DNA from: Bacteroidaceae bacterium
Lineage (GTDB): Bacteria; Bacteroidota; Bacteroidia; Bacteroidales; Bacteroidaceae
Reading direction: 5' to 3'
NCBI GenBank assembly: GCA_024398435.1
Contig: JAKSJD010000008.1
Span: 34,539 to 98,538 of the forward strand
Length of the DNA: 64,000 nucleotides
Position numbers and translations under genes: made by a program. Positions 1 to 64,000 of the stretch are shown in pieces; within the stretch, counting starts at the first letter, position 1, and every line of letters begins with the position of its first letter. Below the pieces are notes generated by a model, which had not been told where the DNA came from, did not search any database, and was given only the letters and a program-made list of their open reading frames with translations.

Positions 1-828
1 AACCGTGAGAGTGCTTCACTCGACAAATATCTTCAGGAAATCGGTCGTGAAGAACTTATCACAGTTGAAGAAGAAGTGGAACTTGCAGCAAGAATCCGCA
101 AGGGCGACCGTCGCGCTTTGGAAAAACTTACCAAGGCAAATCTTCGCTTCGTAGTTTCCGTGGCAAAACAGTATCAGAACCAAGGATTGAGCCTTCCCGA
201 CTTGATTAACGAAGGAAATCTTGGATTAATTAAGGCCGCAGAGAAATTCGACGAAACACGAGGATTCAAATTCATCAGTTATGCAGTATGGTGGATCCGT
301 CAGTCAATCCTTCAGGCTCTCGCTGAGCAAGCCCGCATCGTACGTCTGCCTTTGAACCAGGTTGGTTCTATCAATAAGATAGGTAAGGCACTTGCAAAAT
401 TTGAGCAGGAAAACGAACGTCGTCCATCTCCAGAAGAGTTGGCCGCACTGCTCGACATACCAGTTGACAAGATTGGTGACACGCTGAAAGTACAAGGCCG
501 CCACATTTCTGTGGATGCTCCATTCGTAGAAGGTGAGGACAACAGTTTGCTCGATGTCCTTGTCAACGACGACAGCCCAATGGCCGACCGTACACTTGTC
601 AACGAATCATTATCGAAAGAAATCGACAGAGCTCTCGATACACTTTCTTTCCGTGAGAAGTCAATCGTTTGCATGTTCTTCGGAATCGGAACTCCGGAAA
701 AGACTCTTGAAGAGATTGGAGAAGAATTCGGGCTTACACGTGAGCGTGTACGTCAGATTAAGGAAAAGGCAATCCGCCGCCTCCGCCAGAATTCAAGAAG
801 CAAATTGCTCAAGTCATATCTTGGATAA
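1..828 (+). CDS. rpoD: RNA polymerase primary sigma factor RpoD (5' end outside window)
   Basis: Housekeeping sigma factor that directs RNA polymerase to promoters. The frame is open from base 1 ([17 protein letters not shown]...), so the start codon lies upstream; by comparison with Bacteroidetes RpoD about a dozen N-terminal residues are missing. Visible regions are 1.2/2.1 ([13 protein letters not shown]), the region 2 core with [15 protein letters not shown], region 3, and the region 4.2 helix-turn-helix [20 protein letters not shown] near the C terminus. The short form without region 1.1 is normal for this phylum. An internal GTG at 76 is in frame but cuts through conserved region 1.2 and is not the start. 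The next gene begins 57 bp after the stop. Confidence 0.96.
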
Positions 829-885
829 TTGCTTTAGGCTTCCACTGAATCTTCATTAGTGACGACTCTTATAGACATCAAGATT

Positions 886-1404
886 ATGAATAAAAACTTG
901 AAACACATATTGGGATTTGCAGCCGCATTCGTGCTTGCCATTTCGGCTTATGCTCAGGACTCGGATTCAGAGCGTTATACCGATAAGGACATTATCACAC
1001 GTCAGTTGGCTAAGAAAAACCAGGTAGAGAAAATCGATACGAGAAAGACGGAAACTTATGCAACTCCACTTTATATGTTTGGAGTGTCTGCTCAGTTTGG
1101 CGATACAGTCGTTTACGTAACCGAATTGCAGAAGATTGAAGATGCCCATCTCACTCGAAAGTATGACTACTTGGCCGGACGCGCAGATTATAGCTATCAG
1201 CTTGCATCTCATCTTGCCGACAATTACGGTGCAAAAGACCAGACCTCTTCAGTATTTTTCGATAAGAACGTTAAAAAACTGATGAAGAGATACTCGAAAG
1301 TCATGAATCGATACTTGAAGGACAATTCGGTAAGAGTCACTATCATCGGATTGGACCAGTTCAAATACAAAGTACCAGAAGACCTGAGTAATGTCGTTAT
1401 CTAA
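886..1404 (+). CDS. Small secreted protein of unknown family
   Basis: A 172-residue protein that I do not recognise. The ATG at 886 is preferred over an upstream in-frame GTG at 859 because it gives a clean Sec signal peptide (MNKNLKHILGFAAAFVLAISAYAQ). The mature part is mixed alpha/beta in appearance and rich in charged residues, with no cysteine pattern or catalytic motif that I can see. Its stop overlaps the start of the clostripain-like gene by 14 bp, so the two are almost certainly co-transcribed and possibly translationally coupled. It could be a periplasmic partner or substrate of the protease downstream, but this rests on position only. Confidence 0.75.
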   Translation: MNKNLKHILGFAAAFVLAISAYAQDSDSERYTDKDIITRQLAKKNQVEKIDTRKTETYATPLYMFGVSAQFGDTVVYVTELQKIEDAHLTRKYDYLAGRADYSYQLASHLADNYGAKDQTSSVFFDKNVKKLMKRYSKVMNRYLKDNSVRVTIIGLDQFKYKVPEDLSNVVI

Positions 1405-2629
1405 AAGAATCAACACGATCATAAGGAAGAGTTGCTGGATAGCCATCATGGTTTATTCAGCAACGCTTTGTTCTTGTAGTAAAGACAACGACGATGACAA
1501 GCCCGTAAGCAAGGGTAGAACCGTCCTCGTTTACATGGTTGCAGAGAATTCTCTCGGCTATGAAATGTTGGGCAGTGATATTCAGGAAATGCTTGTCAGC
1601 ATGAACCGCCTTAGCAAGGAAGATCGTTTGATTCTGTATGTTGACGACACTCAATTGCCACACTATTATTATCTCGACTGCACGAACAAAACATTTTCGT
1701 ATCGCAATCTTTCACCTGATTATCGATATAAGCAGGAAATGGATTCGACTTCGCCCGAAACTCTCGATGCCGTGATTCGGTTTGTTCGCAAGCAATTCCC
1801 TGCATCTTCGTATGGTTTGGTCATGTGGTCGCATGGAAATGGATGGGTAGGAGATAAGCAAGATGGTGTGAAGAATGTCAAGCGCAAGGCATTTGGAATT
1901 GACAATGGCCGAAATACAACAATGAATATCGGCAATCAGATGAAGATTGAGGACATGGCCAATGTGTTGAAGAAATATGCCGACTTTGAATACATCTTGT
2001 TTGATGCTTGTTTCATGCAGACAATAGAAGTGGCATACGAATTGAGAAATTGTGCCAAATATATTATTGGTTCGCCTGCTGAAATTCCAGGAGAAGGCGC
2101 TCCATATAATAATATAATGTGTGACTTGTTTGCCCGTCCTTTCAATCCAGAAGCATTGGTTCGTTCATATTTCGACTATTATGCCAATGGAAAGGATTAT
2201 GGCGTTTTGCTCTCGGCAATCAAGACAAGCGAACTCAATGGCTTTGCCGAGAAGATGAGGCAATATCTGTCAAAGTATTCATTTGCATCACAAGACTATT
2301 CATCTTGTCAGAACTATTACAGATATGATGAATGGAATTTCGATGGAGTGCTACAACGTCTTCCCGATTACTATGATATCAAGGCGATAATGAAGCAGAA
2401 TCTGTCGGATGCGGAAATGCAGGAATGGCAGATGGCTCTCGACAAGGTTGTTGTGGCAAGTTATGCTACTGACAGTTGGTACAGTGATTATGAGGGTGAT
2501 GATGTTTCGGTCGATAAGTCACAATTCAGTGGCCTCTCTATGTATCTGCCACTCGATAAATATAAATCAGAACAATTCTATAACGAATATTATAATACGC
2601 AATGGGCAAAACTCTACAATATAAAGTAG
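1391..2629 (+). CDS. Clostripain-like (C11 family) cysteine protease lipoprotein
   Basis: A 412-residue predicted lipoprotein: positively charged N terminus, hydrophobic segment and lipobox L26-C-S-C29, followed by an acidic linker typical of Bacteroidetes surface lipoproteins. The body matches family C11 (clostripain-like) of clan CD: it starts with RTVLVYMVAENSL, the catalytic histidine lies in MWSHGNGW (His148) and the nucleophile in FDACFMQ (Cys207), with the conserved EIPGEGAPYN stretch after it. C11 enzymes usually cut after Arg or Lys and many self-activate. The gene overlaps its upstream neighbour by 14 bp and the HPr-kinase-like gene downstream by 28 bp, so the protease belongs to the same unit as the kinase, peptidase and PqqD-like genes. 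The substrate is unknown. Confidence 0.9.
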   Translation: MSLSKRINTIIRKSCWIAIMVYSATLCSCSKDNDDDKPVSKGRTVLVYMVAENSLGYEMLGSDIQEMLVSMNRLSKEDRLILYVDDTQLPHYYYLDCTNKTFSYRNLSPDYRYKQEMDSTSPETLDAVIRFVRKQFPASSYGLVMWSHGNGWVGDKQDGVKNVKRKAFGIDNGRNTTMNIGNQMKIEDMANVLKKYADFEYILFDACFMQTIEVAYELRNCAKYIIGSPAEIPGEGAPYNNIMCDLFARPFNPEALVRSYFDYYANGKDYGVLLSAIKTSELNGFAEKMRQYLSKYSFASQDYSSCQNYYRYDEWNFDGVLQRLPDYYDIKAIMKQNLSDAEMQEWQMALDKVVVASYATDSWYSDYEGDDVSVDKSQFSGLSMYLPLDKYKSEQFYNEYYNTQWAKLYNIK

Positions 2630-3495
2630 CTCGACTTTCATTTCGAATTGTATGTTCGGGAGAAGACTATGAACGTCTGCTTCCTTCGTTCACACCTTTC
2701 AAGACTGAAGTTGATGACAGTGAGGTAATCTTTACCCTCAAGGTGGATGATGATTTCCGTCCTGAATATAAAGGCGATGAGATTGGACAGTTCGACTGTG
2801 GAGGCAACAACCATGGGGTGTATCAGTTGAAAGATGGTGGCTATCAGATTCTGGTCAGCGACTTCTATCAACGCAAATGCAGTCTTCTTCAATCGAATGC
2901 CGACTTTTCCGAAGCTGTTGTGGCTCTCAACGGAAACGACATGATGAGGGGTTTCGGCCTCAACAACTGCATCATGATGATGTATGCCTTCGCTTCTGCT
3001 GATAAGGACACGTTGCTCATGCATGCAAGTGTAATTCGTTACGAAGGCAAAGGCTATCTTTTCCTTGGAGTGAGTGGCACAGGAAAGAGTACTCATACTG
3101 CCAATTGGCAAAAGTATGTTGATGGTTGTGACTTGATGAACGACGATAATCCTGTGGTTCGGTTTGTTGACGGACAGGCTGTTGTCTTTGGAAGTCCTTG
3201 GAGCGGGAAGACTCCTTGCTACAGAAACATAGAGGCTCCTGTTGGTGGATTTGTTCAGTTGAAACAGGCTCCATTCAATAAGATTCGCAAGATGGAGGTG
3301 ATTGAAACCTTTGCATCCATATTGCCTTCATGCAGTGTGATGAAGTGGGACAAGAGGATTTATCTTGGAGTTTGTGACACGGTAAACAATGTGATGGAAC
3401 ATTCCAACACTTATCTATTGGAAAATCTTCCAGATGAGGCAGCTGTCAGAATGAGCTTCAATGCTCTGACGAAAGGCCAGATAGAGGGTGAATAA
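2602..3495 (+). CDS. HPr-kinase-like protein (HprK C-terminal-type P-loop kinase)
   Basis: A 297-residue soluble protein. The C-terminal half resembles the HPr kinase / PEP-carboxykinase P-loop fold: Walker A GVSGTGKST at residues 156-164, preceded by the typical LMHASVIRYEGKGYLFLG strand, and the acidic pair in MNDDNPV (Asp181-Asp182). The N-terminal half (about 1-130) is a separate domain seen in HprK-like proteins of peptide-modification clusters, not the N-terminal domain of canonical HprK. In some lasso-peptide clusters such kinases phosphorylate the precursor; that is family knowledge, not something shown here. It starts 28 bp inside the protease gene and is followed by a peptidase and a PqqD-like protein. 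No HPr or PTS gene is nearby, so a role in sugar control is unlikely. Confidence 0.82.
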   Translation: MGKTLQYKVARLSFRIVCSGEDYERLLPSFTPFKTEVDDSEVIFTLKVDDDFRPEYKGDEIGQFDCGGNNHGVYQLKDGGYQILVSDFYQRKCSLLQSNADFSEAVVALNGNDMMRGFGLNNCIMMMYAFASADKDTLLMHASVIRYEGKGYLFLGVSGTGKSTHTANWQKYVDGCDLMNDDNPVVRFVDGQAVVFGSPWSGKTPCYRNIEAPVGGFVQLKQAPFNKIRKMEVIETFASILPSCSVMKWDKRIYLGVCDTVNNVMEHSNTYLLENLPDEAAVRMSFNALTKGQIEGE

Positions 3496-3531
3496 ATTGT
3501 AAATAGTAAATCGTATAAATAGTAAATAACA

Positions 3532-4014
3532 TTGCAGACAATACAGTTCGATAATGCAGAATTCCTTCCTCACGTTTGTGAGTTGACAGAAGAGGGGCAT
3601 ACAGTCTCCATTCGAGCCAAGGGAAACTCAATGCGTCCATTCGTTGAAAGCGATAGGGATGTGGCTGTATTGTGTCATGCAGATAGCTATAAGGTGGGGG
3701 ATGTCGTGTTGGCAGAGATAGCCAAAGGTCATTATGTCCTTCATCGTATTGATGCCATAAAGGGAGATAAGGTCCGTCTTCGTGGGGATGGAAACCCTTA
3801 TCAGGTGGAATATTGCACCTTGAAAGATATTCGTGCCTTGACTTGTCAGTTTGTCCGAAAGGGCAAGACCTACAATCTTGATGGTAGGGTATGGAAGGTT
3901 TATAGCTGGTTTTGGGTAAGATTGTTGCCTGTTCGCAAATATCTTCTTGCCTTCTATCGATGGTTTTGGATGGGCGAAATGCCTGGAAAAGTGAAGAGAT
4001 TGCTTCGTAAATAG
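3532..4014 (+). CDS. S24/S26-type serine peptidase
   Basis: A 160-residue protein with the signal-peptidase/LexA fold signature: nucleophile in KGNSMRPF (Ser33), then YVLHRIDA (His71) and RLRGDGNP. His in place of the usual Lys base resembles the eukaryotic/archaeal type of signal peptidase (S26B) rather than bacterial Lep. There is no N-terminal membrane anchor; instead the last 40 residues (KVYSWFWVRLLPVRKYLLAFYRWFW) are hydrophobic and aromatic and may attach it to the membrane. An in-frame stop lies at 3523-3525 and no ATG precedes the catalytic motif, so the start is probably TTG at 3532. The gene lies 36 bp after the kinase and 48 bp before the PqqD-like gene. It may cleave a modified peptide or a leader, but the substrate is unknown. 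Confidence 0.8.
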   Translation: MQTIQFDNAEFLPHVCELTEEGHTVSIRAKGNSMRPFVESDRDVAVLCHADSYKVGDVVLAEIAKGHYVLHRIDAIKGDKVRLRGDGNPYQVEYCTLKDIRALTCQFVRKGKTYNLDGRVWKVYSWFWVRLLPVRKYLLAFYRWFWMGEMPGKVKRLLRK

Positions 4015-4062
4015 GCAGGAAAGTCAATAGTAATCAGAATAAAAACATATAAAGCAAAGAAT

Positions 4063-4332
4063 ATGAAAATTAAAGAAGGATTTGAACTCCGCAAGATTTG
4101 TGCAGAGAATATTGTGATTTCACATGGAGTGAGCAATATCAATTTCACGAAGGTTATTAGCCTCAATCAGTCGGCTGCCTTGATTTGGAACAAGGTGATT
4201 GGCCGTGATTTCACTCTCGACGATATGGTTGATATCATTCTCGAAGAGTATGAAGTTGACGAACCAACTGCTCGTGAGGATTGTCAGCAACTTCTTAAGG
4301 ATTGGACAGAAGTTGGTTTCATTGAGTTGTAA
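4063..4332 (+). CDS. PqqD-like peptide-recognition protein (RRE)
   Basis: An 89-residue stand-alone PqqD-family protein. The family signature is clear: a beta-strand start (FELRKICAENIVIS), then LNQSAALIWNKVIGRDFTLDDMVDIILEEYEVDEPTAREDCQQ broken over two helices, ending WTEVGFIEL. PqqD proteins bind the leader of a ribosomally made peptide and hand it to a modifying enzyme. Here the neighbours are a kinase-like protein and a peptidase instead of a radical SAM enzyme. No precursor peptide is obvious next to it. The gene is the last of the 886-4332 run and is followed by a terminator at 4354. Confidence 0.85.
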   Translation: MKIKEGFELRKICAENIVISHGVSNINFTKVISLNQSAALIWNKVIGRDFTLDDMVDIILEEYEVDEPTAREDCQQLLKDWTEVGFIEL

Positions 4333-4353
4333 TTGTCCTGTCATTCAAAGTAT

Positions 4354-4390
4354 AAGGGTTGACTTCATTGCGAAGCCAACCCTTTATTGT
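4354..4390. terminator. Bidirectional terminator between PqqD-like gene and outer-membrane barrel
   Basis: Inverted repeat AAGGGTTG-a-CTTC / GAAG-c-CAACCCTT with a 5-nt loop and one A/C mismatch, flanked by T-rich sequence on the plus strand and A residues that give U on the minus transcript. It lies between the convergent stops at 4332 and 4414. Confidence 0.75.
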
Positions 4391-4413
4391 TGTCAATATC
4401 AGTCGTTATTGAT

Positions 4414-4947
4414 TTAGAGTGCGAAATAGAGACCGAAGTTGATTGCAGAGTTGTCTACTCCGAATCCAAATTCGCTGTAAGTGTCTTCTACTGATGTGTA
4501 ACCGAGCTTACCAAGTTTTGTTACGAGACAAACCTTATCACTGAGAGCTACCTTTACACCTGGCTGAACACCTACATAGAAAGTAGATACAGAATCACCG
4601 CCTTTTGGCTTAGAAGCACCAATACCAACACCACCGTCAACAAAGAAAGATGCGATACCTGTCTTTGCAAATGTATAGCGAGCATAAGGTTCGATAGCAT
4701 AAGTTGTGAGGTTTGCGTCCTTAAGACCATTGAGGTTCTTTGTATTTGCGTATGAAAGAGCCACTGCGATATCCCAATTATCATTGAGTGAGTAACCTAT
4801 TTCAGGAGCAATCTTGATGTCTGTTTGTGATTCAAGTGGATTTTCGTAGTCTCTAATGTTCAAACCGAGTGAACCACCCATCCATGCCTGTGCGTTTGCT
4901 GTCAAAGCTGAAACTGCTACGAGAGCAGTGAGAATCAATTTCTTCAT
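4414..4947 (-). CDS. Small outer-membrane beta-barrel protein
   Basis: A 177-residue protein with a Sec signal peptide (MKKLILTALVAVSALTANAQ) followed by alternating hydrophobic/polar strands and glycine-rich turns (GGSLGLNIRDY, APEIGYSL, DGGVGIGA, FGFGVDNSAINFGLYFAL), the pattern of an eight-stranded OmpX/OmpA-like barrel. The C-terminal residue pattern, ending in an aromatic and leucine, fits insertion by the BAM complex. It is a single-gene unit with its own promoter at 5022-5029 and a shared terminator at 4354. Function cannot be inferred; such proteins are often abundant structural components. Confidence 0.85.
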   Translation of the reverse strand: MKKLILTALVAVSALTANAQAWMGGSLGLNIRDYENPLESQTDIKIAPEIGYSLNDNWDIAVALSYANTKNLNGLKDANLTTYAIEPYARYTFAKTGIASFFVDGGVGIGASKPKGGDSVSTFYVGVQPGVKVALSDKVCLVTKLGKLGYTSVEDTYSEFGFGVDNSAINFGLYFAL

Positions 4948-5021
4948 AATTTATTCAAATAGTTTATCTTTGCCTACTCTTTGTTGAGGTTTTCGGCACC
5001 CCCTCTGAATTAAATCGGCTG

Positions 5022-5029
5022 CAAAGGTA
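5022..5029 (-). promoter_or_regulatory. Bacteroidetes -7 box for the outer-membrane barrel gene
   Basis: On the minus strand this reads TACCTTTG followed by CAGC, matching TAnnTTTG. It lies 74 bp upstream of the ATG at 4947. I do not see a good TTTG -33 box. Confidence 0.6.
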
Positions 5030-5159
5030 AGTGTTTTTGTGATAGGTCGGTTCGTATATTTAGATTATTTAAGTTTTTGGCGATTTGTGTTTCTTTTTGT
5101 TAAAATAATGATTTTGTCGCACATCTTGCTCTAAAAGTCGGATTCTATACGGCAATTAA

Positions 5160-5247
5160 TTGTACTCAGGGTTTGGTACGATTGTACTTCGGGTTTGGTA
5201 CGATTGTACTCAACGTTTGGTACGATTGTACTCAACGTTTGGTACGA
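5160..5247. repeat. 22-bp tandem array A, four units
   Basis: Four head-to-tail 22-bp units at 5160, 5182, 5204 and 5226, each built as TTGTACT + variable 5 bases + GTTTGGTACGA. Units 3 and 4 are identical; units 1 and 2 differ only in the middle (CAGG and TCGG against CAAC). There are no spacers, so it is not a CRISPR. It lies between a minus-strand promoter and a terminator, outside any gene. Confidence 0.9.
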
Positions 5248-5321
5248 TTTATTATTATTGATGTTTGGGGTTTTGTTGCTTGATGTTTGATAAAAGTTCT
5301 GTATTGTTTTGATATTTATAT

Positions 5322-5356
5322 AAAAGAAGAAAGCCACTACATGAGCAGTGGCTTTC
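5322..5356 (-). terminator. Terminator of the receptor-lipoprotein operon
   Basis: Perfect 9-bp stem AAAGCCACT / AGTGGCTTT with an 8-nt loop, 25 bp downstream of the stop at 5381 in minus-strand terms. The minus transcript continues into a U-rich tract (TTCTTCTTTTAT). Confidence 0.8.
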
Positions 5357-5380
5357 AAACTTATATCTATCGATATGGGA

Positions 5381-7795
5381 TTAGTGACGCTTCTTCGCAC
5401 TTGAACTCTTTGTGAGTGTAACATCGTCGATGAGGACATTGCCACCTGGGTTCTTAGAGTTCATGATAACGAGGCAAAGGGTAGTGTTGCTGTCGATTGT
5501 AAACTCGTGTGTAACCTTTACCCATTCGTTTGCAGAAATGTCATTAGTGTATTCACCATAAACATAGCTGCCAACACTTCCATCGCTCTTTACTGGAACA
5601 TAACCAGGACGAACGCTTGCTGTTGCAGATTCTGCCTTTGCATAGAATGTCATTGTGTATGTGCCTGCTTCAAGATTGATTTCCTTGTAGCCAAGGCGCT
5701 TGTTTGCAGATGTTGTACCTGCTACACATACAGAATAGCTTCCGCTATGAGCATCTGTGCTTTGACTGAGTGTTGCATTACCAGCAGATGAAGCAGTCTT
5801 CCAGTTTTCAGGAGTCTTGCCATCTACCCATGTTTCGAAGCCACCGTTTTCGATGCTTGAAACTACTGGTTTGTCGTCATCGTTGTCACCACTATCATCG
5901 CCGCCATCATCGCCTTGACCACCTGTGCGACTTGTCCAATAGAGGTAACTGTTGTTCTGCTCTGTTTCTGGAGTGTTGATGTAGAGAGTAACCTTACCAT
6001 ATACGATAACTGTATCACCTACCTGAAGCTGGTTCTCAGATGTGAACTTGGTATTGTTGAGATACTTGCTGCGATATACATAGAAAGTGTTGTTGTCTTT
6101 TCCGTCATCACTTACATAATATGTAGCATTACCATATTGACCTGTATCGACTTCCTTAATCTTTGCAACAATTCCCTTGAAGTAGATTTCGTTTGAAGGA
6201 ATATTATTGCTGCTGAAGAGCTGAAGGAGCTTTGCTACATTGTAAGGGTCGTTTGCAGTACCGCTTCCCTTTGGAGTGCCGCCAGTTGTTCCTCCGTCGT
6301 CACCAGAATCGTCAGCTTTGCCAAGACGGCTTGAATAGTAGATTTGGCTGCCTTGAGTGATTTCACGGGTTTTACCATTGTAGAGAACTGCTGTACCATA
6401 AACGATAACTTCATCACCTTCTTGAAGCTGATCTTTTGAAGTAAACTTCGCTCCATTGAGTGAGTAACCACGATAAATCTCGAACTGACCGCTTGTGCTG
6501 CCATCGTCAGAGATATAATATGTAGCATTTCCAAATTGTTCTGTATTGAGATCATCAATCTGAGATACGATACCGTGAACATAAATCTTCTGAGATGGGA
6601 TTTTGTTTGCATCGAAGAGAGCCTGAAGTTCTGCTACAGAGAATGGATTGTCTTTTGTGCCTCCAGAGATTGTTGTGTCGTCACCACCTTCGCCTGCTAC
6701 ACCTTTACGAACGGCAATGCTCTTAACTTCCCATGTAGAACCACTCTTGTTGTCAGTGTTGTAGTAGAATGCGAGATAGATAGTCTGACCGATAAATTCC
6801 TCAGGAATCTGGATTTCTGTTTCTGCGAATGTAGCCCAATCTGTTCCTTCTGTATGGTTGTTGTTAAGAACCTTCCAACCAGCTGTAGGATTGTTTGGAT
6901 CGAATGATGAAGAAATGAGCAACTGCTGATTCTCGGCGCCCTTGTTGTAACGAAGAATATAACTATAGTCAACATATGCGCTGTCAACGTTAGCAAGAGA
7001 AATTGCAGGAGATACGAGATAATATGTACCTGCTGTTGTTACCTTTGACGCATTGTCATAACCAGTAGCCTTTGCTGTGCTGTAGTCATTTATCCATTCG
7101 CCTTCACCACTTGTTGTGTAGTTTGTGAATGGGAGGAGGCTGCTTGAGAATACTGCATTGAAGATAGCGTCTTCGTCTTCGGTTCCGTCACCGCCTTGGC
7201 CAGCTGCACCCTTAAGAACCTTGAAGTTCTTTACTTCCCAAGTAGAACTGCTTGTTTCACACTTGAAGTAGAAAGCGATACGTACTTTCTTGCCAATAAA
7301 TTCTTCAGGGACGTTAACGTCTGCCTGATAGAATGTGTTGTAGTCAACACCTTCTGTATGGTCGTTGAACAAAGTTTTCCAAGGTTGTTCTTCGACGTTG
7401 CCGAGGTTTGGCACAAAGTCTTCAGTAATCAAGAGAGCCTGATATTCCTTGCTGCGGTTGTAGCGAAGAACATAGTCATAAGTGATGTGAAGCAATGTAT
7501 CAATATTAGTCAAGTCGATTGTTTGGCTAATGAGATAAGCAGTACCATCAGTTGTTACCTTTGTTGCATTGTCATAACCAGTGGCTGTAGCACAGCTGTA
7601 AGAGTTTACCCAACTAACACCACCGTCGGTTGTGTAGTTAGCGAATTTGCCGAGAGAAGAGGCAAATGTCTCGCTGAAGATAGTTTCGCTATTACCGCCT
7701 TCGGTATATAGCTTGTATGGAGCAGGTACGTCTTCACAAGCTGTGAAGCCTAACATCAAAACTGCTGCACATAATAAAGAAATAACTTTTTTCAT
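5381..7795 (-). CDS. Large surface lipoprotein with paired choice-of-anchor-like and OB-fold domains
   Basis: An 804-residue lipoprotein (MKKVISLLCAAVLMLGFTAC, lipobox FTAC). Domain order: two tandem homologous beta-sandwich domains of the choice-of-anchor J type (about 35-205 and 208-375, both with an NYTT...ATGYDNA.KVTT core and LRYN), two tandem OB-fold-like domains (about 380-495 and 510-630, each with GNATYY.SDDG and QLQ.GD.VIVYG), an Asp/Gly-rich linker, and a C-terminal jelly-roll resembling a carbohydrate-binding module (SIENGGFETWVDGKTPENW..., about 655-800). OB domains of this kind occur in Bacteroidetes proteins linked to extracellular nucleases. It is third in an operon behind the TonB-dependent receptor. 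I infer a surface binding role for nucleic acid or another polymer. Confidence 0.85.
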   Translation of the reverse strand: MKKVISLLCAAVLMLGFTACEDVPAPYKLYTEGGNSETIFSETFASSLGKFANYTTDGGVSWVNSYSCATATGYDNATKVTTDGTAYLISQTIDLTNIDTLLHITYDYVLRYNRSKEYQALLITEDFVPNLGNVEEQPWKTLFNDHTEGVDYNTFYQADVNVPEEFIGKKVRIAFYFKCETSSSTWEVKNFKVLKGAAGQGGDGTEDEDAIFNAVFSSSLLPFTNYTTSGEGEWINDYSTAKATGYDNASKVTTAGTYYLVSPAISLANVDSAYVDYSYILRYNKGAENQQLLISSSFDPNNPTAGWKVLNNNHTEGTDWATFAETEIQIPEEFIGQTIYLAFYYNTDNKSGSTWEVKSIAVRKGVAGEGGDDTTISGGTKDNPFSVAELQALFDANKIPSQKIYVHGIVSQIDDLNTEQFGNATYYISDDGSTSGQFEIYRGYSLNGAKFTSKDQLQEGDEVIVYGTAVLYNGKTREITQGSQIYYSSRLGKADDSGDDGGTTGGTPKGSGTANDPYNVAKLLQLFSSNNIPSNEIYFKGIVAKIKEVDTGQYGNATYYVSDDGKDNNTFYVYRSKYLNNTKFTSENQLQVGDTVIVYGKVTLYINTPETEQNNSYLYWTSRTGGQGDDGGDDSGDNDDDKPVVSSIENGGFETWVDGKTPENWKTASSAGNATLSQSTDAHSGSYSVCVAGTTSANKRLGYKEINLEAGTYTMTFYAKAESATASVRPGYVPVKSDGSVGSYVYGEYTNDISANEWVKVTHEFTIDSNTTLCLVIMNSKNPGGNVLIDDVTLTKSSSAKKRH

Positions 7796-7839
7796 ATCTT
7801 TTTTGTTTTTGTTTATTTATCTATCTGAATGGTATCTTG

Positions 7840-8769
7840 TTATTCATTGCCATTGTTATCCTCTGGCTCTACATCTTGGAATACAGCCATGTCAGCTGTT
7901 GAGCGAAGCTGGAGCTGCCAACCGTCATAGTAGGAGAAAACACCGGTAAGTGCAACTTCGTTTGTTGGCATTGGAAGGAATGCAACGTCATTCTGTGTGC
8001 TGGTTCTTACAGTGATTGTCTTCTTGCCAATCTTGAATTCACGGTCGACACCCATACCTGCATCCTTAAGTTCGTCTGGTGCAAGGATAGTCTTATCGTC
8101 GCCATCAGCAAACTTACCATAAACCGTTACGAGCATTGGCGCATTCATGTAGTTCTGGTATTCACTTTCTTGTGCGATGAGTGGGTGGGAGTCGTCGTAA
8201 ATGACGATTGGATGAATTGAATCGCAATATTCCTCAGGAGAACCGATGAGCTGAACCTTTGTCTCGCAAAGTTCGAAGAGCATAGGGCCAAGACGGAGGT
8301 TGTTGCTACTTGTGTAGTAAGGCTGACCGATCTTTGGCATCTTGCTGTAGCAACCAACATAAAGTCCGTTGAGGTTGACTCTTACCTTTTGTCCCATAGG
8401 GAAGTAAGGAGTGAGGAATGTTGATTTGACTGCAAGTACGATGCAGTTGGAAACATCAACTTGTTTGCCTTCGTCCTCTGCAGCGAGAACGAGTGTTTGG
8501 TAGAGGTTGCCACCTTCATCGTTTGCAACTACAATGCCTTCAACAATGAGAGTGTCTTCTACGAGTACGAATGAGTTGGTCTGACTGAAAGTCTGGAAAT
8601 ACAATTCTTTCAGTCCGTCTATAGTGATGTTTGGTTCGCCAACTGATGTGGGACTTGTGACAGAGTAGTCGTCTACATTGGGAGCATCCCATTCGTCCAT
8701 ACATGATGTCAGCATGAGAGTTGACAACATTACGAGTAGGGAACCAATTGCTAAAATATTCTTTTTCAT
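7840..8769 (-). CDS. DUF5689-domain surface lipoprotein
   Basis: A 309-residue lipoprotein. The ATG at 8769 (MKKNILAIGSLLVMLSTLMLTSC) is preferred over an ATG two codons upstream because it gives the standard signal sequence with lipobox LTSC. The body matches DUF5689: an ITIDGLKELYFQ start, then VEDTLIVEGIVVANDEGGNLYQTLVLA, which has the look of an OB-fold strand series, and a C-terminal half with VYGKFAD and GVFSYYDGWQLQLRS. DUF5689 proteins commonly sit beside TonB-dependent receptors and secreted nucleases. Here it lies between the receptor (ending at 8793) and the larger lipoprotein, in the position that SusD-like proteins take in polysaccharide loci. There is no SusD homologue in the window. 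Confidence 0.85.
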   Translation of the reverse strand: MKKNILAIGSLLVMLSTLMLTSCMDEWDAPNVDDYSVTSPTSVGEPNITIDGLKELYFQTFSQTNSFVLVEDTLIVEGIVVANDEGGNLYQTLVLAAEDEGKQVDVSNCIVLAVKSTFLTPYFPMGQKVRVNLNGLYVGCYSKMPKIGQPYYTSSNNLRLGPMLFELCETKVQLIGSPEEYCDSIHPIVIYDDSHPLIAQESEYQNYMNAPMLVTVYGKFADGDDKTILAPDELKDAGMGVDREFKIGKKTITVRTSTQNDVAFLPMPTNEVALTGVFSYYDGWQLQLRSTADMAVFQDVEPEDNNGNE

Positions 8770-8792
8770 ATACACATTATATATTATATATA

Positions 8793-11528
8793 TTAGAACC
8801 TGTAGTTGACATTAAGGAAGAAGTTGAATGCATTGGCATAGTAGTACTTTGAGTTCTTAGAGAACTTGTAAGCACGAGCAACTCCTGTGCTGTAGAGGTC
8901 GTCACGATTCTGCTCGAAACCACCAGTGCGGAGGTTGCGGTTGTTCGTGATGTTCTGGAGTGAGAGGTTGATAGACATTGCCTTGCCATCCTTAAGACGG
9001 ATAGAGCGTCCGATAGAACCATCGAGCATAAGGCCTCCATGATATTTTTCAAGACGAGGGCTGTATGTCTTTACAACTTTACCTTCTTGGTCGAACATGA
9101 TTCCACCATCCTCGTTGAGAATTTGTTTTGGATCGCGTTCGCCATCAGGATCTTCAACATTGAAAATAGGACGTCCGGTTTCATCCTTACCTACAGCATT
9201 GTAGTTCTTGAGGATGTTTGCAAGACGACGATATGCTGAATAGCCAACATATGTGCGGTTGTAATAGTTGAGGTTGAGTTCGAAGTACCAACCATTTACA
9301 TTGTAGTTGGCTCCAAGGCTTAATGCTGTGAGAGGAGTGCTGCCTACCTTTACGTCCTTTGCAATGACGCGGAGTGGCATGTTGTCACCGGTTACAGGAT
9401 TGATCCACTCATTAAGAGCCTCATTTGTTGTTGCGTTCATTCCTTCATAGTTTACCTGAGCATAAGGGTTGTTGGTGTATTTAGCATCTCCTATGCTTCC
9501 CATGAGATTGAATGAGAGTTCGCTGTTGACCTGATATACGATTGCACCTTCGATTCCGTAGTGTACCTTATCGATACCAGTCATTGTAAGATATGTGAAA
9601 CGGTTTTCCTGGTCGTTGTAGAATGCCGTTTGTTCTACCTGATTCATGAACTTCGTGTAGTAACCTGAAATCTTACCGGTAGCGCTTCCGAAACGGAACT
9701 GCCAACCGAGTTCGCCACTGAAGATGTCTTCGAGTGTGAGGTTGTCAACAAAGTTGTTTTGCATACGAGGTGCAACAAAAGCATTGCGTGCAAGAGGTGC
9801 CTGGCTGTCCCAACTTGCTCCAAGAGTAATCTTGTGTGCTGCAAATGGACGAACGGAGATGAGTACCTTACCGCCTCCTCCGAGGAACTTGGCAGCTCCA
9901 CTCTTGCCATAAGAGTTTTTAGGAGCACGTCCGTTTTGCATCTTACCATCGCGTTCGATAGTTGTACCTTCGCCATAAGCTGCTCCCCAAAGATTCCAAA
10001 TACCATAATTATATTGATATTGTCCCCAGAGTTTAGCTTTGTTTACGAGAATGTTGTAGTCGTAGCCAAACTTGTCGCCTTCGTGAATATGCGCTTTTGA
10101 ATCATCAAGTAAATTGCCATCGCGGTCAAAAATAACTTTATTTAAATCATTCCATGCATCTTTTCCGAAGCGACCATATTCATTTGCAGCAAATTTATCG
10201 TAATCTCTGTAAAGTTCACCACCGAGGAGGTCCTGCATTGTCTTATAGTGCATACCGGTTGTGTGGTTGAACTGTACGCCAAGAGAATACTTGTTGTTCT
10301 GGTCGATTGTCTTGTTGAGGGTAGAATTGAGAGCAAACACAAACTGATTGTTGTGGCGACGTTCCTGATAATAGAGAGCTTCACCTCCAGCTTCGTTCTG
10401 TGTTTGGTTTACATAATACATTCTATCCCAATTGATTTGGCGGTTGGCCTTGCTTTCCTTCCAGTAGTCGTAAAGGTCGTTGTACTGGCTGAGGAAGTAA
10501 GGGTTGTCCTCAAGGAATTCAGGATTGTTACGGTTCTTGAGGTCGTAAACGTCGAATATACTGCTTGGGAGATTCTTGTAATAGTCAGGACGTGGGTCAT
10601 ATGCATCGCCATTCCATCCAAGAGCTGTAGTGCTGTATCTGCTGTACTTTGCACCGGCAGCAGTGTTGAGCTTCATTGATTCGTCGATCTTGTATTCCCA
10701 AGAAGCAATGGCAGTTGGCTCGAAGTCGCGAACTACACGTGAATTGCGCTTTTCGCCATTCTGATAACCCCAATATGGGTTGTAGTAGTGTGAGTTGGCA
10801 AGCCAATAAGCTTCTTCCGTAGATGCTCCCTGTTGTGCTCTTTCAGTTGGAGAACCGAAAGTAACGAGGGAAATGCTGTGTTGTTCATTGATTTTCTTCT
10901 CAGCAGAGAGGAGATAGCTCAATGAATTGTAGAATGTACCTTCGATAACACCTTCGTGTGACCATCTGTAACCAATGGTTCCGGCAAATGCCCATCCGTT
11001 GTCCATGATACCAGTGGCATAGGTGTACATGCCACGGAATACATAGTTGCGGTTGCATCCTGAGAGTGTGATCTTGTGGTTGGCAGCAAACTGGCTGGCA
11101 CGTGTGTCATAGTTTGTACCGCCGCCGATGCCTGTAAGTCCGAAGTTGTTGTATTCGAACCCTGCAACGCCTTCCTGATTACGTGTAGCATCATTCATAC
11201 CACCAATCATACTGAAACTGAATCGTCCGAGTTCGAGGTCGTTAAGCTGAAGACCATTCATGTAGACATGCTCATACATGTTGTCGTAGCCACGAACCCT
11301 GAATCGCATAGGACTGAATCGATATCCAACTTCAGAAAGGAAAGGGTCGTTCTTTGAAGACGCGATAGCGGAAACTGTCTGTGCCGCATCATTGTCGTCG
11401 TCGAGCTGGCTTTCGGTAAAGGTGAAGTCGGAATTGTCCTGTTGGCTTAGAGTGTCAATGCTTTCTTGTGCCCACATTGGTGTTGAAAGACACAATAGCA
11501 TCGCCACTAACTTTACGCTTTTGCTCAT
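8793..11528 (-). CDS. TonB-dependent outer-membrane receptor
   Basis: A 911-residue protein with signal peptide (MSKSVKLVAMLLCLSTPMWAQ). The plug domain starts early (RFRVRGYDNMYEHVYMNGLQLND) and is followed by a long barrel with many aromatic-rich strands (e.g. YGIWNLWGAAYGEGTT, YFELNLNYYNRTYVGYSAYRR) ending NAFNFFLNVNYRF with a terminal Phe. The carboxypeptidase-regulatory-like N-terminal domain of SusC is absent and there is no SusD partner. Two lipoproteins follow in the same operon and a secreted nuclease is divergent from it. TonB-dependent receptors import ligands across the outer membrane using the proton motive force. The ligand here is inferred to be a nucleic-acid breakdown product. 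Confidence 0.9.
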   Translation of the reverse strand: MSKSVKLVAMLLCLSTPMWAQESIDTLSQQDNSDFTFTESQLDDDNDAAQTVSAIASSKNDPFLSEVGYRFSPMRFRVRGYDNMYEHVYMNGLQLNDLELGRFSFSMIGGMNDATRNQEGVAGFEYNNFGLTGIGGGTNYDTRASQFAANHKITLSGCNRNYVFRGMYTYATGIMDNGWAFAGTIGYRWSHEGVIEGTFYNSLSYLLSAEKKINEQHSISLVTFGSPTERAQQGASTEEAYWLANSHYYNPYWGYQNGEKRNSRVVRDFEPTAIASWEYKIDESMKLNTAAGAKYSRYSTTALGWNGDAYDPRPDYYKNLPSSIFDVYDLKNRNNPEFLEDNPYFLSQYNDLYDYWKESKANRQINWDRMYYVNQTQNEAGGEALYYQERRHNNQFVFALNSTLNKTIDQNNKYSLGVQFNHTTGMHYKTMQDLLGGELYRDYDKFAANEYGRFGKDAWNDLNKVIFDRDGNLLDDSKAHIHEGDKFGYDYNILVNKAKLWGQYQYNYGIWNLWGAAYGEGTTIERDGKMQNGRAPKNSYGKSGAAKFLGGGGKVLISVRPFAAHKITLGASWDSQAPLARNAFVAPRMQNNFVDNLTLEDIFSGELGWQFRFGSATGKISGYYTKFMNQVEQTAFYNDQENRFTYLTMTGIDKVHYGIEGAIVYQVNSELSFNLMGSIGDAKYTNNPYAQVNYEGMNATTNEALNEWINPVTGDNMPLRVIAKDVKVGSTPLTALSLGANYNVNGWYFELNLNYYNRTYVGYSAYRRLANILKNYNAVGKDETGRPIFNVEDPDGERDPKQILNEDGGIMFDQEGKVVKTYSPRLEKYHGGLMLDGSIGRSIRLKDGKAMSINLSLQNITNNRNLRTGGFEQNRDDLYSTGVARAYKFSKNSKYYYANAFNFFLNVNYRF

Positions 11529-11608
11529 ACTTGATTTTTAATTTGTTTTTATTATTGTTTTCAATTATTTTCAGCTTAGTTTTGCATTGGTTGTAAACCA
11601 AAAGCCTA

Positions 11609-11616
11609 CAAAGTTA
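11609..11616 (-). promoter_or_regulatory. -7 box for the TonB receptor operon
   Basis: Minus strand TAACTTTG, followed by TAGG, matching TAnnTTTG. It is 80 bp upstream of the receptor ATG, giving a 5' untranslated region of about 70 nt. Confidence 0.6.
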
Positions 11617-11701
11617 ATGAATTTTTCAATACAAAAACATAAAAATTCGGAATAAATTCACTTTGTTGGTTAAAAAATTTTATTGTTTGAAAAAAAAGCC
11701 G

Positions 11702-11709
11702 TAAATTTG
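11702..11709 (+). promoter_or_regulatory. -7 box for the secreted nuclease gene
   Basis: TAAATTTG, 53 bp before the chosen ATG at 11763. Its presence inside the longer open frame supports the internal start, because the upstream ATG at 11721 would lie almost on the transcription start. The two divergent promoters are about 90 bp apart and could share regulation. Confidence 0.55.
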
Positions 11710-11762
11710 TAACCGATAAAATGTGCTCATGCATAGATAACGTTTGTAAAACTATCAAAAAG

Positions 11763-12848
11763 ATGAAAAAGATATTAGGTGTTATTGCAATTGTGGGGTT
11801 GGCAGTTATCATAATGTCAGCAACTCCAGAAAAACCTCAGGGAAAAACTCTGCAGATGTATGGTGTGGCTTTCTATAATCTTGAAAACCTTTTCGACACT
11901 ATCCATGATGAAGGTAAGAACGATTATGAGTACCTTCCTGACGGAGCCAACAAGTGGGGAACATTGAAATATACTAATAAGCTGAAGAACATGGCTCAGG
12001 TGTTGTCGAAGCTTGGTACAGAAATCACTCAGAAATCAGGTTTGACACAGGTTTGCAAGAGCCCTGCTATCATTGGTGTTTCGGAAATCGAAAACAGCAA
12101 TGTGCTCGAAGACTTGCTCAAGGAACCAGTGCTCAAGGATAAGGGTTGGAAGTATATTCATATCGAAGGACCCGACCAGCGTGGTGTGGATTGCGGTTTC
12201 CTTTATGATCCAACAATCTTCCATCTCGAGCATTACCACTTGACTCCATTCGTCTATACAAGCGGCGACCCTGACCGTCGTCCAACTCGTGGATTCCTTC
12301 TTGCAAGCGGTACAATTGCAGGCGAGAAAATTCACTTCATCGTCAACCACTGGCCATCACGAGCAGCTACAAGCGAATATCGTGAAATGGGTGGCGCCCA
12401 GGTTCGCAAGATGATCGACTCTATTCAGGCAGAAGATCCAAAGGCAAAGGTCGTCATTATGGGCGACTTGAACGATGATCCAAAAGACAAGAGCGTCACA
12501 AAGGCTCTCGGTGCAAAGCATGTTCAAGCAGATTGTGGCGACCACGATATGTATAATCCTTGGTATGATGTCCTCTACAAAGTGGGTCAGGGAACATTGC
12601 TCTATGACGGCAAGTGGAACCTCTTCGACCAAATCATCTTCACTGGCAACTTGCTCAATAAGGATGGTGTGAAGGATTATTCAGAACTCAAGTTCTACAA
12701 GAACGAAATCTATCTTCGCGACTTCCTCATGTCACAGGAAGGAAAGAACAAGGGGGCACCAAAGCGTACTCATGTAAGTGGCGTTTGGCAGAATGGTTAC
12801 AGCGACCACCTCCCAACTCAGATTTTCCTTGTTAAAGAAGTAAAATAA
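11763..12848 (+). CDS. Secreted endonuclease/exonuclease/phosphatase-family protein
   Basis: 361 residues from the ATG at 11763, which gives a signal sequence or anchor (MKKILGVIAIVGLAVIIMSA). All family motifs are present in order: FYNLENLFDT, the metal-binding Glu in GVSEIEN, RGVDCGFLYD, the catalytic His in VNHWPSR, GDLNDDP and the C-terminal YSDHLPT. The family cleaves phosphodiester bonds in DNA or RNA, or phosphate from phosphoinositides and sphingomyelin; the export signal and the location opposite a TonB receptor operon point to an extracytoplasmic nuclease. The gene runs alone toward the dockerin-tailed protein. A lipid phosphodiesterase role cannot be excluded. Confidence 0.88.
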   Translation: MKKILGVIAIVGLAVIIMSATPEKPQGKTLQMYGVAFYNLENLFDTIHDEGKNDYEYLPDGANKWGTLKYTNKLKNMAQVLSKLGTEITQKSGLTQVCKSPAIIGVSEIENSNVLEDLLKEPVLKDKGWKYIHIEGPDQRGVDCGFLYDPTIFHLEHYHLTPFVYTSGDPDRRPTRGFLLASGTIAGEKIHFIVNHWPSRAATSEYREMGGAQVRKMIDSIQAEDPKAKVVIMGDLNDDPKDKSVTKALGAKHVQADCGDHDMYNPWYDVLYKVGQGTLLYDGKWNLFDQIIFTGNLLNKDGVKDYSELKFYKNEIYLRDFLMSQEGKNKGAPKRTHVSGVWQNGYSDHLPTQIFLVKEVK

Positions 12849-12913
12849 GCACCGAAATCCCACTCCCTTATATATTATATAATAATGTGTAGGAGGAGAC
12901 TTCGGAATGGGCA

Positions 12914-12979
12914 AAAAAAGTTTAGCGAGAAAAAGGGTCGAGTTTAGCGAGAAATGACCTTGAGTTTAGCGAGAAATGA
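12914..12979. repeat. 22-bp tandem array B, three units
   Basis: Units at 12914, 12936 and 12958, each 22 bp, sharing the core AGTTTAGCGAGAAA; units 2 and 3 share the last 18 bases exactly (GAGTTTAGCGAGAAATGA). A degenerate fourth start follows at 12980 (GGTCGCGAACAGCGG). It lies between the nuclease gene and the next gene. An inverted repeat CCGAA-TC / GA-TTCGG lies just before it at about 12852-12906. Confidence 0.88.
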
Positions 12980-13071
12980 GGTCGCGAACAGCGGTTCGTA
13001 AACAGACACTCATATAGCCCTTGAAAATTGATAAAAAACAAAACAATATAATAACTAAAAACAAAAACAGT

Positions 13072-15834
13072 ATGAAGAAATTTTTACTTTCATTAGTTGC
13101 TCTTCTTATGAGCACAATGATGTTTGCAGGAGACGCACTTTATAGCACACTTACTTTCCCTGCAACAGGCCAAGAAAATGTTAGTGCGTATTATAAAACA
13201 TGGAAAGGATCCAGTGAAAACATTAATTGGAAATTTGTGAATTTCAACAATAATGGTGGTCAGTGGAAATACATCAAATGTGGTACAAAAAACAACCCTT
13301 CTGTAGCATCGATGTTTACAATGGAGCCTGTTCAAGAAGTAATTACAAAGTTTGTTGTAACAGTTGATGCATTGAATCAATCGTATTTTAATTCATCATA
13401 CCTTGAGATTTGCCCAGATACTAATTTTGCCGCAAATGTTGAAAAGGTTAATGTAAATGTTGCTGTTGGTGAAGTTACATATACCGTGCCTAACCCAAAA
13501 GCAAATATGTGTTATCGTCTATCATTTGATTGCGATAAGTCTCAATCAAATGGCGTTGTGACAATTTCTAAGGTTTGCGTTTATAATCAAGATGCGAATG
13601 TTGTATCTGTTCCTGCATTTAGTGTTTTAAGTAGCAATATATATGAATCAACCAGTTTGGAAATAACTGCAGATGAAGGTGCTACTATATATTATGCAAT
13701 AGATGGTGGAACATACACAAAGTATACATCTCCTTTGACAATTAACAAGACCATGGATGTGACAGCATATGCGGAAATTGCAGGTAAAAAGAGCGAAGAG
13801 GCTTCTGCTTCATATACATTTGCTAAGACTTATGCAAGCATAAGCGAACTCATCAAAGAAACTCCTACAACTGATGGTTGGCCAGTAGTCGTACCATTCG
13901 AAAATGAAAAGATTGTAGGCTTTGACAAACCATTTGACACTACCAATGGAGTTTACCTCTCATATGTTGCGGGCGGAAAGAACTTCGAATTCTATTGTCC
14001 TATAGTTCCAGCAGAGTGGGTTGAAGGAATAAAATTATCTGGTATTGCAAAAGGTGTATACAAGCAATATAATGGTCAGTGGGAAATCGGTCTTATCTCT
14101 TGGAATGGTATTTCCGCAAATTCTGATGGTGTAGTACTTCCTCCAACAATTTCATTCGATGAGGAAACAAAGACAGTGACTATCACTCCTGCAGATCCTT
14201 CATATTCAACATTCTATACTCTCGATGGTACAGATCCTACAGATGCTTCAGAAGTATATGAAGGTCCATTCACAATTGAATTCACTACAATTGTAAATGC
14301 AATCAGCACAAACGATGATGACGAATCAAGTGCAGTAGCTACTAAGGAATGCTCAGTCAAGATGGCTGGTGCAACATTGACTGACTGTGCATCTCTTGCA
14401 GTTTCTTGTACAGCTACAAGCAAGGACAATGCAACAGATGTAACATTCGCATTCTCTGACCTCCTTGTTACAGGTGTTAACGGTCAAAACATATTCGTTT
14501 CAGATGCAACTGGTTCATTCCTTCTTTACGGAAGTGGAGCAACAGTTGCTCGTGGCGACAAACTTTCTGGTAATGTAAAAGGCCAACTCTATTCATATAA
14601 CAATCTTCCAGAATTGGCAGTTTCAGATTGGAGTAATGTAACAGTTGCAAGCAGTGGCAATTCTGTAACTCCAGCAAAGGCTGATGCTTCTGCAATCACA
14701 AAGGCAGATGCAAGTAAGTTTGTTCGCTTCGAAGGTCTTACATTTGATTCTCAGGCAGAAGTTAGCAAGAAGATGAATTATACATTGAAGCAAGGTGATG
14801 CAGTCGTTGTTCTTCGCGACAACTTCGGCAACCTTAGCGACATTGCATTCAATACTGATTGCAAATACAACCTCAATGTATTCGTAATTCCATTCAAGGA
14901 CGATATTCAGTACTATGCTGTAACTGCTGACGATATCGAAGTCGTTTCAGACAAGGCAGAAGCAGAAAACGTATTCTATTCAGATTGGATGATCAACCTT
15001 ACTGATGGTGCATTCACACTATCATTCGGTGCTGATGCAGATAACGACGACTACTACACAAAGTCAGATGGTGCTCGTTCATTCACATCTTCAGATCCTT
15101 CTGTAGCAACAGTTGATAACAATGGTGTCATCACTCCGGTCGCTCCTGGTTTCACAACAATCACATTCCACACAGCTTCAACTGCTAAGTATCAGGAAGG
15201 TGTTGCAACAATGGGACTTGCAGTTCTTTCTGCTGAACACGAGAATACACTCGACGATCCATTCGAAGTTGGTGACGTAAAGGCATTAGTCAACTTCACT
15301 CAGGAAACTGACAGCCTTTGGGTACGTGGTTACATCGTAGGTTGCGTTGATGGTTCATTCAAAAATGAAAAGGCATTCTTCGGAGCAACAGAAGGTGCTA
15401 TCGATCCTGTTAATACAAACATTCTTATCTCTATGAATCCTAATGCAAAGGATGTAAGCGAATGTATTCCAGTTGAACTCCCAAATAAAAAGAAGATTGA
15501 CGGTGTAGAAGTTCGCGAAATCCTCGGACTTGTTAGTCATCCAGAAAACCTTGGTAAGGAAATTTGGATTCATGCAAATCCTGAAAAGTACTTCTCAGTA
15601 CCAGGTCTTAAGGGTATCAATGCTTACAGTTGGGTAGGTGGAACTGGTTCAGTTAAGGAAGACGTTAACAAAGATGGTAAGGTAAATGCAACAGACGTAA
15701 TGTTGGTTTACAATTACATCCTTTCAGCTACTTCTCCTGAAGCAAAGGCTGGCGAACCTTGTGATGTAAATGGCGATGGTAAGGTAAATGCTACTGACAT
15801 CATGGTCATCTACAACTACATCCTCGCACATTAA
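13072..15834 (+). CDS. Secreted multidomain protein with OB/DUF6359 domains and dockerin-like tail
   Basis: 920 residues from the ATG at 13072, which gives a signal peptide (MKKFLLSLVALLMSTMMFAG). Recognisable parts: two chitobiase/hexosaminidase C-terminal-type segments (IYYAIDGGTYTKYTSPL and FYTLDGTDPTDASEVYEGP), an OB-fold-like domain (SFLLYGSGATVARGDKL), a bacterial Ig-like 2 segment (SSDPSVATVDNNGVITPV), a DUF6359 domain (DPFEVGDVKALVNF...LWVRGYIVGCVDG), and at the end two EF-hand-like repeats (DVNKDGKVNATDVMLVYNYIL and DVNGDGKVNATDIMVIYNYIL, with conserved Asp/Asn ligands) as in type I dockerins. No cohesin is visible in the window. It sits between two secreted nucleases, so a nucleic-acid-binding or scaffold role is plausible but inferred. 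Confidence 0.8.
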   Translation: MKKFLLSLVALLMSTMMFAGDALYSTLTFPATGQENVSAYYKTWKGSSENINWKFVNFNNNGGQWKYIKCGTKNNPSVASMFTMEPVQEVITKFVVTVDALNQSYFNSSYLEICPDTNFAANVEKVNVNVAVGEVTYTVPNPKANMCYRLSFDCDKSQSNGVVTISKVCVYNQDANVVSVPAFSVLSSNIYESTSLEITADEGATIYYAIDGGTYTKYTSPLTINKTMDVTAYAEIAGKKSEEASASYTFAKTYASISELIKETPTTDGWPVVVPFENEKIVGFDKPFDTTNGVYLSYVAGGKNFEFYCPIVPAEWVEGIKLSGIAKGVYKQYNGQWEIGLISWNGISANSDGVVLPPTISFDEETKTVTITPADPSYSTFYTLDGTDPTDASEVYEGPFTIEFTTIVNAISTNDDDESSAVATKECSVKMAGATLTDCASLAVSCTATSKDNATDVTFAFSDLLVTGVNGQNIFVSDATGSFLLYGSGATVARGDKLSGNVKGQLYSYNNLPELAVSDWSNVTVASSGNSVTPAKADASAITKADASKFVRFEGLTFDSQAEVSKKMNYTLKQGDAVVVLRDNFGNLSDIAFNTDCKYNLNVFVIPFKDDIQYYAVTADDIEVVSDKAEAENVFYSDWMINLTDGAFTLSFGADADNDDYYTKSDGARSFTSSDPSVATVDNNGVITPVAPGFTTITFHTASTAKYQEGVATMGLAVLSAEHENTLDDPFEVGDVKALVNFTQETDSLWVRGYIVGCVDGSFKNEKAFFGATEGAIDPVNTNILISMNPNAKDVSECIPVELPNKKKIDGVEVREILGLVSHPENLGKEIWIHANPEKYFSVPGLKGINAYSWVGGTGSVKEDVNKDGKVNATDVMLVYNYILSATSPEAKAGEPCDVNGDGKVNATDIMVIYNYILAH

Positions 15835-15872
15835 TAGCTCTTCGATTCTCCATGTGGAGATGAAACATATAG

Positions 15873-15913
15873 GCACTCACCGCTCACATCCAATGGCGGT
15901 GGGTGTGTCTTTT
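15873..15913 (+). terminator. Terminator-like hairpin before the endonuclease I gene
   Basis: Stem CACTCACCGC / GCGGTGGGTG, ten pairs with one G-T, a 12-nt loop and a downstream TCTTTT. It lies between the stop at 15834 and the start at 15939, so the endonuclease gene may need its own promoter or read-through. Confidence 0.7.
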
Positions 15914-15938
15914 GAAAAGAATTGAAAAATAGATAGAG

Positions 15939-17483
15939 ATGATTAAACTTACAAAAAGAATTTTATCGTTAACACTGCTTATAGTTGTTCTCGGAACTCA
16001 AGTTGTACTTGCTCAACCAAAGTCGTACTATTACAATACGATTGATGGTTTGAAGAAGGAACAACTTAAAATTGCTCTCGGAAAGATTTTGAAGAATCAT
16101 GAGAAGCGTTCATATGATGATCTAAAGACAGATTATAAGGCGGTTTATGTAGTTCCTGGAACAAAAGAGCAAGTGTGGGATATCTTCTCTGATGCAAAGT
16201 ATAACTACAGCAGTGGCGGTTGGAACCGTGAACATGTTGTAGCAAACAGTTGGTGGGGTGGAGCAAAGAATAGTGCTTATAGCGATTTGTTCAGCGTTAT
16301 TCCATCGGAATCAACAGCCAACAACCATAAGAGCAACTATCCTCCAGCAGAGTTGACGAACAATGTTAAGTACGACCATGGCCGCATAAAGGTTGGTACA
16401 CCAAAGAGTGGAATGGGTGGTGCATACAAAAATGCCTTCGAACCATACGATGAGTTCAAGGGTGATTTTGCTCGCATCTATTTTTATGTGGCTACTTGTT
16501 ATGATGATATCGCATGGGGCAGTGGAAATGTTGACAGTGAAATCAATCGTAATACATGGCCAACACTCGAACCATGGCTCTATCAGATGCTTGTCCGTTG
16601 GCACAATCTTGATCCTGTTTCTGATATGGAGAAGCAAATTAACAATGCTGTTGAGAAGATTCAGGGCAACCGAAATCCGTTCATTGACTATCCAGTGCTT
16701 GTAGATCTCATTTGGAACGAGGACTATTTCAACACAGCATTTGATCTTGACAATGCAACACTCTATCAGCATGTTGATGGTAGTGGTACAATTGGCGGTG
16801 ACGAAGGCGATGATGACGACGATGATGACGACGATGGCGGTGATGAAAAGCCGGACACCACAATAGTTGTGGATGGTGAACTTATCCAAGGTGAAATCAT
16901 CTTTGCCGACTACTTCGATGCAATCGAAGACGGAAACAGTAATGAGACAGGTGGATCAAGTACTCCGTGGACAGAAGGTGACGAATGGTTTGCATCAACA
17001 GGCCTGTCAACAGCATATCAGGCAGGTGGAGCAGTTCGACTTGGCACAGGTAAGAAAGCCGGAAGTATCACATCAAATGCAATCCAATATGATGGAGGTC
17101 CACTTATTGTTGAAATCAGTGTTAAGGGATGGACAACCATCGAAGGCAAACTTGTTGTAACAGTTGATGGACAGACACAGACAGTCGACTACTCATCAAC
17201 AATATCTGACGAGTGGGAAACAATCCGTCTTGAGTTCAACAATGTAAGCGCTAACCCTACAATTACTATTGCAACAGATACAAAGCGTTGCTTTATTGAT
17301 AGTGTTGTAGTATATAGTGCTACTGTCAAGACTGTTGATTCAATTGATGATATCTTATCCGACTCAACAGCAAATCATAATCGTGTGGCTTACGATATCT
17401 ATGGCCGTAGGGTTAATATCAATTCTCCACTACTACCTCGAGGAATTTACATTGTCGGAGGCAAAAAGATGTTTATTAAATAA
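15939..17483 (+). CDS. Secreted endonuclease I (EndA/NucM family) with T9SS-like tail
   Basis: 514 residues: signal peptide (SLTLLIVVLGTQVVLAQ), then an endonuclease I domain of the His-Me finger type at about 40-280. The active-site block reads GGWNREHVVANSWWGG with His99, followed by DLFSVIPSESTANNHKSNYPPAE, where the Asn and His ligands sit. A poly-Asp/Gly linker separates this from a beta-sandwich domain (about 305-460, ADYFDAIEDGN...AIQYDGGPLIVEISV). The last 30 residues (YDIYGRRVN...PRGIYIVGGKKMFIK) resemble type IX secretion sorting tails, so the enzyme is probably exported to the surface. Family members degrade DNA and often RNA without sequence specificity. This is the clearest functional marker for the nucleic-acid locus. 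Confidence 0.92.
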   Translation: MIKLTKRILSLTLLIVVLGTQVVLAQPKSYYYNTIDGLKKEQLKIALGKILKNHEKRSYDDLKTDYKAVYVVPGTKEQVWDIFSDAKYNYSSGGWNREHVVANSWWGGAKNSAYSDLFSVIPSESTANNHKSNYPPAELTNNVKYDHGRIKVGTPKSGMGGAYKNAFEPYDEFKGDFARIYFYVATCYDDIAWGSGNVDSEINRNTWPTLEPWLYQMLVRWHNLDPVSDMEKQINNAVEKIQGNRNPFIDYPVLVDLIWNEDYFNTAFDLDNATLYQHVDGSGTIGGDEGDDDDDDDDDGGDEKPDTTIVVDGELIQGEIIFADYFDAIEDGNSNETGGSSTPWTEGDEWFASTGLSTAYQAGGAVRLGTGKKAGSITSNAIQYDGGPLIVEISVKGWTTIEGKLVVTVDGQTQTVDYSSTISDEWETIRLEFNNVSANPTITIATDTKRCFIDSVVVYSATVKTVDSIDDILSDSTANHNRVAYDIYGRRVNINSPLLPRGIYIVGGKKMFIK

Positions 17484-17506
17484 CCTCTATATAGGTTGAC
17501 TTTTAT

Positions 17507-17568
17507 AATAAGCAGTCGCTTGAGATTATTCCAGGAAGGAGCAAATTAAGAGACTGCTTATTCTTTTT
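17507..17568 (+). terminator. Terminator-like inverted repeat directly before the MATE gene
   Basis: Perfect 11-bp arms AATAAGCAGTC (17507-17517) and GACTGCTTATT (17552-17562) around a 34-nt loop, followed by CTTTTT. It ends only a few bases before the start codon of the next gene at 17575, which is unusually close. Confidence 0.65.
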
Positions 17569-17574
17569 GTGAAT

Positions 17575-18921
17575 ATGAAGTTCTACTACCCAAAAGAATA
17601 TAAGGCTCTTGCCCGACTTGGCATTCCCATCACAATAGGTCAGGTCGGGATAACTTTACAAAATATTGTTGACAACATTATGGTTGGTCAGCATTCAACG
17701 AATGAATTGGCTGCCGCTGGTTTTGTCAACAATATGTTTATACTTGCATTGTTGCTGACTATAGGCTATGCGGCTGGTGCAGTTCCTCGAATTGGTTCAC
17801 TTTATACTCAGGGCAAGAAGAAACAGATTGTTACAGTATTGAAGAGTAGCATCATAACAGATAGCCTTCAAGGAATTATTGTAGCTTTGGCATTGGTTGG
17901 ATTATATGTGGGCTTGCCATATATGGGGCAGCCAGAGGAACTTCTGCCATTGATGCGTCCATATTTAGTCATTCAGATTCTTTCACTTCCGTTTATGGTA
18001 GTTACTGGATCTTTCAAGCAATTTACAGATAGTATCAACGACACTTCTGTTTCGATGGCAATAATGCTGATAGGCAATGTATGGAATGTTTTCTTCAATT
18101 GGGTGTTCATATTCGGTGAATTAGGTTTCCCGGAAATGGGAATCATAGGTGCGGCATGGTCCACATTCTCATCTCGAGTACTAATGTTAATCATATATGT
18201 TTGTGTATTCTTCTATTGGCCAAAATATAAACAGTATGTTGAGTATTGGCATAAGACAAAAGCAAACAAGAAGGAGATGCTTGTACTTAATCGTTTAGGT
18301 TGGCCAATTGCTGTTCAGATGGGGGTTGAAACAGCATCATTCTCGCTCACTTCAATAATAATCGGTTGGATAGGTACAACCACACTTGCAGCACATCAAG
18401 TTATGATAAATATGGCTAACTTTATCTTTATGTTCTATATCGGTGTGTCTACAGCCGTATCAATACGTGTCAGCAACTACAATGGATTGAAAGATATCAG
18501 TGGAATCCGTCATGCGGCCTTTGCTGGCTACCAAATGATTTTGTCGCTTGGAATCATATTAAGCATATTCGCTTTTGCATTCCGTCATGATATTTCACAG
18601 TTGTTTACTGATAGTGATGAAGTGGCTGAAATAGTTGCGGTACTTGCATATCCGTTGATTCTTTACCAGTTGGGAGATGGAATGCAGGTTACATTTGCGA
18701 ATGCTTTGCGTGGAGTAGGAGATGTTAAGAAACTTATGAAATATTCAATGTTGGCCTATATCGTAATTTCGCTTCCGTTGAGTTATTTTATGGGGGTAAC
18801 ATTGGGTTGGGGCGCATTTGGCGTTTGGATGGGATTCCCATTTGGATTGACTACTGCAGCCATGTTGTATCTTCGTAGGTTTCTTAGTGTTACAAATAAA
18901 AGAACATTGGGTGGGGTATGA
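17575..18921 (+). CDS. MATE family efflux transporter
   Basis: 448 residues with about twelve hydrophobic segments and the MATE N-terminal pattern LGIPITIGQVGITLQNIVDNIMVGQ. MATE proteins export drugs and metabolites using Na+ or H+ gradients; this one cannot be assigned a substrate. The ATG at 17575 is chosen over a GTG two codons upstream. The terminator-like hairpin ends six bases before it, so expression probably depends on read-through or a very short leader. It is unlike the second MATE in this window (24588-27155), which belongs to a different branch of the family. Confidence 0.92.
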   Translation: MKFYYPKEYKALARLGIPITIGQVGITLQNIVDNIMVGQHSTNELAAAGFVNNMFILALLLTIGYAAGAVPRIGSLYTQGKKKQIVTVLKSSIITDSLQGIIVALALVGLYVGLPYMGQPEELLPLMRPYLVIQILSLPFMVVTGSFKQFTDSINDTSVSMAIMLIGNVWNVFFNWVFIFGELGFPEMGIIGAAWSTFSSRVLMLIIYVCVFFYWPKYKQYVEYWHKTKANKKEMLVLNRLGWPIAVQMGVETASFSLTSIIIGWIGTTTLAAHQVMINMANFIFMFYIGVSTAVSIRVSNYNGLKDISGIRHAAFAGYQMILSLGIILSIFAFAFRHDISQLFTDSDEVAEIVAVLAYPLILYQLGDGMQVTFANALRGVGDVKKLMKYSMLAYIVISLPLSYFMGVTLGWGAFGVWMGFPFGLTTAAMLYLRRFLSVTNKRTLGGV

Positions 18922-19008
18922 TAGTAATTGTATAAACCCCATAAATTGAAGAAGTCTTGTGTTTTTTATTTAATGTGTATTGCAAAATAAAAGTTTTTTA
19001 ACTTTTCT

Positions 19009-19039
19009 TTTGTACTTTATCCGATTTATGCTATCTTTG
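19009..19039 (+). promoter_or_regulatory. Promoter of the beta-galactosidase gene
   Basis: TTTG at 19009-19012 and TATCTTTG at 19032-19039, separated by 19 bp, a canonical Bacteroidetes promoter. It lies inside the longer open frame starting at 18980, which shows that the real start is the ATG at 19088. Confidence 0.8.
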
Positions 19040-19087
19040 CATGCAACAATTATACTTATAAAAATAATCACATCAATTACCTATAAT

Positions 19088-22000
19088 ATGAAAAAATTTA
19101 ATTACGTATCAAAAGCAATTGTATTGGCGTTGTTGACAATACCATATTCTGCGTTTGCTCAGACAATGAAGGAATATGATGATGTGTATACAACAAGCGT
19201 CAATCGCGAAAAGGCTCACACACTTTCCATTCCGTTTGCATCGGAATCAGCAGTTGAAGCTAATAAGATGGAAGAATCTCCTTATTATCAATCACTCAAT
19301 GGCGTTTGGAAATTCCGTTGGGTAGGTGATCCTTCAAAGCGTCCTACAGGATTTGAAAAGCCTACATTCAGTGTGGTTGGATGGGATGATATAGATGTTC
19401 CTGCATGTTGGCAGGTATATGGTGTGCGTCATGGAAAAAGTTGGGATAAACCTCTTTACTGCAATGTAAGTTATCCATTCTCATACGATAACAATACTTA
19501 TAGTGTCATGGCCGACCGTCCGGGATGGTTCACATATAACAATAATATGAAGAACCCAGTTGGCAGTTATCGTCGTCAATTTACAATTCCTGATTCATGG
19601 CTGGGCCGTGATGTATATATCCGCTTCAATAGTATGGGTCATGGAGGATATGTCTGGGTGAACGGTAATTTTGTTGGCTATTCAGAAGATTCATACTTGC
19701 CTGCAGAATTTAAGATTACTGATTATCTCGTAGAAGGCGAAAATACTCTTGCCGTACAAGTTTACCGTTTTACAAGCGGATCATTCCTTGAGTGCCAAGA
19801 CTATTGGCGTCTTACCGGTTTGATGCGTGACGTGTTCCTTTGGTCAGCACCAAAGACTCAGATTCGAGACTATTTTGCAACAACAACTCTTAATAGCACT
19901 TATACATCTGCTACTGTAAAGGTTGAAGCAGATGTGAAGGGAGAAGCTCTTTCAAATGGTAGCATTTCCGTAAAAGTTATGGATGGCACAAGTGTAGTTG
20001 CAGAAACATCAGCTGCAGTTACAACTGCAACAAAGAAAACTTTGCAACTGACAATGAGCAACCCTCGTCTTTGGAATGCAGAAGAGCCAAATCTCTATAC
20101 ATTGGTTGTTACTTTGAAAGATGGAGATAAGGTGCTTGATGTCAGAGGCAACAAACTTGGTGTAAAACAAGTTGCTGTCCGTAATGATGGTGCATTGACA
20201 ATCAATGGGAAGCGTATTATAGTTCATGGCGTAGACCGTCACGATTTCAGTTCTGTCAATGGTCGATATGTTTCGTATGAAGAAACATTGAAAGATATCT
20301 TGATTATGAAGACCCTCAATATCAATGCTATTCGTACGAGCCACTATCCAGACAATCCATATTTCTATGATATCTGTGATGAATTGGGTATGTATGTGTT
20401 GGCAGAAGCGGATGTTGAGTGTCATGGAAATACAGGCCTATCAAGCGTTAGCCAGTTTAAGAACGCAATGGTTGAGAGAAATGAGAATCATGTGCTTTGG
20501 ATGAGAAACCATCCATGTATCTTTATGTGGTCTTATGGAAATGAATCAGGTGGCGGCAATAACTTCCAAGCAGTTGAGAATGCTATTAAGGCACTCGACA
20601 AGACTCGTCTTACACATTATGAAGGTAACAGCACATGGGCAGATGTAACAAGTACGATGTATGCATCAGTTGGTTCGATAGAGGGTATTGGTCGTGATCG
20701 TCAAAATCAGGCAAACAACGGACAGAAGCCAAAGCCACATGTTCAGTGTGAAAATACTCACGCAATGGGTAATTCAATGGGTAACCAACGTGAATTCTAT
20801 AATGCATACGAAAAGTATCCTGCACTTGTAGGTGAATTCATTTGGGACTGGAAAGACCAAGGATTACAGATGCCAGTACCAGGTGATGCGTCAAAGACAT
20901 ATTGGGCATATGGTGGTGATTTCGGTGATAACCCTAATGATGGTAACTTCTGTACAAATGGTGTTATCTTTGCTGATTACACATATTCTGCAAAGGCACT
21001 TAATGTGAAGAAGATTTATCAGCCAGCCGACTTCTTCCGTCGCGACAGTTTGAAGGGTATCTATACAATCAAAAATAAGATGGCATTTGCTAATCTTGAT
21101 AGATATGCGTTCAGTTATGAGATTCTTGAAGATGGAATCCAAATCAATAAGGTGAATCTCGACGATATCAGCATTGCTGGAGGCGATAGCCTTCGTCTTA
21201 CTCTTGGAAATCTTCTTCCTGCAGATGCAAAGGATGGTGCAGAATATTTCATTCGTTTCAGTGCAAAGCAGAAAGAAGCAACAGCATGGGCAGAAGCTGG
21301 ATATGAAGTGGCTTCGGAAGAGATTATGCTTCGCAAGGCTATCAACAAGCCAATCTATAAATCAACAGCAACGACTCCTCTTACTTTGAGTCAGAATACA
21401 ACAAGTTATATTGTATCAGGTGAGAACTTTACAATTTCATTCTCAAAGACAAATGGTCAGTTGACATCTTATAAGTATAATACTAAGAATATTCTTAGTG
21501 GAAGTCTTAAATTCAATGCGTTCCGTGTTCCAACTGATAATGATGGGAGTCATAGCGGAGAATGGGATGCTTCTGGATTGAAAGACCTTACTGTGAAGCG
21601 TGGTACTTGGACAGTAACCGAAGAAGATGATGCTGTCGTTCTTGAAATCACTAACAATTATATGGGTACTTCTCCTACTTCGTTTACAACTCAGATGTCG
21701 TACCGAATTCTCAGCGATGGTACGGTGTTTGTAAACAGCATCATAGATCCTGCACAGAAGGATAAGATTCTTCCAAAGATGGGTTTCATATTCGAAATGC
21801 CAGTAGGTTATGAGAATTATACATGGTATGGCCGTGGTCCATGGGACAACTATCGCGATAGAAAGGAATCATGCCATATAGGACTTTACCATAGTACTGT
21901 TACTGACCAGTGGACTGGTTTCGTCCTTCCTCAGGAAACTGGTAATAAGGAAGATGTTCGTTTCATCTCTGTAACAAATAATGATGGTGTGGGTATTATG

Positions 22001-23518
22001 GTAGTTGCTCCTGAACACATGTCAGCAACAGTTGGCCACTGGCGTCCAAAGGATATGTATAATAACAGAGGCGACAGAAAGCGTCATCCTTATCAGGTAT
22101 CATTCATTAATGGCAATTGTGTACAGATTGATGCAGCAACTCGAGGATTGGGTAATAACAGCTGTGGCCCTGATGTCCTTGACAAGTACGAACTGAAGGC
22201 AAAGCGAATGGTGTTCAACTTCGTTCTTATGCCAATGAATGGAACTCTTACAGATGCTCAACTCGTTGAGAAAGCTCGTTTTGCAAGTCCTCAGTGTGCT
22301 CCTGTTAATATTGTCGCAGAAAAGGGAGTCGTCACTCTCACATCTTCTACTCCAGGTTCAACAATCTATTACAGTACAGATGGTGGTGAAACATATAAGC
22401 AATATACAACCAAGTTCAGTTTCAAGTCGGGAGGTACAATTATGGCTTACTCCACTTCTGACGGAATGGCAAAGAGTATGACTGTAACTATGGAGGTTCC
22501 AATGTATATTGATAAGACGACTTGGACAGTCTACAGTTATGACAGTCAGCAAGGTGGTGGTGAAGCCGTGACAAATGCAATTGATGGTAATCCTAATACT
22601 ATCTGGCATACAAACTATGGCTCAACCGGAACTTCACATCCACACGAAATCGTTGTTGATATGAAGAAAACCTATAACGTAACAGCATTCGTATATCAAG
22701 GACGTTCAGATGGTAGCAACGGACGAGTAAAGGAATACGAAGTCTATTTCTCAAACAATCCTAAGGTATGGGGCGCTCCAGATTTGAAGGGCACATTCGA
22801 AAATAGTGGTGCAGAACAAGTAGTTAAGTTGACAAAACCTAAAGCAGCACGCTATTTCCGTATGATTGCAAGGAGTGATCATAGTAACAATATCTGGACA
22901 TCAGCTGCAGAAGTGGGTATTCAGGCAGAAGAAACAACTGACGCTCAAACCGATCCTGGCACCCCCCCCAGGACAGCGGCTTCCTACTTTATAAGGGAAG
23001 CCAGGAGTGGACTCTATCTTCACTATAATGTAAACGACTTTGATGGCGACTTTTGCCTTGGCGAACTCGATACAGAAGACAAAGGTTATCGTTTTACGTT
23101 CACTCAACAGTCGGGTTTTACATCTTACTATAAGATAAAGAACCAAACAAAATACCTTGCAAAAGGTGATGAATCTTGGAGAATCGTTGGTGGAACTTCA
23201 TCTCAGTCGACTGGAACAAATGGTCTTTTCCAACTTGAGGCAAAGAATGATGGATGGCAGTTGCGTGCTGTATGGATGGGAACAAATGAGTATGTAGGCG
23301 TTGACTCTCGCAATGTAGGTTCCTATATCTATGCCAACAAATCAACAGCAGCATTGTTCTACATTGAGAGTGTGAGCGAAGTGCTTGCCATTGATGGAGT
23401 GGAAATGGATGCTAATGATGATGGCGAGGTCTATGATATCTATGGCAGAAAGATGCCAAATGCTCCACTTCCTCGAGGCATTTATGTCAAAGGAGGAAAG
23501 AAGATTCTTGTGAAATAA
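19088..23518 (+). CDS. Secreted GH2 beta-galactosidase with discoidin-type and T9SS-like C-terminal domains
   Basis: 1476 residues from the ATG at 19088 with signal peptide ending AFAQ. Domains in order: GH2 sugar-binding (LNGVWKFRWVGDP, about 60-260), immunoglobulin-like, TIM barrel with acid/base Glu486 in WSYGNESGGG and nucleophile Glu555 in VQCENTHAMGNSMG, then a Bgal small-chain domain (FRVPTDNDGS, YGRGPWDNYRDR). After a chitobiase-type segment comes an F5/8 type C domain (about 1145-1285), a ricin-like region and a sorting tail (YDIYGRKMP...PRGIYVKGGKKILVK) as in T9SS cargo. It probably removes terminal beta-galactose from host or plant glycans at the cell surface. A C8 tract at 22972-22979 lies in the linker after the F5/8 domain. 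Confidence 0.93.
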   Translation: MKKFNYVSKAIVLALLTIPYSAFAQTMKEYDDVYTTSVNREKAHTLSIPFASESAVEANKMEESPYYQSLNGVWKFRWVGDPSKRPTGFEKPTFSVVGWDDIDVPACWQVYGVRHGKSWDKPLYCNVSYPFSYDNNTYSVMADRPGWFTYNNNMKNPVGSYRRQFTIPDSWLGRDVYIRFNSMGHGGYVWVNGNFVGYSEDSYLPAEFKITDYLVEGENTLAVQVYRFTSGSFLECQDYWRLTGLMRDVFLWSAPKTQIRDYFATTTLNSTYTSATVKVEADVKGEALSNGSISVKVMDGTSVVAETSAAVTTATKKTLQLTMSNPRLWNAEEPNLYTLVVTLKDGDKVLDVRGNKLGVKQVAVRNDGALTINGKRIIVHGVDRHDFSSVNGRYVSYEETLKDILIMKTLNINAIRTSHYPDNPYFYDICDELGMYVLAEADVECHGNTGLSSVSQFKNAMVERNENHVLWMRNHPCIFMWSYGNESGGGNNFQAVENAIKALDKTRLTHYEGNSTWADVTSTMYASVGSIEGIGRDRQNQANNGQKPKPHVQCENTHAMGNSMGNQREFYNAYEKYPALVGEFIWDWKDQGLQMPVPGDASKTYWAYGGDFGDNPNDGNFCTNGVIFADYTYSAKALNVKKIYQPADFFRRDSLKGIYTIKNKMAFANLDRYAFSYEILEDGIQINKVNLDDISIAGGDSLRLTLGNLLPADAKDGAEYFIRFSAKQKEATAWAEAGYEVASEEIMLRKAINKPIYKSTATTPLTLSQNTTSYIVSGENFTISFSKTNGQLTSYKYNTKNILSGSLKFNAFRVPTDNDGSHSGEWDASGLKDLTVKRGTWTVTEEDDAVVLEITNNYMGTSPTSFTTQMSYRILSDGTVFVNSIIDPAQKDKILPKMGFIFEMPVGYENYTWYGRGPWDNYRDRKESCHIGLYHSTVTDQWTGFVLPQETGNKEDVRFISVTNNDGVGIMVVAPEHMSATVGHWRPKDMYNNRGDRKRHPYQVSFINGNCVQIDAATRGLGNNSCGPDVLDKYELKAKRMVFNFVLMPMNGTLTDAQLVEKARFASPQCAPVNIVAEKGVVTLTSSTPGSTIYYSTDGGETYKQYTTKFSFKSGGTIMAYSTSDGMAKSMTVTMEVPMYIDKTTWTVYSYDSQQGGGEAVTNAIDGNPNTIWHTNYGSTGTSHPHEIVVDMKKTYNVTAFVYQGRSDGSNGRVKEYEVYFSNNPKVWGAPDLKGTFENSGAEQVVKLTKPKAARYFRMIARSDHSNNIWTSAAEVGIQAEETTDAQTDPGTPPRTAASYFIREARSGLYLHYNVNDFDGDFCLGELDTEDKGYRFTFTQQSGFTSYYKIKNQTKYLAKGDESWRIVGGTSSQSTGTNGLFQLEAKNDGWQLRAVWMGTNEYVGVDSRNVGSYIYANKSTAALFYIESVSEVLAIDGVEMDANDDGEVYDIYGRKMPNAPLPRGIYVKGGKKILVK

Positions 23519-23543
23519 TTAGGTTCAAACGCTTTTATATAAC

Positions 23544-23577
23544 AAAGTCCCTTAGCCAAAGTTGGTTGAGGGACTTG
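23544..23577. terminator. Bidirectional terminator between beta-galactosidase and EamA genes
   Basis: AAGTCCCTTAGCC / GGTTGAGGGACTT forms a stem of about 13 pairs with G-T wobbles and a 6-nt loop, followed by TGTTTGTTT on the plus strand. It lies between convergent stops. Confidence 0.8.
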
Positions 23578-23582
23578 TTTGT

Positions 23583-24536
23583 TTATCTTGAACCGATAAA
23601 GAGGAACACCATTGAAAGCAGAACGAGCAATAGGTCGAATACCTTTGCCTTTAGGTTCTTTTCCTTGAAAATCATTGCACCAAACAGGAATGAAACGATA
23701 ACGCTTCCTCTTCGAATCATGCTTACGATACTAATCATTGCATCGTCTTGGCTCAATGCATAGAAATATACAAAGTCGGCTATTGATAGAGATACAGATA
23801 TCAGTGGGATACACCAACTCCAATGAAAATGGGATGGGGTATAAGACGATGAGTTGTTGATAGAAGATGACTTGAAGAGTTTTGTTGTGATTGTCTTCCA
23901 TTCTGTTATGATGAGTACGATTCCCATCATGGCCACTTGATAGATGTTGAACCACGATTGAACGGCCATCTTGTCCAATCCAATTTGTTCTGGGTCGAGA
24001 AGGTAGCGGTCGTACAAAGCACTCAATGCTCCAAATATATTGGCAAGCAATACACATACAATCCATTTGTTGTGTTTGAAGTCGATTCCCTCGCGCTTTC
24101 CGCTTCGGCTCATAATATAGAACGAGATGATAGCTATGATTACACCAATCCATTGCCAAATGTTCAAGTGTTCGCCAAGGAATGTGAGTGCTCCAATCAG
24201 TACCATCACAGGTCGGGTGGCATTGATAGGGCCAACGATTGTGATTGGAAGATTCTTCATTCCGAGATAACCGAACACCCATGATGTGAGTACGATAACG
24301 GATTTGAGAATGATGTATTTGTGGCCATCCCATCCATACGAATGAGTGTAGAATATTGAATCGCTATCAAGCCAACCTTCCTTTGATGCAATGATGAAAG
24401 GAAGGAATATGATTGAAGAGAACAAAACGTTTAGGAACAACACTGGAACGACCGCGTTGTCCTTTAACGACTTCTTTTTGAATACATCATAGAATCCAAG
24501 GAAGAATGCTGATGTGAATGCTAATATTAACCACAT
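23583..24536 (-). CDS. EamA/DMT family membrane transporter
   Basis: 317 residues with about ten hydrophobic segments in two EamA repeats (first FTSAFFLGFYDVFKKKSL, second VCVLLANIFGALSALYDRYLL with MIRRGSVIVSFLFGAMIFKEKNLKAK typical of the family end). Drug/metabolite transporters of this group move amino acids, nucleotides or sugars; no substrate can be named. It lies 51 bp downstream of the MATE-PAP2 gene on the same strand and may be co-transcribed. Confidence 0.9.
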   Translation of the reverse strand: MWLILAFTSAFFLGFYDVFKKKSLKDNAVVPVLFLNVLFSSIIFLPFIIASKEGWLDSDSIFYTHSYGWDGHKYIILKSVIVLTSWVFGYLGMKNLPITIVGPINATRPVMVLIGALTFLGEHLNIWQWIGVIIAIISFYIMSRSGKREGIDFKHNKWIVCVLLANIFGALSALYDRYLLDPEQIGLDKMAVQSWFNIYQVAMMGIVLIITEWKTITTKLFKSSSINNSSSYTPSHFHWSWCIPLISVSLSIADFVYFYALSQDDAMISIVSMIRRGSVIVSFLFGAMIFKEKNLKAKVFDLLLVLLSMVFLFIGSR

Positions 24537-24587
24537 ATATCGTATATATGTACAATGTACAATTACTTCTAAAACAATCTATTTACA

Positions 24588-27155
24588 TTACAGCAATATT
24601 CCCCACATGAGGTTCATCACCCATCTGTCCTTCAAGTGGTTGGAGAAAGTGTGAACATAATCACAATTGGCTCCGACGAAATATTTCTCTTTGCTGATAT
24701 GATTTATTGTGATGCCTCCGCCACATTCCGGTTTCCATTTCTTGTTTTCCGTGATAGGGGTGAGACCATCCTTCTGCATGTGGTTGAGGTATCTACCTCC
24801 TCCAAAGGCCCGTATGCCAAGTCGGCTACTGGCTGAAGTGAGGAAAGAATACTTGATTCCGGCATCGGCATGATAGGTTTCAAGTGCTGTTCCGTTGGAG
24901 ATATGGCAGAATGCTGTTCGTCCCATCACGTCGAATGCGATGTTTGGGTTGATGAAGTGGCTGTATTCGAGGCCTGATGTGAAAGTCGTACTGATATCAA
25001 GGTCGCCTGTACCACCAAATTCTACACCGCTTACAAGACTGAAACTTGTAGGGCGGGCATTGTATTTAAGAGTTCGCTCCACATCGGCCATTGTCATGCG
25101 AGGTCTGTTGATTCCGTCGCGGCCAAAGATTTGGTCTGTCAGGAAGTAAGCAAAGTTTGTACATACACAACCGATTCCTGCTCCCATGTAAATATCGTTC
25201 ACCCAATGTTCATTGTGGCGAAGACGGAAATATTGAGTGGCTGTTGCTGTTGCATAACCTCCTACACTTATCCAAGGGCTTATATATCCATATTCGCGAT
25301 GAAGGATTGTGGCACTGGCAAAAGCCATAGTTACATGTCCGGAAGGCATACTGTTGTTGTCGGTTCCGTTAGGTCTTTGTTCGTCGACCAATGATTTTAC
25401 GGCTGTTCCGACTCCATAGGAGAGGCCCAAGGCCAAAGCATTGGCAACGAACATTCTCTTTGTCTTGCTCGTTGATTCCACTCCTAGGGCTTTCAATCCC
25501 CATGCAACTCCAAGAGGAGCATAAACAAGTCCATTATCCACAAGGTCGTAATCCTTCTTCTTGAAGTTGCCCGAGCATCTGTCACGGAAGTCTTTTTCGC
25601 GGAAAGTGTTGATTGTTCCTCGGATAAGATTGTTGATTCCATCAGTATGGAACGACATTTCGTGTTTGAGCAGAGCCTCTTCATAATCGTCGACAACAGC
25701 CTGTGCCTTTTGTTCCGTATCCTTTTCCTTCATGATTTGCTCGAGTTCGGCCATGTAGGTAGAGTCGAGTTCTTCGTAGATTACATTATTCTGAGCTGAA
25801 GCGAAACTTATTGAACCTACGAACAAAACCACAGCCAATGCGGCTTTTTTAGCCACAGCCAAGAGGGCATTTCTTCTTGTCTTCGCCCATTTGATTGATA
25901 GGTAAATGGTGCGAACAGCCAAATGAACGAAATAGGCAATATAGATGGCCTGAATGCCGAACATTGGTTGGCAAACGATGTAACCAACGACAAATCCAAG
26001 GGCAGCAAAGAGCATACAATCACGAACTTGTCGGCCGGCAGTGGCACCAATGAAGATTCCGTCCCACATGAAAGCGGCACAACTGACCAAAGGCATTGCG
26101 ATGAGCCATCCGAGGAATGATCGCGAACCTTCGATGCATACAGGGTCGGTGGTGATGAGAGCAACTGTAGCTTCTCCGCTTATTGCATAGATTGCAGTGA
26201 AGATAATGCCGATTCCGAGACACCAAATGAAGAGTAAGCGAACGGCTTTGTTGAGTTTTGGCTCGTTTTGTTCCCCGATAAATCGTCCGACAAGGGCTTC
26301 TCCTGCATAGGCAAAGCCATCGATGAAATAGCTGAATACCATGAAGAGTTTCATCATTATTGCTCCAACTGCCAACGGACCATCACCATAACGAGAGGTT
26401 AGGGCAGTGAAACCGACGTAAACTACCATGAATCCGAGCGAACGAAGCATAAGGTTGCCGTTGAGGGCAAAGAGGGCTTTCACGTTCTTCCATTTCACAC
26501 TTTCCTTCACGCGCATGCGTTTTATATATAATGTGTAGCCCTTCAGCATGAGGCAGATTGCAACGATTAGGCCTGTGTATTGAGCGATTACGGTTCCGTA
26601 AGCCACGCCAATTGCTCCAAGAGGGGTGTGAACCGCCAACAAGTAGCTTGCAAGCATGTTGACTCCATTCACGGTAATGTCGCAAATCATTGGGTTTACT
26701 GTGTTTTGCATTCCGATGAACCATCCCTTGAAAGCCATAAGGCTCAATGTAGCAGGTGCTGCCCAAATGCGGATGAAGAAGTATTGACGGGCAAAGGATT
26801 CCACTTCGGCCGAACAAGGCATGAGGAGCATCACGAGGTCGACAAATGCCCAACCGATGAGCATCACAAACAGTGCGGCTCCAAAACTTATGCTTATGCT
26901 TTGTGAGAAAATATCTGAAATGCCTTGAACGTCTTTTCTTCCGAAGGCCTGAGCCGTCATTCCTCCGGTTCCGACTCGAAGAAAACCGAAATTCCAATAG
27001 AGCAAATCGAACAGCATCGTACCAACGGCAATGCCTCCGATTGCTGACGAATCGCTTATATGACCTGCAATTGCCACATCCACCAAACCCACGAGTGGAA
27101 CCGTGAGATTGGCCAGTATGCTCGGAACAGCCAGTTGCAGGATTCGTTTGTTCAT
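24588..27155 (-). CDS. MATE transporter fused to PAP2 phosphatase with barrel-like tail
   Basis: 855 residues from the ATG at 27155. Residues 1 to about 425 form a complete DinF-type MATE transporter (LAVPSILANLTVPLVGLVDVAIAGH). Then comes a stretch ending about residue 454 that looks exactly like a signal peptide (KKAALAVVLFVGSISFASAQ), followed by a PAP2 phosphatase with all three motifs: K-x6-RP in KSLVDEQRP, MPSGHV, and R-x5-H-x3-D in RLRHNEHWVND. The last 180 residues have an outer-membrane-barrel pattern. Separate genes for the two halves would be expected. No ATG lies at the junction, although an in-frame TTG precedes the signal-like segment. PAP2 enzymes with barrels may dephosphorylate lipid A or phospholipids in the outer membrane. 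Confidence 0.85.
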   Translation of the reverse strand: MNKRILQLAVPSILANLTVPLVGLVDVAIAGHISDSSAIGGIAVGTMLFDLLYWNFGFLRVGTGGMTAQAFGRKDVQGISDIFSQSISISFGAALFVMLIGWAFVDLVMLLMPCSAEVESFARQYFFIRIWAAPATLSLMAFKGWFIGMQNTVNPMICDITVNGVNMLASYLLAVHTPLGAIGVAYGTVIAQYTGLIVAICLMLKGYTLYIKRMRVKESVKWKNVKALFALNGNLMLRSLGFMVVYVGFTALTSRYGDGPLAVGAIMMKLFMVFSYFIDGFAYAGEALVGRFIGEQNEPKLNKAVRLLFIWCLGIGIIFTAIYAISGEATVALITTDPVCIEGSRSFLGWLIAMPLVSCAAFMWDGIFIGATAGRQVRDCMLFAALGFVVGYIVCQPMFGIQAIYIAYFVHLAVRTIYLSIKWAKTRRNALLAVAKKAALAVVLFVGSISFASAQNNVIYEELDSTYMAELEQIMKEKDTEQKAQAVVDDYEEALLKHEMSFHTDGINNLIRGTINTFREKDFRDRCSGNFKKKDYDLVDNGLVYAPLGVAWGLKALGVESTSKTKRMFVANALALGLSYGVGTAVKSLVDEQRPNGTDNNSMPSGHVTMAFASATILHREYGYISPWISVGGYATATATQYFRLRHNEHWVNDIYMGAGIGCVCTNFAYFLTDQIFGRDGINRPRMTMADVERTLKYNARPTSFSLVSGVEFGGTGDLDISTTFTSGLEYSHFINPNIAFDVMGRTAFCHISNGTALETYHADAGIKYSFLTSASSRLGIRAFGGGRYLNHMQKDGLTPITENKKWKPECGGGITINHISKEKYFVGANCDYVHTFSNHLKDRWVMNLMWGILL

Positions 27156-27181
27156 TTTGTCGGATGTTGTGATTTCGGGTG

Positions 27182-27189
27182 CAAAGTTA
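27182..27189 (-). promoter_or_regulatory. -7 box for the MATE-PAP2 gene
   Basis: Minus strand TAACTTTG followed by CACC, 27 bp upstream of the ATG at 27155. Because this would place transcription start inside the longer reading frame that begins at 27203, the internal ATG is the better start. Confidence 0.65.
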
Positions 27190-27602
27190 CGAAAAAAATG
27201 CATAATGCTGATACTTTAGTGCGATGAAATCAATCCAGAATGCAGAATTATTTTCTTTATGCCTTGCATAAAAATGTCAAACTCCTTGCTCTAAAACCTA
27301 AAACTTAAGGCTTCAAAACTATAATTATGTACATAACGTATATTAATTATGTACAATATTATTAATAATTATGTCAATATTTTTATTAATTATGTACATG
27401 ATTTTACTTTTGTTCCTATAGAAATAGGGAAATGTTTGTGGGAGAAAGATAAAATGTTGCAAAGCAAAATATAAAATATTTGATAGTGAAATGGCATGTG
27501 GAGTTGACACATAGGAGTGAAAAGTAAAGCAAGAAGAGCGAAAAGTAAGGAATAATAAGCAAAAAACTCGTATCTCGTATCTTGTATCTCGCAACTTTTT
27601 CT
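27190..27602. other. Intergenic region between divergent MATE-PAP2 and hisG genes
   Basis: AT-rich, without a credible gene. It contains the 22-bp tandem array C (27321-27408) and, from 27561, a promoter-proximal block that is repeated upstream of glnN. Open frames on the minus strand at 27343-27638 have no start context or family resemblance. Confidence 0.65.
27321..27408. repeat. 22-bp tandem array C, about four units
   Basis: The word AATTATGT begins at 27323, 27345, 27367 and 27388, that is with steps of 22, 22 and 21. Units share the core TAATTATGTACA and have AT-rich, more variable ends. It is the most degenerate of the four arrays. Confidence 0.75.
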
Positions 27603-27610
27603 TAACTTTG
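27603..27610 (+). promoter_or_regulatory. -7 box of the his operon
   Basis: TAACTTTG followed by CAG, with CTTG at 27581-27584 as a possible -33 box, 18 bp away. It ends the 52-bp block (27561-27612) that is 45/52 identical to the glnN promoter region. Confidence 0.7.
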
Positions 27611-27624
27611 CAGTCGCAAACAAA

Positions 27625-27663
27625 ATGTATAACGACAAAAGAAAGCTTTTAGAAGATGATTAG
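27625..27663 (+). CDS. Possible 12-codon upstream ORF overlapping hisG
   Basis: ATG at 27625 encodes MYNDKRKLLEDD and stops at 27661-27663, overlapping the hisG start codon (27656) by 8 nt in another frame. It lacks a run of His codons, so it is not a classical his attenuator. It may couple translation into hisG or be chance. Confidence 0.35.
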   Translation: MYNDKRKLLEDD

Positions 27664-28507
27664 AATTGCAGTTCAGTCAAAAGGACGACTTTATGATGAA
27701 ACTATGAGCTTGCTTCAAGAGGCAGGCGTAAAAATAAGCAGTAGCAAACGTACTTTGTTGGTGGAAGCCAGCAATTTCCCACTCGAAGTGTTGTATCTTC
27801 GCGATGATGACATTCCTCAAACCGTTGCCGATGGAGTGGCCGATATAGGAATCGTGGGGGAGAACGAATTCGTTGAACGCGGAGAAAATGCCGACGTGAT
27901 TGAACGTCTCGGTTTCAGCAAGTGCCGCCTTTCCCTTGCTATTCCAAAGCATGAGGAATATACCGGCTTGGATTGGTTCAACGGAAAGAAGATTGCAACG
28001 AGCTATCCCGGTATTCTCAACAAGTTCCTTACAGAAAAGGGAATCAAGGCCGATGTGCATGTGATTCAAGGTTCCGTGGAGATTGCTCCTGGAATTGCTT
28101 TGGCCGACGGAATATTCGACATTGTAAGCAGTGGTTCGACTCTCGTTAGCAACAACTTGAAGGAAGTGGAAGTCGTGATGAAGAGTGAAGCCCTTCTCAT
28201 CGGCAACAAGAATATGGATGCCGATAAGCGTGAGATATTGAGCGAATTGCTCTTCCGCTTTGGTGCTGTTCGTGCTGCTGAAGACAAGAAATACGTGTTG
28301 ATGAATGCACCAACCGACAAGATTGCCGACATCATCGAGGTGCTTCCTGGTATCAAGAGTCCTACAGTAATGCCTCTCGCAACCGAAGGATGGAGCAGTA
28401 TCCATACAGTTCTCGACGAAAAGAGATTCTGGGAAATCATCGGCCAGTTGAAGCGACTCGGAGCCGAAGGCATTCTCGTGTTGCCAATCGAAAAGATGAT
28501 TCTTTAA
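27656..28507 (+). CDS. hisG: ATP phosphoribosyltransferase HisG (long form)
   Basis: 283 residues, first enzyme of histidine biosynthesis: condenses ATP with PRPP to give phosphoribosyl-ATP. The start MIRIAVQSKGRLYDETMSLL is typical; the PRPP-binding stretch is GIFDIVSSGSTLVSNNL. The C-terminal 75 residues (KYVLMNAPTDKIADIIEVLPG...EGILVLPIEKMIL) are the ACT-like regulatory domain of the long form, which binds histidine and makes HisZ unnecessary. First gene of the his cluster here; the next gene starts within about 35 bp. Confidence 0.96.
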   Translation: MIRIAVQSKGRLYDETMSLLQEAGVKISSSKRTLLVEASNFPLEVLYLRDDDIPQTVADGVADIGIVGENEFVERGENADVIERLGFSKCRLSLAIPKHEEYTGLDWFNGKKIATSYPGILNKFLTEKGIKADVHVIQGSVEIAPGIALADGIFDIVSSGSTLVSNNLKEVEVVMKSEALLIGNKNMDADKREILSELLFRFGAVRAAEDKKYVLMNAPTDKIADIIEVLPGIKSPTVMPLATEGWSSIHTVLDEKRFWEIIGQLKRLGAEGILVLPIEKMIL

Positions 28508-28540
28508 TAATTTATGAACAATATAAAAATTCAGAAACAT

Positions 28541-28957
28541 ATGAAACGTAATTTACTTTCAATACTTGCGGCAATGCTTCCATTGCTTTGCATGGCTCAG
28601 GAATCAGAGACAGTAAGCACTCCATTGGGTGGAATCAGCCTTACACTCATTTTGATTTTCATCATCATTCTCCTCATCAACTTCTTCCTCTCTATCTTTA
28701 TCCCGATGAAGATGGCGAAGAACAGAGGTCGTAGCGGTTGCCTCTGGCTCGTACTTTCATGGTGCATCGGTTTCTGGTGGGTAGTACTCATTCTCCTCAT
28801 TGTAGGCGATTCAGACGAAAAGCGTCAGGAAAAACTTGCAAAGAAACAGGAAAAGGAAGCTCAGAAACAAGCTGCAAAGGCTGCAAAACTTGCTGAAAAG
28901 GAAGGTCGCACAGCTGAAGCAGAAGAGGTGAAACCTTTCGACAACTATCAGAAGTAA
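28541..28957 (+). CDS. Small two-helix membrane protein inserted in the his cluster
   Basis: 138 residues from the ATG at 28541 (an in-frame ATG at 28514 is also possible). It has a signal-like N terminus (MKRNLLSILAAMLPLLCMAQ), two hydrophobic helices (GGISLTLILIFIIILLINFF and CLWLVLSWCIGFWWVVLILL) and a highly charged Lys/Glu/Ala-rich tail that should form a helix or coiled coil. No enzymatic motif is visible and I do not recognise the family. It lies 33 bp after hisG and 24 bp before hisD on the same strand, so it must be transcribed with them. Confidence 0.78.
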   Translation: MKRNLLSILAAMLPLLCMAQESETVSTPLGGISLTLILIFIIILLINFFLSIFIPMKMAKNRGRSGCLWLVLSWCIGFWWVVLILLIVGDSDEKRQEKLAKKQEKEAQKQAAKAAKLAEKEGRTAEAEEVKPFDNYQK

Positions 28958-28981
28958 CCGACAATCAAGCGAAATCATTAG

Positions 28982-30235
28982 ATGATTAAGATAGAACGAC
29001 CAAGGAAGGATGCGGCCGAACTGAATGAAGTGGTCAAAACCGTATTGGACGACATTCGCCAAAGAGGTGATGCGGCGGTAAAAGACTATGAGGAACGGTT
29101 TGACAAGGTAAGGCTCGACTCACTCAAAGTGACTGACGAAGAGATAGAGGAAGCCGAACGAATCGTAAGCGACGACCTCAAGGCAGCCCTCCGACTTGCA
29201 CACGAAAATATTCAGACATTCCATTCTGCACAGAAGTTTGAAAGCAAGCGAGTGCAGACAAAGCCTGGAATCACTTGCTGGCAAAAAGCGGTTGCAATCG
29301 AGAAGGTGGGACTTTATGTTCCAGGAGGAACAGCACCCTTGTTCTCAACCGTACTCATGCTTGCCACTCCAGCCAAGATAGCAGGATGCAATGAAATCGT
29401 GCTTTGTTCGCCTCCAAACCGTGAAGGCAAACTCCATCCAGCCATTCTCGTGGCAGCCAAGATAGCAGGAGTCAGCAATATCTATAAGATAGGTGGAGTT
29501 CAGGCAATTGGAGCAATGGCCTACGGAACTGAAAGCGTGACAAAGGTAAGCAAGATATTTGGTCCTGGCAACCAGTTCGTGATGGCAGCTAAGCAGATGG
29601 TAAGTCTCCACGATGTTGCTATAGATATGCCTGCAGGTCCAAGTGAAGTGGCTATCGTTGCCGACGAATCAGCCAACCCAACATTCGTTGCAGCCGATTT
29701 CCTCTCACAAGCCGAACACGGAATCGATTCACAGGCAGTTCTTGTCACTACAAGTGCTGAACTCAAACAAAAGGTAGAGGCAGAAATCGAACGCCAGCTC
29801 AATCTGCTTCCTCGCAAGGAGATTGCTGCACAGGCTTTGCAGTGGAGCCGTCTCGTACTTGTTGATACAATCGACGAAGCCATGGAACTTATCAATGATT
29901 ATGCTCCAGAGCACCTCATCCTTGCAGTAAACGACTATATGAGTGTTGCTGAAAAGGTAGTCAATGCCGGTTCGGTATTCCTCGGCAACTATTCGTGTGA
30001 GAGTGCAGGAGATTATGCTTCCGGAACAAACCATACACTCCCAACTAGTGGATATGCGAAGGCTTACAGTGGAGTTTCGCTCGATAGTTTCATCCGAAAG
30101 ATAACATTTCAGGAACTCACAGCCGAAGGTATCAAGAGCATAGGCCATGAAGTGGCTCTTATGGCTCAACACGAACAACTCGATGCCCACCGCAATGCAA
30201 TGACACTTCGCGTGGAACAGGTGGAAGGGGAGTGA
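28982..30235 (+). CDS. hisD: Histidinol dehydrogenase HisD
   Basis: 417 residues. Catalyses the last two oxidations, L-histidinol to L-histidine, with NAD+ and zinc. Recognisable blocks are [69 protein letters not shown] and the C-terminal [19 protein letters not shown]. Length is normal for the family. It is followed by hisC with a short gap. Confidence 0.97.
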
Positions 30236-30272
30236 TAACAATTTATTGACACAACAAAACAACAACCCGACA

Positions 30273-31304
30273 ATGGACGAATTGGTAAGAAAGAATATTA
30301 GGGACCTCAAGGCTTACAGTTGTGCTCGTAACGAGTTCAGCGGCAAGCAGGCAAGCGTGTTTATCGATGCCAACGAGAATCCCTACAACTATCCATACAA
30401 CCGCTATCCCGATCCTCTCCAGCAGGAACTGAAGGCTCTCATCGCTCCTCTCAAGGACGTGAAACCTTCACAGATATTCCTCGGCAACGGTTCGGACGAG
30501 GCCATCGACTTGCTTTTCCGCATCTTTTGCGAACCAAAGCAAGATAATGTTGTGGCTATTTGCCCAACTTACGGAATGTATGAAGTGTGTGCCGACATCA
30601 ATGATGTAGAGTATCGTCCCGTACTTCTCGACGAGGCTTATCAGATGAATGCCGACAAATTGCTTTCGGCCTGTGATGCCCATACGAAGGTGATATTCCT
30701 TTGCTCGCCAAACAATCCAAGCGGAAACAATCTCGACCGCAAGGAAATTGAGAAGGTTTTGGAGTCGTTCAAGGGTGTTGTTGTTGTAGACGAAGCCTAT
30801 TCCGACTTCTCTACCCAGAAACCTTTCCGCCTCGAACTGGATAAGTATCCGCGTCTTGTGGTGCTCAACACATTTTCCAAAGCATGGGGATGTGCCGCCA
30901 TTCGTCTTGGAATGGCCTTTGCCAACGAAGACGTTATATATTATTTTAATAAGGTGAAATATCCTTACAACGTGAATCTGCTCACACAACAGAAGGCCAT
31001 TGAAGTGCTGACCAACGACCAACAGAAGATGCACCAGCGTATCAATATGATTCTCGACGAGCGTCAAACCGTGATGGAGGCATTCAGTCAGTTGCCAATA
31101 TGCCAAAAGGTGTATCCATCCGATGCTAATTTCTTCCTTGCTAAAGTAGACGATGCCAACCTTACATATAACTATCTTGTAGATAAAGGTATTATTGTTC
31201 GCAACCGAAACAGTGTCGCTCTTTGCAATGGATGTCTACGTATCACAGTCGGAACCAAAGAAGAAAACACTCAGTTGCTGAGCGCTTTACGTCAATTTCA
31301 TTAA
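30273..31304 (+). CDS. hisC: Histidinol-phosphate aminotransferase HisC
   Basis: 343 residues from the ATG at 30273; a TTG at 30246 is also in frame but adds only a Gln/Asn-rich stub. PLP-dependent fold-type I transaminase that converts imidazole-acetol phosphate to histidinol phosphate. DANENPYN near the N terminus, [20 protein letters not shown] and the PLP-lysine motif NTFSKAWG are all present. It lies between hisD and hisB. Confidence 0.96.
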
Positions 31305-31322
31305 ACTAAAGATTGAACTAAT

Positions 31323-32435
31323 ATGAAGAAAGCTCTATTCATCGACCGAGACGGAACTATCATTGTCGAACCAGCAGATGAGCAGATTGACAGTATTGAA
31401 AAGTTCCAGTTCCAGCCAAATGCCATAAGTAGTCTTAAGTTTATTGCAGAACATACCGATTATGAGTTGGTTATCGTGAGCAATCAGGACGGACTCGGCA
31501 CCGAAGCTTATCACGAGGAAGTGTTCAATCAATTGCAAAAGCTTATGCTCGACACACTTTCTTCGGAAGGTGTAAAGTTCGATAATATCCTCATCGACCG
31601 TTCTTTCCCTGAAGACAACCTTCCAACACGTAAGCCAGGAATCGGTATGTTGACCGAATATCTCGGTGGTGAGTACGACCTCAGTCAGTGTTATGTGATA
31701 GGGGATAGGGCTACAGATGCCAAACTTGCAGAGAATCTTGGTTGCAAGGCCATTATATTCAAGAGCCGCTTTACGGAAGAACTTGCAGCAGGACAGAAGG
31801 AAAACGTGATTCTTGTAGATGGATGGAAAGGAGCTACAGAGATAGCCTATGCAGGCGAACGCACTGCCGAATGCCATCGCCAGACGAAGGAAACGGATAT
31901 ATTCGTGAGCCTCAACCTCGACGGCAACGGCAAGTCTGACATCTCTACAGGTGTGGGATTCTTCGACCATATGCTCGAGCAGATTTCCCGCCATGGCAAT
32001 ATCGACCTCACGGTCAAGGTGAAGGGCGACCTTAATGTGGATGAACACCACACGATAGAAGATACCGGAATCGTTCTGGGCGAATGCTTGCTCAAGGCAT
32101 TGGGCGACAAGCGAGGCATCGAGCGCTATGGTTTTGTGCTTCCTATGGATGATTGTCTGTGTCAGGTAGCACTCGATCTCGGAGGCCGTTCATGGCTTGT
32201 ATGGGATGTTGAGTTCAAACGCGAGATGATAGGCGACATGCCTACTGAGATGTTCTTCCATTTCTTCAAGTCGTTCAGCGATGCAGCCAAGATGAACCTA
32301 AACATCAAGGCCGATGGCGACAACGAACACCACAAGATAGAAGGAATCTTCAAATCACTCGGAAAATCCCTCAAAATGGCAAACCGACGTGACATTTTCA
32401 AGTATCAACTCCCTTCAAGCAAAGGAATTTTATAA
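31323..32435 (+). CDS. hisB: Bifunctional histidinol-phosphatase / imidazoleglycerol-phosphate dehydratase HisB
   Basis: 370 residues. The N-terminal HAD phosphatase ([22 protein letters not shown]) removes phosphate from histidinol phosphate; the C-terminal part, from about residue 180, is the dehydratase with the manganese-binding motifs FFDHMLEQ and [10 protein letters not shown] and the repeat [12 protein letters not shown]. The fused form is known from enterobacteria and Bacteroidetes. It is the last his gene in the window; hisH, hisA, hisF and hisIE are not here, so the pathway is split. Confidence 0.96.
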
Positions 32436-32484
32436 AAGCGCAAAAATTTATCCACAATAATTTTATTATTTCAAATAATTGTGC

Positions 32485-32547
32485 TAAATTTGTCCGACTT
32501 TTGTGCATAACGGGTGGAAAACCATTCGAGACACGAGGGTCGGACAA
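32485..32547 (+). promoter_or_regulatory. Promoter and flanking inverted repeat upstream of the methylmalonyl-CoA operon
   Basis: TAAATTTG at 32485-32492 matches the -7 consensus. The 9-base arms TTGTCCGAC (32490-32498) and GTCGGACAA (32539-32547) form an inverted repeat whose first arm overlaps the -7 box. It could be an operator, a leader stem or part of a his-operon terminator. Confidence 0.5.
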
Positions 32548-32623
32548 GTTGTTTTTATTAGGATGACAGTATTTTTTTTGAACTCATAAATAATTTTATA
32601 AATCATTTAAATTAATATTCATT

Positions 32624-33034
32624 ATGAAGATCTCACGTATTGATCACCTTGGCATTGCAGTCAAGAGTATTGAAGAAGTTCTCCCTTATTTTGAGAACAC
32701 ATTAGGTTTGAAGTGCTATGCAGTAGAAGAAGTAGCAGACCAGAAAGTAAAGACAGCTTTCTTGAAGGTCGGTGAAGTAAAGCTCGAACTTCTTGAGCCA
32801 ACAAGCCCAGAGAGTACAATCGCTAAGTATCTTGAGAATGGTGGTAAGGGTGTTCATCACGTTGCATTTGCAATTGAGGATGGTGTAGCTAACGCTCTCG
32901 CACAGTGCGACGAACAGGGTATCCGTCTTATCGACAAGGCTCCACGTCCAGGTGCAGAAAATATGATGATTGCTTTCTTGCATCCAAAGTCAACAGCAAG
33001 CATTCTTACAGAACTTTGCGAACCAAAGGCATAA
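32624..33034 (+). CDS. mce: Methylmalonyl-CoA epimerase
   Basis: 136 residues, VOC-fold metalloenzyme that interconverts (R)- and (S)-methylmalonyl-CoA. The metal ligands sit in RIDHLGIAVKS and GVHHVAFAIED, with KLELLEPT between and HPKSTASILTELCE at the end. It is first in the operon with the decarboxylase subunits, as expected for propionate formation from succinate. The leader is about 130 nt and AT-rich. Confidence 0.96.
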   Translation: MKISRIDHLGIAVKSIEEVLPYFENTLGLKCYAVEEVADQKVKTAFLKVGEVKLELLEPTSPESTIAKYLENGGKGVHHVAFAIEDGVANALAQCDEQGIRLIDKAPRPGAENMMIAFLHPKSTASILTELCEPKA

Positions 33035-33074
33035 TTTTCACAAGTCAATCAAAATAAAACAGTAATCAAATAAG

Positions 33075-34646
33075 ATGAGTACTCAGACAGAAAAAATTAA
33101 AGAACTTGTCGAAAAACGCGATAAAGCTCGTTTGGGTGGTGGCGAAAAGGCCATTCAGAAGCAGCACGACAAGGGCAAGTATACAGCTCGTGAAAGAATA
33201 GCAATGCTTCTCGACGAAGGTTCATTCGAAGAAATGGATATGTTCGTAACTCACCGTTGCCACAACTTCGGTATGGACAAGAAACTTTTCGATGGTGATG
33301 GTGTTGTTACAGGTTATGGTACTGTAGCTGGTCGCCTCGTTTACGTATTTGCTCAGGACTTTACAGTAAACGCAGGTTCATTGTCAGAAACAATGGCTCT
33401 CAAAATTTGTAAGGTGATGGATGCAGCCATGAAGATGGGTGCACCAGTTATCGGACTCAACGATTCAGGTGGTGCACGTATTCAGGAAGGTATCAATGCA
33501 CTTGCAGGTTATTCAGAGATTTTCGAGCGTAATATCCTTGCCAGTGGTGTAGTTCCACAGATTTCCGGTATCTTCGGTCCATGTGCAGGTGGTGCTGTTT
33601 ATTCTCCTGCTCTTACCGACTTCACACTCATGATGGAGAACACTTCATACATGTTCCTCACAGGTCCAGCAGTTGTTAAGACTGTCCTTGGTGAAGTTGT
33701 AACTCAGGAAGAACTCGGTGGCGCAAGCGTACACTCAACAAAGAGTGGTGTAACTCATTTCACTGCATCTACAGAAGAAGAGGCTATCGGTATGATCAAG
33801 CAGTTGCTCAGCTATATTCCACAGAACAACCTTGAGACTACTCCTCTCGTAGAATGCAACGACCCAATCGACCGCAAGGAAGACTTCCTCAACGAAATCA
33901 TCCCAGACAACCCTAACCAGCCATACGATATGTATCAGGTGATTGCAGGTGTTGTAGATAATGGTGAATTCTTCGAGGTACAGCCAAACTATGCAAAGAA
34001 CATCATCGTAGGTTTCGCACGTTTCAACGGTCAGTCAGTAGGTATCGTAGCCAACCAGCCAAAGTGTATGGCTGGTGTACTCGACTGCAACGCTTCTCGT
34101 AAGGCTGCACGTTTCGTACGTTTCTGCGACGCATTCAATATTCCACTCGTAACACTTGTCGATGTTCCTGGATTCCTTCCTGGAACAGGTCAGGAATACA
34201 ATGCAGTTATCCTTCACGGCGCTAAGCTTCTCTACGCATTCGGAGAATGTACAGTACCAAAGGTAACAGTAACTCTCCGCAAGTCTTATGGTGGTTCACA
34301 CATCGTTATGAGTTGCAAGCAGCTTCGTGGTGATATGAACTATGCATGGCCATCAGCTGAAATCGCTGTAATGGGTGCAGCAGGTGCAGCATCAGTTCTT
34401 TATGCTAAGGAAGCAAAGGCTCTCAAGGAAGAGGGTAAGGTGGAAGAGGCAAAGGCATTCATTCAGGAGAAGGAAGACGAATACACAAAGCTCTTCGCAA
34501 ATCCTTACAATGCAGCCAAGTATGGTTATATCGACGATGTAATCGAACCTCGCAACACTCGTTTCCGTATTATTCGTGCTCTTGCACAGCTCGAAAACAA
34601 GCGTGTTACTAATCCAGCCAAGAAGCATGGTAACATTCCATTGTAA
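33075..34646 (+). CDS. mmdA: Methylmalonyl-CoA decarboxylase carboxyltransferase (alpha) subunit
   Basis: 523 residues, the crotonase-type carboxyltransferase that moves CO2 from methylmalonyl-CoA (or another acyl-CoA) to biotin. Features are [29 protein letters not shown], the oxyanion region [14 protein letters not shown], and [18 protein letters not shown]. Nearly identical families include propionyl-CoA carboxylase beta; the neighbouring gamma, biotin carrier and beta subunits make the sodium-pump decarboxylase the best reading. Confidence 0.94.
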
Positions 34647-34705
34647 TCATGGGGTTCATCGTGTGGAAAAAATAGTAAATTGTAAATAGACAAACAGAAA
34701 ATATT

Positions 34706-35062
34706 ATGACTCCATTAGTAATATGGTCAGATGTATGGGCAATGTCAGGTATGGGCTTTGGCGTTGTGTTCTGTGTCCTCGTATTGCTTGTGTATGTCCT
34801 TAAGTTCTTGGGATGGCTCGTTCCAAAGTTCGCTAAGGGCGAAAAGCCAGTTAAGGCACAGAAGCAAGCAGCAGCTCCAAAGGCCGTTGCAGCCGCACCT
34901 GTAAGTTCAGCATCCGATGCAGACAAGGCAGCCGTTGCCACAGCTCTGTATCTTTATTTCCAGAATGTTCATGACGAGGAATCCGATGTGCTCACAATCC
35001 GCAGCACTCGCTCAGCATGGCATCATGAGTTAAACAACCGACTCGAGGGCTTGAATGCTTAA
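34706..35062 (+). CDS. Decarboxylase small membrane subunit (OadG-like gamma/delta)
   Basis: 118 residues: one N-terminal membrane helix (GMGFGVVFCVLVLLVYVLKFLGWLV), a Lys/Ala/Pro-rich linker and a short C-terminal amphipathic segment (ALYLYFQNVHDEESDVLTI). This is the architecture of the OadG/MmdD assembly subunit that ties the carboxyltransferase to the membrane beta subunit. Position between the alpha and biotin genes supports it. Confidence 0.88.
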   Translation: MTPLVIWSDVWAMSGMGFGVVFCVLVLLVYVLKFLGWLVPKFAKGEKPVKAQKQAAAPKAVAAAPVSSASDADKAAVATALYLYFQNVHDEESDVLTIRSTRSAWHHELNNRLEGLNA

Positions 35063-35108
35063 AGTTCAGAGAGTTTTAGAACAAACAGAATAAACGAAAA
35101 CGAAACAA

Positions 35109-35822
35109 ATGAAAGAATTTAAGTTTAAGATAGACGGTACTGAATATGCTGCCCTGGTTGAAGAACAGGGCGAAGGCAAGGTTCAGGTAACCGTAAATGG
35201 TAAGGCTTATTCCGTTGATGTAGAAGGTATGGCCGCACCACGTCCACAAGTTAAGCCAGTTGCTGTCGGTGCAGCCGCTCCAGCTCCTAAGGCAGCTCCT
35301 GCCGGTGCAGTTTCAAGCGCTAAGCTTTCAGCTCCACTTCCAGGTAACATCACAAAGATTCTCGTCAATGCCGGTGATAAGGTAAAGAAGGGCGACACAG
35401 TCATCATCATGGAAGCCATGAAGATGGAAAACAACATCACAGCCGAGTCTGATTGCACTATCAAGGCAGTTAAGTGTCAGGTAGGTCAGTCAGTAAATCA
35501 GGGTGATGTTCTCGTCGAGATCGAATGTGCAGCCGCTCCTGCAGCAGCACCAGCTCCAAAGGCAGCCCCTGCACCAGCAGCCGCTCCAGCTCCAGCAGCA
35601 CCTGCAGGTGGTAAGGCTGTTGTAGCTCCACTTCCAGGTACAGTTACAGAAATCAAGGTGGCTGTAGGCCAGGCAGTGAAGAAGGGTGAGATCGTTGCAG
35701 TGATGGAAGCAATGAAGATGCAGAATGATATCGTCAGCGAATGGGACGGTACAGTCAGTGCAATCAATGCAAATCAGGGCGCATCAGTTAATGTAGGTGA
35801 CGCATTGGTAACAATCGGATAA
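35109..35822 (+). CDS. mmdC: Biotin carrier subunit with two biotinyl domains
   Basis: 237 residues. After an N-terminal domain (about 1-45) and an Ala/Pro linker come two complete biotinyl domains: [20 protein letters not shown]...MEAMKMENN (about 75-140) and [20 protein letters not shown]...MEAMKMQND (about 170-237), each with the biotin-accepting Lys in MKM, joined by an Ala/Pro-rich swinging linker. Carriers of this kind usually have one such domain and about 130-150 residues. Both domains look intact, so both may carry biotin. It lies between the OadG-like and beta subunit genes. Confidence 0.94.
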
Positions 35823-35841
35823 TAAAAGAAACGAACCAGAC

Positions 35842-37116
35842 ATGAAAAGATTAATTTGTTTTCTTTCTCTGTTGATGCTCGTGTCAGTAGGATGCTTCGC
35901 AGCCAGCGGTCAGTTCGACTTTGCTGAGACCATGACGAAGTTCTTCGACAGCATGGGTTTCACACAGATATTCACAGGCGATGGATGGAAGTATCTCGTT
36001 ATGCTCGTGCTTTCATGCTTCCTTATCTATCTTGCCGTTGTGAAGCAGTATGAGCCATTGTTGCTCCTGCCAATCGCGTTTGGTATGCTTCTTACAAACC
36101 TTCCTGGAGCCAACATGTTCCATACAGAAATGTGGAATGATGAGTTCCTGAATCCTGATAGTGAATACTTCCACAGCTATCGTCATGTACTTGCAGAAGG
36201 CGGACTTCTCGATGTTCTCTATATCGGAGTAAAGGCAGGCGTTTATCCTTGTCTTATCTTCATCGGAGTAGGTGCAATGACAGACTTCGGTCCGTTGATT
36301 GCCAACCCAAAGAGTTTCCTTCTCGGTGCAGCAGCACAGCTCGGTATCTTCACTACATTCCTTGCAGCCCATGCACTTGGTTTCGACAGCCAGGAAGCAG
36401 CATCTATCGGTATCATCGGTGGAGCTGATGGTCCTACATCAATCTTCCTTACAACCAAGCTCGCTCCTCATCTTCTTGGTCCTATCGCCATCGCAGCATA
36501 CAGCTATATGGCCCTCGTTCCGGTGATTCAGCCACCAATCATGCGTGCGCTCACTACCAAGAAAGAACGAATGATTAAGATGAGTCAGCTTCGCAGTGTC
36601 AGCAAGACAGAGAAGATTATCTTCCCAATCGCTGTAGCCATCGTAGTAAGCCTCATACTTCCAGATGCAGGTCCGCTCATCGGCTGTTTGATGCTTGGTA
36701 ACTTGATGCGTGAGTCGGGCGTTGTTGAGCGTCTTGCAAAGACAGTTCAGAACGAACTCATGAACATCGTCGTTATCTTCCTCGGCACAACAGTAGGTGC
36801 AACAGCTACAGCAAGCACATTCCTCGAGCCAAAGACATTGTACATCCTCTGTATGGGTATCGTTGCGTTCAGTTTCGCAACAGCCGGCGGTGTACTCTTC
36901 GCTAAGTTGATGAATGTCTTCTCAAAGACAAAGATTAACCCATTGATTGGTTCAGCAGGTGTAAGTGCAGTACCAATGGCAGCCCGCGTAAGCCAGACAG
37001 AAGGTCAGAAGGCAGACCCAACCAACTTCCTTCTCATGCACGCCATGGGGCCAAATGTTGCCGGAGTTATCGGTTCTGCAGTTGCAGCTGGTATCCTCCT
37101 CAGCATGCTGGGATAA
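35842..37116 (+). CDS. mmdB: Sodium-pumping decarboxylase beta subunit
   Basis: 424 residues with a signal-like N terminus and nine or more membrane helices. The hallmark [13 protein letters not shown], which forms part of the Na+ path around a conserved Asp, is present, as is [16 protein letters not shown]. This subunit decarboxylates carboxybiotin and exports Na+. The 15-20 N-terminal residues before the first conserved helix resemble a signal peptide ([15 protein letters not shown]). Last gene of the operon; terminator at 37141. Confidence 0.95.
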
Positions 37117-37140
37117 TTCTCACAATCAATACATATTCAA

Positions 37141-37170
37141 GGTCCACTCTTCTGAGTGGGCCTTTTTTTA
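37141..37170 (+). terminator. Terminator of the methylmalonyl-CoA operon
   Basis: GGTCCACTC-TTCT-GAGTGGGCC followed by seven T. Nine pairs with one G-T and a tetraloop: a classical intrinsic terminator. Confidence 0.92.
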
Positions 37171-37172
37171 TC

Positions 37173-37224
37173 AAAAAACTCGTATCTTGTAATTCGTATA
37201 TCGTAACTTTTTCTTACCTTTGCA
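37173..37224 (+). promoter_or_regulatory. glnN promoter region, repeat of the hisG promoter block
   Basis: 52 bp of which 45 match 27561-27612, ending in the -7 box TACCTTTG (37215-37222). The block holds several copies of a TCGTAT word. The glnN start is 27 bp beyond its end. Confidence 0.75.
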
Positions 37225-37251
37225 CCTACAAACATAAAAATAAATTCAGCA

Positions 37252-39441
37252 ATGGCATCAAGACTAAGATTTCAGATGGTGGACGAAGCTTACAATCGTC
37301 AGCCACTCAAGGTGAAGTCACCCGACGAACGTCCATCCCAGTACTTCGGCAAATACGTGTTCAACAAGAAGAACATGAAGCAATATCTCGCGCCCGAAGT
37401 ATATCAGAAGATGTGTGATGTGATGGACCATAAGATTCCGTTCGATCCCACGATAGCCGATGAGGTAGCCGAAGGAATGAAACAATGGGCCGTCAGTCTT
37501 GGAGCCACCCACTACACCCACTGGTTCCAGCCGCTCACCGAAGGTACAGCCGAGAAACACGATGGCTTCTGGGCACGCGACGACGAAGGAGGATTGGTAG
37601 AGGAATTCAAAGGCAAGTTGCTTGTACAACAAGAGCCAGATGCCAGTTCGTTTCCAAGTGGAGGAGTGCGAAGCACGTTCGAAGCACGCGGCTACAGCGC
37701 GTGGGACCCAACGTCACCAGTATTCGTACTTGGTGACACCCTTATGATTCCAACTATCTTCATCTCCTACACAGGCGAATCGCTCGACTATAAGGCACCG
37801 CTCAAGAAGGCTCTCTATGCTGTCGACCGAGCAGCCACAGCCGTAGCCCGTTATTTCTATCCCGATGTGGAGAGGGTAGTCACCAATCTCGGATGGGAAC
37901 AGGAATATTTCCTCGTCGACGAATCGCTCTACAATGCCCGTCCCGACCTCATCATGACTGGTCGCACCCTCATGGGCCATGATTCGGCCAAGAACCAGCA
38001 GATGGACGACCATTACTATGGTTCCATTCCAAAGCGAGTGGAGAATTTCATGCGCGATCTTGAAATCCATGCTCTCGAACTCGGTATACCTGTCAAGACA
38101 CGCCACAACGAGGTAGCACCCAATCAGTTTGAGTTGGCACCGATCTTCGAAGAGACCAACCTTGCAGTCGACCACAACATGCTCCTCATGTCCATCATGA
38201 AGAAGATAGCACGCAAACATGGATTCCGTTGTCTGCTCCATCCGAAGCCATTCAAAGGCATCAACGGATCAGGAAAGCACAACAACTGGTCTTTGTCCAC
38301 CGACACAGGCATTCTCCTTCATGCTCCAGGCAAGTCGCCGCTCGACAATCTCCGTTTTGCTACCTTTATTGTAGAAACTCTCAAGGCTGTTTACGACCAC
38401 AACGGATTGCTCAAGGCCAGCATCATGTCAGCATCCAATGCCCATCGCCTTGGAGCCAACGAAGCACCACCGGCAATCATATCATCATTCCTCGGCCGCA
38501 CCGTCACCGACCTTCTCCAACACGTGGAAAACTCCACCGACGAAGCCCTCACGATGAAAGGCAAGACAGCCATGAAGCTCAATATACCCTCCCTTCCAGA
38601 GCTCCTCATCGACAATACCGACCGCAACCGCACATCTCCGTTTGCCTTCACAGGTAACCGATTCGAGTTCCGTGCCATCAGCAGCGAAGCTAACTGTGCC
38701 AGTGCCATGATAGCCCTCAACACAGCAGTAGCCGAGAGCCTCTGCTCATTCCGCGATAGGGTAGACCTGTTGATCAGTCAGGGCGAAGCAAAGGAAAGAG
38801 CCATTCTGCGAGTGTTGCGCGACGATATCAAGTATTGCAAGCCAATCTGCTTCAATGGTAATGGCTATAGCGATGAATGGAAGGAAGAAGCCCAGCGTCG
38901 CGGACTCGATTGCGAAAACAGCACACCGATTGTGTTCGATCGCTATCTTGACGACCGCACTGTTCGTATGTTTGAAGAACAGCACGTGATGAACCGTCTC
39001 GAACTCGAAGCCCGCAACGAAATCAAGTGGGAGACCTACATCAAGAAGATACAGATTGAAGCCCGCATTTTTGGCGATATCTGTATGAACCATATCGTGC
39101 CAGTAGTCACTCGCTATCAGACTCAGTTGCTCGAGAATGTCCACAAGTCAATGCAGATATATGGAGTAGAGAAAGCCCGTGAACTTTCAGCCAACAATCT
39201 TCGTCTCATTGAGCAAATCAGCGAACACGAGAAGTACATAGCCGACAATGCCGAGCGTCTGATTGAGGTACGCAAAGTCGCCAATCAGATCAGCGAAGCC
39301 CGCACTCGTGCCATTGCCTATCATGACACTGTGGCTCCACTCATCGAGTCTATCCGTACCCATATCGATGAACTCGAAACCATTGTCGACGACGAGATGT
39401 GGCCACTGCCAAAATATCGTGAACTCTTGTTCATAAAATAA
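37252..39441 (+). CDS. glnN: Glutamine synthetase type III
   Basis: 729 residues, the length of GSIII, the large glutamine synthetase common in Bacteroides and Prevotella. It makes glutamine from glutamate, ammonia and ATP. The type III N-terminal domain (YFGKYVFNKKNMKQYL, about 20-100), the catalytic core with RHNEVAPNQFELAPIFEE and GSGKHNNWSLST, and the C-terminal helical domain (VARIE-type region with KVANQISEARTRAIAYHD) are all visible. It is a single-gene unit behind a strong promoter. Confidence 0.97.
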   Translation: MASRLRFQMVDEAYNRQPLKVKSPDERPSQYFGKYVFNKKNMKQYLAPEVYQKMCDVMDHKIPFDPTIADEVAEGMKQWAVSLGATHYTHWFQPLTEGTAEKHDGFWARDDEGGLVEEFKGKLLVQQEPDASSFPSGGVRSTFEARGYSAWDPTSPVFVLGDTLMIPTIFISYTGESLDYKAPLKKALYAVDRAATAVARYFYPDVERVVTNLGWEQEYFLVDESLYNARPDLIMTGRTLMGHDSAKNQQMDDHYYGSIPKRVENFMRDLEIHALELGIPVKTRHNEVAPNQFELAPIFEETNLAVDHNMLLMSIMKKIARKHGFRCLLHPKPFKGINGSGKHNNWSLSTDTGILLHAPGKSPLDNLRFATFIVETLKAVYDHNGLLKASIMSASNAHRLGANEAPPAIISSFLGRTVTDLLQHVENSTDEALTMKGKTAMKLNIPSLPELLIDNTDRNRTSPFAFTGNRFEFRAISSEANCASAMIALNTAVAESLCSFRDRVDLLISQGEAKERAILRVLRDDIKYCKPICFNGNGYSDEWKEEAQRRGLDCENSTPIVFDRYLDDRTVRMFEEQHVMNRLELEARNEIKWETYIKKIQIEARIFGDICMNHIVPVVTRYQTQLLENVHKSMQIYGVEKARELSANNLRLIEQISEHEKYIADNAERLIEVRKVANQISEARTRAIAYHDTVAPLIESIRTHIDELETIVDDEMWPLPKYRELLFIK

Positions 39442-39448
39442 AAGGTTC

Positions 39449-39493
39449 CAAGCCCCACAACTTCCGTCATTTCGGTGAGTTGGTGGGGACTTG
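39449..39493. terminator. Hairpin after glnN
   Basis: CAAG-CCCCAC-AACT pairs with AGTT-GGTGGGG-ACTTG with small bulges. There is no clear T tract after it, so it may act as an RNA stabiliser rather than a strong terminator. Confidence 0.5.
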
Positions 39494-39769
39494 AGTACTT
39501 GAAAATCCTTGCTAAACATCGCGTCTTTTCTTGCTATCTATTTCGAATCCACCACAAAGTTATATACTAAAACTATCAGATGTTTCATCAAGAATATGAT
39601 ATTTTGTATCTGTGATTGTCAAACTGTTATATAAATGAATTTCTTTCCCAATATTTAGTGATTTTATTTCTATTTATTTGTTTATTTCAAAAAAATATCA
39701 GTAACTTTGTAGAGCAATAATAAAAACTATCAACCAAAAATTAGTATCAAATTAAATTCAAAGAAAATC
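39494..39769. other. Intergenic region before the carboxylesterase
   Basis: AT-rich and without a gene. It carries a promoter with TTTG at 39677-39680 and TAACTTTG at 39702-39709 (21 bp apart), leaving a 5' leader of about 55 nt. Nothing else is recognisable. Confidence 0.6.
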
Positions 39770-41323
39770 ATGAAGCATCAACTTTTTGTAAAGATGGGTT
39801 TGGCACTTGTTTGTGCTATGCTTCCACTCGCTGCATCGCAGCTCAAGGCTCAGAATCTTCCTGTTCTCACTATTGAGGGCGGACAGGTTCAGGGTGTGAA
39901 AACTGACATCGACGGTGTTGTCGTTTATCGTGGTATCCCTTATGCTGCTCCTCCTATCAACGAACTTCGTTGGAAGGCTCCACAGCCTGTTGTACCTTGG
40001 AAGGGCGTGAAGGTGTGCCGTGTGTTTGGGCATCCTGGATACCAGGCTAACCATCTCCCTGGTGGATATGCTACTGAATGGGGATATGGTGAAGAGGCTC
40101 CTTATAGTGAGGACTGCTTGTACCTCAATGTGTGGACTACTGCTTCTGGTCAAACAAACAAGAAGCTCCCTGTAGCTCTCTGGATTCACGGTGGTGGCTA
40201 TCGCGAAGGATGGGGCTCTGAGCCTGAATTCGACGCTCAGGAATGGGCTGCCAAGGGTGTTGTACTCGTAAGTATCAACTATCGTCTCGGTGTGTTCGGC
40301 TTCCTCGTTCACCCATTGCTCGCTGCAGAAAGTCCTCAGCACGTTTCTGGTAACTATGGTATCCTCGACCAAATCGAATCTTTGAAATGGATCAAGAAGA
40401 ATATCGCACAATTCGGTGGCGACCCTGACAACGTAATGATCTTCGGTCAGAGTGCCGGTGGTGGCAGCGTTCGCACATTGTGTGAATCTCCTCTCGCTCG
40501 CGGTTTGTTCCACAAGGCTGTTATCATGAGTGCCGGTGGTCTGCCAACTTCTTCTCAGCCAACAATGCGTATGGGATTCTCTCCTGCTTCTCTCGAATCT
40601 GTTGGCGAAACCAACAAGAAGATGTTTGACTGGGCTGGTCTGAAGACTCTTGAACAGATGCGTCGTGCTTCGTCTGAAACAGTATATGCTCTCAGCACTC
40701 TCTACGGGCAGGTGACTGGCGAACGTGCTTTCGCAAGCTACTCTCCAATGGTAGATGGATACGTATCGAAGGAAAGCTTCGACGATGCTGCCATCAATGG
40801 TCGTTTGGCTGACGTGCCTTACATGATTGGCTACACTCTCAACGACATGGGCGACATGGCCGCTGGTATTCAGGAGTTCTGCTTCAACCGCGAAAAGTTG
40901 GGCAACAAGGGCTATGCTTATGAATTTGCACGTCCATTGCCTGACGATGGTTCTCATCCAGAAGTGACTGCTCGCCTCAAGGGTGCGTTCCACTCTTCTG
41001 ACCTTTGGTTTGTATTCAAGTCATTGAAGCACTGTTGGCGTCCATGGACTAAGGGCGACTGGGATCTTTCCGAGAAGATGCTCACTGCTTGGACTAACTT
41101 CGCTAAATATAGCGACCCTAATGGTGCTAAGCCTGGAAAGTGGACTCCTTGCACTAAGAGCAACCCTAATCTCATGCTCTTCAAACTCAACGATGCTGAT
41201 GCTGAAGCTTCAGAAATGGGTGCGCCGATCAAGGACCCTAACGGCATGGGCATGTTTGGCGGTATGGGAGGCTTCGGTGGCGGTATGCCTCGTCCTGCTG
41301 GTGCTCCAGCTCCAACTCGCTAA
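39770..41323 (+). CDS. Secreted type B carboxylesterase
   Basis: 517 residues with a signal peptide (MKHQLFVKMGLALVCAMLPLAASQLKAQ). Alpha/beta hydrolase of the carboxylesterase type B family: YRGIPYAAPP, SEDCLYLNVW, LWIHGGGYREG (oxyanion hole) and the nucleophile elbow GQSAGGGS, with the acid in the middle and a His later in the chain. The final 30 residues are Gly/Met/Pro-rich (GMGMFGGMGGFGGGMPRP), unlike typical family ends. Substrates could be acetylated or feruloylated polysaccharides or other esters; the sequence does not say which. Confidence 0.9.
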   Translation: MKHQLFVKMGLALVCAMLPLAASQLKAQNLPVLTIEGGQVQGVKTDIDGVVVYRGIPYAAPPINELRWKAPQPVVPWKGVKVCRVFGHPGYQANHLPGGYATEWGYGEEAPYSEDCLYLNVWTTASGQTNKKLPVALWIHGGGYREGWGSEPEFDAQEWAAKGVVLVSINYRLGVFGFLVHPLLAAESPQHVSGNYGILDQIESLKWIKKNIAQFGGDPDNVMIFGQSAGGGSVRTLCESPLARGLFHKAVIMSAGGLPTSSQPTMRMGFSPASLESVGETNKKMFDWAGLKTLEQMRRASSETVYALSTLYGQVTGERAFASYSPMVDGYVSKESFDDAAINGRLADVPYMIGYTLNDMGDMAAGIQEFCFNREKLGNKGYAYEFARPLPDDGSHPEVTARLKGAFHSSDLWFVFKSLKHCWRPWTKGDWDLSEKMLTAWTNFAKYSDPNGAKPGKWTPCTKSNPNLMLFKLNDADAEASEMGAPIKDPNGMGMFGGMGGFGGGMPRPAGAPAPTR

Positions 41324-41352
41324 TCGGCATACATTATTTTATATAATATATA

Positions 41353-41378
41353 AGGCTCACTTCCGTGGGCCTTTTTTC
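41353..41378 (+). terminator. Terminator of the carboxylesterase gene
   Basis: GGCTCAC-TTCC-GTGGGCC followed by TTTTTT, a compact intrinsic terminator. Confidence 0.9.
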
Positions 41379-41641
41379 ATTTAATAAATCGCATTGAATT
41401 TGCGGAAATTTTCGAGGGAATAAAAAGCTTTGAACATGGAAATTTGAACTTAGGGCCATTCCGTATGGAAGAAATGACTGCAACGAGAGTAGGGGAATTG
41501 GAGGGGGTACGAGACGTAATTGGGAGAATATGCAATAGTTTTTGGGAATGTTGGTGCGTTATATGATATAAATTTTGTATCTTTGCAGCAAATTATATAG
41601 TTTAGGAATAATATTTTTTCACACATAAACAAAACAGACAA
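41379..41641. other. Intergenic region before glyA
   Basis: No gene seen. A -7 box TATCTTTG at 41578-41585 precedes the glyA start by 56 bp. AATTGG occurs twice 22 bp apart (41496 and 41518), but the surrounding sequence is too different to call a repeat. Confidence 0.55.
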
Positions 41642-42922
41642 ATGAAAAGAGATAGCGAAATCTTCTCAATGATTGAGCGTGAACATCAGCGCCAACTGAA
41701 AGGCATTGAACTTATTGCCTCTGAAAACTTCGTTAGCGACCAGGTAATGGAAGCTATGGGTAGTCCACTCACTAACAAGTATGCCGAGGGTTATCCTGGC
41801 AAACGCTACTATGGCGGATGTGAGGTTGTGGACGAAGTTGAAAACCTTGCAATAGAGAGAATCTGCAAGTTGTTTGGTGCTGAATATGCCAACGTACAGC
41901 CTCACTCTGGTGCTCAGGCTAATGCTGCCGTATTGCTTGCTGTATTGAAGCCAGGCGATACTTTCATGGGACTTAACCTCGACCACGGAGGCCACCTCAG
42001 TCATGGTAGCCATGTCAACACAAGTGGACTTATCTACAACCCAATAGGCTACAACTTGAATAAGGAAACCTGCCGAGTTGACTATGACGAGATGGAACGT
42101 CTCGCTCTCGAAAATAAACCTAAGCTCATCATCGGTGGTGGTAGTGCCTACAGCCGCGAATGGGATTATGCTCGCATGAGAAAGATTGCCGACGAGGTAG
42201 GTGCGCTCCTCATGATCGATATGGCTCACCCTGCTGGTTTGATCGCTGCCGGATTGCTCGACAACCCATTGAAGTATGCTCATATCGTGACAAGTACGAC
42301 TCACAAGACTCTCCGTGGTCCTCGCGGTGGTATCATCCTTTTGGGTAAGGACTTCGAGAATCCATGGGGTCTCACTACTCCTAAGGGTCAGGTAAAGATG
42401 ATGTCGCAAATCCTCAACTCAGCTGTGTTCCCAGGTCAGCAAGGCGGTCCGCTCGAACACGTGATCGCAGCAAAGGCTGTTGCTTTCGGTGAAGCTCTCC
42501 AACCTGAATTCAAGACTTATCAGCAGCAGGTAAAGAAGAATGCCGCTGTTTTGGCTCAGGCTCTCATGGATAAGGGCTTCTTCATCTGCTCTGGCGGTAC
42601 TGACAACCACTCTATGCTTGTGGATCTCCGCACTAAGTATCCTGATCTTACAGGTAAAGTGGCTGAAAAGGCTCTAGTTGCTGCAGATATCACTGCCAAC
42701 AAGAACATGGTGCCATTCGACACTCGCAGCGCTTTCCAGACTTCCGGTATCCGTCTCGGTACTCCTGCCATCACTACTCGCGGTGCGAAGGAAGACCTTA
42801 TGTATGAAATCGCTGACATGATTGAGACTGTTCTTAACGATCCAGAAAATGATGCTGTTATCGCTAAGGTTCGTGGTCACGTGAACGATCTCATGAAGAA
42901 CTACCCAATCTTTGCTTGGTAA
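41642..42922 (+). CDS. glyA: Serine hydroxymethyltransferase
   Basis: 426 residues. PLP enzyme converting serine and tetrahydrofolate to glycine and 5,10-methylene-THF. [31 protein letters not shown] near the N terminus, the PLP-lysine motif [13 protein letters not shown], and VNKNxVP-type motif [31 protein letters not shown] are all present. rlmN begins 18 bp after the stop and may be co-transcribed. Confidence 0.97.
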
Positions 42923-42940
42923 AATAACGAATTAGAATCA

Positions 42941-43966
42941 ATGAAGAGCCCTCTATTAGGTAAGACACTCGAAGAATTGCAGGATGTTGCAACAGAATTG
43001 GGAATGCCTCGCTTCACGGCGAAGCAGATGGCCCAATGGATCTATGAGAAAAATATCGCTGACATCAACGATATGACAAACATATCTAAGGCGTATCGCG
43101 AGAAACTCTCTGACAACTATATCATCGGAAGGTCGGCACCTATAGAAGCTCAGGAGTCGAAGGATGGAACAGTGAAATACCTGTTCCAAACCCTTGACGG
43201 AAAATTCGTTGAAACTGTATACATCCCAGAAAAAGAGCGTGCCACGCTTTGCGTCAGCACCCAAGTGGGATGCAAGATGAATTGCATGTTCTGCCACACC
43301 GGAAAGCAAGGATTCCATGGAAACCTTACAGTGGCTGACATCCTCAACCAAATATTCACTGCCAACAGCATTCACGGCGACTTGACCAATATCGTGTATA
43401 TGGGACAGGGCGAACCGCTCGACAACTATGACAATGTATTGAAGTCGATCAAACTGCTGGAGGCAGAATATGGTTGGGCGTGGAGTCCGAAACGTATCAC
43501 GGTTTCAACAGTAGGACTAAAGAAAACTCTGGAGAAATTCATAAACGAATGCGACTGTCATCTGGCTGTAAGTCTCCATTTTCCTCTTCACGAACAGCGC
43601 TTGCAATACATGCCTGCCGAGAAACAATTCAACATAGAGGAAATTGTGAACCTCCTTAGCCAATACGACTGGAGCCATCAACGAAGGCTCTCATTTGAAT
43701 ATACTATGTTTGAGGGAGTGAACGATTCAACTCTATTCGCTAAGCAGCTCGTGGCATTGCTCCACCATCTCGACTGCAGGGTAAACCTCATCAGATACCA
43801 CAAGATTCCGGATGTGGAACTCAACGAGGTGCCTATGGCCAAAATGACTGCTTTTAGAGACTACCTTACAAAACATGGAGTATATACAACCATCAGAACA
43901 TCCAGAGGACAGGATATAGAGGCTGCCTGTGGATTGCTCTCAACAAAGAAAACAAATCAAGAATGA
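42941..43966 (+). CDS. rlmN: 23S rRNA / tRNA adenine-C2 methyltransferase RlmN
   Basis: 341 residues, radical SAM methyltransferase that modifies A2503 of 23S rRNA and A37 of some tRNAs. The iron-sulfur motif C-x3-C-x2-C is in GCKMNCMFCHTG; VYMGQGEPLDNYDNV and the C-terminal RTSRGQDIEAACGLL, which holds the methyl-carrying Cys, fit the family. Its stop overlaps the start of the following lipoprotein gene by 4 bp (ATGA). Confidence 0.96.
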   Translation: MKSPLLGKTLEELQDVATELGMPRFTAKQMAQWIYEKNIADINDMTNISKAYREKLSDNYIIGRSAPIEAQESKDGTVKYLFQTLDGKFVETVYIPEKERATLCVSTQVGCKMNCMFCHTGKQGFHGNLTVADILNQIFTANSIHGDLTNIVYMGQGEPLDNYDNVLKSIKLLEAEYGWAWSPKRITVSTVGLKKTLEKFINECDCHLAVSLHFPLHEQRLQYMPAEKQFNIEEIVNLLSQYDWSHQRRLSFEYTMFEGVNDSTLFAKQLVALLHHLDCRVNLIRYHKIPDVELNEVPMAKMTAFRDYLTKHGVYTTIRTSRGQDIEAACGLLSTKKTNQE

Positions 43967-45003
43967 AACGACTGATATTCATCTTATCATTGGTAGTCAT
44001 AGCCCTTGCTGCCTGTGACTCAAACAATCCTTCAACCCCTCGTCGTGGATTCAGAAACAGATCATTGCTGGTACCATCCTCAAGCGGAAACCCTTACGAA
44101 GTGATGGTGGTGGCTGAAGACAGTGTGTGGGATGGATATCCAGGTAGAGCCCTTGATGTGGTGCTCAACAAGGAAATCCCTATGTTGCCACGACCTGCAG
44201 AAAGCGTGTTTCACGTCAGCAGAATCACTCCCGATCATTTTAACCGCATCAGCAACCTATTCAGAAACATAATCGTGCTGAAGGTGAACCCTCGCACGAC
44301 TGCACCAAAGATGTCGTTCGAAAGAGATGCCTTCTCGTCGCCTCAACTTATCATCACTATACAGGGACCAGACGAGAGAGACCTTTCGATGTATATTACA
44401 GAACATACGCAAACCATCATTCAGTTTATCTCTTCGGAAGAAATCAACCGAAATGCAGAACTGCTCGAAAGTCAGTATAACAAAGACTTCTACGACAAAG
44501 CAAAGGAGATGTTCGATTGTGAACTCTTCATACCTGTAGATGTTAGAAAGATGAAGATTGGCGACAACTTCATCTGGGCTTCGAACGATGGTATCAACTC
44601 AATCCAAAACATTTGCATATACAGCTATCCATACGTTTCGACTAAAGAACTCACCCGCAAGGGCTTTATAGCACTTCGCGACACATTCATGAGAAGAAAC
44701 ATCCCTGGAGGACAACCTAACCAATACATGACTACAAATCATGAATTCGTACAGACAAAACCTATCAACGTGCAGGGAAGATACGTGATGGAGGCAAGAG
44801 GACTGTGGAGAGTGGAGAACGATATTATGGGTGGTCCATTTATCTCACACTCGGAAATAGATACCGTAAACAACAGAATCATTGTTGTGGAAGGTTTCGT
44901 GTATGCACCTGATAAAATGAAACGAACTATGCTCAGACGACTCGAAGCAGCTCTGTACACTCTGAGACTTCCTGTGGCTAAGCAAACAAATACAAACGAA
45001 TAA
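43963..45003 (+). CDS. DUF4837 family lipoprotein
   Basis: 346 residues with lipobox (FILSLVVIALAAC). It matches DUF4837, a Bacteroidetes family of unknown function that is commonly next to rlmN and pdxA-like housekeeping genes. Blocks such as GNPYEVMVVAED.VWDG, LPRPAESVFHVSRI and the closing VVEGFVYAPDKMKR are family-typical. Overlaps rlmN by 4 bp, so it is translationally coupled. No catalytic motif is visible. Confidence 0.85.
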   Translation: MKRLIFILSLVVIALAACDSNNPSTPRRGFRNRSLLVPSSSGNPYEVMVVAEDSVWDGYPGRALDVVLNKEIPMLPRPAESVFHVSRITPDHFNRISNLFRNIIVLKVNPRTTAPKMSFERDAFSSPQLIITIQGPDERDLSMYITEHTQTIIQFISSEEINRNAELLESQYNKDFYDKAKEMFDCELFIPVDVRKMKIGDNFIWASNDGINSIQNICIYSYPYVSTKELTRKGFIALRDTFMRRNIPGGQPNQYMTTNHEFVQTKPINVQGRYVMEARGLWRVENDIMGGPFISHSEIDTVNNRIIVVEGFVYAPDKMKRTMLRRLEAALYTLRLPVAKQTNTNE

Positions 45004-45012
45004 TATTAGAAT

Positions 45013-46113
45013 ATGAGAAGAATAAAAGTAGGTATAACACATGGAGACATAAACGGAGTAGGGTATGAAGTGATTCTCAAAACTTTCGAGAACCCTGAAA
45101 TGCTCGAACTTTGCACTCCTGTTGTTTATGGTTCGCCTAAGATAGCAACCTATCACAGAAAAGCATTTGAATGTGCAACCAATTTCGTAGTGAAAGACAG
45201 TGCTAAAAATGCAGATGAGGGTAGTCTCAATATCGTCAATTGCTTCGGAGATGATGAGATAAAGATAGATTTTGGTAAATCTACTGAGGAGGCTGGAAAG
45301 GCATCATACATCGCTCTAAAAAGAGCTGTTGAAGAATTCCGAAAGGGTTATTTTGACGTGTTGGTCACTGCTCCTATCAATAAGAACAATATCCAAAACG
45401 ACAATTTCCACTTTGCCGGTCATACCGAATTCATTGAATCAGAACTCGGAGAAGGTCAGAAGGCTCTCATGATTCTCATGAGTGGAAGCCTGAAAGTGGC
45501 TCTCGCTACAACTCATCTTCCTATTAGCGAAGTTGCTCCTGCAATCACGAAGGAACTCATCACAGAAAAGATTAATTCACTCAACCAGTCGCTCCACCGC
45601 GACTTTATGATCGACAATCCTCGCATTGCCGTACTTTCACTTAATCCTCATTGTGGCGATGGTGGACTTATCGGAAAGGAAGAACAGAATGTCATCACAC
45701 CAACGATTCTGGAATTGTTTGAACAGGGAATTCGTTGTTTTGGACCTTATGCAGCAGATGGTTTCTTCGGTTCGGGCAACTACACGCACTTCGATGCCAT
45801 ACTTGCCATGTATCACGATCAGGGACTTGCTCCATTTAAGGTGCTTGCAATGGAAGAAGGCGTGAACTTCACTGCAGGACTTCCTGTAATCCGTACATCT
45901 CCAGCCCATGGTACTGCCTACGATATTGCAGGCAAGGGAGAAGCAAGCGAATCGTCGTTCCGCGATGCTATCTATACAGCTATCGACATTGCTCGCAACA
46001 GAGCAACTTACGATGAGGCATACGCTCATCCTTTGCAACGCCAATACTATGAGAAGCGTGACGATAGCGACAAGTTGAAACTTGATCAGACTACTGAGGA
46101 AGATTCTCTGTAA
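45013..46113 (+). CDS. pdxA: 4-hydroxythreonine-4-phosphate dehydrogenase PdxA
   Basis: 366 residues; oxidises 4-phosphohydroxythreonine in the DXP-dependent route to pyridoxal phosphate. GITHGDINGVGYEVILKTF at the start, the metal-binding FAGHTEFIESEL, LSLNPHCGDGG, MYHDQGLAPFKVL and RTSPAHGTAYDIAGKG are all characteristic. It lies 9 bp after the DUF4837 gene, in the same run. Length is slightly above the usual 330 residues because of a charged C-terminal tail. Confidence 0.96.
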   Translation: MRRIKVGITHGDINGVGYEVILKTFENPEMLELCTPVVYGSPKIATYHRKAFECATNFVVKDSAKNADEGSLNIVNCFGDDEIKIDFGKSTEEAGKASYIALKRAVEEFRKGYFDVLVTAPINKNNIQNDNFHFAGHTEFIESELGEGQKALMILMSGSLKVALATTHLPISEVAPAITKELITEKINSLNQSLHRDFMIDNPRIAVLSLNPHCGDGGLIGKEEQNVITPTILELFEQGIRCFGPYAADGFFGSGNYTHFDAILAMYHDQGLAPFKVLAMEEGVNFTAGLPVIRTSPAHGTAYDIAGKGEASESSFRDAIYTAIDIARNRATYDEAYAHPLQRQYYEKRDDSDKLKLDQTTEEDSL

Positions 46114-46145
46114 GAAAAGGCGTTTGATAGGTCAGGAAAGAGTCA

Positions 46146-47198
46146 ATGAAGAAAAAAACAAGAAACATCTTCTTCCTTTTCGGAATAGCAGCTATCATAC
46201 TTATGATACTTACCTTCAAGGTGAGTTTCGCGGAGATGTGGCACGATATCCAACATACAGGATATTGGATATTTGCTATTCTGGGAATGTGGATGTTCCT
46301 ATATTGGATGAACACCCTGACCTGGAAAACTATCATCTTGGGAAGTGGCGACTGCACCATACCATTCTGGAAACTATATAAGGTGACGATAAGTGGTTTT
46401 GCTCTCAATTATGCCACTCCTGCCGGATTGATGGGAGGCGAACCTTACAAAATCATGGAACTCACTCCTTATATCGGACGTGAGAGAGCTACATCATCCG
46501 TACTGCTCTTTGCCATGATGCACATCTTTGCACATTTCTGGTACTGGCTCACAGCAGTGGTGCTTTATCTCATTTTCGTTCCTCTCGACTTCACGATGAC
46601 CATCATTCTCCCATTGATTGCCGCATTCAGTCTGGGAGGCATCTATCTCTTCGTAAGAGGCTACAAGAACGGAATGGTGGTGAAATGCATCCGACTCGTA
46701 TCAAAGCTGCCAGGATGCAAGAAATGGGGCAAGCGATTCCTCGAAACTCATGCTAAAGAACTTGCCAACATCGACTGTCAGATAGCTCAATTGCAAGGAC
46801 AGAATAAAAAGAGTTTCTATGGCTCGTTCTTCCTTGAATATATTGGAAGAATACTGCAATCATTCGAGATTTTCTTCATGTTACGACTTGTAGCCGTACA
46901 GGGCACTCCATTGCAATTATTCATGTATTCACTGATTATCCTTGCCTTCACTTCATTATTTGCAAACCTTCTCTTCTTCATGCCTCTACAACTCGGTGGC
47001 CGAGAGGGTGGTTTCGCCATGTCGGTAACAAAGATGAAGATGATAGGTGCGAGTGGAGCACTGCTCACACTTTCACAAGCCATGACAATAGCCGTGTTTA
47101 TAAGTATCATCTGTCGTGTCAGAGAAATCGTATGGACTTCAATCGGTATGTTGCTGATGAAGTTTGGTACGAAGGTGAAACTCAAGGGTCAGCAATAG
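46146..47198 (+). CDS. Flippase-like integral membrane protein (LPG-synthase TM family)
   Basis: 350 residues with about eight membrane helices, of the lysylphosphatidylglycerol-synthase transmembrane / UPF0104 family (YATPAGLMGGEPYKIMELTPYIG and ANLLFFMPLQLGGREGGFAMSVTK are family-typical). Members without the soluble synthetase domain are thought to flip lipids. It starts the run of genes that I read as the inositol-lipid cluster and may move the product across the inner membrane. That role is inferred from context. Confidence 0.85.
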   Translation: MKKKTRNIFFLFGIAAIILMILTFKVSFAEMWHDIQHTGYWIFAILGMWMFLYWMNTLTWKTIILGSGDCTIPFWKLYKVTISGFALNYATPAGLMGGEPYKIMELTPYIGRERATSSVLLFAMMHIFAHFWYWLTAVVLYLIFVPLDFTMTIILPLIAAFSLGGIYLFVRGYKNGMVVKCIRLVSKLPGCKKWGKRFLETHAKELANIDCQIAQLQGQNKKSFYGSFFLEYIGRILQSFEIFFMLRLVAVQGTPLQLFMYSLIILAFTSLFANLLFFMPLQLGGREGGFAMSVTKMKMIGASGALLTLSQAMTIAVFISIICRVREIVWTSIGMLLMKFGTKVKLKGQQ

Positions 47199-47228
47199 AT
47201 TTAACCATATAATTAAAACTCAAAGAAG

Positions 47229-47930
47229 ATGAAATTCGCTATACTTGCAGCTGGAGAAGGTTCGAGACTAGCACAGGAAGGTGTGGAACTGCCAAAACCT
47301 TTGGTTCGTCTCAACGGTGAAGCAATGATAGACCGACTTATCCGTATTTTTCTTGATAACAAGGCGGAAGAAATCGTTATCATTACCAATAACCTAACCA
47401 CTCTTACCCAACAGCATATCCGCGACCTTCAAGCGAAAGGACTGCCAATAAAACTGATAGTGGAAACCACTCCAAGTTCGATGCACAGTTTCTATAGAAT
47501 TTCTTCTTTCTTAGGAGAAGGTAAATTCTGCCTTACCACTGTAGACACAATATTCCGTGAAAGCGAATTCAAGAAATACATTGATTCGTTCAAGGCTTTT
47601 GAAGGTGACGGAATGATGGCTGTGACGGACTTTGTCGATGACGAGAAGCCACTCTATATCGGTACGGATGAAGATATGAATATAACGGGATTCTACGACA
47701 CTTTTGAAAACGGAATCAAATATATCTCTGGTGGCATTTATTGCCTTACAGACAAGTCATTTGCCACACTTAACAAATGTATAGAAGAGGGAAAGTCGAG
47801 AATGAGAAACTTCCAACGACAGCTGGTGTATGACGGACTTCGCCTTAAGGCATACAAGTTCTCGAAGATACTCGATGTTGACCATGCCGAAGATATTGTG
47901 AAGGCAGAGGAATTCATGAAACAACAATAG
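47229..47930 (+). CDS. Sugar/inositol-phosphate nucleotidyltransferase-like protein
   Basis: 233 residues of the nucleotidyltransferase (Rossmann-like) fold: the N-terminal loop LAAGEGSRLAQEGVELPKPLVRLNGEAMIDRLI with the conserved Gly, Arg and Lys, and the metal-binding region TTVDTIFRESEF. Such enzymes transfer NMP to a phosphorylated sugar or polyol. It lies 3 bp before a CDP-alcohol phosphotransferase gene, and a MIPS gene follows nearby, so CTP:inositol-1-phosphate cytidylyltransferase is the most economical guess, as in archaeal di-inositol-phosphate synthesis. Not proven by sequence. Confidence 0.82.
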   Translation: MKFAILAAGEGSRLAQEGVELPKPLVRLNGEAMIDRLIRIFLDNKAEEIVIITNNLTTLTQQHIRDLQAKGLPIKLIVETTPSSMHSFYRISSFLGEGKFCLTTVDTIFRESEFKKYIDSFKAFEGDGMMAVTDFVDDEKPLYIGTDEDMNITGFYDTFENGIKYISGGIYCLTDKSFATLNKCIEEGKSRMRNFQRQLVYDGLRLKAYKFSKILDVDHAEDIVKAEEFMKQQ

Positions 47931-47933
47931 AAG

Positions 47934-49739
47934 ATGAAGATATTAGCTATCTATAGGGGTAAGGAATATTCTCCAAACATGGAGGATAAGGATGCTGAAA
48001 TCATAAATTCGGTATCTGATAATCTTGTTGCCCTCGGACATAAGGTTGTGAAGATTCGGGAAACTGAACTGCATAAACATCTGGAAGGCTACCAAGCCAT
48101 CGTAAGCATGTCGCGCAAACCTGAGATTCTTCAAGAACTGAAAAGTCAGGAAAAGAGGGGGGTGAGAGTGTTCAACACTCCTGAAAGTATTGAACATTGT
48201 GATAGGGTGAGCTTTACCACGATGTTTGATGCAAACGAAATACCACAACCAAACTTCTTTGTTAAGACAGCAAACCAACCAGCCAGCGAGTCTGCAAACG
48301 GATTCGGAGACTCTGGAGTGTGGGTGAAACGAGGAGATGGCTATTCAATGGTGAAGGAAGATGTCGTTTTTGCCAAAGATGTAGCCACCGAAAATGATGC
48401 CGTAAATAAGATTCTTGCAAGAGGTTGTTCTTCGGTAGTAGTGTCTGAACACGCGAAAGGCGACCTTGTAAAATTCTATGGCGTCAACTCTACCTCAGAT
48501 AATTCTTTCTTTTATTGGTACTATGCCTCTGAAGGTCATAGTAAATTCAGATGCGAGAATGTGAACGGTAAAGAAAAAGGATACGAATTCTCGGAAGCAA
48601 ACCTTCAGGAAATTTGCAGTAAAGCCGCATCTGTACTTGGACTCGATATATATGGTGGCGATTGCATCATAGATGAAAATGGAGGTTTCAAGATAATCGA
48701 CTTCAACGATTGGCCAAGTTTCTCAAAATGCCGACAAGATGCAGCCAAAAGCATAGCTTCATTGGTTTCGGAAACCCTCCACAATGACAAACAGAAAAGG
48801 ATGAATATTCAGGCAAGCATCAAATCTTCCGATACAGAAGAATGGCTTGATACAGTATTCACACGTCCTATTGGTTTTATGTGGACCAAGTTCTTCGACC
48901 GTTTCGATATTCATCCAAATGTCGTTACAGTACTCTCTATCATTCTTGGAGTGGCTTCAGCTTTCTTCTTCGTAAACAATGCAGATACACTCAAAGGATT
49001 TCTTCTAAATTTAGTAGGTGTTCTGCTATTAATGTGGGCTAATTTCTATGATAGTTGTGACGGACAACTGGCTCGTATCACCGGAAAGAAAACCCGATTG
49101 GGACGAATACTCGATGGGGCTGCGGGCGACCTGTGGTTCATAGCAATTTATATTGCTCTCATCATTCGTTTGTATGATCAAAACATACCGTTTACAAACG
49201 TCAAATGGGGCATATGGGCATTCGTGATGATGGCTATTACTGGACTTATCTGTCATGCTCGCCAATGTGGTCTTTCCGACTATTACCGCAATATCCACCT
49301 ATTTTTCCTTAAAGGAAAGGAAGGTAGTGAACTCGATAATTTTGAGCAACAGCTTGCTAAACTGAAAAGCATGACATGGAAGGATGACCCTCTTGGCAAG
49401 TTCTTCCAATATTTCTATGTCAACTATACCCACTCTCAAGAACAACAGACTCCAAACTTCCAGGCTTTGCTGAAGACCTTAAAGAAAGAATATGGTGGCA
49501 ATATACCACAATCATTTCGCGACAAGTTCCGTTTGAAGAGTCTGCCAATGATGAAGTGGGCTAACATACTCACATTCAACACACGTGCAATCGCTTTGTA
49601 TATAAGTGCTTTGATCGACTTACCATGGCTCTATCCCGTTTTTGAGATATTCGTGATGACATCACTTTATTTCTATATGCGCCACCATCACGAGAGTTTC
49701 TGTAAAGAACTTGATGGCGAATTGAAGGGAAAGGGTTAG
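47934..49739 (+). CDS. ATP-grasp-like domain fused to CDP-alcohol phosphotransferase
   Basis: 601 residues. Residues 1 to about 290 look like an ATP-grasp protein (ends GLDIYGGDCIIDENGGFKIIDFNDWPSFS, the typical metal-binding strand). Residues about 300-590 form a membrane CDP-alcohol phosphotransferase with the motif D373-x2-D376-G-x2-A-R381-x8-G390-x3-D394, but the last Asp is D399, so the final spacing is x4 and not the usual x3. The phosphotransferase half should join an alcohol to a CMP-activated group in the membrane. In the cluster context the products would be inositol lipids. The role of the ATP-grasp half is unknown. Confidence 0.85.
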   Translation: MKILAIYRGKEYSPNMEDKDAEIINSVSDNLVALGHKVVKIRETELHKHLEGYQAIVSMSRKPEILQELKSQEKRGVRVFNTPESIEHCDRVSFTTMFDANEIPQPNFFVKTANQPASESANGFGDSGVWVKRGDGYSMVKEDVVFAKDVATENDAVNKILARGCSSVVVSEHAKGDLVKFYGVNSTSDNSFFYWYYASEGHSKFRCENVNGKEKGYEFSEANLQEICSKAASVLGLDIYGGDCIIDENGGFKIIDFNDWPSFSKCRQDAAKSIASLVSETLHNDKQKRMNIQASIKSSDTEEWLDTVFTRPIGFMWTKFFDRFDIHPNVVTVLSIILGVASAFFFVNNADTLKGFLLNLVGVLLLMWANFYDSCDGQLARITGKKTRLGRILDGAAGDLWFIAIYIALIIRLYDQNIPFTNVKWGIWAFVMMAITGLICHARQCGLSDYYRNIHLFFLKGKEGSELDNFEQQLAKLKSMTWKDDPLGKFFQYFYVNYTHSQEQQTPNFQALLKTLKKEYGGNIPQSFRDKFRLKSLPMMKWANILTFNTRAIALYISALIDLPWLYPVFEIFVMTSLYFYMRHHHESFCKELDGELKGKG

Positions 49740-49767
49740 AGTTTAGAGGTTAGATAATAATTGAAAT

Positions 49768-50484
49768 ATGATGGAAAATATCAAAGGAATTATATTCGAT
49801 TATGGCGGTACGCTTGATACCAACAGCCGACATTGGTCGGAAGTGCTTTGGGATGCCTATCTGGAAGAGAAAGTACCAGTGACAAAGGATCAGTTCCGTG
49901 AATGTTACGTACATGCAGAACGCGAGTTGGCACGCGTGCCATATATTAAGCCTGAACATAATTTCCTTGACCTCCTTCGCATAAAGGCAGACATAGAGAC
50001 TCAATACCTTATCGATAAAGGGTATTGGCAGACAAGAGACGTGACAAGAAGGGCTGTGATGGAACATATCGCTTTCCGTTGCTATCAGAAGGTAATTAGC
50101 CAGATGGAAGTGAGCCGCCCAGTTGTGGAAGGTCTTGCAAAACGATTCCCTTTGGTTCTTGTCAGCAATTTCTATGGCAACATACATACGATTCTTGATG
50201 ATTTTCGCTTGAACTATTTTGACGAAGTCATAGAATCATCTGTTGTAGGTATACGCAAACCAGATCCTCGCATTTTCTCACTTGGAGTGGAAGCAATGGG
50301 AATGAAACCAGAAGAAATAGTTGTAGTTGGCGATTCTTTCTCAAAGGATATCATCCCTGCAAACAGCATCGGATGTAAAACAGTTTGGATGAAAGGACAA
50401 GGGTGGGGCAATGAAGAAATTGACGAATCTGTCCCTACTGCCATACTTACAGATATCGCCTTGTTGCCAATATTGTTTGAGTAG
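49768..50484 (+). CDS. HAD family phosphatase
   Basis: 238 residues of the HAD superfamily: motif I IIFDYGGTLDTN (nucleophile Asp11), motif II LVSNFYGN, motif III with Lys in GIRKPDPRIFSLG, motif IV VVVGDSFSKDI. The second position of motif I is Gly in place of the common Asp (DxG), as in some HAD-IA phosphatases. In the cluster context it may remove phosphate from an inositol-phosphate lipid intermediate. It is 28 bp after the fusion gene; the MIPS gene follows behind a separate promoter. Confidence 0.88.
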   Translation: MMENIKGIIFDYGGTLDTNSRHWSEVLWDAYLEEKVPVTKDQFRECYVHAERELARVPYIKPEHNFLDLLRIKADIETQYLIDKGYWQTRDVTRRAVMEHIAFRCYQKVISQMEVSRPVVEGLAKRFPLVLVSNFYGNIHTILDDFRLNYFDEVIESSVVGIRKPDPRIFSLGVEAMGMKPEEIVVVGDSFSKDIIPANSIGCKTVWMKGQGWGNEEIDESVPTAILTDIALLPILFE

Positions 50485-50647
50485 CAATAATTTATTCACT
50501 TTTTTCTACCCAATATCTTTGATATTAATTCACGAAATCAATGGCATATTGTCAATTGATTCTATCTAAATGGCCTTAAATATTGTCTTTTGGCCTAATA
50601 TTTGTTATTTTCCTTGCTTCCGAGTAACAATGTATTGGAAAAAGCCT

Positions 50648-50655
50648 TATCTTTG
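50648..50655 (+). promoter_or_regulatory. -7 box of the inositol-phosphate synthase gene
   Basis: TATCTTTG followed by CAG, 53 bp before the start. Three TGGC words (50542, 50571, 50591), each followed by an ATATT-like run, lie upstream with unequal spacing. Confidence 0.65.
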
Positions 50656-50708
50656 CAGTTGCTTCTTTAAATAAAGAGACTTAAATATCTTAAAAATATA
50701 AACTAAAA

Positions 50709-52016
50709 ATGGCAAATCAAAATGTAAAACCTGCCGAAGGTAAGTTAGGTATCATGGTCGTAGGACTTGGTGCTGTTACTTCCACATTTATGGTAGGTGT
50801 GCTTATGGCACGCAAGGGATTGGCAAAGCCAGTTGGCTCAATGATCGAGTATGACAAAATCCGTGTTGGTAAGGGTGATGACAAGAAATACCTCAAGTAT
50901 CGTGAGGTAGTTCCTATCGCAGAACTCAAAGATATCGTCTTCGGAGCATGGGATGTATATCCAGCAGACGCATACCGCAGTGCAATGTATGCAGAAGTTT
51001 TGAAGGAAAAGGATATCGAGCCAGTTCGTGACGAACTCGAGAAGATCGTTCCTATGAAGGCTGCTTTCGACCATAATTTCGCAAAGCGTCTTGATGGCGA
51101 CAACATCATGGTAGGAAAGACTCGTTGGGAAATGGTTGAGCAACTCCGTCAGGATATCCGCAACTTCAAGCAGGAGAACGGTTGCGACCGTATCGTTGTA
51201 GCTTGGGCTGCATCAACTGAAATCTATGTTCCTGTATACGAACCAGTACACGGCACTCTCGCTTCTCTCGAAGCTGCTATGAAGGCTGACGACAAGGAAC
51301 ATATCGCTCCATCAATGTGTTATGCTTATGCTGCATTGTGCGAAGGTGCTCCATTCATCATGGGTGCTCCTAACACTACTGTAGATATTCCTGCAATGTG
51401 GGAACTTGCAGAAAAGACTCAGATGCCAATCGCTGGTAAGGACTTCAAGACAGGTCAGACTCTCGTTAAGTCTGGTTTCGCTCCAATCATCGGTACTCGT
51501 TGCCTCGGTTTGAATGGTTGGTTCTCAACTAATATCCTCGGTAACCGTGACGGTCTCGTACTCGACGAACCTGCAAACTTCCGTACAAAGGAAGTCAGCA
51601 AGCTCTCTACATTGGAGTCTATCCTCGTTGCCGACAAGCAGCCAGACCTCTACAACGACTATTACCACAAGGTAAGAATCAACTACTATCCTCCTCGTAA
51701 CGACAACAAGGAAGGATGGGACAACATCGATATCTTCGGATGGATGGGTTATCCAATGCAGATTAAGATCAACTTCCTCTGCCGCGACTCTATCCTTGCA
51801 GCTCCATTGCTTCTCGACCTCTGCTTGCTCAGCGACCTTGCTGCACGTGCAGGACGTTTCGGCATCCAGCGCTTCCTCAGCTTCTACCTCAAGAGCCCAA
51901 TGCATGACTATACTCAGAATGAGGTTCCTGTAAACCACCTCTTCCAGCAGTATGTAATGCTCAAGAATGCTCTTCGTGAGATGGGTGGATACGAGGCAGA
52001 TGAAGAAATCGACTAA
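50709..52016 (+). CDS. ino1: myo-inositol-1-phosphate synthase (MIPS)
   Basis: 435 residues. NAD-dependent enzyme that cyclises glucose 6-phosphate to inositol 3-phosphate, the entry to all inositol compounds. The N-terminal GIMVVGLGAVTSTFMVGV is the dinucleotide-binding loop; NTTVDIPAMWELAEK, KDFKTGQTLVKSGFAPIIGTR and GLNGWFSTNILGNRDG hold active-site residues. The size fits bacterial and archaeal MIPS. Its neighbours suggest that the product is used for membrane lipids. Confidence 0.95.
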   Translation: MANQNVKPAEGKLGIMVVGLGAVTSTFMVGVLMARKGLAKPVGSMIEYDKIRVGKGDDKKYLKYREVVPIAELKDIVFGAWDVYPADAYRSAMYAEVLKEKDIEPVRDELEKIVPMKAAFDHNFAKRLDGDNIMVGKTRWEMVEQLRQDIRNFKQENGCDRIVVAWAASTEIYVPVYEPVHGTLASLEAAMKADDKEHIAPSMCYAYAALCEGAPFIMGAPNTTVDIPAMWELAEKTQMPIAGKDFKTGQTLVKSGFAPIIGTRCLGLNGWFSTNILGNRDGLVLDEPANFRTKEVSKLSTLESILVADKQPDLYNDYYHKVRINYYPPRNDNKEGWDNIDIFGWMGYPMQIKINFLCRDSILAAPLLLDLCLLSDLAARAGRFGIQRFLSFYLKSPMHDYTQNEVPVNHLFQQYVMLKNALREMGGYEADEEID

Positions 52017-52097
52017 TTGTTCTCTGTTCAGAATTCATAAAACCGAAATTCAAGACTGCTTGTAACTCGTAATTAGAATTCCGAAACAATAAAACCA

Positions 52098-52150
52098 ATC
52101 CCATCCTCTTGGAGGAGATAATTAAGTTCCCCTCTTTGGGGATGGGTTTT
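52098..52150 (+). terminator. Compound terminator after ino1
   Basis: Outer stem CCCATCC (52100-52106) / GGATGGG (52140-52146) enclosing two small hairpins (CTCTTGGAGGAG; CCCCTCTTTGGGG), followed by TTTT. Confidence 0.8.
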
Positions 52151-52172
52151 CATAATTTTTGAAAGAAACGTA

Positions 52173-54770
52173 ATGAAATATATACTGTCCGTTATAATGA
52201 TGATTATGTCGCTTGTTGCAAATGCTCAAGTGACAGGAGTGGTACTCGACTCAAAGACACGTCAGCCTGTGGACTATGCCAATGTGTTCTATGATGGCAA
52301 GCAAGTAGGTACGTTGACTGATGAGAAGGGTAGATTCTCTATTCGTGAGAATGCAAGTTGGAACGAACTGACAGTATCCACTATGGGTTATGTATCACAA
52401 AAGGTAAAGCTCATACCTGGGAAAAAGAAGAATGTCAAGGTTCTGCTAGTTAGTCAGCCTCGAATGATTGATGAGGTTACAGTTTCTGCCAGCAGAAAGC
52501 GATACACAAAGAAAAACAATCCAGCAGTGGATCTCATGCTGAAGGTGATAGAGAAGAAAAAGATGAACGATCTTCGACAGAAGGACTATTTCACCTATTC
52601 AAAGTATGAGAAAATGGTGTTTGCCCTCAACGAATTTACTCCAAAGGTGTTTGAGGAAGGCGAAATGAAACGATTCGCGTTCCTGAAGGATCATGTGGAA
52701 AGATGTCCGGAGACAGGTAAACTGATTCTGCCATTAACTGTGGACGAAACCATTTCAGAGATTCTTTATCGTAAGGACCCAAAGACAGAAAAGACTATCA
52801 TCAAGGCTCAGAACAGTAGGGGCGTGAACGAACTCGTCAATACTGGTGATATCATGACCAACGTATTGAAGGACGTATTCACTGATGTTGACATATATGA
52901 GAATGAATGTCGTTTGCTCCAGTACCCGTTCAAGAGTCCTATAGCCAACAATGCAACATCATTCTATAGATATTATATAGAAGACACGACATACATCGAC
53001 ACTGACAAAGTGATTCAACTCGACTTCATGCCAAACAACCCTCAGGACTTCGGTTTCTCTGGGTCGCTTTGGGTGATGGCCGATTCAAGTTATCAGGTTC
53101 GTAAGGTGGAACTCCATATTCCTAGGAGAAGTGATGTGAATTTCGTGGAAAACATGATTATCACTCAAGACTTCAAGGAATTGCCAACAGGCGAACGTGT
53201 TGCTGTAAGCAATGATATGCTCGTAGAACTTAAACTCGTTTCGTTCCTCAATAAATTGCAGGTTCAGAGAGTAATCCGAAACAAAGACTATGCCTTTGAG
53301 GAAATCACGGAAAAGGTGTTTAAGCACATAAAGGGCAATGTGTATAAGGAACCAGATGCTGAAATGCAAGATGATCAGTATTGGGATGAATACCGTGATG
53401 TTGAACTTACGGAAAGTGAGAGCCAGATGGGTACATTCCTCACTCGTCTGCAGAACGTCAAAGGCTTCAAGTGGGTTATCTTTGGATTCAAGTCATTGGT
53501 AGAGAACTTCGTTGAGACGGGCGACTCAAACCATGTCAATTATGTAGATATAGGTCCTGTCAATACGATTATCTCACAAAACCATTATGATGGTCTTCGT
53601 CTTCGTGCATCAGCCCTGACCAATGCAAATCTGAGTCCACACCTCTTTGCAAGTGGATATGTGGCTTATGGTACTCAAACCAAGAACGTTTACGGTAAGG
53701 CACAACTTCTTTATGCGTTCAACAAGAAGGCTTATCTCCCTCGAGAGTTTCCTATGCACAATCTTTCAATCACCTATCTCAATGATATCGTAAGTCCGTT
53801 CGATAAGTTCATGCCTACAGACAAGGACAACATGTTTACATCAATCAAGGCAAGCACTGTCGACCAATACAACCATACGAAGGAAGTGAAGGTGGCATAC
53901 GACAAGGAATTCGAGAGCGGATTGAAATTGAGTGCAGCATACACTCACACGAAGAACAAACCAGTGGATGCTCTCTTCTATCAACCACTTGATGGAGTGG
54001 GTATGCCAACAAACGACCCTTCTTTATGGCAGAGAAGCATAACGACAAGTGAGTTCAAGGCGGGAGTTTCATTCGAACCAGGAGCGGCATACGTCAATAC
54101 TAAGCAACGCCGACTCAAGATCAATCTTGATGCACCTGTAATTACGGTTAGCCACACTATCGGTCTCGACAATTTCCTTGGAGGACAATATTCGTACAAT
54201 GTTACTGAAGCTGGAATCTATAAGCGCTTGTGGATGCCAAACAGTTGGGGAAAGATGGACTTCGACCTCAAGGCAGGTATTCAGTGGGATAAGGTTCCAT
54301 TCCCTCTCTTGATACACCCAGCTGCCAACCAATCATACATTCTCGAAGACAACACATTCTCTCTCATCAGTAACCTCGAATTCCTCAACGACCGTTACTT
54401 CACATTAATGTATCAATGGGACTTGAACGGAAAGATATTCAATCGCATTCCATTGCTGAAGAAACTGAAATGGAGAGAAATGGTAGGCTTGAATCTTCTT
54501 TGGGGTACTCTTACCGACAAGAACAATCCTGCTGCAAGCAATTATTCTGACAGTGATATATTCTATTTCCCTGGTCACTTCAAGTCGGACGGAACGTATG
54601 AATGCAACACTGTAGTGATGGATAAGAAGACTCCTTACATGGAACTTCGACTTGGTATACATAATATATTCAAGCTCATACACATAGAGTATGTCCGTCG
54701 TCTGACATATCTTGACGACCCAAAGATAAATAAATGGGGTATTCGCGGAATGGTTCGCATAACGTTCTAA
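52173..54770 (+). CDS. DUF5686 / carboxypeptidase-regulatory-like envelope protein
   Basis: 865 residues: signal peptide (MKYILSVIMMIMSLVANAQ), a carboxypeptidase-D regulatory-like beta domain (VTGVVLDSKTRQPVDYANV...DEKGRFSI, about 20-105), then the DUF5686 body with a C-terminal outer-membrane-barrel pattern (MYQWDLNGKIFNRIPLLKKL; end IRGMVRITF with terminal Phe). DUF5686 proteins are conserved outer-membrane proteins of Bacteroidetes with unknown function. The next gene starts 19 bp later. Confidence 0.85.
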   Translation: MKYILSVIMMIMSLVANAQVTGVVLDSKTRQPVDYANVFYDGKQVGTLTDEKGRFSIRENASWNELTVSTMGYVSQKVKLIPGKKKNVKVLLVSQPRMIDEVTVSASRKRYTKKNNPAVDLMLKVIEKKKMNDLRQKDYFTYSKYEKMVFALNEFTPKVFEEGEMKRFAFLKDHVERCPETGKLILPLTVDETISEILYRKDPKTEKTIIKAQNSRGVNELVNTGDIMTNVLKDVFTDVDIYENECRLLQYPFKSPIANNATSFYRYYIEDTTYIDTDKVIQLDFMPNNPQDFGFSGSLWVMADSSYQVRKVELHIPRRSDVNFVENMIITQDFKELPTGERVAVSNDMLVELKLVSFLNKLQVQRVIRNKDYAFEEITEKVFKHIKGNVYKEPDAEMQDDQYWDEYRDVELTESESQMGTFLTRLQNVKGFKWVIFGFKSLVENFVETGDSNHVNYVDIGPVNTIISQNHYDGLRLRASALTNANLSPHLFASGYVAYGTQTKNVYGKAQLLYAFNKKAYLPREFPMHNLSITYLNDIVSPFDKFMPTDKDNMFTSIKASTVDQYNHTKEVKVAYDKEFESGLKLSAAYTHTKNKPVDALFYQPLDGVGMPTNDPSLWQRSITTSEFKAGVSFEPGAAYVNTKQRRLKINLDAPVITVSHTIGLDNFLGGQYSYNVTEAGIYKRLWMPNSWGKMDFDLKAGIQWDKVPFPLLIHPAANQSYILEDNTFSLISNLEFLNDRYFTLMYQWDLNGKIFNRIPLLKKLKWREMVGLNLLWGTLTDKNNPAASNYSDSDIFYFPGHFKSDGTYECNTVVMDKKTPYMELRLGIHNIFKLIHIEYVRRLTYLDDPKINKWGIRGMVRITF

Positions 54771-54789
54771 ACTTTCAATAGGCAACACG

Positions 54790-56175
54790 ATGACATCAAA
54801 CGGTAGAAACATACACATCAATTCCACACGTCTTTGCTTCTCTTGGCAAAGATGTATGGTGTTTGTGGCATTTATGCTGATTGTGCCATTATCTTATGCC
54901 CAGGATAATAAGAATAAAGACGAGAAGAGCGAACAACCAGAATACAACAAGAAGAAAACAATCAAGGACATTCGTCAGGAACTGAAGTCGGACCGCTTTA
55001 CGCAAGCCGACGATAAGATCAAGAAGGCATTGCAAACCTATCCTGAAGCAAAGAATGATGCTGAATACTACAACTATGAAATAGGAATCCAGCACAATCT
55101 TGCAGCACAGGAAAACCGTAAGATATACCTCGACCAGAAACCCGATACTGCAAAGTATTTCAATTATGTCTATGAAGTATATCGCTATGCCTTGATGTGT
55201 GACAGTCTTGACACCATGCCTGATGCAAAGGGTAGGATTCGTCCGAAATATACGTCAAATGTTACTGACAAACTGAATTATTATCGCAACAACCTGAAGA
55301 GTGGCTGCAAATATTTCTATAAGAAGCAGCAATGGAATGATGCCGATAAGTTCTTCGACATGTATCTGTCAACCATAAACAACATCCATATTTCCCAAAA
55401 GAACATTCAGGCATCAGCTGATTCTGCCGAAATACTTCGTCTTGCGTTCTATTCGGCCTATGGTAAGGGCGACTATCAAAAGGCTGTGAATTTCCTGCCA
55501 CGAATACAGGAAGACACAGTGTCGTATGCATATACCTGTCAGTTGGCCAGCAAGTCGTTGATGGAGGTGAAGGACACGTTGCAGGCTGTTGAATATTTGT
55601 ATAAAGGGTGGAAAACCGATCCTACAAGAAAATACTTCTATGTAAATCTTGTGGAATATCATATCGACCGCGAGCAATACGACAAGGCTCTCGACGTGAT
55701 TGTAGAGCAGTTGCCTCAAGATCCGCTCAATCACAGGCTGTGGTATGTGAGGGGTAAGTGCGAGCAAAGTATCGACAGCATAGACGAGGCCATCATAAGT
55801 TATCAGAAAGCTATTCAACTTCAGGAAGATGATGCCCAGTCGTACAGCAGTATTGGCAACATATATATAGAGCGTGCCAGAGCTGCCTTCAATACAATAG
55901 ATTACAAGAGAGGCACGAGAGCATATACAAAGGCAAAGCAGAATCAGCAGAACCTGTATAAAGAAGCTCGCGAGTCGCTTGAAAAGGCCCACCAGTATGC
56001 TCCTGATGATAGGGAACTTTGGTACTCTGGCCTCAGTGAGATATATTTTAAGTTGAATTTGGGTAAAGAACTGAAAGCTCTCGAGAAGGAAGTTCAGACT
56101 CCGGCTGCTGCCAAGGAAGATGCCGACAAAGGCAAGGGCAAGCAGGGAGGCAACCAAAACAACAAGAAGAAATAA
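54790..56175 (+). CDS. Secreted TPR-repeat protein
   Basis: 461 residues with a signal-type segment (FVAFMLIVPLSYAQ) after a long polar N terminus; an in-frame ATG further in could be the true start. Helical repeat content is clear in the C-terminal half (PLNHRLWYVRGKCEQSIDSIDEAIISYQKAI, SYSSIGNIYIERA), which fits tetratricopeptide repeats. The tail is Lys/Gly/Asn-rich. It probably acts as a periplasmic scaffold; the partners are unknown. It lies between a DUF5686 and a DUF4105 gene in one run. Confidence 0.82.
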   Translation: MTSNGRNIHINSTRLCFSWQRCMVFVAFMLIVPLSYAQDNKNKDEKSEQPEYNKKKTIKDIRQELKSDRFTQADDKIKKALQTYPEAKNDAEYYNYEIGIQHNLAAQENRKIYLDQKPDTAKYFNYVYEVYRYALMCDSLDTMPDAKGRIRPKYTSNVTDKLNYYRNNLKSGCKYFYKKQQWNDADKFFDMYLSTINNIHISQKNIQASADSAEILRLAFYSAYGKGDYQKAVNFLPRIQEDTVSYAYTCQLASKSLMEVKDTLQAVEYLYKGWKTDPTRKYFYVNLVEYHIDREQYDKALDVIVEQLPQDPLNHRLWYVRGKCEQSIDSIDEAIISYQKAIQLQEDDAQSYSSIGNIYIERARAAFNTIDYKRGTRAYTKAKQNQQNLYKEARESLEKAHQYAPDDRELWYSGLSEIYFKLNLGKELKALEKEVQTPAAAKEDADKGKGKQGGNQNNKKK

Positions 56176-56196
56176 AGTAAACCAACCGACCATCAA

Positions 56197-57417
56197 GTGA
56201 AAAGACTATTCACATATATGCCGACATTGCTGATCACGATCTTTCTGATGTGGTCCGCCAGTTTGTCTGCACAGGAAAGCGAATCAGCGGAAGAAGATTC
56301 TTTGATGTCGGTGCCTGAGGCGAAAGATTCCCTTCAGGTATCTCTGATTACCTGTTCTCCTGGTACCGACATATATGCAATGTATGGCCATACAGCCATT
56401 CGTGTGGTTAATTTCCCCACACATCTTGACCTCGTCTTCAATTACGGCATGTTCAACTACAATGCCGACAGCTTTGTCTTTAAGTTCCTTGAGGGTAAGA
56501 CCGACTATATCCTTGGAGTGGAACCCGGTCAGGGATTCTTCCAGAGATATGGAGATAAGGGTAATGAAGTGGTGGAACAAATACTTAATCTCACACAGGA
56601 GGAGTGTCGCATTGTGTTTGATAAGTTGATGGAGAATGCCGCTCCTGAAAATAGGATGTACAGATATAACTGGCTGTACAACAATTGTACGACTCGTGCC
56701 CGCGATGTTCTCGAAAGTGCCATCAATGGTGATATAGAGTACACAACCAGTCAGAAACCACTTACGGTGCGTCAGATACTCCATCGTTTCACATGCATGA
56801 ACAGTTGGATAGAGTTTGGGGCTGATCTTATTCTTGGAGCTGAAATCGACACGCTTGTCAGTTCACGCATCCAAATGTTTATACCTTCAGTCTATGAGAA
56901 CGAGGCCGACAGTGCCTTTATCGTGAAGGCTGGAGGAATGAGGATTCCGTTGGTGGCAGACAAGCAGACCGTACTCGAATCAAAGAATGAATTGGAAGCA
57001 GATACAAGTCATTCGCCTTTCATTTGTTTCCTCATCATCCTGATAGCGGTAATAGTCATCAGTATATATGAGATAAAGAGAAGCAAGACATATAAGTGGA
57101 TTGATGTGTCGCTTAGTATCCTACAGGGACTGGTAGGCACGTTGGTTGCTTTCCTGTTCTTCTTGTCCGTGCATGCAGGCGTCGATTCCAATGTCCTTGT
57201 GATATTGCTCAATCCGCTCGCATTTGTATGGATTTATTTCTATACGGTACGTCGGCCGAAAGTTCCGGCATACGCCACATTGGCAGAACTTCTGCTGCTT
57301 GTGCTGACACTTTGCGTGATACCACAACATATCCATGGTGCCGTCATTCCGTTGGCATTGATTTTGATGGTAAGAGCTGTAGTGAACTTAGTGATTGCTA
57401 AAAAGCAAATCGTTTAG
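56197..57417 (+). CDS. DUF4105 membrane protein, putative cysteine-His hydrolase
   Basis: 406 residues beginning with GTG; signal peptide (FTYMPTLLITIFLMWSASLSAQ). The DUF4105 domain (about 45-190) contains YGHTAIRVVN and YNWLYNNCTTRARD, a His and a Cys in the arrangement of Lnb/NlpC-like papain folds, so hydrolase activity is possible. About four membrane helices follow in the C-terminal half (LIILIAVIVISIYEI, LQGLVGTLVAFLFFLS). Known DUF4105 proteins sit in the bacterial envelope. Third gene of the run before secA. Confidence 0.85.
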   Translation: MKRLFTYMPTLLITIFLMWSASLSAQESESAEEDSLMSVPEAKDSLQVSLITCSPGTDIYAMYGHTAIRVVNFPTHLDLVFNYGMFNYNADSFVFKFLEGKTDYILGVEPGQGFFQRYGDKGNEVVEQILNLTQEECRIVFDKLMENAAPENRMYRYNWLYNNCTTRARDVLESAINGDIEYTTSQKPLTVRQILHRFTCMNSWIEFGADLILGAEIDTLVSSRIQMFIPSVYENEADSAFIVKAGGMRIPLVADKQTVLESKNELEADTSHSPFICFLIILIAVIVISIYEIKRSKTYKWIDVSLSILQGLVGTLVAFLFFLSVHAGVDSNVLVILLNPLAFVWIYFYTVRRPKVPAYATLAELLLLVLTLCVIPQHIHGAVIPLALILMVRAVVNLVIAKKQIV

Positions 57418-57475
57418 AGTCATTAGGTACACACACATAATTATATATGTAAAATAATAAAAACAATAATAGAAT

Positions 57476-60787
<3,312 letters not shown>

Positions 60788-60842
60788 TATCATAGTCATT
60801 CATCACATAATGAATCGACTGATTTACTTTATTTTTCAATGG

Positions 60843-60873
60843 AGAGCCATGCAGTGATGCATTGGCTCTTTTT
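60843..60873 (+). terminator. secA terminator
   Basis: AGAGCCA-TGCA / TGCA-TGGCTCT with a short loop, followed by TTTTT. It starts 55 bp after the secA stop. Confidence 0.85.
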
Positions 60874-61144
60874 GTTTGGAACTGACGTACATATTGACAC
60901 TAACTCATCGACTATGATTTTCTCTCCATAAATTATCATTAATTATTCGATTGACTTCGTCTTATTCCTCCTTGCACGGCATAACTCAAACAAGTTTGGC
61001 TCTGCTCATGCTTCGTTCGTCATTTGACAGCCCAGAGTCTTCTGCTCATTCCCATTTCCTTGCAAGCAAGCTCGCAGATAAATGGTCAGAGCAAATCCTC
61101 TAAGTCTTGTGCCAAGCCTTCTACTTGGCTGACAATATTAGAAG

Positions 61145-61175
61145 CAAATTACCATCCGGATGGAATTTGTTTTTA
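61145..61175 (+). terminator. Terminator-like palindromic hairpin in the gene-poor region
   Basis: CAAATT-a-CCATCC / GGATGG-AATTTG with a single bulge and a TTTTT tail; its centre is the 12-bp palindrome CCATCCGGATGG (61152-61163). No annotated gene lies upstream for it to terminate, which hints at an unrecognised transcript. Confidence 0.5.
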
Positions 61176-61189
61176 ATTTACGAATAATT

Positions 61190-61300
61190 TTGAGCGCAAG
61201 GCCGATTAGGCCGACTTGGAAGATGGGGAGCCTTTCTATGGGAACTCGTTCGCAATAGAAAGGAATCACATCTTCAAAGAAAGCGAAGCGATGCGCTCAA
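61190..61300. other. Nested inverted-repeat element, candidate structured RNA
   Basis: A closing 9-bp stem TTGAGCGCA (61190-61198) / TGCGCTCAA (61292-61300) encloses a GGCC-gatta-GGCC hairpin (61200-61212) and a stem GAAGATG (61219-61225) / CATCTTC (61269-61275), which in turn holds CCTTTCTAT (61231-61239) / ATAGAAAGG (61255-61263). All four helices are perfect in sequence. It is not a tRNA, tmRNA, SRP RNA or RNase P RNA that I recognise. Confidence 0.5.
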
Positions 61301-61425
61301 CGATAATTAGCGGAGGGAGAAGAAATCCTTTGGTGTCATTATGTTAGTCACTACCTTTTGTTTTGTATCTTGTGTTCCGTTTGCAATGGGGGGGTGCCTT
61401 GCAATAAACTATATAAGAAACCTAC

Positions 61426-61535
61426 CAATTAGTTATAATGTTTGGGGTAATTTATTATAAGACATGAGGCAATTCCTTATAATGTTTGGTCCCTTTTCTT
61501 ATAATGTTTTACCCAATTCCTTATAATGTTTTTTT
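61426..61535. repeat. 22-bp tandem array D, five units
   Basis: Units start at 61426, 61448, 61470, 61492 and 61514, exactly 22 bp apart. Four share the core CTTATAATGTTT or GTTATAATGTTT; unit 2 is diverged (TTATTATAAGACATG). The sequence resembles array A in the words AATT and GTTTGGT. Confidence 0.9.
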
Positions 61536-61740
61536 CATTGCAACAATAAGTATGGAACAAAGATGAAACGAAGCGCGCTTCGTGACCTCTCGAAGCGCGG
61601 AGTTTTGCCCTTTGAAGCTATGCTTCGTGAGACTTTTAACCGCGGTGTATTTTGTGTTCCGTGTTGCAAAAATAGTTTTTTGTGATTTTTGCCGTTTCCT
61701 TCAGTTTTGGCTGTAACATATTGACTAACAACTTGTTACT

Positions 61741-61800
61741 GGCTGAAGGAGAAGCAAAAAACCTTCATTTTCCTTCAGTTTCCTTCAGCTTCTTTCAGCC
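61741..61800. repeat. Stem-loop built from CTGAAGGAAA-type words, copy 1
   Basis: Arms GGCTGAAGGAGAAGC and GCTTCTTTCAGCC; the loop contains CCTTCATTTTCCTTCAG and another TTTCCTTCAG. Opposite in orientation to the words in copy 2 (61932-61981). Confidence 0.7.
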
Positions 61801-61931
61801 ACAAAGCCTTTTTTATACCCCAAAAAGTTGAATAGCAACACTGTTTTTCCAGAAATTCGTTGATTTTTTTCATACAAACTCAAATTATGGTTGACTTATT
61901 CATGGAATAAAAAATTGCCAATAAGTCGAAA

Positions 61932-61981
61932 GGCTGAAGGAAAATGAAGGAAACTGAAGGAAAATCGACCTACCTTCAGCC
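61932..61981. repeat. Stem-loop built from CTGAAGGAAA-type words, copy 2
   Basis: Perfect arms GGCTGAAGG and CCTTCAGCC around a loop with GAAGGAAACTGAAGG. Single copies of the word lie nearby at about 61697 and 62014. Confidence 0.7.
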
Positions 61982-62192
61982 TTTATTCCATTGATAATCA
62001 CTTGTTTATCTCCAAAAACTGAAGGAACGACCTTTTGACAACAATTTCTTTTCTTTTCAACTATATTCAGGGAAAGATACGGGGGCAGGAGGGGGTCTTC
62101 CCCTTCAATATAAATGGGCATCGTTGCAACATAGAGTATGCATTTTGAGATTTTTAGGGTTTGATGTCACATCATAATACATCAAAAAATCA

Positions 62193-62276
62193 CGATTTGA
62201 CATCCGTCGAACCTCGCAAAAATGCTCGATTTCATCGGGGTTTTGAGGCCATTGTTTACTTTCTGTTTACTTTTTC
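62193..62276 (+). repeat. 84-bp promoter-upstream repeat, copy 1
   Basis: 82 of 84 bases match 63189-63272. It contains CGTCGAACCTCGC, a possible weak stem (CCTCgcAAAA / TTTTgaGG) and the doubled TTTACTTT words. It ends 11 bp before the -33 box of the gene at 62341. Confidence 0.9.
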
Positions 62277-62287
62277 TCCTCGAAATA

Positions 62288-62319
62288 TTTGGTGAATTAT
62301 TTTTCTTTGCATATATTTG
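62288..62319 (+). promoter_or_regulatory. Promoter of the small lipoprotein gene
   Basis: TTTG at 62288-62291 and TATATTTG at 62312-62319, spaced by 20 bp. The ATG at 62341 is 21 bp further on. Confidence 0.75.
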
Positions 62320-62340
62320 TCGTCTCAAACAAATGAAAGT

Positions 62341-62628
62341 ATGCAAAAAACGATCTACATATTGCTGTTGTCAGTACTAACTGCAATGGCCGGTTGCGAA
62401 CGAAACTCAACGGAAAAGATGCTGTCAACTGATGAGAGCATTTTATCCGTATCACTTCCATTACATCCAACTAGGATGGCGATTATAGGAAGTAAGATAT
62501 ACAAGAGTCGTTTCATATATTTCTTTATCTTTTTGGTTGCAAAGATACTAAAAAAACGATTTTTTTACGCTGTTTTTATCATAAAAACTGAAATTGTCCA
62601 CCTCCAAAAAACGTTTTTGTTTATATAA
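62341..62628 (+). CDS. Small putative lipoprotein, possibly truncated
   Basis: 95 residues from the ATG at 62341. The N terminus is a good lipoprotein signal (MQKTIYILLLSVLTAMAGC). After about 45 residues the composition becomes hydrophobic and Lys/Phe-rich (IYFFIFLVAKILKKRFFYAVF), reading like AT-rich non-coding DNA, so the gene may be a remnant that lost its true end. It has a canonical promoter and an 84-bp upstream repeat shared with the peptide gene at 63343. No family recognised. Confidence 0.4.
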   Translation: MQKTIYILLLSVLTAMAGCERNSTEKMLSTDESILSVSLPLHPTRMAIIGSKIYKSRFIYFFIFLVAKILKKRFFYAVFIIKTEIVHLQKTFLFI

Positions 62629-62691
62629 ATAAACAAAACCCTTTTGCAAATTGTCCACCCCATTTATGCTGTTCAATTGAAAAAACATTCG

Positions 62692-62699
62692 TAACTTTG
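62692..62699 (+). promoter_or_regulatory. -7 box of the DUF3244-like gene
   Basis: TAACTTTG followed by CAGCC, 38 bp before the ATG at 62738. A 9-bp inverted repeat TTTTGTTTA / TAAACAAAA (62615-62638) and a 12-bp direct repeat AAATTGTCCACC lie upstream. Confidence 0.65.
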
Positions 62700-62737
62700 C
62701 AGCCGAAAACATTATATAAACAAAAAATCATATTTAT

Positions 62738-63118
62738 ATGAAGACAAAAGTTTTATTTTTACTATTTGCAATGAGCAGTGTTGCATTAAATTGTTTTGCT
62801 CAGGATGTTCCGCAACCAAACAATGAGCCAGATGGAATCTTTGGCGGTTTAACCGGAGACGGTGGTATTAAATCAGGCAGTGTATCAGCTTCGGCCTATA
62901 TCTGTCAGCAAGTAATTACCATCTATATTGATTGGTATGCAGGCTATGCAGATATCTATGTGGAAGATGAAGACGGCAATGAAGTGGCAGACGACACAAT
63001 CTACGTGAGTGGTCATGCATCCACACAGCTCAATGTCTCCACCCTCCCATCGGGTACATACACATTATATGTTAAATTAAGAGATGGTTCCATATTCAGT
63101 GGTTCATTTCAGATATAA
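62738..63118 (+). CDS. Small secreted DUF3244-like protein
   Basis: 126 residues with a signal peptide (MKTKVLFLLFAMSSVALNCFAQ). The mature part is a small beta-sandwich: strand pattern VITIYIDWYAGYADIYVEDEDGNEV, TIYVSGHASTQLNVSTLPSGTYTLYVKLRDGSIFSGSFQI, matching the DUF3244 / T9SS-tail-like fold with its PSGTYTLYV turn. Such stand-alone domains are common secreted proteins of Prevotella and Bacteroides without known function. It has its own promoter. Confidence 0.8.
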   Translation: MKTKVLFLLFAMSSVALNCFAQDVPQPNNEPDGIFGGLTGDGGIKSGSVSASAYICQQVITIYIDWYAGYADIYVEDEDGNEVADDTIYVSGHASTQLNVSTLPSGTYTLYVKLRDGSIFSGSFQI

Positions 63119-63188
63119 TCGGTACTAAAGGTATCAAAAAAGCGCGGTTTGCCTTCGTCGAACCTCGCCATGAAAGTGCAAAAAAGCG

Positions 63189-63272
63189 CGATTTGACATC
63201 CGTCGAACCTCGCAAAAATGCTCGGTTTCATCGGGGTTTTGAGGCCATTGTTTACTTTTTGTTTACTTTTTC
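63189..63272 (+). repeat. 84-bp promoter-upstream repeat, copy 2
   Basis: Two mismatches in 84 bases against 62193-62276. A shorter extra copy of its first quarter precedes it at 63145-63168 (CGTCGAACCTCGC shared), so the unit is partly tandem here. Confidence 0.9.
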
Positions 63273-63283
63273 CATTCAAATAA

Positions 63284-63315
63284 TTTGGTTGGTATTGATA
63301 ATAATCATATCTTTG
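63284..63315 (+). promoter_or_regulatory. Promoter of the 32-residue peptide gene
   Basis: TTTG at 63284-63287 and TATCTTTG at 63308-63315, spaced by 20 bp and 11 bp after the 84-bp repeat, the same geometry as upstream of 62341. Confidence 0.8.
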
Positions 63316-63342
63316 CCACCGAAAATTAAAACTTTTCCGCTT

Positions 63343-63441
63343 ATGAAGAAGAGTACAAAAACAATCATGTTGGGAGGAGGCGGTTCAGATACCTGTCCCT
63401 TGACCCTCACAGAACTTAAGTCCATTAATGTTCCATTGTAA
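63343..63441 (+). CDS. 32-residue peptide with Gly4 motif
   Basis: MKKSTKTIMLGGGG followed by SDTCPLTLTELKSINVPL. The frame is open further upstream to 63193, but that region contains the 84-bp repeat and the promoter, so the ATG at 63343 is the start. The basic N terminus, glycine run and single Cys in a small C-terminal part give it the look of a precursor or signalling peptide, but no modifying enzyme is adjacent. It is followed after 58 bp by a secreted protein gene, probably in the same transcript. Confidence 0.5.
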   Translation: MKKSTKTIMLGGGGSDTCPLTLTELKSINVPL

Positions 63442-63499
63442 ATTATCCATAATTTGAAATATAAATAATTTTATTTAACCAATTAAAAACATAAACGAT

Positions 63500-63952
63500 A
63501 TGAAGAAAAAAATTTTAACATTTATGGCATTTGCATTCTGCCTGAGTGTATTTTCTCAAAATGTAAATTTGTCTAAACTCGATTCAATAGGCAAAGCTGA
63601 ATATCTAACGAAAAAAGCTTTGGAAGTAGCTTCATACTTCTGCCCTAAAGTATACAAAGAATATGGTACTCCAGACATATCTGATGCTATAGAATATAGA
63701 AGCACACGCCCTGAAGACCAAGCAAATGTTGGAAGAAAATTTTACAAAGTATGTTTCAAGAGGAATCACAAGAATGAAATATTGGATTGGCGATATATGT
63801 CCAAAATATGGATTTGGGAGGATAATGGCGAGCCATTGGGTGTGTATTATGGTGATGGAATGGGACGTGGCTTTGAATTTCACCCATACGACCAATGGAT
63901 AAAAGAGGGTGTCGAAGAAAAAGACCAAATGCCAACATATCCTAAAAACTAA
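63500..63952 (+). CDS. Small secreted protein of unknown family
   Basis: 150 residues with signal peptide (MKKKILTFMAFAFCLSVFSQ). The mature part contains two cysteines and aromatic-rich strands (KFYKVCFKRNHKNEILDWRYMSKIWIWEDNGEPLGVYYGDG), which suggests a compact alpha+beta fold. I do not recognise it. It lies 58 bp behind the peptide gene and 14 bp before the next start codon at 63967. Confidence 0.75.
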   Translation: MKKKILTFMAFAFCLSVFSQNVNLSKLDSIGKAEYLTKKALEVASYFCPKVYKEYGTPDISDAIEYRSTRPEDQANVGRKFYKVCFKRNHKNEILDWRYMSKIWIWEDNGEPLGVYYGDGMGRGFEFHPYDQWIKEGVEEKDQMPTYPKN

Positions 63953-63966
63953 AAACAAATAATTAT

Positions 63967-64000
63967 ATGAAATACATATTATCATTACTAGCAATTTGGG
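63967..64000 (+). CDS. Start of a further secreted protein, cut by the window end
   Basis: ATG followed by MKYILSLLAIW, the beginning of a signal peptide, 14 bp after the previous stop. Only eleven codons are visible. Confidence 0.55.
   Translation, partial: MKYILSLLAIW

Follow-up and report, generated by a model that had tools for sequence, protein, structure and literature searches.

Intergenic 22-bp tandem arrays of a Bacteroidaceae genome as candidate sites for HU-HIG proteins

Introduction

In the REP/RAYT system a gene is paired with dispersed palindromes that form species-specific families, while in MatP/matS, Noc/NBS and ParB/parS one nucleoid protein has many palindromic sites on the chromosome. 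Neisserial intergenic mosaic elements are mosaic arrays of short repeat modules. Porphyromonas gingivalis belongs to the same order as the bacterium studied here. Its BrickBuilt MITE, as the accessible part of the report describes it, is intergenic, is present in 19 copies in one strain, is built of tandem 23-nt units and is restricted to P. gingivalis and P. gulae (PMC4596501). The same part describes a leader and a tail that carry IS5-like terminal repeats, a strain-variable unit number and five neighbouring genes encoding DNA/RNA-binding proteins, and it gives no cognate DNA-binding gene (PMC4596501). Here we analyse a window of 64,000 nucleotides from a Bacteroidaceae bacterium, in which four intergenic arrays (arrays 1 to 4, of families A to D) were predicted from their letters to share a 22-bp step.

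HU-type proteins are mostly regarded as general DNA-bending proteins. A 2017 comparative study by Burroughs and colleagues reportedly described an expansion of HU-HIG proteins in Bacteroidetes and proposed recognition of mobile elements; to our knowledge, no DNA target of these proteins has been reported. A literature search, in which subscription journals were thinly covered, returned no account of HU-HIG targets, of Prevotella 22-bp arrays or of their pairing. We propose a target for several HU-HIG paralogues. The family description (PF18291 / TIGR01201, HU-HIG / HU_rel) lists fusions of HU with wHTH, Ig or Gly-rich parts.

In contrast to BrickBuilt, as far as its accessible description goes, the arrays here have phased flank units, a constant unit number (families A and C) and an HU-HIG partner. 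The pairing of a repeat with a gene resembles REP/RAYT and BIME, although the gene here encodes an HU-type binding protein rather than a transposase, and the repeats are tandem 22-bp arrays. Compared with MatP/matS, Noc/NBS and ParB/parS, there are many paralogues, tandem arrays, a fast turnover of sites and a putative operator copy at the paralogue's own promoter. Families B and D resemble the neisserial elements in their mosaic modules; we know of no 22-bp register or HU-HIG link in those elements.

Results

A common 22-bp step in four intergenic arrays

Array 1, the family A core (5160..5247; this and the following features carry no strand), has 4 units of 22 bp around GTAC..GTAC (TTGTACTCAACGTTTGGTACGA) and lies within an element of 3+4+3 units (5094..5313) that includes three weaker phased flank units per side. 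Array 2 of family B (12914..12987) has 3 units GAGTTTAGCGAGAAATGACCTC with varying 6-bp linkers and is preceded by an A-run. Array 3, the family C core (27321..27408), has 4 units around AATTATGTACAT at steps of 22, 22 and 21 bp, in an element whose phased flank units have opposite orientations on either side of the core and whose approximate extent (27235..27475) was transferred from a 26-copy profile. Array 4 of family D (61425..61535) is a mosaic of ~5 diverged units around TTATAATGTTT.

TRF called period 22 at all four places: 5159-5249 (4.1 copies, 91% matches), 12919-12979 (2.8 copies, 84%), 27321-27398 (3.6 copies, 81%, with period 21 called too) and 61426-61531 (4.8 copies, just 67%, period 44 fitting better). 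A shift scan of the window over periods 15-35, at a threshold of at least 33/44 matches, returned period 22 alone, with arrays 1, 2 and 4 passing; block-shuffled controls (200 windows, 21 periods) gave zero matches at 33/44. Array 3 was missed by the scan at 33/44 and also at 31/44, because its steps are 22, 22 and 21 bp, and the column profile of its family has one fixed 21-bp step. The common step was thereby borne out by TRF, scan and shuffles. As predicted, all four arrays fall between main genes, with short open reading frames on paper (~80-100 codons) overlapping arrays 1 and 3. The arrays had also been described as unlike in sequence, which is true overall, except that the families of arrays 2 and 4 have, by eye, the half-unit AGAAATGACC in common. 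The arrays do not fit CRISPR: the units are contiguous at 22 bp with no unique ~30-bp spacers between repeats, in keeping with the earlier remark that spacers are absent.

The arrays belong to families dispersed through the genome

Each window array belongs to a family found at 13 to about 30 places of the same genome. Family A occupies 13 places, with 4 units in 13/13; in its 13-copy column profile the core rows average 1.4-1.6 bits, the flank rows 0.5-0.7 and the sequence outside 0.06-0.21. In several copies the core closes, by eye, with an inverted ~12-bp pair (AATAAATCGTAC / GTACGATTTATT), where conservation falls, and the phased flank units beyond fade gradually outwards. Family C occupies 28 places, with 4 units in all 26 that were aligned (L066 at a contig end and L078, scoring <55, were left out of the profile). 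By eye, the half-units of families B, D and F vary independently of each other, and RNA hairpins were set aside on this ground. Period-22 arrays are non-coding in 3/3 cases in the window, 29/29 in stretches of this genome, and 5/5, 3/4 and 1/1 in the relatives G021, G024 and G010, respectively.

Run as a check on the original prediction, the period distribution in related genomes was not flat and peaked at 22. In 80 named loci of Bacteroidaceae and kin, counted as TRF rows with overlaps unmerged, period 22 was modal (36 rows, followed by 19 at 21, 15 at 14 and 14 at 18). Period 22 was scored as leading in three of four sampled relatives, namely G021 (6 rows), G024 (8 rows) and G010, the last having 1 row of period 22 versus 2 of period 16; the G011 sample had no rows at period 22. 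The sampled relatives favour a step of 21-23 bp as well, but with other sequences.

Arrays are enriched upstream of HU-HIG genes

Arrays of 21-23 bp (at least 30/44 matches, within 450 bp of the gene) were found just upstream of 35/82 HU-HIG genes versus 29/486 other genes of the named loci (p=2e-16). The HU-HIG count combines 28/63 and 7/19 genes, fetched as those with listed coordinates and hence a subset of genome matches, with L343 (63-gene set) and L413 (19-gene set) left out for too little upstream sequence. At this stricter cut 47/82 HU-HIG genes have no array, and control scans with period triplets lying outside 21-23 each found arrays at no more than 1/63 HU-HIG genes. In G021 the HU-HIG genes were not enriched (2/15 versus 6/62 other genes). 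An independent HMM pass over the sampled stretches returned 4 HU-HIG matches, one with an array and one of the other three lacking upstream sequence.

In the genome of the window, 9/10 intact HU-HIG genes above the profile cut-off have their own array, in eight families and mostly beside a TAnnTTTG promoter box, while gene C32:19919 has merely an AT-rich stretch upstream. The promoter-side arrays of L297, L298 and L358 reach 29/44 only, below the cut of at least 30/44. Across arrays, a TAnnTTTG[CT] box lies no more than 45 bases from the start of the array in 14/34 HU-HIG arrays versus 1/69 loci of families A, B and C (p=2e-7), the latter count (A 0/12, B 1/30, C 0/27) including two B places twice.

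All ten proteins scanned from this genome exceed the PF18291 cut-off of 26.2 bits (33.6 to 123.2 bits), a profile that also picks up ordinary HU and matches in 9/14 control genomes. Six of its HU-HIG proteins have a conserved extension of ~75 residues in common, two carry a Gly-rich tail, and no Pfam match to wHTH was found in them. A PDB profile search gave 13 weak matches, one to IHF beta (8flj, E 0.0036) and the rest to GCN4 fusions and adhesins. An AlphaFold model of the HU-HIG protein of locus L200, built from one sequence, had pLDDT 32 and was not used. Two queries confirmed no HU-HIG relative in viral contigs.

Similar proteins tend to have similar arrays (Mantel test, n=28; Spearman 0.18, p=0.002; Pearson 0.28, p=0.0004), in a set from which L290, L323, L339 and L342 (AT-rich) and then 3 near-duplicates had been dropped. 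In this and the pairing test L294 and L297 were given a shorter upstream window that takes the promoter-side array. Over 14 genomes HU-HIG number and array density show a trend at most, with a weak correlation (rho 0.52, p=0.055) and G023 as an outlier.

Dispersed arrays pair with HU-HIG arrays of their own genome

After removal of arrays identical to a HU-HIG operator, 40/513 within-genome pairs of dispersed and HU-HIG arrays matched versus 4/2755 between genomes (odds ratio 58), the share of the window's own genome being inflated by stretches picked to contain known arrays. With that genome excluded, 11/36 dispersed arrays have a match among the HU-HIG arrays of their genome and 0 among those of another. 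In G023 the two fetched HU-HIG genes (of 3 matches) carry both 21-bp families already seen dispersed there, as the pairing predicts. No dispersed array matched a HU-HIG array found in its own genome, with HU-HIG lists incomplete or unfetched, in G019 (0/4), G017 (0/3) and G010, G026, G032 and G027 (0/1 each).

Within the window, array 1 matches the region upstream of HU-HIG gene G000:C4:36525 (local score 58 versus 15 for the best of 200 shuffles), and array 3 that of G000:C10:10119 (68 versus 29). Array 2 alone scores no better than shuffles against the HU-HIG operators (15 versus 15); its link is indirect, through family mates in L111, L113, L115, L119 and L120 that match the arrays preceding the HU-HIG twins C2:82360 and C1:232760. 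No partner gene was found for array 4 among the operators compared. Pairing with a same-genome operator, in a family that is rare elsewhere, was found directly for arrays 1 and 3, indirectly for array 2, and not for array 4.

Neighbours of dispersed arrays

Family A lies mostly between divergent genes (9/12 versus 28% expected by bases, p=0.0009), and for families B, C and D the orientations of the flanking genes are close to the overall proportions; these counts exclude contig-edge loci, and calls within an open reading frame (for family A, the window's own copy) were kept apart. Among the 24 neighbours of the 12 family A places, 20 were scanned, and their Pfam matches are unrelated (dxs, lon, prmC, thiF, uxaC, pectin lyase and others), five having none. 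A functional regulon for family A was rejected on this evidence. One of the four unscanned neighbours is itself a HU-HIG gene.

Discussion

We consider it likely that the arrays are tandem sites for HU-HIG paralogues, combining autorepression of the paralogue's own gene with an anchoring or sink role of the dispersed copies; this reading would account for the families, step, adjacency, same-genome pairing and promoter position observed here. Bacteroidaceae genomes hold several to many HU-HIG paralogues of the HU/IHF type; each would recognise a site of its own, with a core of ~14-18 bp that is partly palindromic and a linker of ~4-8 bp, repeated every 21-23 bp. We infer binding and repression by HU-HIG proteins, and stacking of neighbouring dimers on one helix face at the 21-23-bp spacing. 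One array at the transcription start of the paralogue's own gene would confer self-repression. The other copies (few to about 30), between unrelated genes and off promoters, would be chromosomal anchoring sites and also a sink whose size the operator senses; the data hint that they serve architecture rather than regulating their neighbours. Both mechanisms suggested in the original prediction fit: in the case of related proteins binding along one DNA face, the matching arrays upstream of their genes make HU-HIG paralogues the most likely proteins, and a common mechanism spreading arrays agrees with every family having been copied to many intergenic places.

More tentatively, and on balance doubtfully, the arrays may form a co-evolving protein-satellite system, analogous to satellite DNA and its binding proteins. 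Here about ten paralogues, each with a private tandem repeat spread over many intergenic positions, would form fixed-length filaments at these (3+4+3 units, ~220 bp, in families A and C), the operator would count sites, and paralogue and repeat would change together as a species-specific chromosome-binding code. With arrays of this kind also placed before HU-type genes, many intergenic 22-bp repeat families of the Bacteroides-Prevotella group look like landing sites of particular chromosome-binding proteins. Should every HU-HIG paralogue prove to read a repeat of its own, an orphan protein family of abundant gut bacteria would gain a target predictable from sequence alone, and a class of unexplained intergenic repeats an owner. 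It would also open to direct test how the Bacteroidetes nucleoid is organised and the reason for the multiplication of HU-HIG genes in it.

Among other explanations, the dispersed arrays could be ordinary operators marking the regulon of each HU-HIG transcription factor. The intergenic location, the divergent genes around family A and a G005 array occupying the short gap between two same-strand genes speak for such regulons, but we regard them as rather unlikely, since promoter boxes are seldom found at dispersed arrays, the scanned family A neighbours are unrelated or without a match, and the orientations of families B, C and D are near background. Miniature mobile elements with internal minisatellites, moved by a transposase and only incidentally linked to HU-HIG, would likewise be dispersed, intergenic and species-specific with tandem units of ~22-23 bp, like BrickBuilt in its accessible description (PMC4596501). 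The inverted pair at the family A core ends and the drop in conservation there also suit them, as does one presence/absence pair, in which two genes of G005 enclose a 5-unit array and the equivalent site of G010 is an array-free gap of 34 bp (flank identity 77-78%). However, no clear target duplication is evident there by eye, conservation runs on into three phased flank units per side before fading, unit number is constant in families A and C, and incidental adjacency would not yield the excess of within-genome pairs; such elements are improbable.

Palindromes of the REP type, mobilised by a RAYT (Y1) transposase, share the palindromic, intergenic and species-specific character and the one family per cognate gene, but the gene linked here is HU-HIG, and a PF01797 search that matched 5/14 control genomes found none in this genome (assembly ~78% complete), which leaves this reading very little room. 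LytTR response regulators also use direct-repeat steps of 21-22 bp, and family A holds a word, AACGTTTGG, that resembles the LytTR consensus. LytTR sites are nonetheless highly improbable, with one such gene in this genome against many array families, and with many cores palindromic rather than directional by eye. Functionless minisatellites made by replication slippage would explain tandem copies with mismatches, yet slippage would favour neither a period near 22 nor constant unit numbers, and the 22-bp arrays are nearly all non-coding and enriched before HU-HIG genes; we give it scant credence. The reading as HU-HIG sites is the one we prefer.

A genus-wide conserved array at hisG was rejected: scans reaching 1.5 kb, or less where a contig ended, gave no 22-bp array at any of 13 hisG loci from the genus. 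The hisG locus L158 has a repeat of 7-bp units. In Phocaeicola intestinalis Sa1CVN1 (L200), a locus found via hisG and not via HU, a 21-bp array lies just upstream of a HU-HIG gene.

The 22-bp step in the window and across the lineage

The original prediction that four intergenic arrays of the window (arrays 1-4) share a 22-bp step was borne out using Tandem Repeats Finder (TRF) and a shift scan. Among periods 15-35, only 22 reached 33 of 44 in the scan of the window, at arrays 1, 2 and 4, and no match at this level occurred in 200 block-shuffled windows. Array 3 has steps of 22/22/21 and for that reason escaped the shift scan, but was detected by TRF; array 4 has diverged, with 67% matches as period 22 and a better fit to period 44. 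Together these results uphold the 22-bp claim, refined for the steps of array 3 and the divergence of array 4.

The 22-bp step is a lineage-level feature. Over 1.34 Mb around hisG (80 named loci) the commonest period was 22 (36 TRF rows), followed by 21 (19), 14 (15) and 18 (14), and the array sequences differed from organism to organism. Within stretches from relatives, 22-bp arrays were non-coding in 5/5 (G021), 3/4 (G024) and 1/1 (G010) cases. Among same-genus relatives, arrays of 21-23 bp were scarce in G010 (one in the 63 kb sampled), and none was found in 149 kb of G011 or in 80 kb of G007. A clean 22-bp array, GGCCTGAAGAAGCGGTTGCGTA, lies at L165:135-249 of another same-genus relative, G004. 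Upstream of hisG in G006 (L158:1012-1175) there is a different repeat with 7-bp-based units, TTGATGGCTGATGG.

Families of arrays within the genome

In the source genome, whose 2.3 Mb assembly is about 78% complete, array 1 (family A) was found at 13 places, with four units at every one, and array 3 (family C) at 28 places. Array 2 (family B) gave 34 matching rows, partly overlapping, and array 4 (family D) gave 29. Array 1 had no match in any of 40 relatives. An ungapped line-up of 13 family A copies and 26 of the 28 family C copies revealed a common plan of four core units bordered on either side by three or so weaker flank units, in which core and flank keep one register, the flank words are inverted between the two sides and conservation declines outwards. 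By eye, families B and D are mosaics with a common half-unit. A further family, ATACGATNATNATCGTAT, has three units at each of four places. Inside or adjoining family D arrays (L084, L086, L087, L104, L109) is a separate repeat, the ~30-bp module CTTGGATAAACCAAGCGACAAGTCGATAAC.

Arrays upstream of HU-HIG genes

HU-HIG proteins (PF18291) are HU paralogues expanded in Bacteroidetes, and for this reason their genes were chosen for the search. Most genomes of the family contain 2-19 PF18291 matches and most others 1-4; matches outside the family probably include some ordinary HU. The source genome has 14 matches, and two of these lie 80-90 bp from an array, one of family A and one of family C. Every HU-HIG gene that is uninterrupted and above the cut-off was read, ten in all, and nine had a 21- or 22-bp array upstream, representing eight families; two of the nine are near-duplicates with the same array, and three promoter-side arrays score 29 of 44, under the stricter cut used below (at least 30 of 44, periods 21-23, within 450 bp upstream). 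Upstream of the tenth gene is an AT-rich stretch only. A scan placed the Bacteroidetes promoter box TAnnTTTG no more than 45 bases from where the array begins in seven of the ten genes, the tenth included, and by eye it directly precedes the promoter-side array in two more, L294 and L297. The promoter of the one gene left is not visible because the gene starts at a contig end. The near-identical HU-HIG genes of L293 and L295, on different contigs, have their arrays in common, as well as a long leader rich in G, GGGGGAGATTTAGAGGGGGCTGGGG.

The pattern recurs, unevenly, over seven other genomes. In this first set 28/63 HU-HIG genes passed the stricter cut (source genome 7/9, G021 2/15, G024 2/5, G018 3/8, G019 5/7, G010 4/9, G017 3/4, G035 2/6), and other period triplets were found before at most 1/63. 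In G035, from another family of the order, both arrays have period 23. Control genes with arrays numbered 29/486 at the named loci, 0/22 in G010, 0/32 in G024, 6/62 in G021 and 2/17 in the window; stretches of the source genome, which had been picked for arrays, gave 34/120. A second set of HU-HIG genes had an array in 7/19 cases. Pooling both sets gave 35/82 HU-HIG genes versus 29/486 others (p=2e-16), and 28/73 without the source genome (p=1e-12). HU-HIG genes of G021 were unenriched (p=0.65). G018 contains long arrays with a 23-bp period and about 10-12 units, one at L372:13843-14127 and one in L420, the latter 67 bp before a HU-HIG match.

Same-genome matches between dispersed and HU-HIG arrays

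We compared 43 HU-HIG arrays with 76 dispersed arrays, the latter taken from stretches sampled in 14 genomes, 11 of which gave any. Matching pairs made up 40/513 same-genome versus 4/2755 different-genome comparisons (odds ratio 58). Dispersed arrays matched a same-genome HU-HIG array in the source genome (26/40), G023 (5/8), G018 (3/4), G024 (2/6) and G021 (1/7), and in none of G019 (0/4), G017 (0/3), G010, G026, G032 and G027 (0/1 each). Because stretches of the source genome were selected for families A-D, the other genomes provide the fairer test; there, 11/36 dispersed arrays matched a HU-HIG array of their own genome and none that of another. Two 21-bp families were seen first in the G023 stretches, besides some partnerless 22-bp arrays; of the three HU-HIG matches in this genome, two were then retrieved, and each is preceded by a different one of the two 21-bp families. 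The G023 pairing is a prediction that came true. In G018, the 21-bp family CAAAGCCCGCCG.. occurs three times in the 80 kb sampled (L369, L370, L371) and matches the array that precedes the L318 HU-HIG gene. Similar HU-HIG proteins accompany similar arrays (near-duplicates removed, Mantel test p no higher than 0.002).

Relation to known systems and proposed mechanism

BrickBuilt of P. gingivalis, the nearest described repeat, is bounded by IS5-like terminal repeats and differs in unit number between strains (PMC4596501), whereas unit number is constant within families A and C. By eye, the cores of several family A copies end in an inverted pair of about 12 bp, where conservation drops, and phased flank units continue beyond it and fade gradually. 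REP/RAYT follows a similar gene-repeat logic; no RAYT gene was found in the source assembly, about 78% complete. HU-HIG proteins are already known as a family, and no DNA target for them was found in the literature searched. Our claim that the system behaves like a site-specific nucleoid protein that regulates itself is separate from membership in BrickBuilt, REP/RAYT or HU-HIG.

The promoter box was present at 1/69 dispersed loci (A, B and C families pooled), versus 14/34 HU-HIG arrays. The scanned neighbour genes of family A are unrelated. Nine of 12 family A arrays lie between divergent genes (p=0.0009); gene orientations around the other dispersed families are roughly the ordinary mix. Dispersed copies turn over. 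The operator region before a HU-HIG gene is shared by G005 and G010 at 98% identity, yet a five-unit array of its family lies between two genes in G005 (L431:1491-1638), the same place in G010 having no array. By eye, the translated ends of the flanking genes resemble anthranilate synthase and phosphoribosyltransferase of the trp operon. On the strength of the rare promoter boxes, unrelated neighbours, mostly ordinary orientations and turnover, we propose with modest confidence that dispersed copies are anchoring and titration sites and not a regulon. The families, register, HU-HIG adjacency, same-genome pairing, promoter position and the resemblance of arrays among similar proteins are established here; in the proposed mechanism, each unit would be read by a HU-HIG dimer, the two-helical-turn spacing would let dimers stack, and the copy at the gene's own promoter would block transcription once dispersed sites are full.

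Partners of the window arrays

For arrays 1 and 3, the matching upstream regions were those of HU-HIG genes C4:36525 (contig:position) and C10:10119, with scores of 58 and 68; the best of 200 shuffles reached 15 and 29, respectively. Array 2 alone scored 15 against HU-HIG upstream regions, no better than shuffles (15), although other copies of family B match the operators of two twin genes, C2:82360 and C1:232760. Array 4 had no match among the HU-HIG arrays compared; a partner gene may have been lost with the roughly 22% of the genome that the assembly lacks. Array 4 is among several repeat types packed into the 1.5-kb intergenic region after secA (window 60788-62316), which also contains the 10-bp repeats CCTTCAGTTTT (61762-61798) and TGAAGGAAAA (61935-61965). 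An 11-bp repeat, TTGTTTACTTT, occurs in nearly the same form at 62253-62273 and 63248-63271, 1 kb apart, with small ORFs near.
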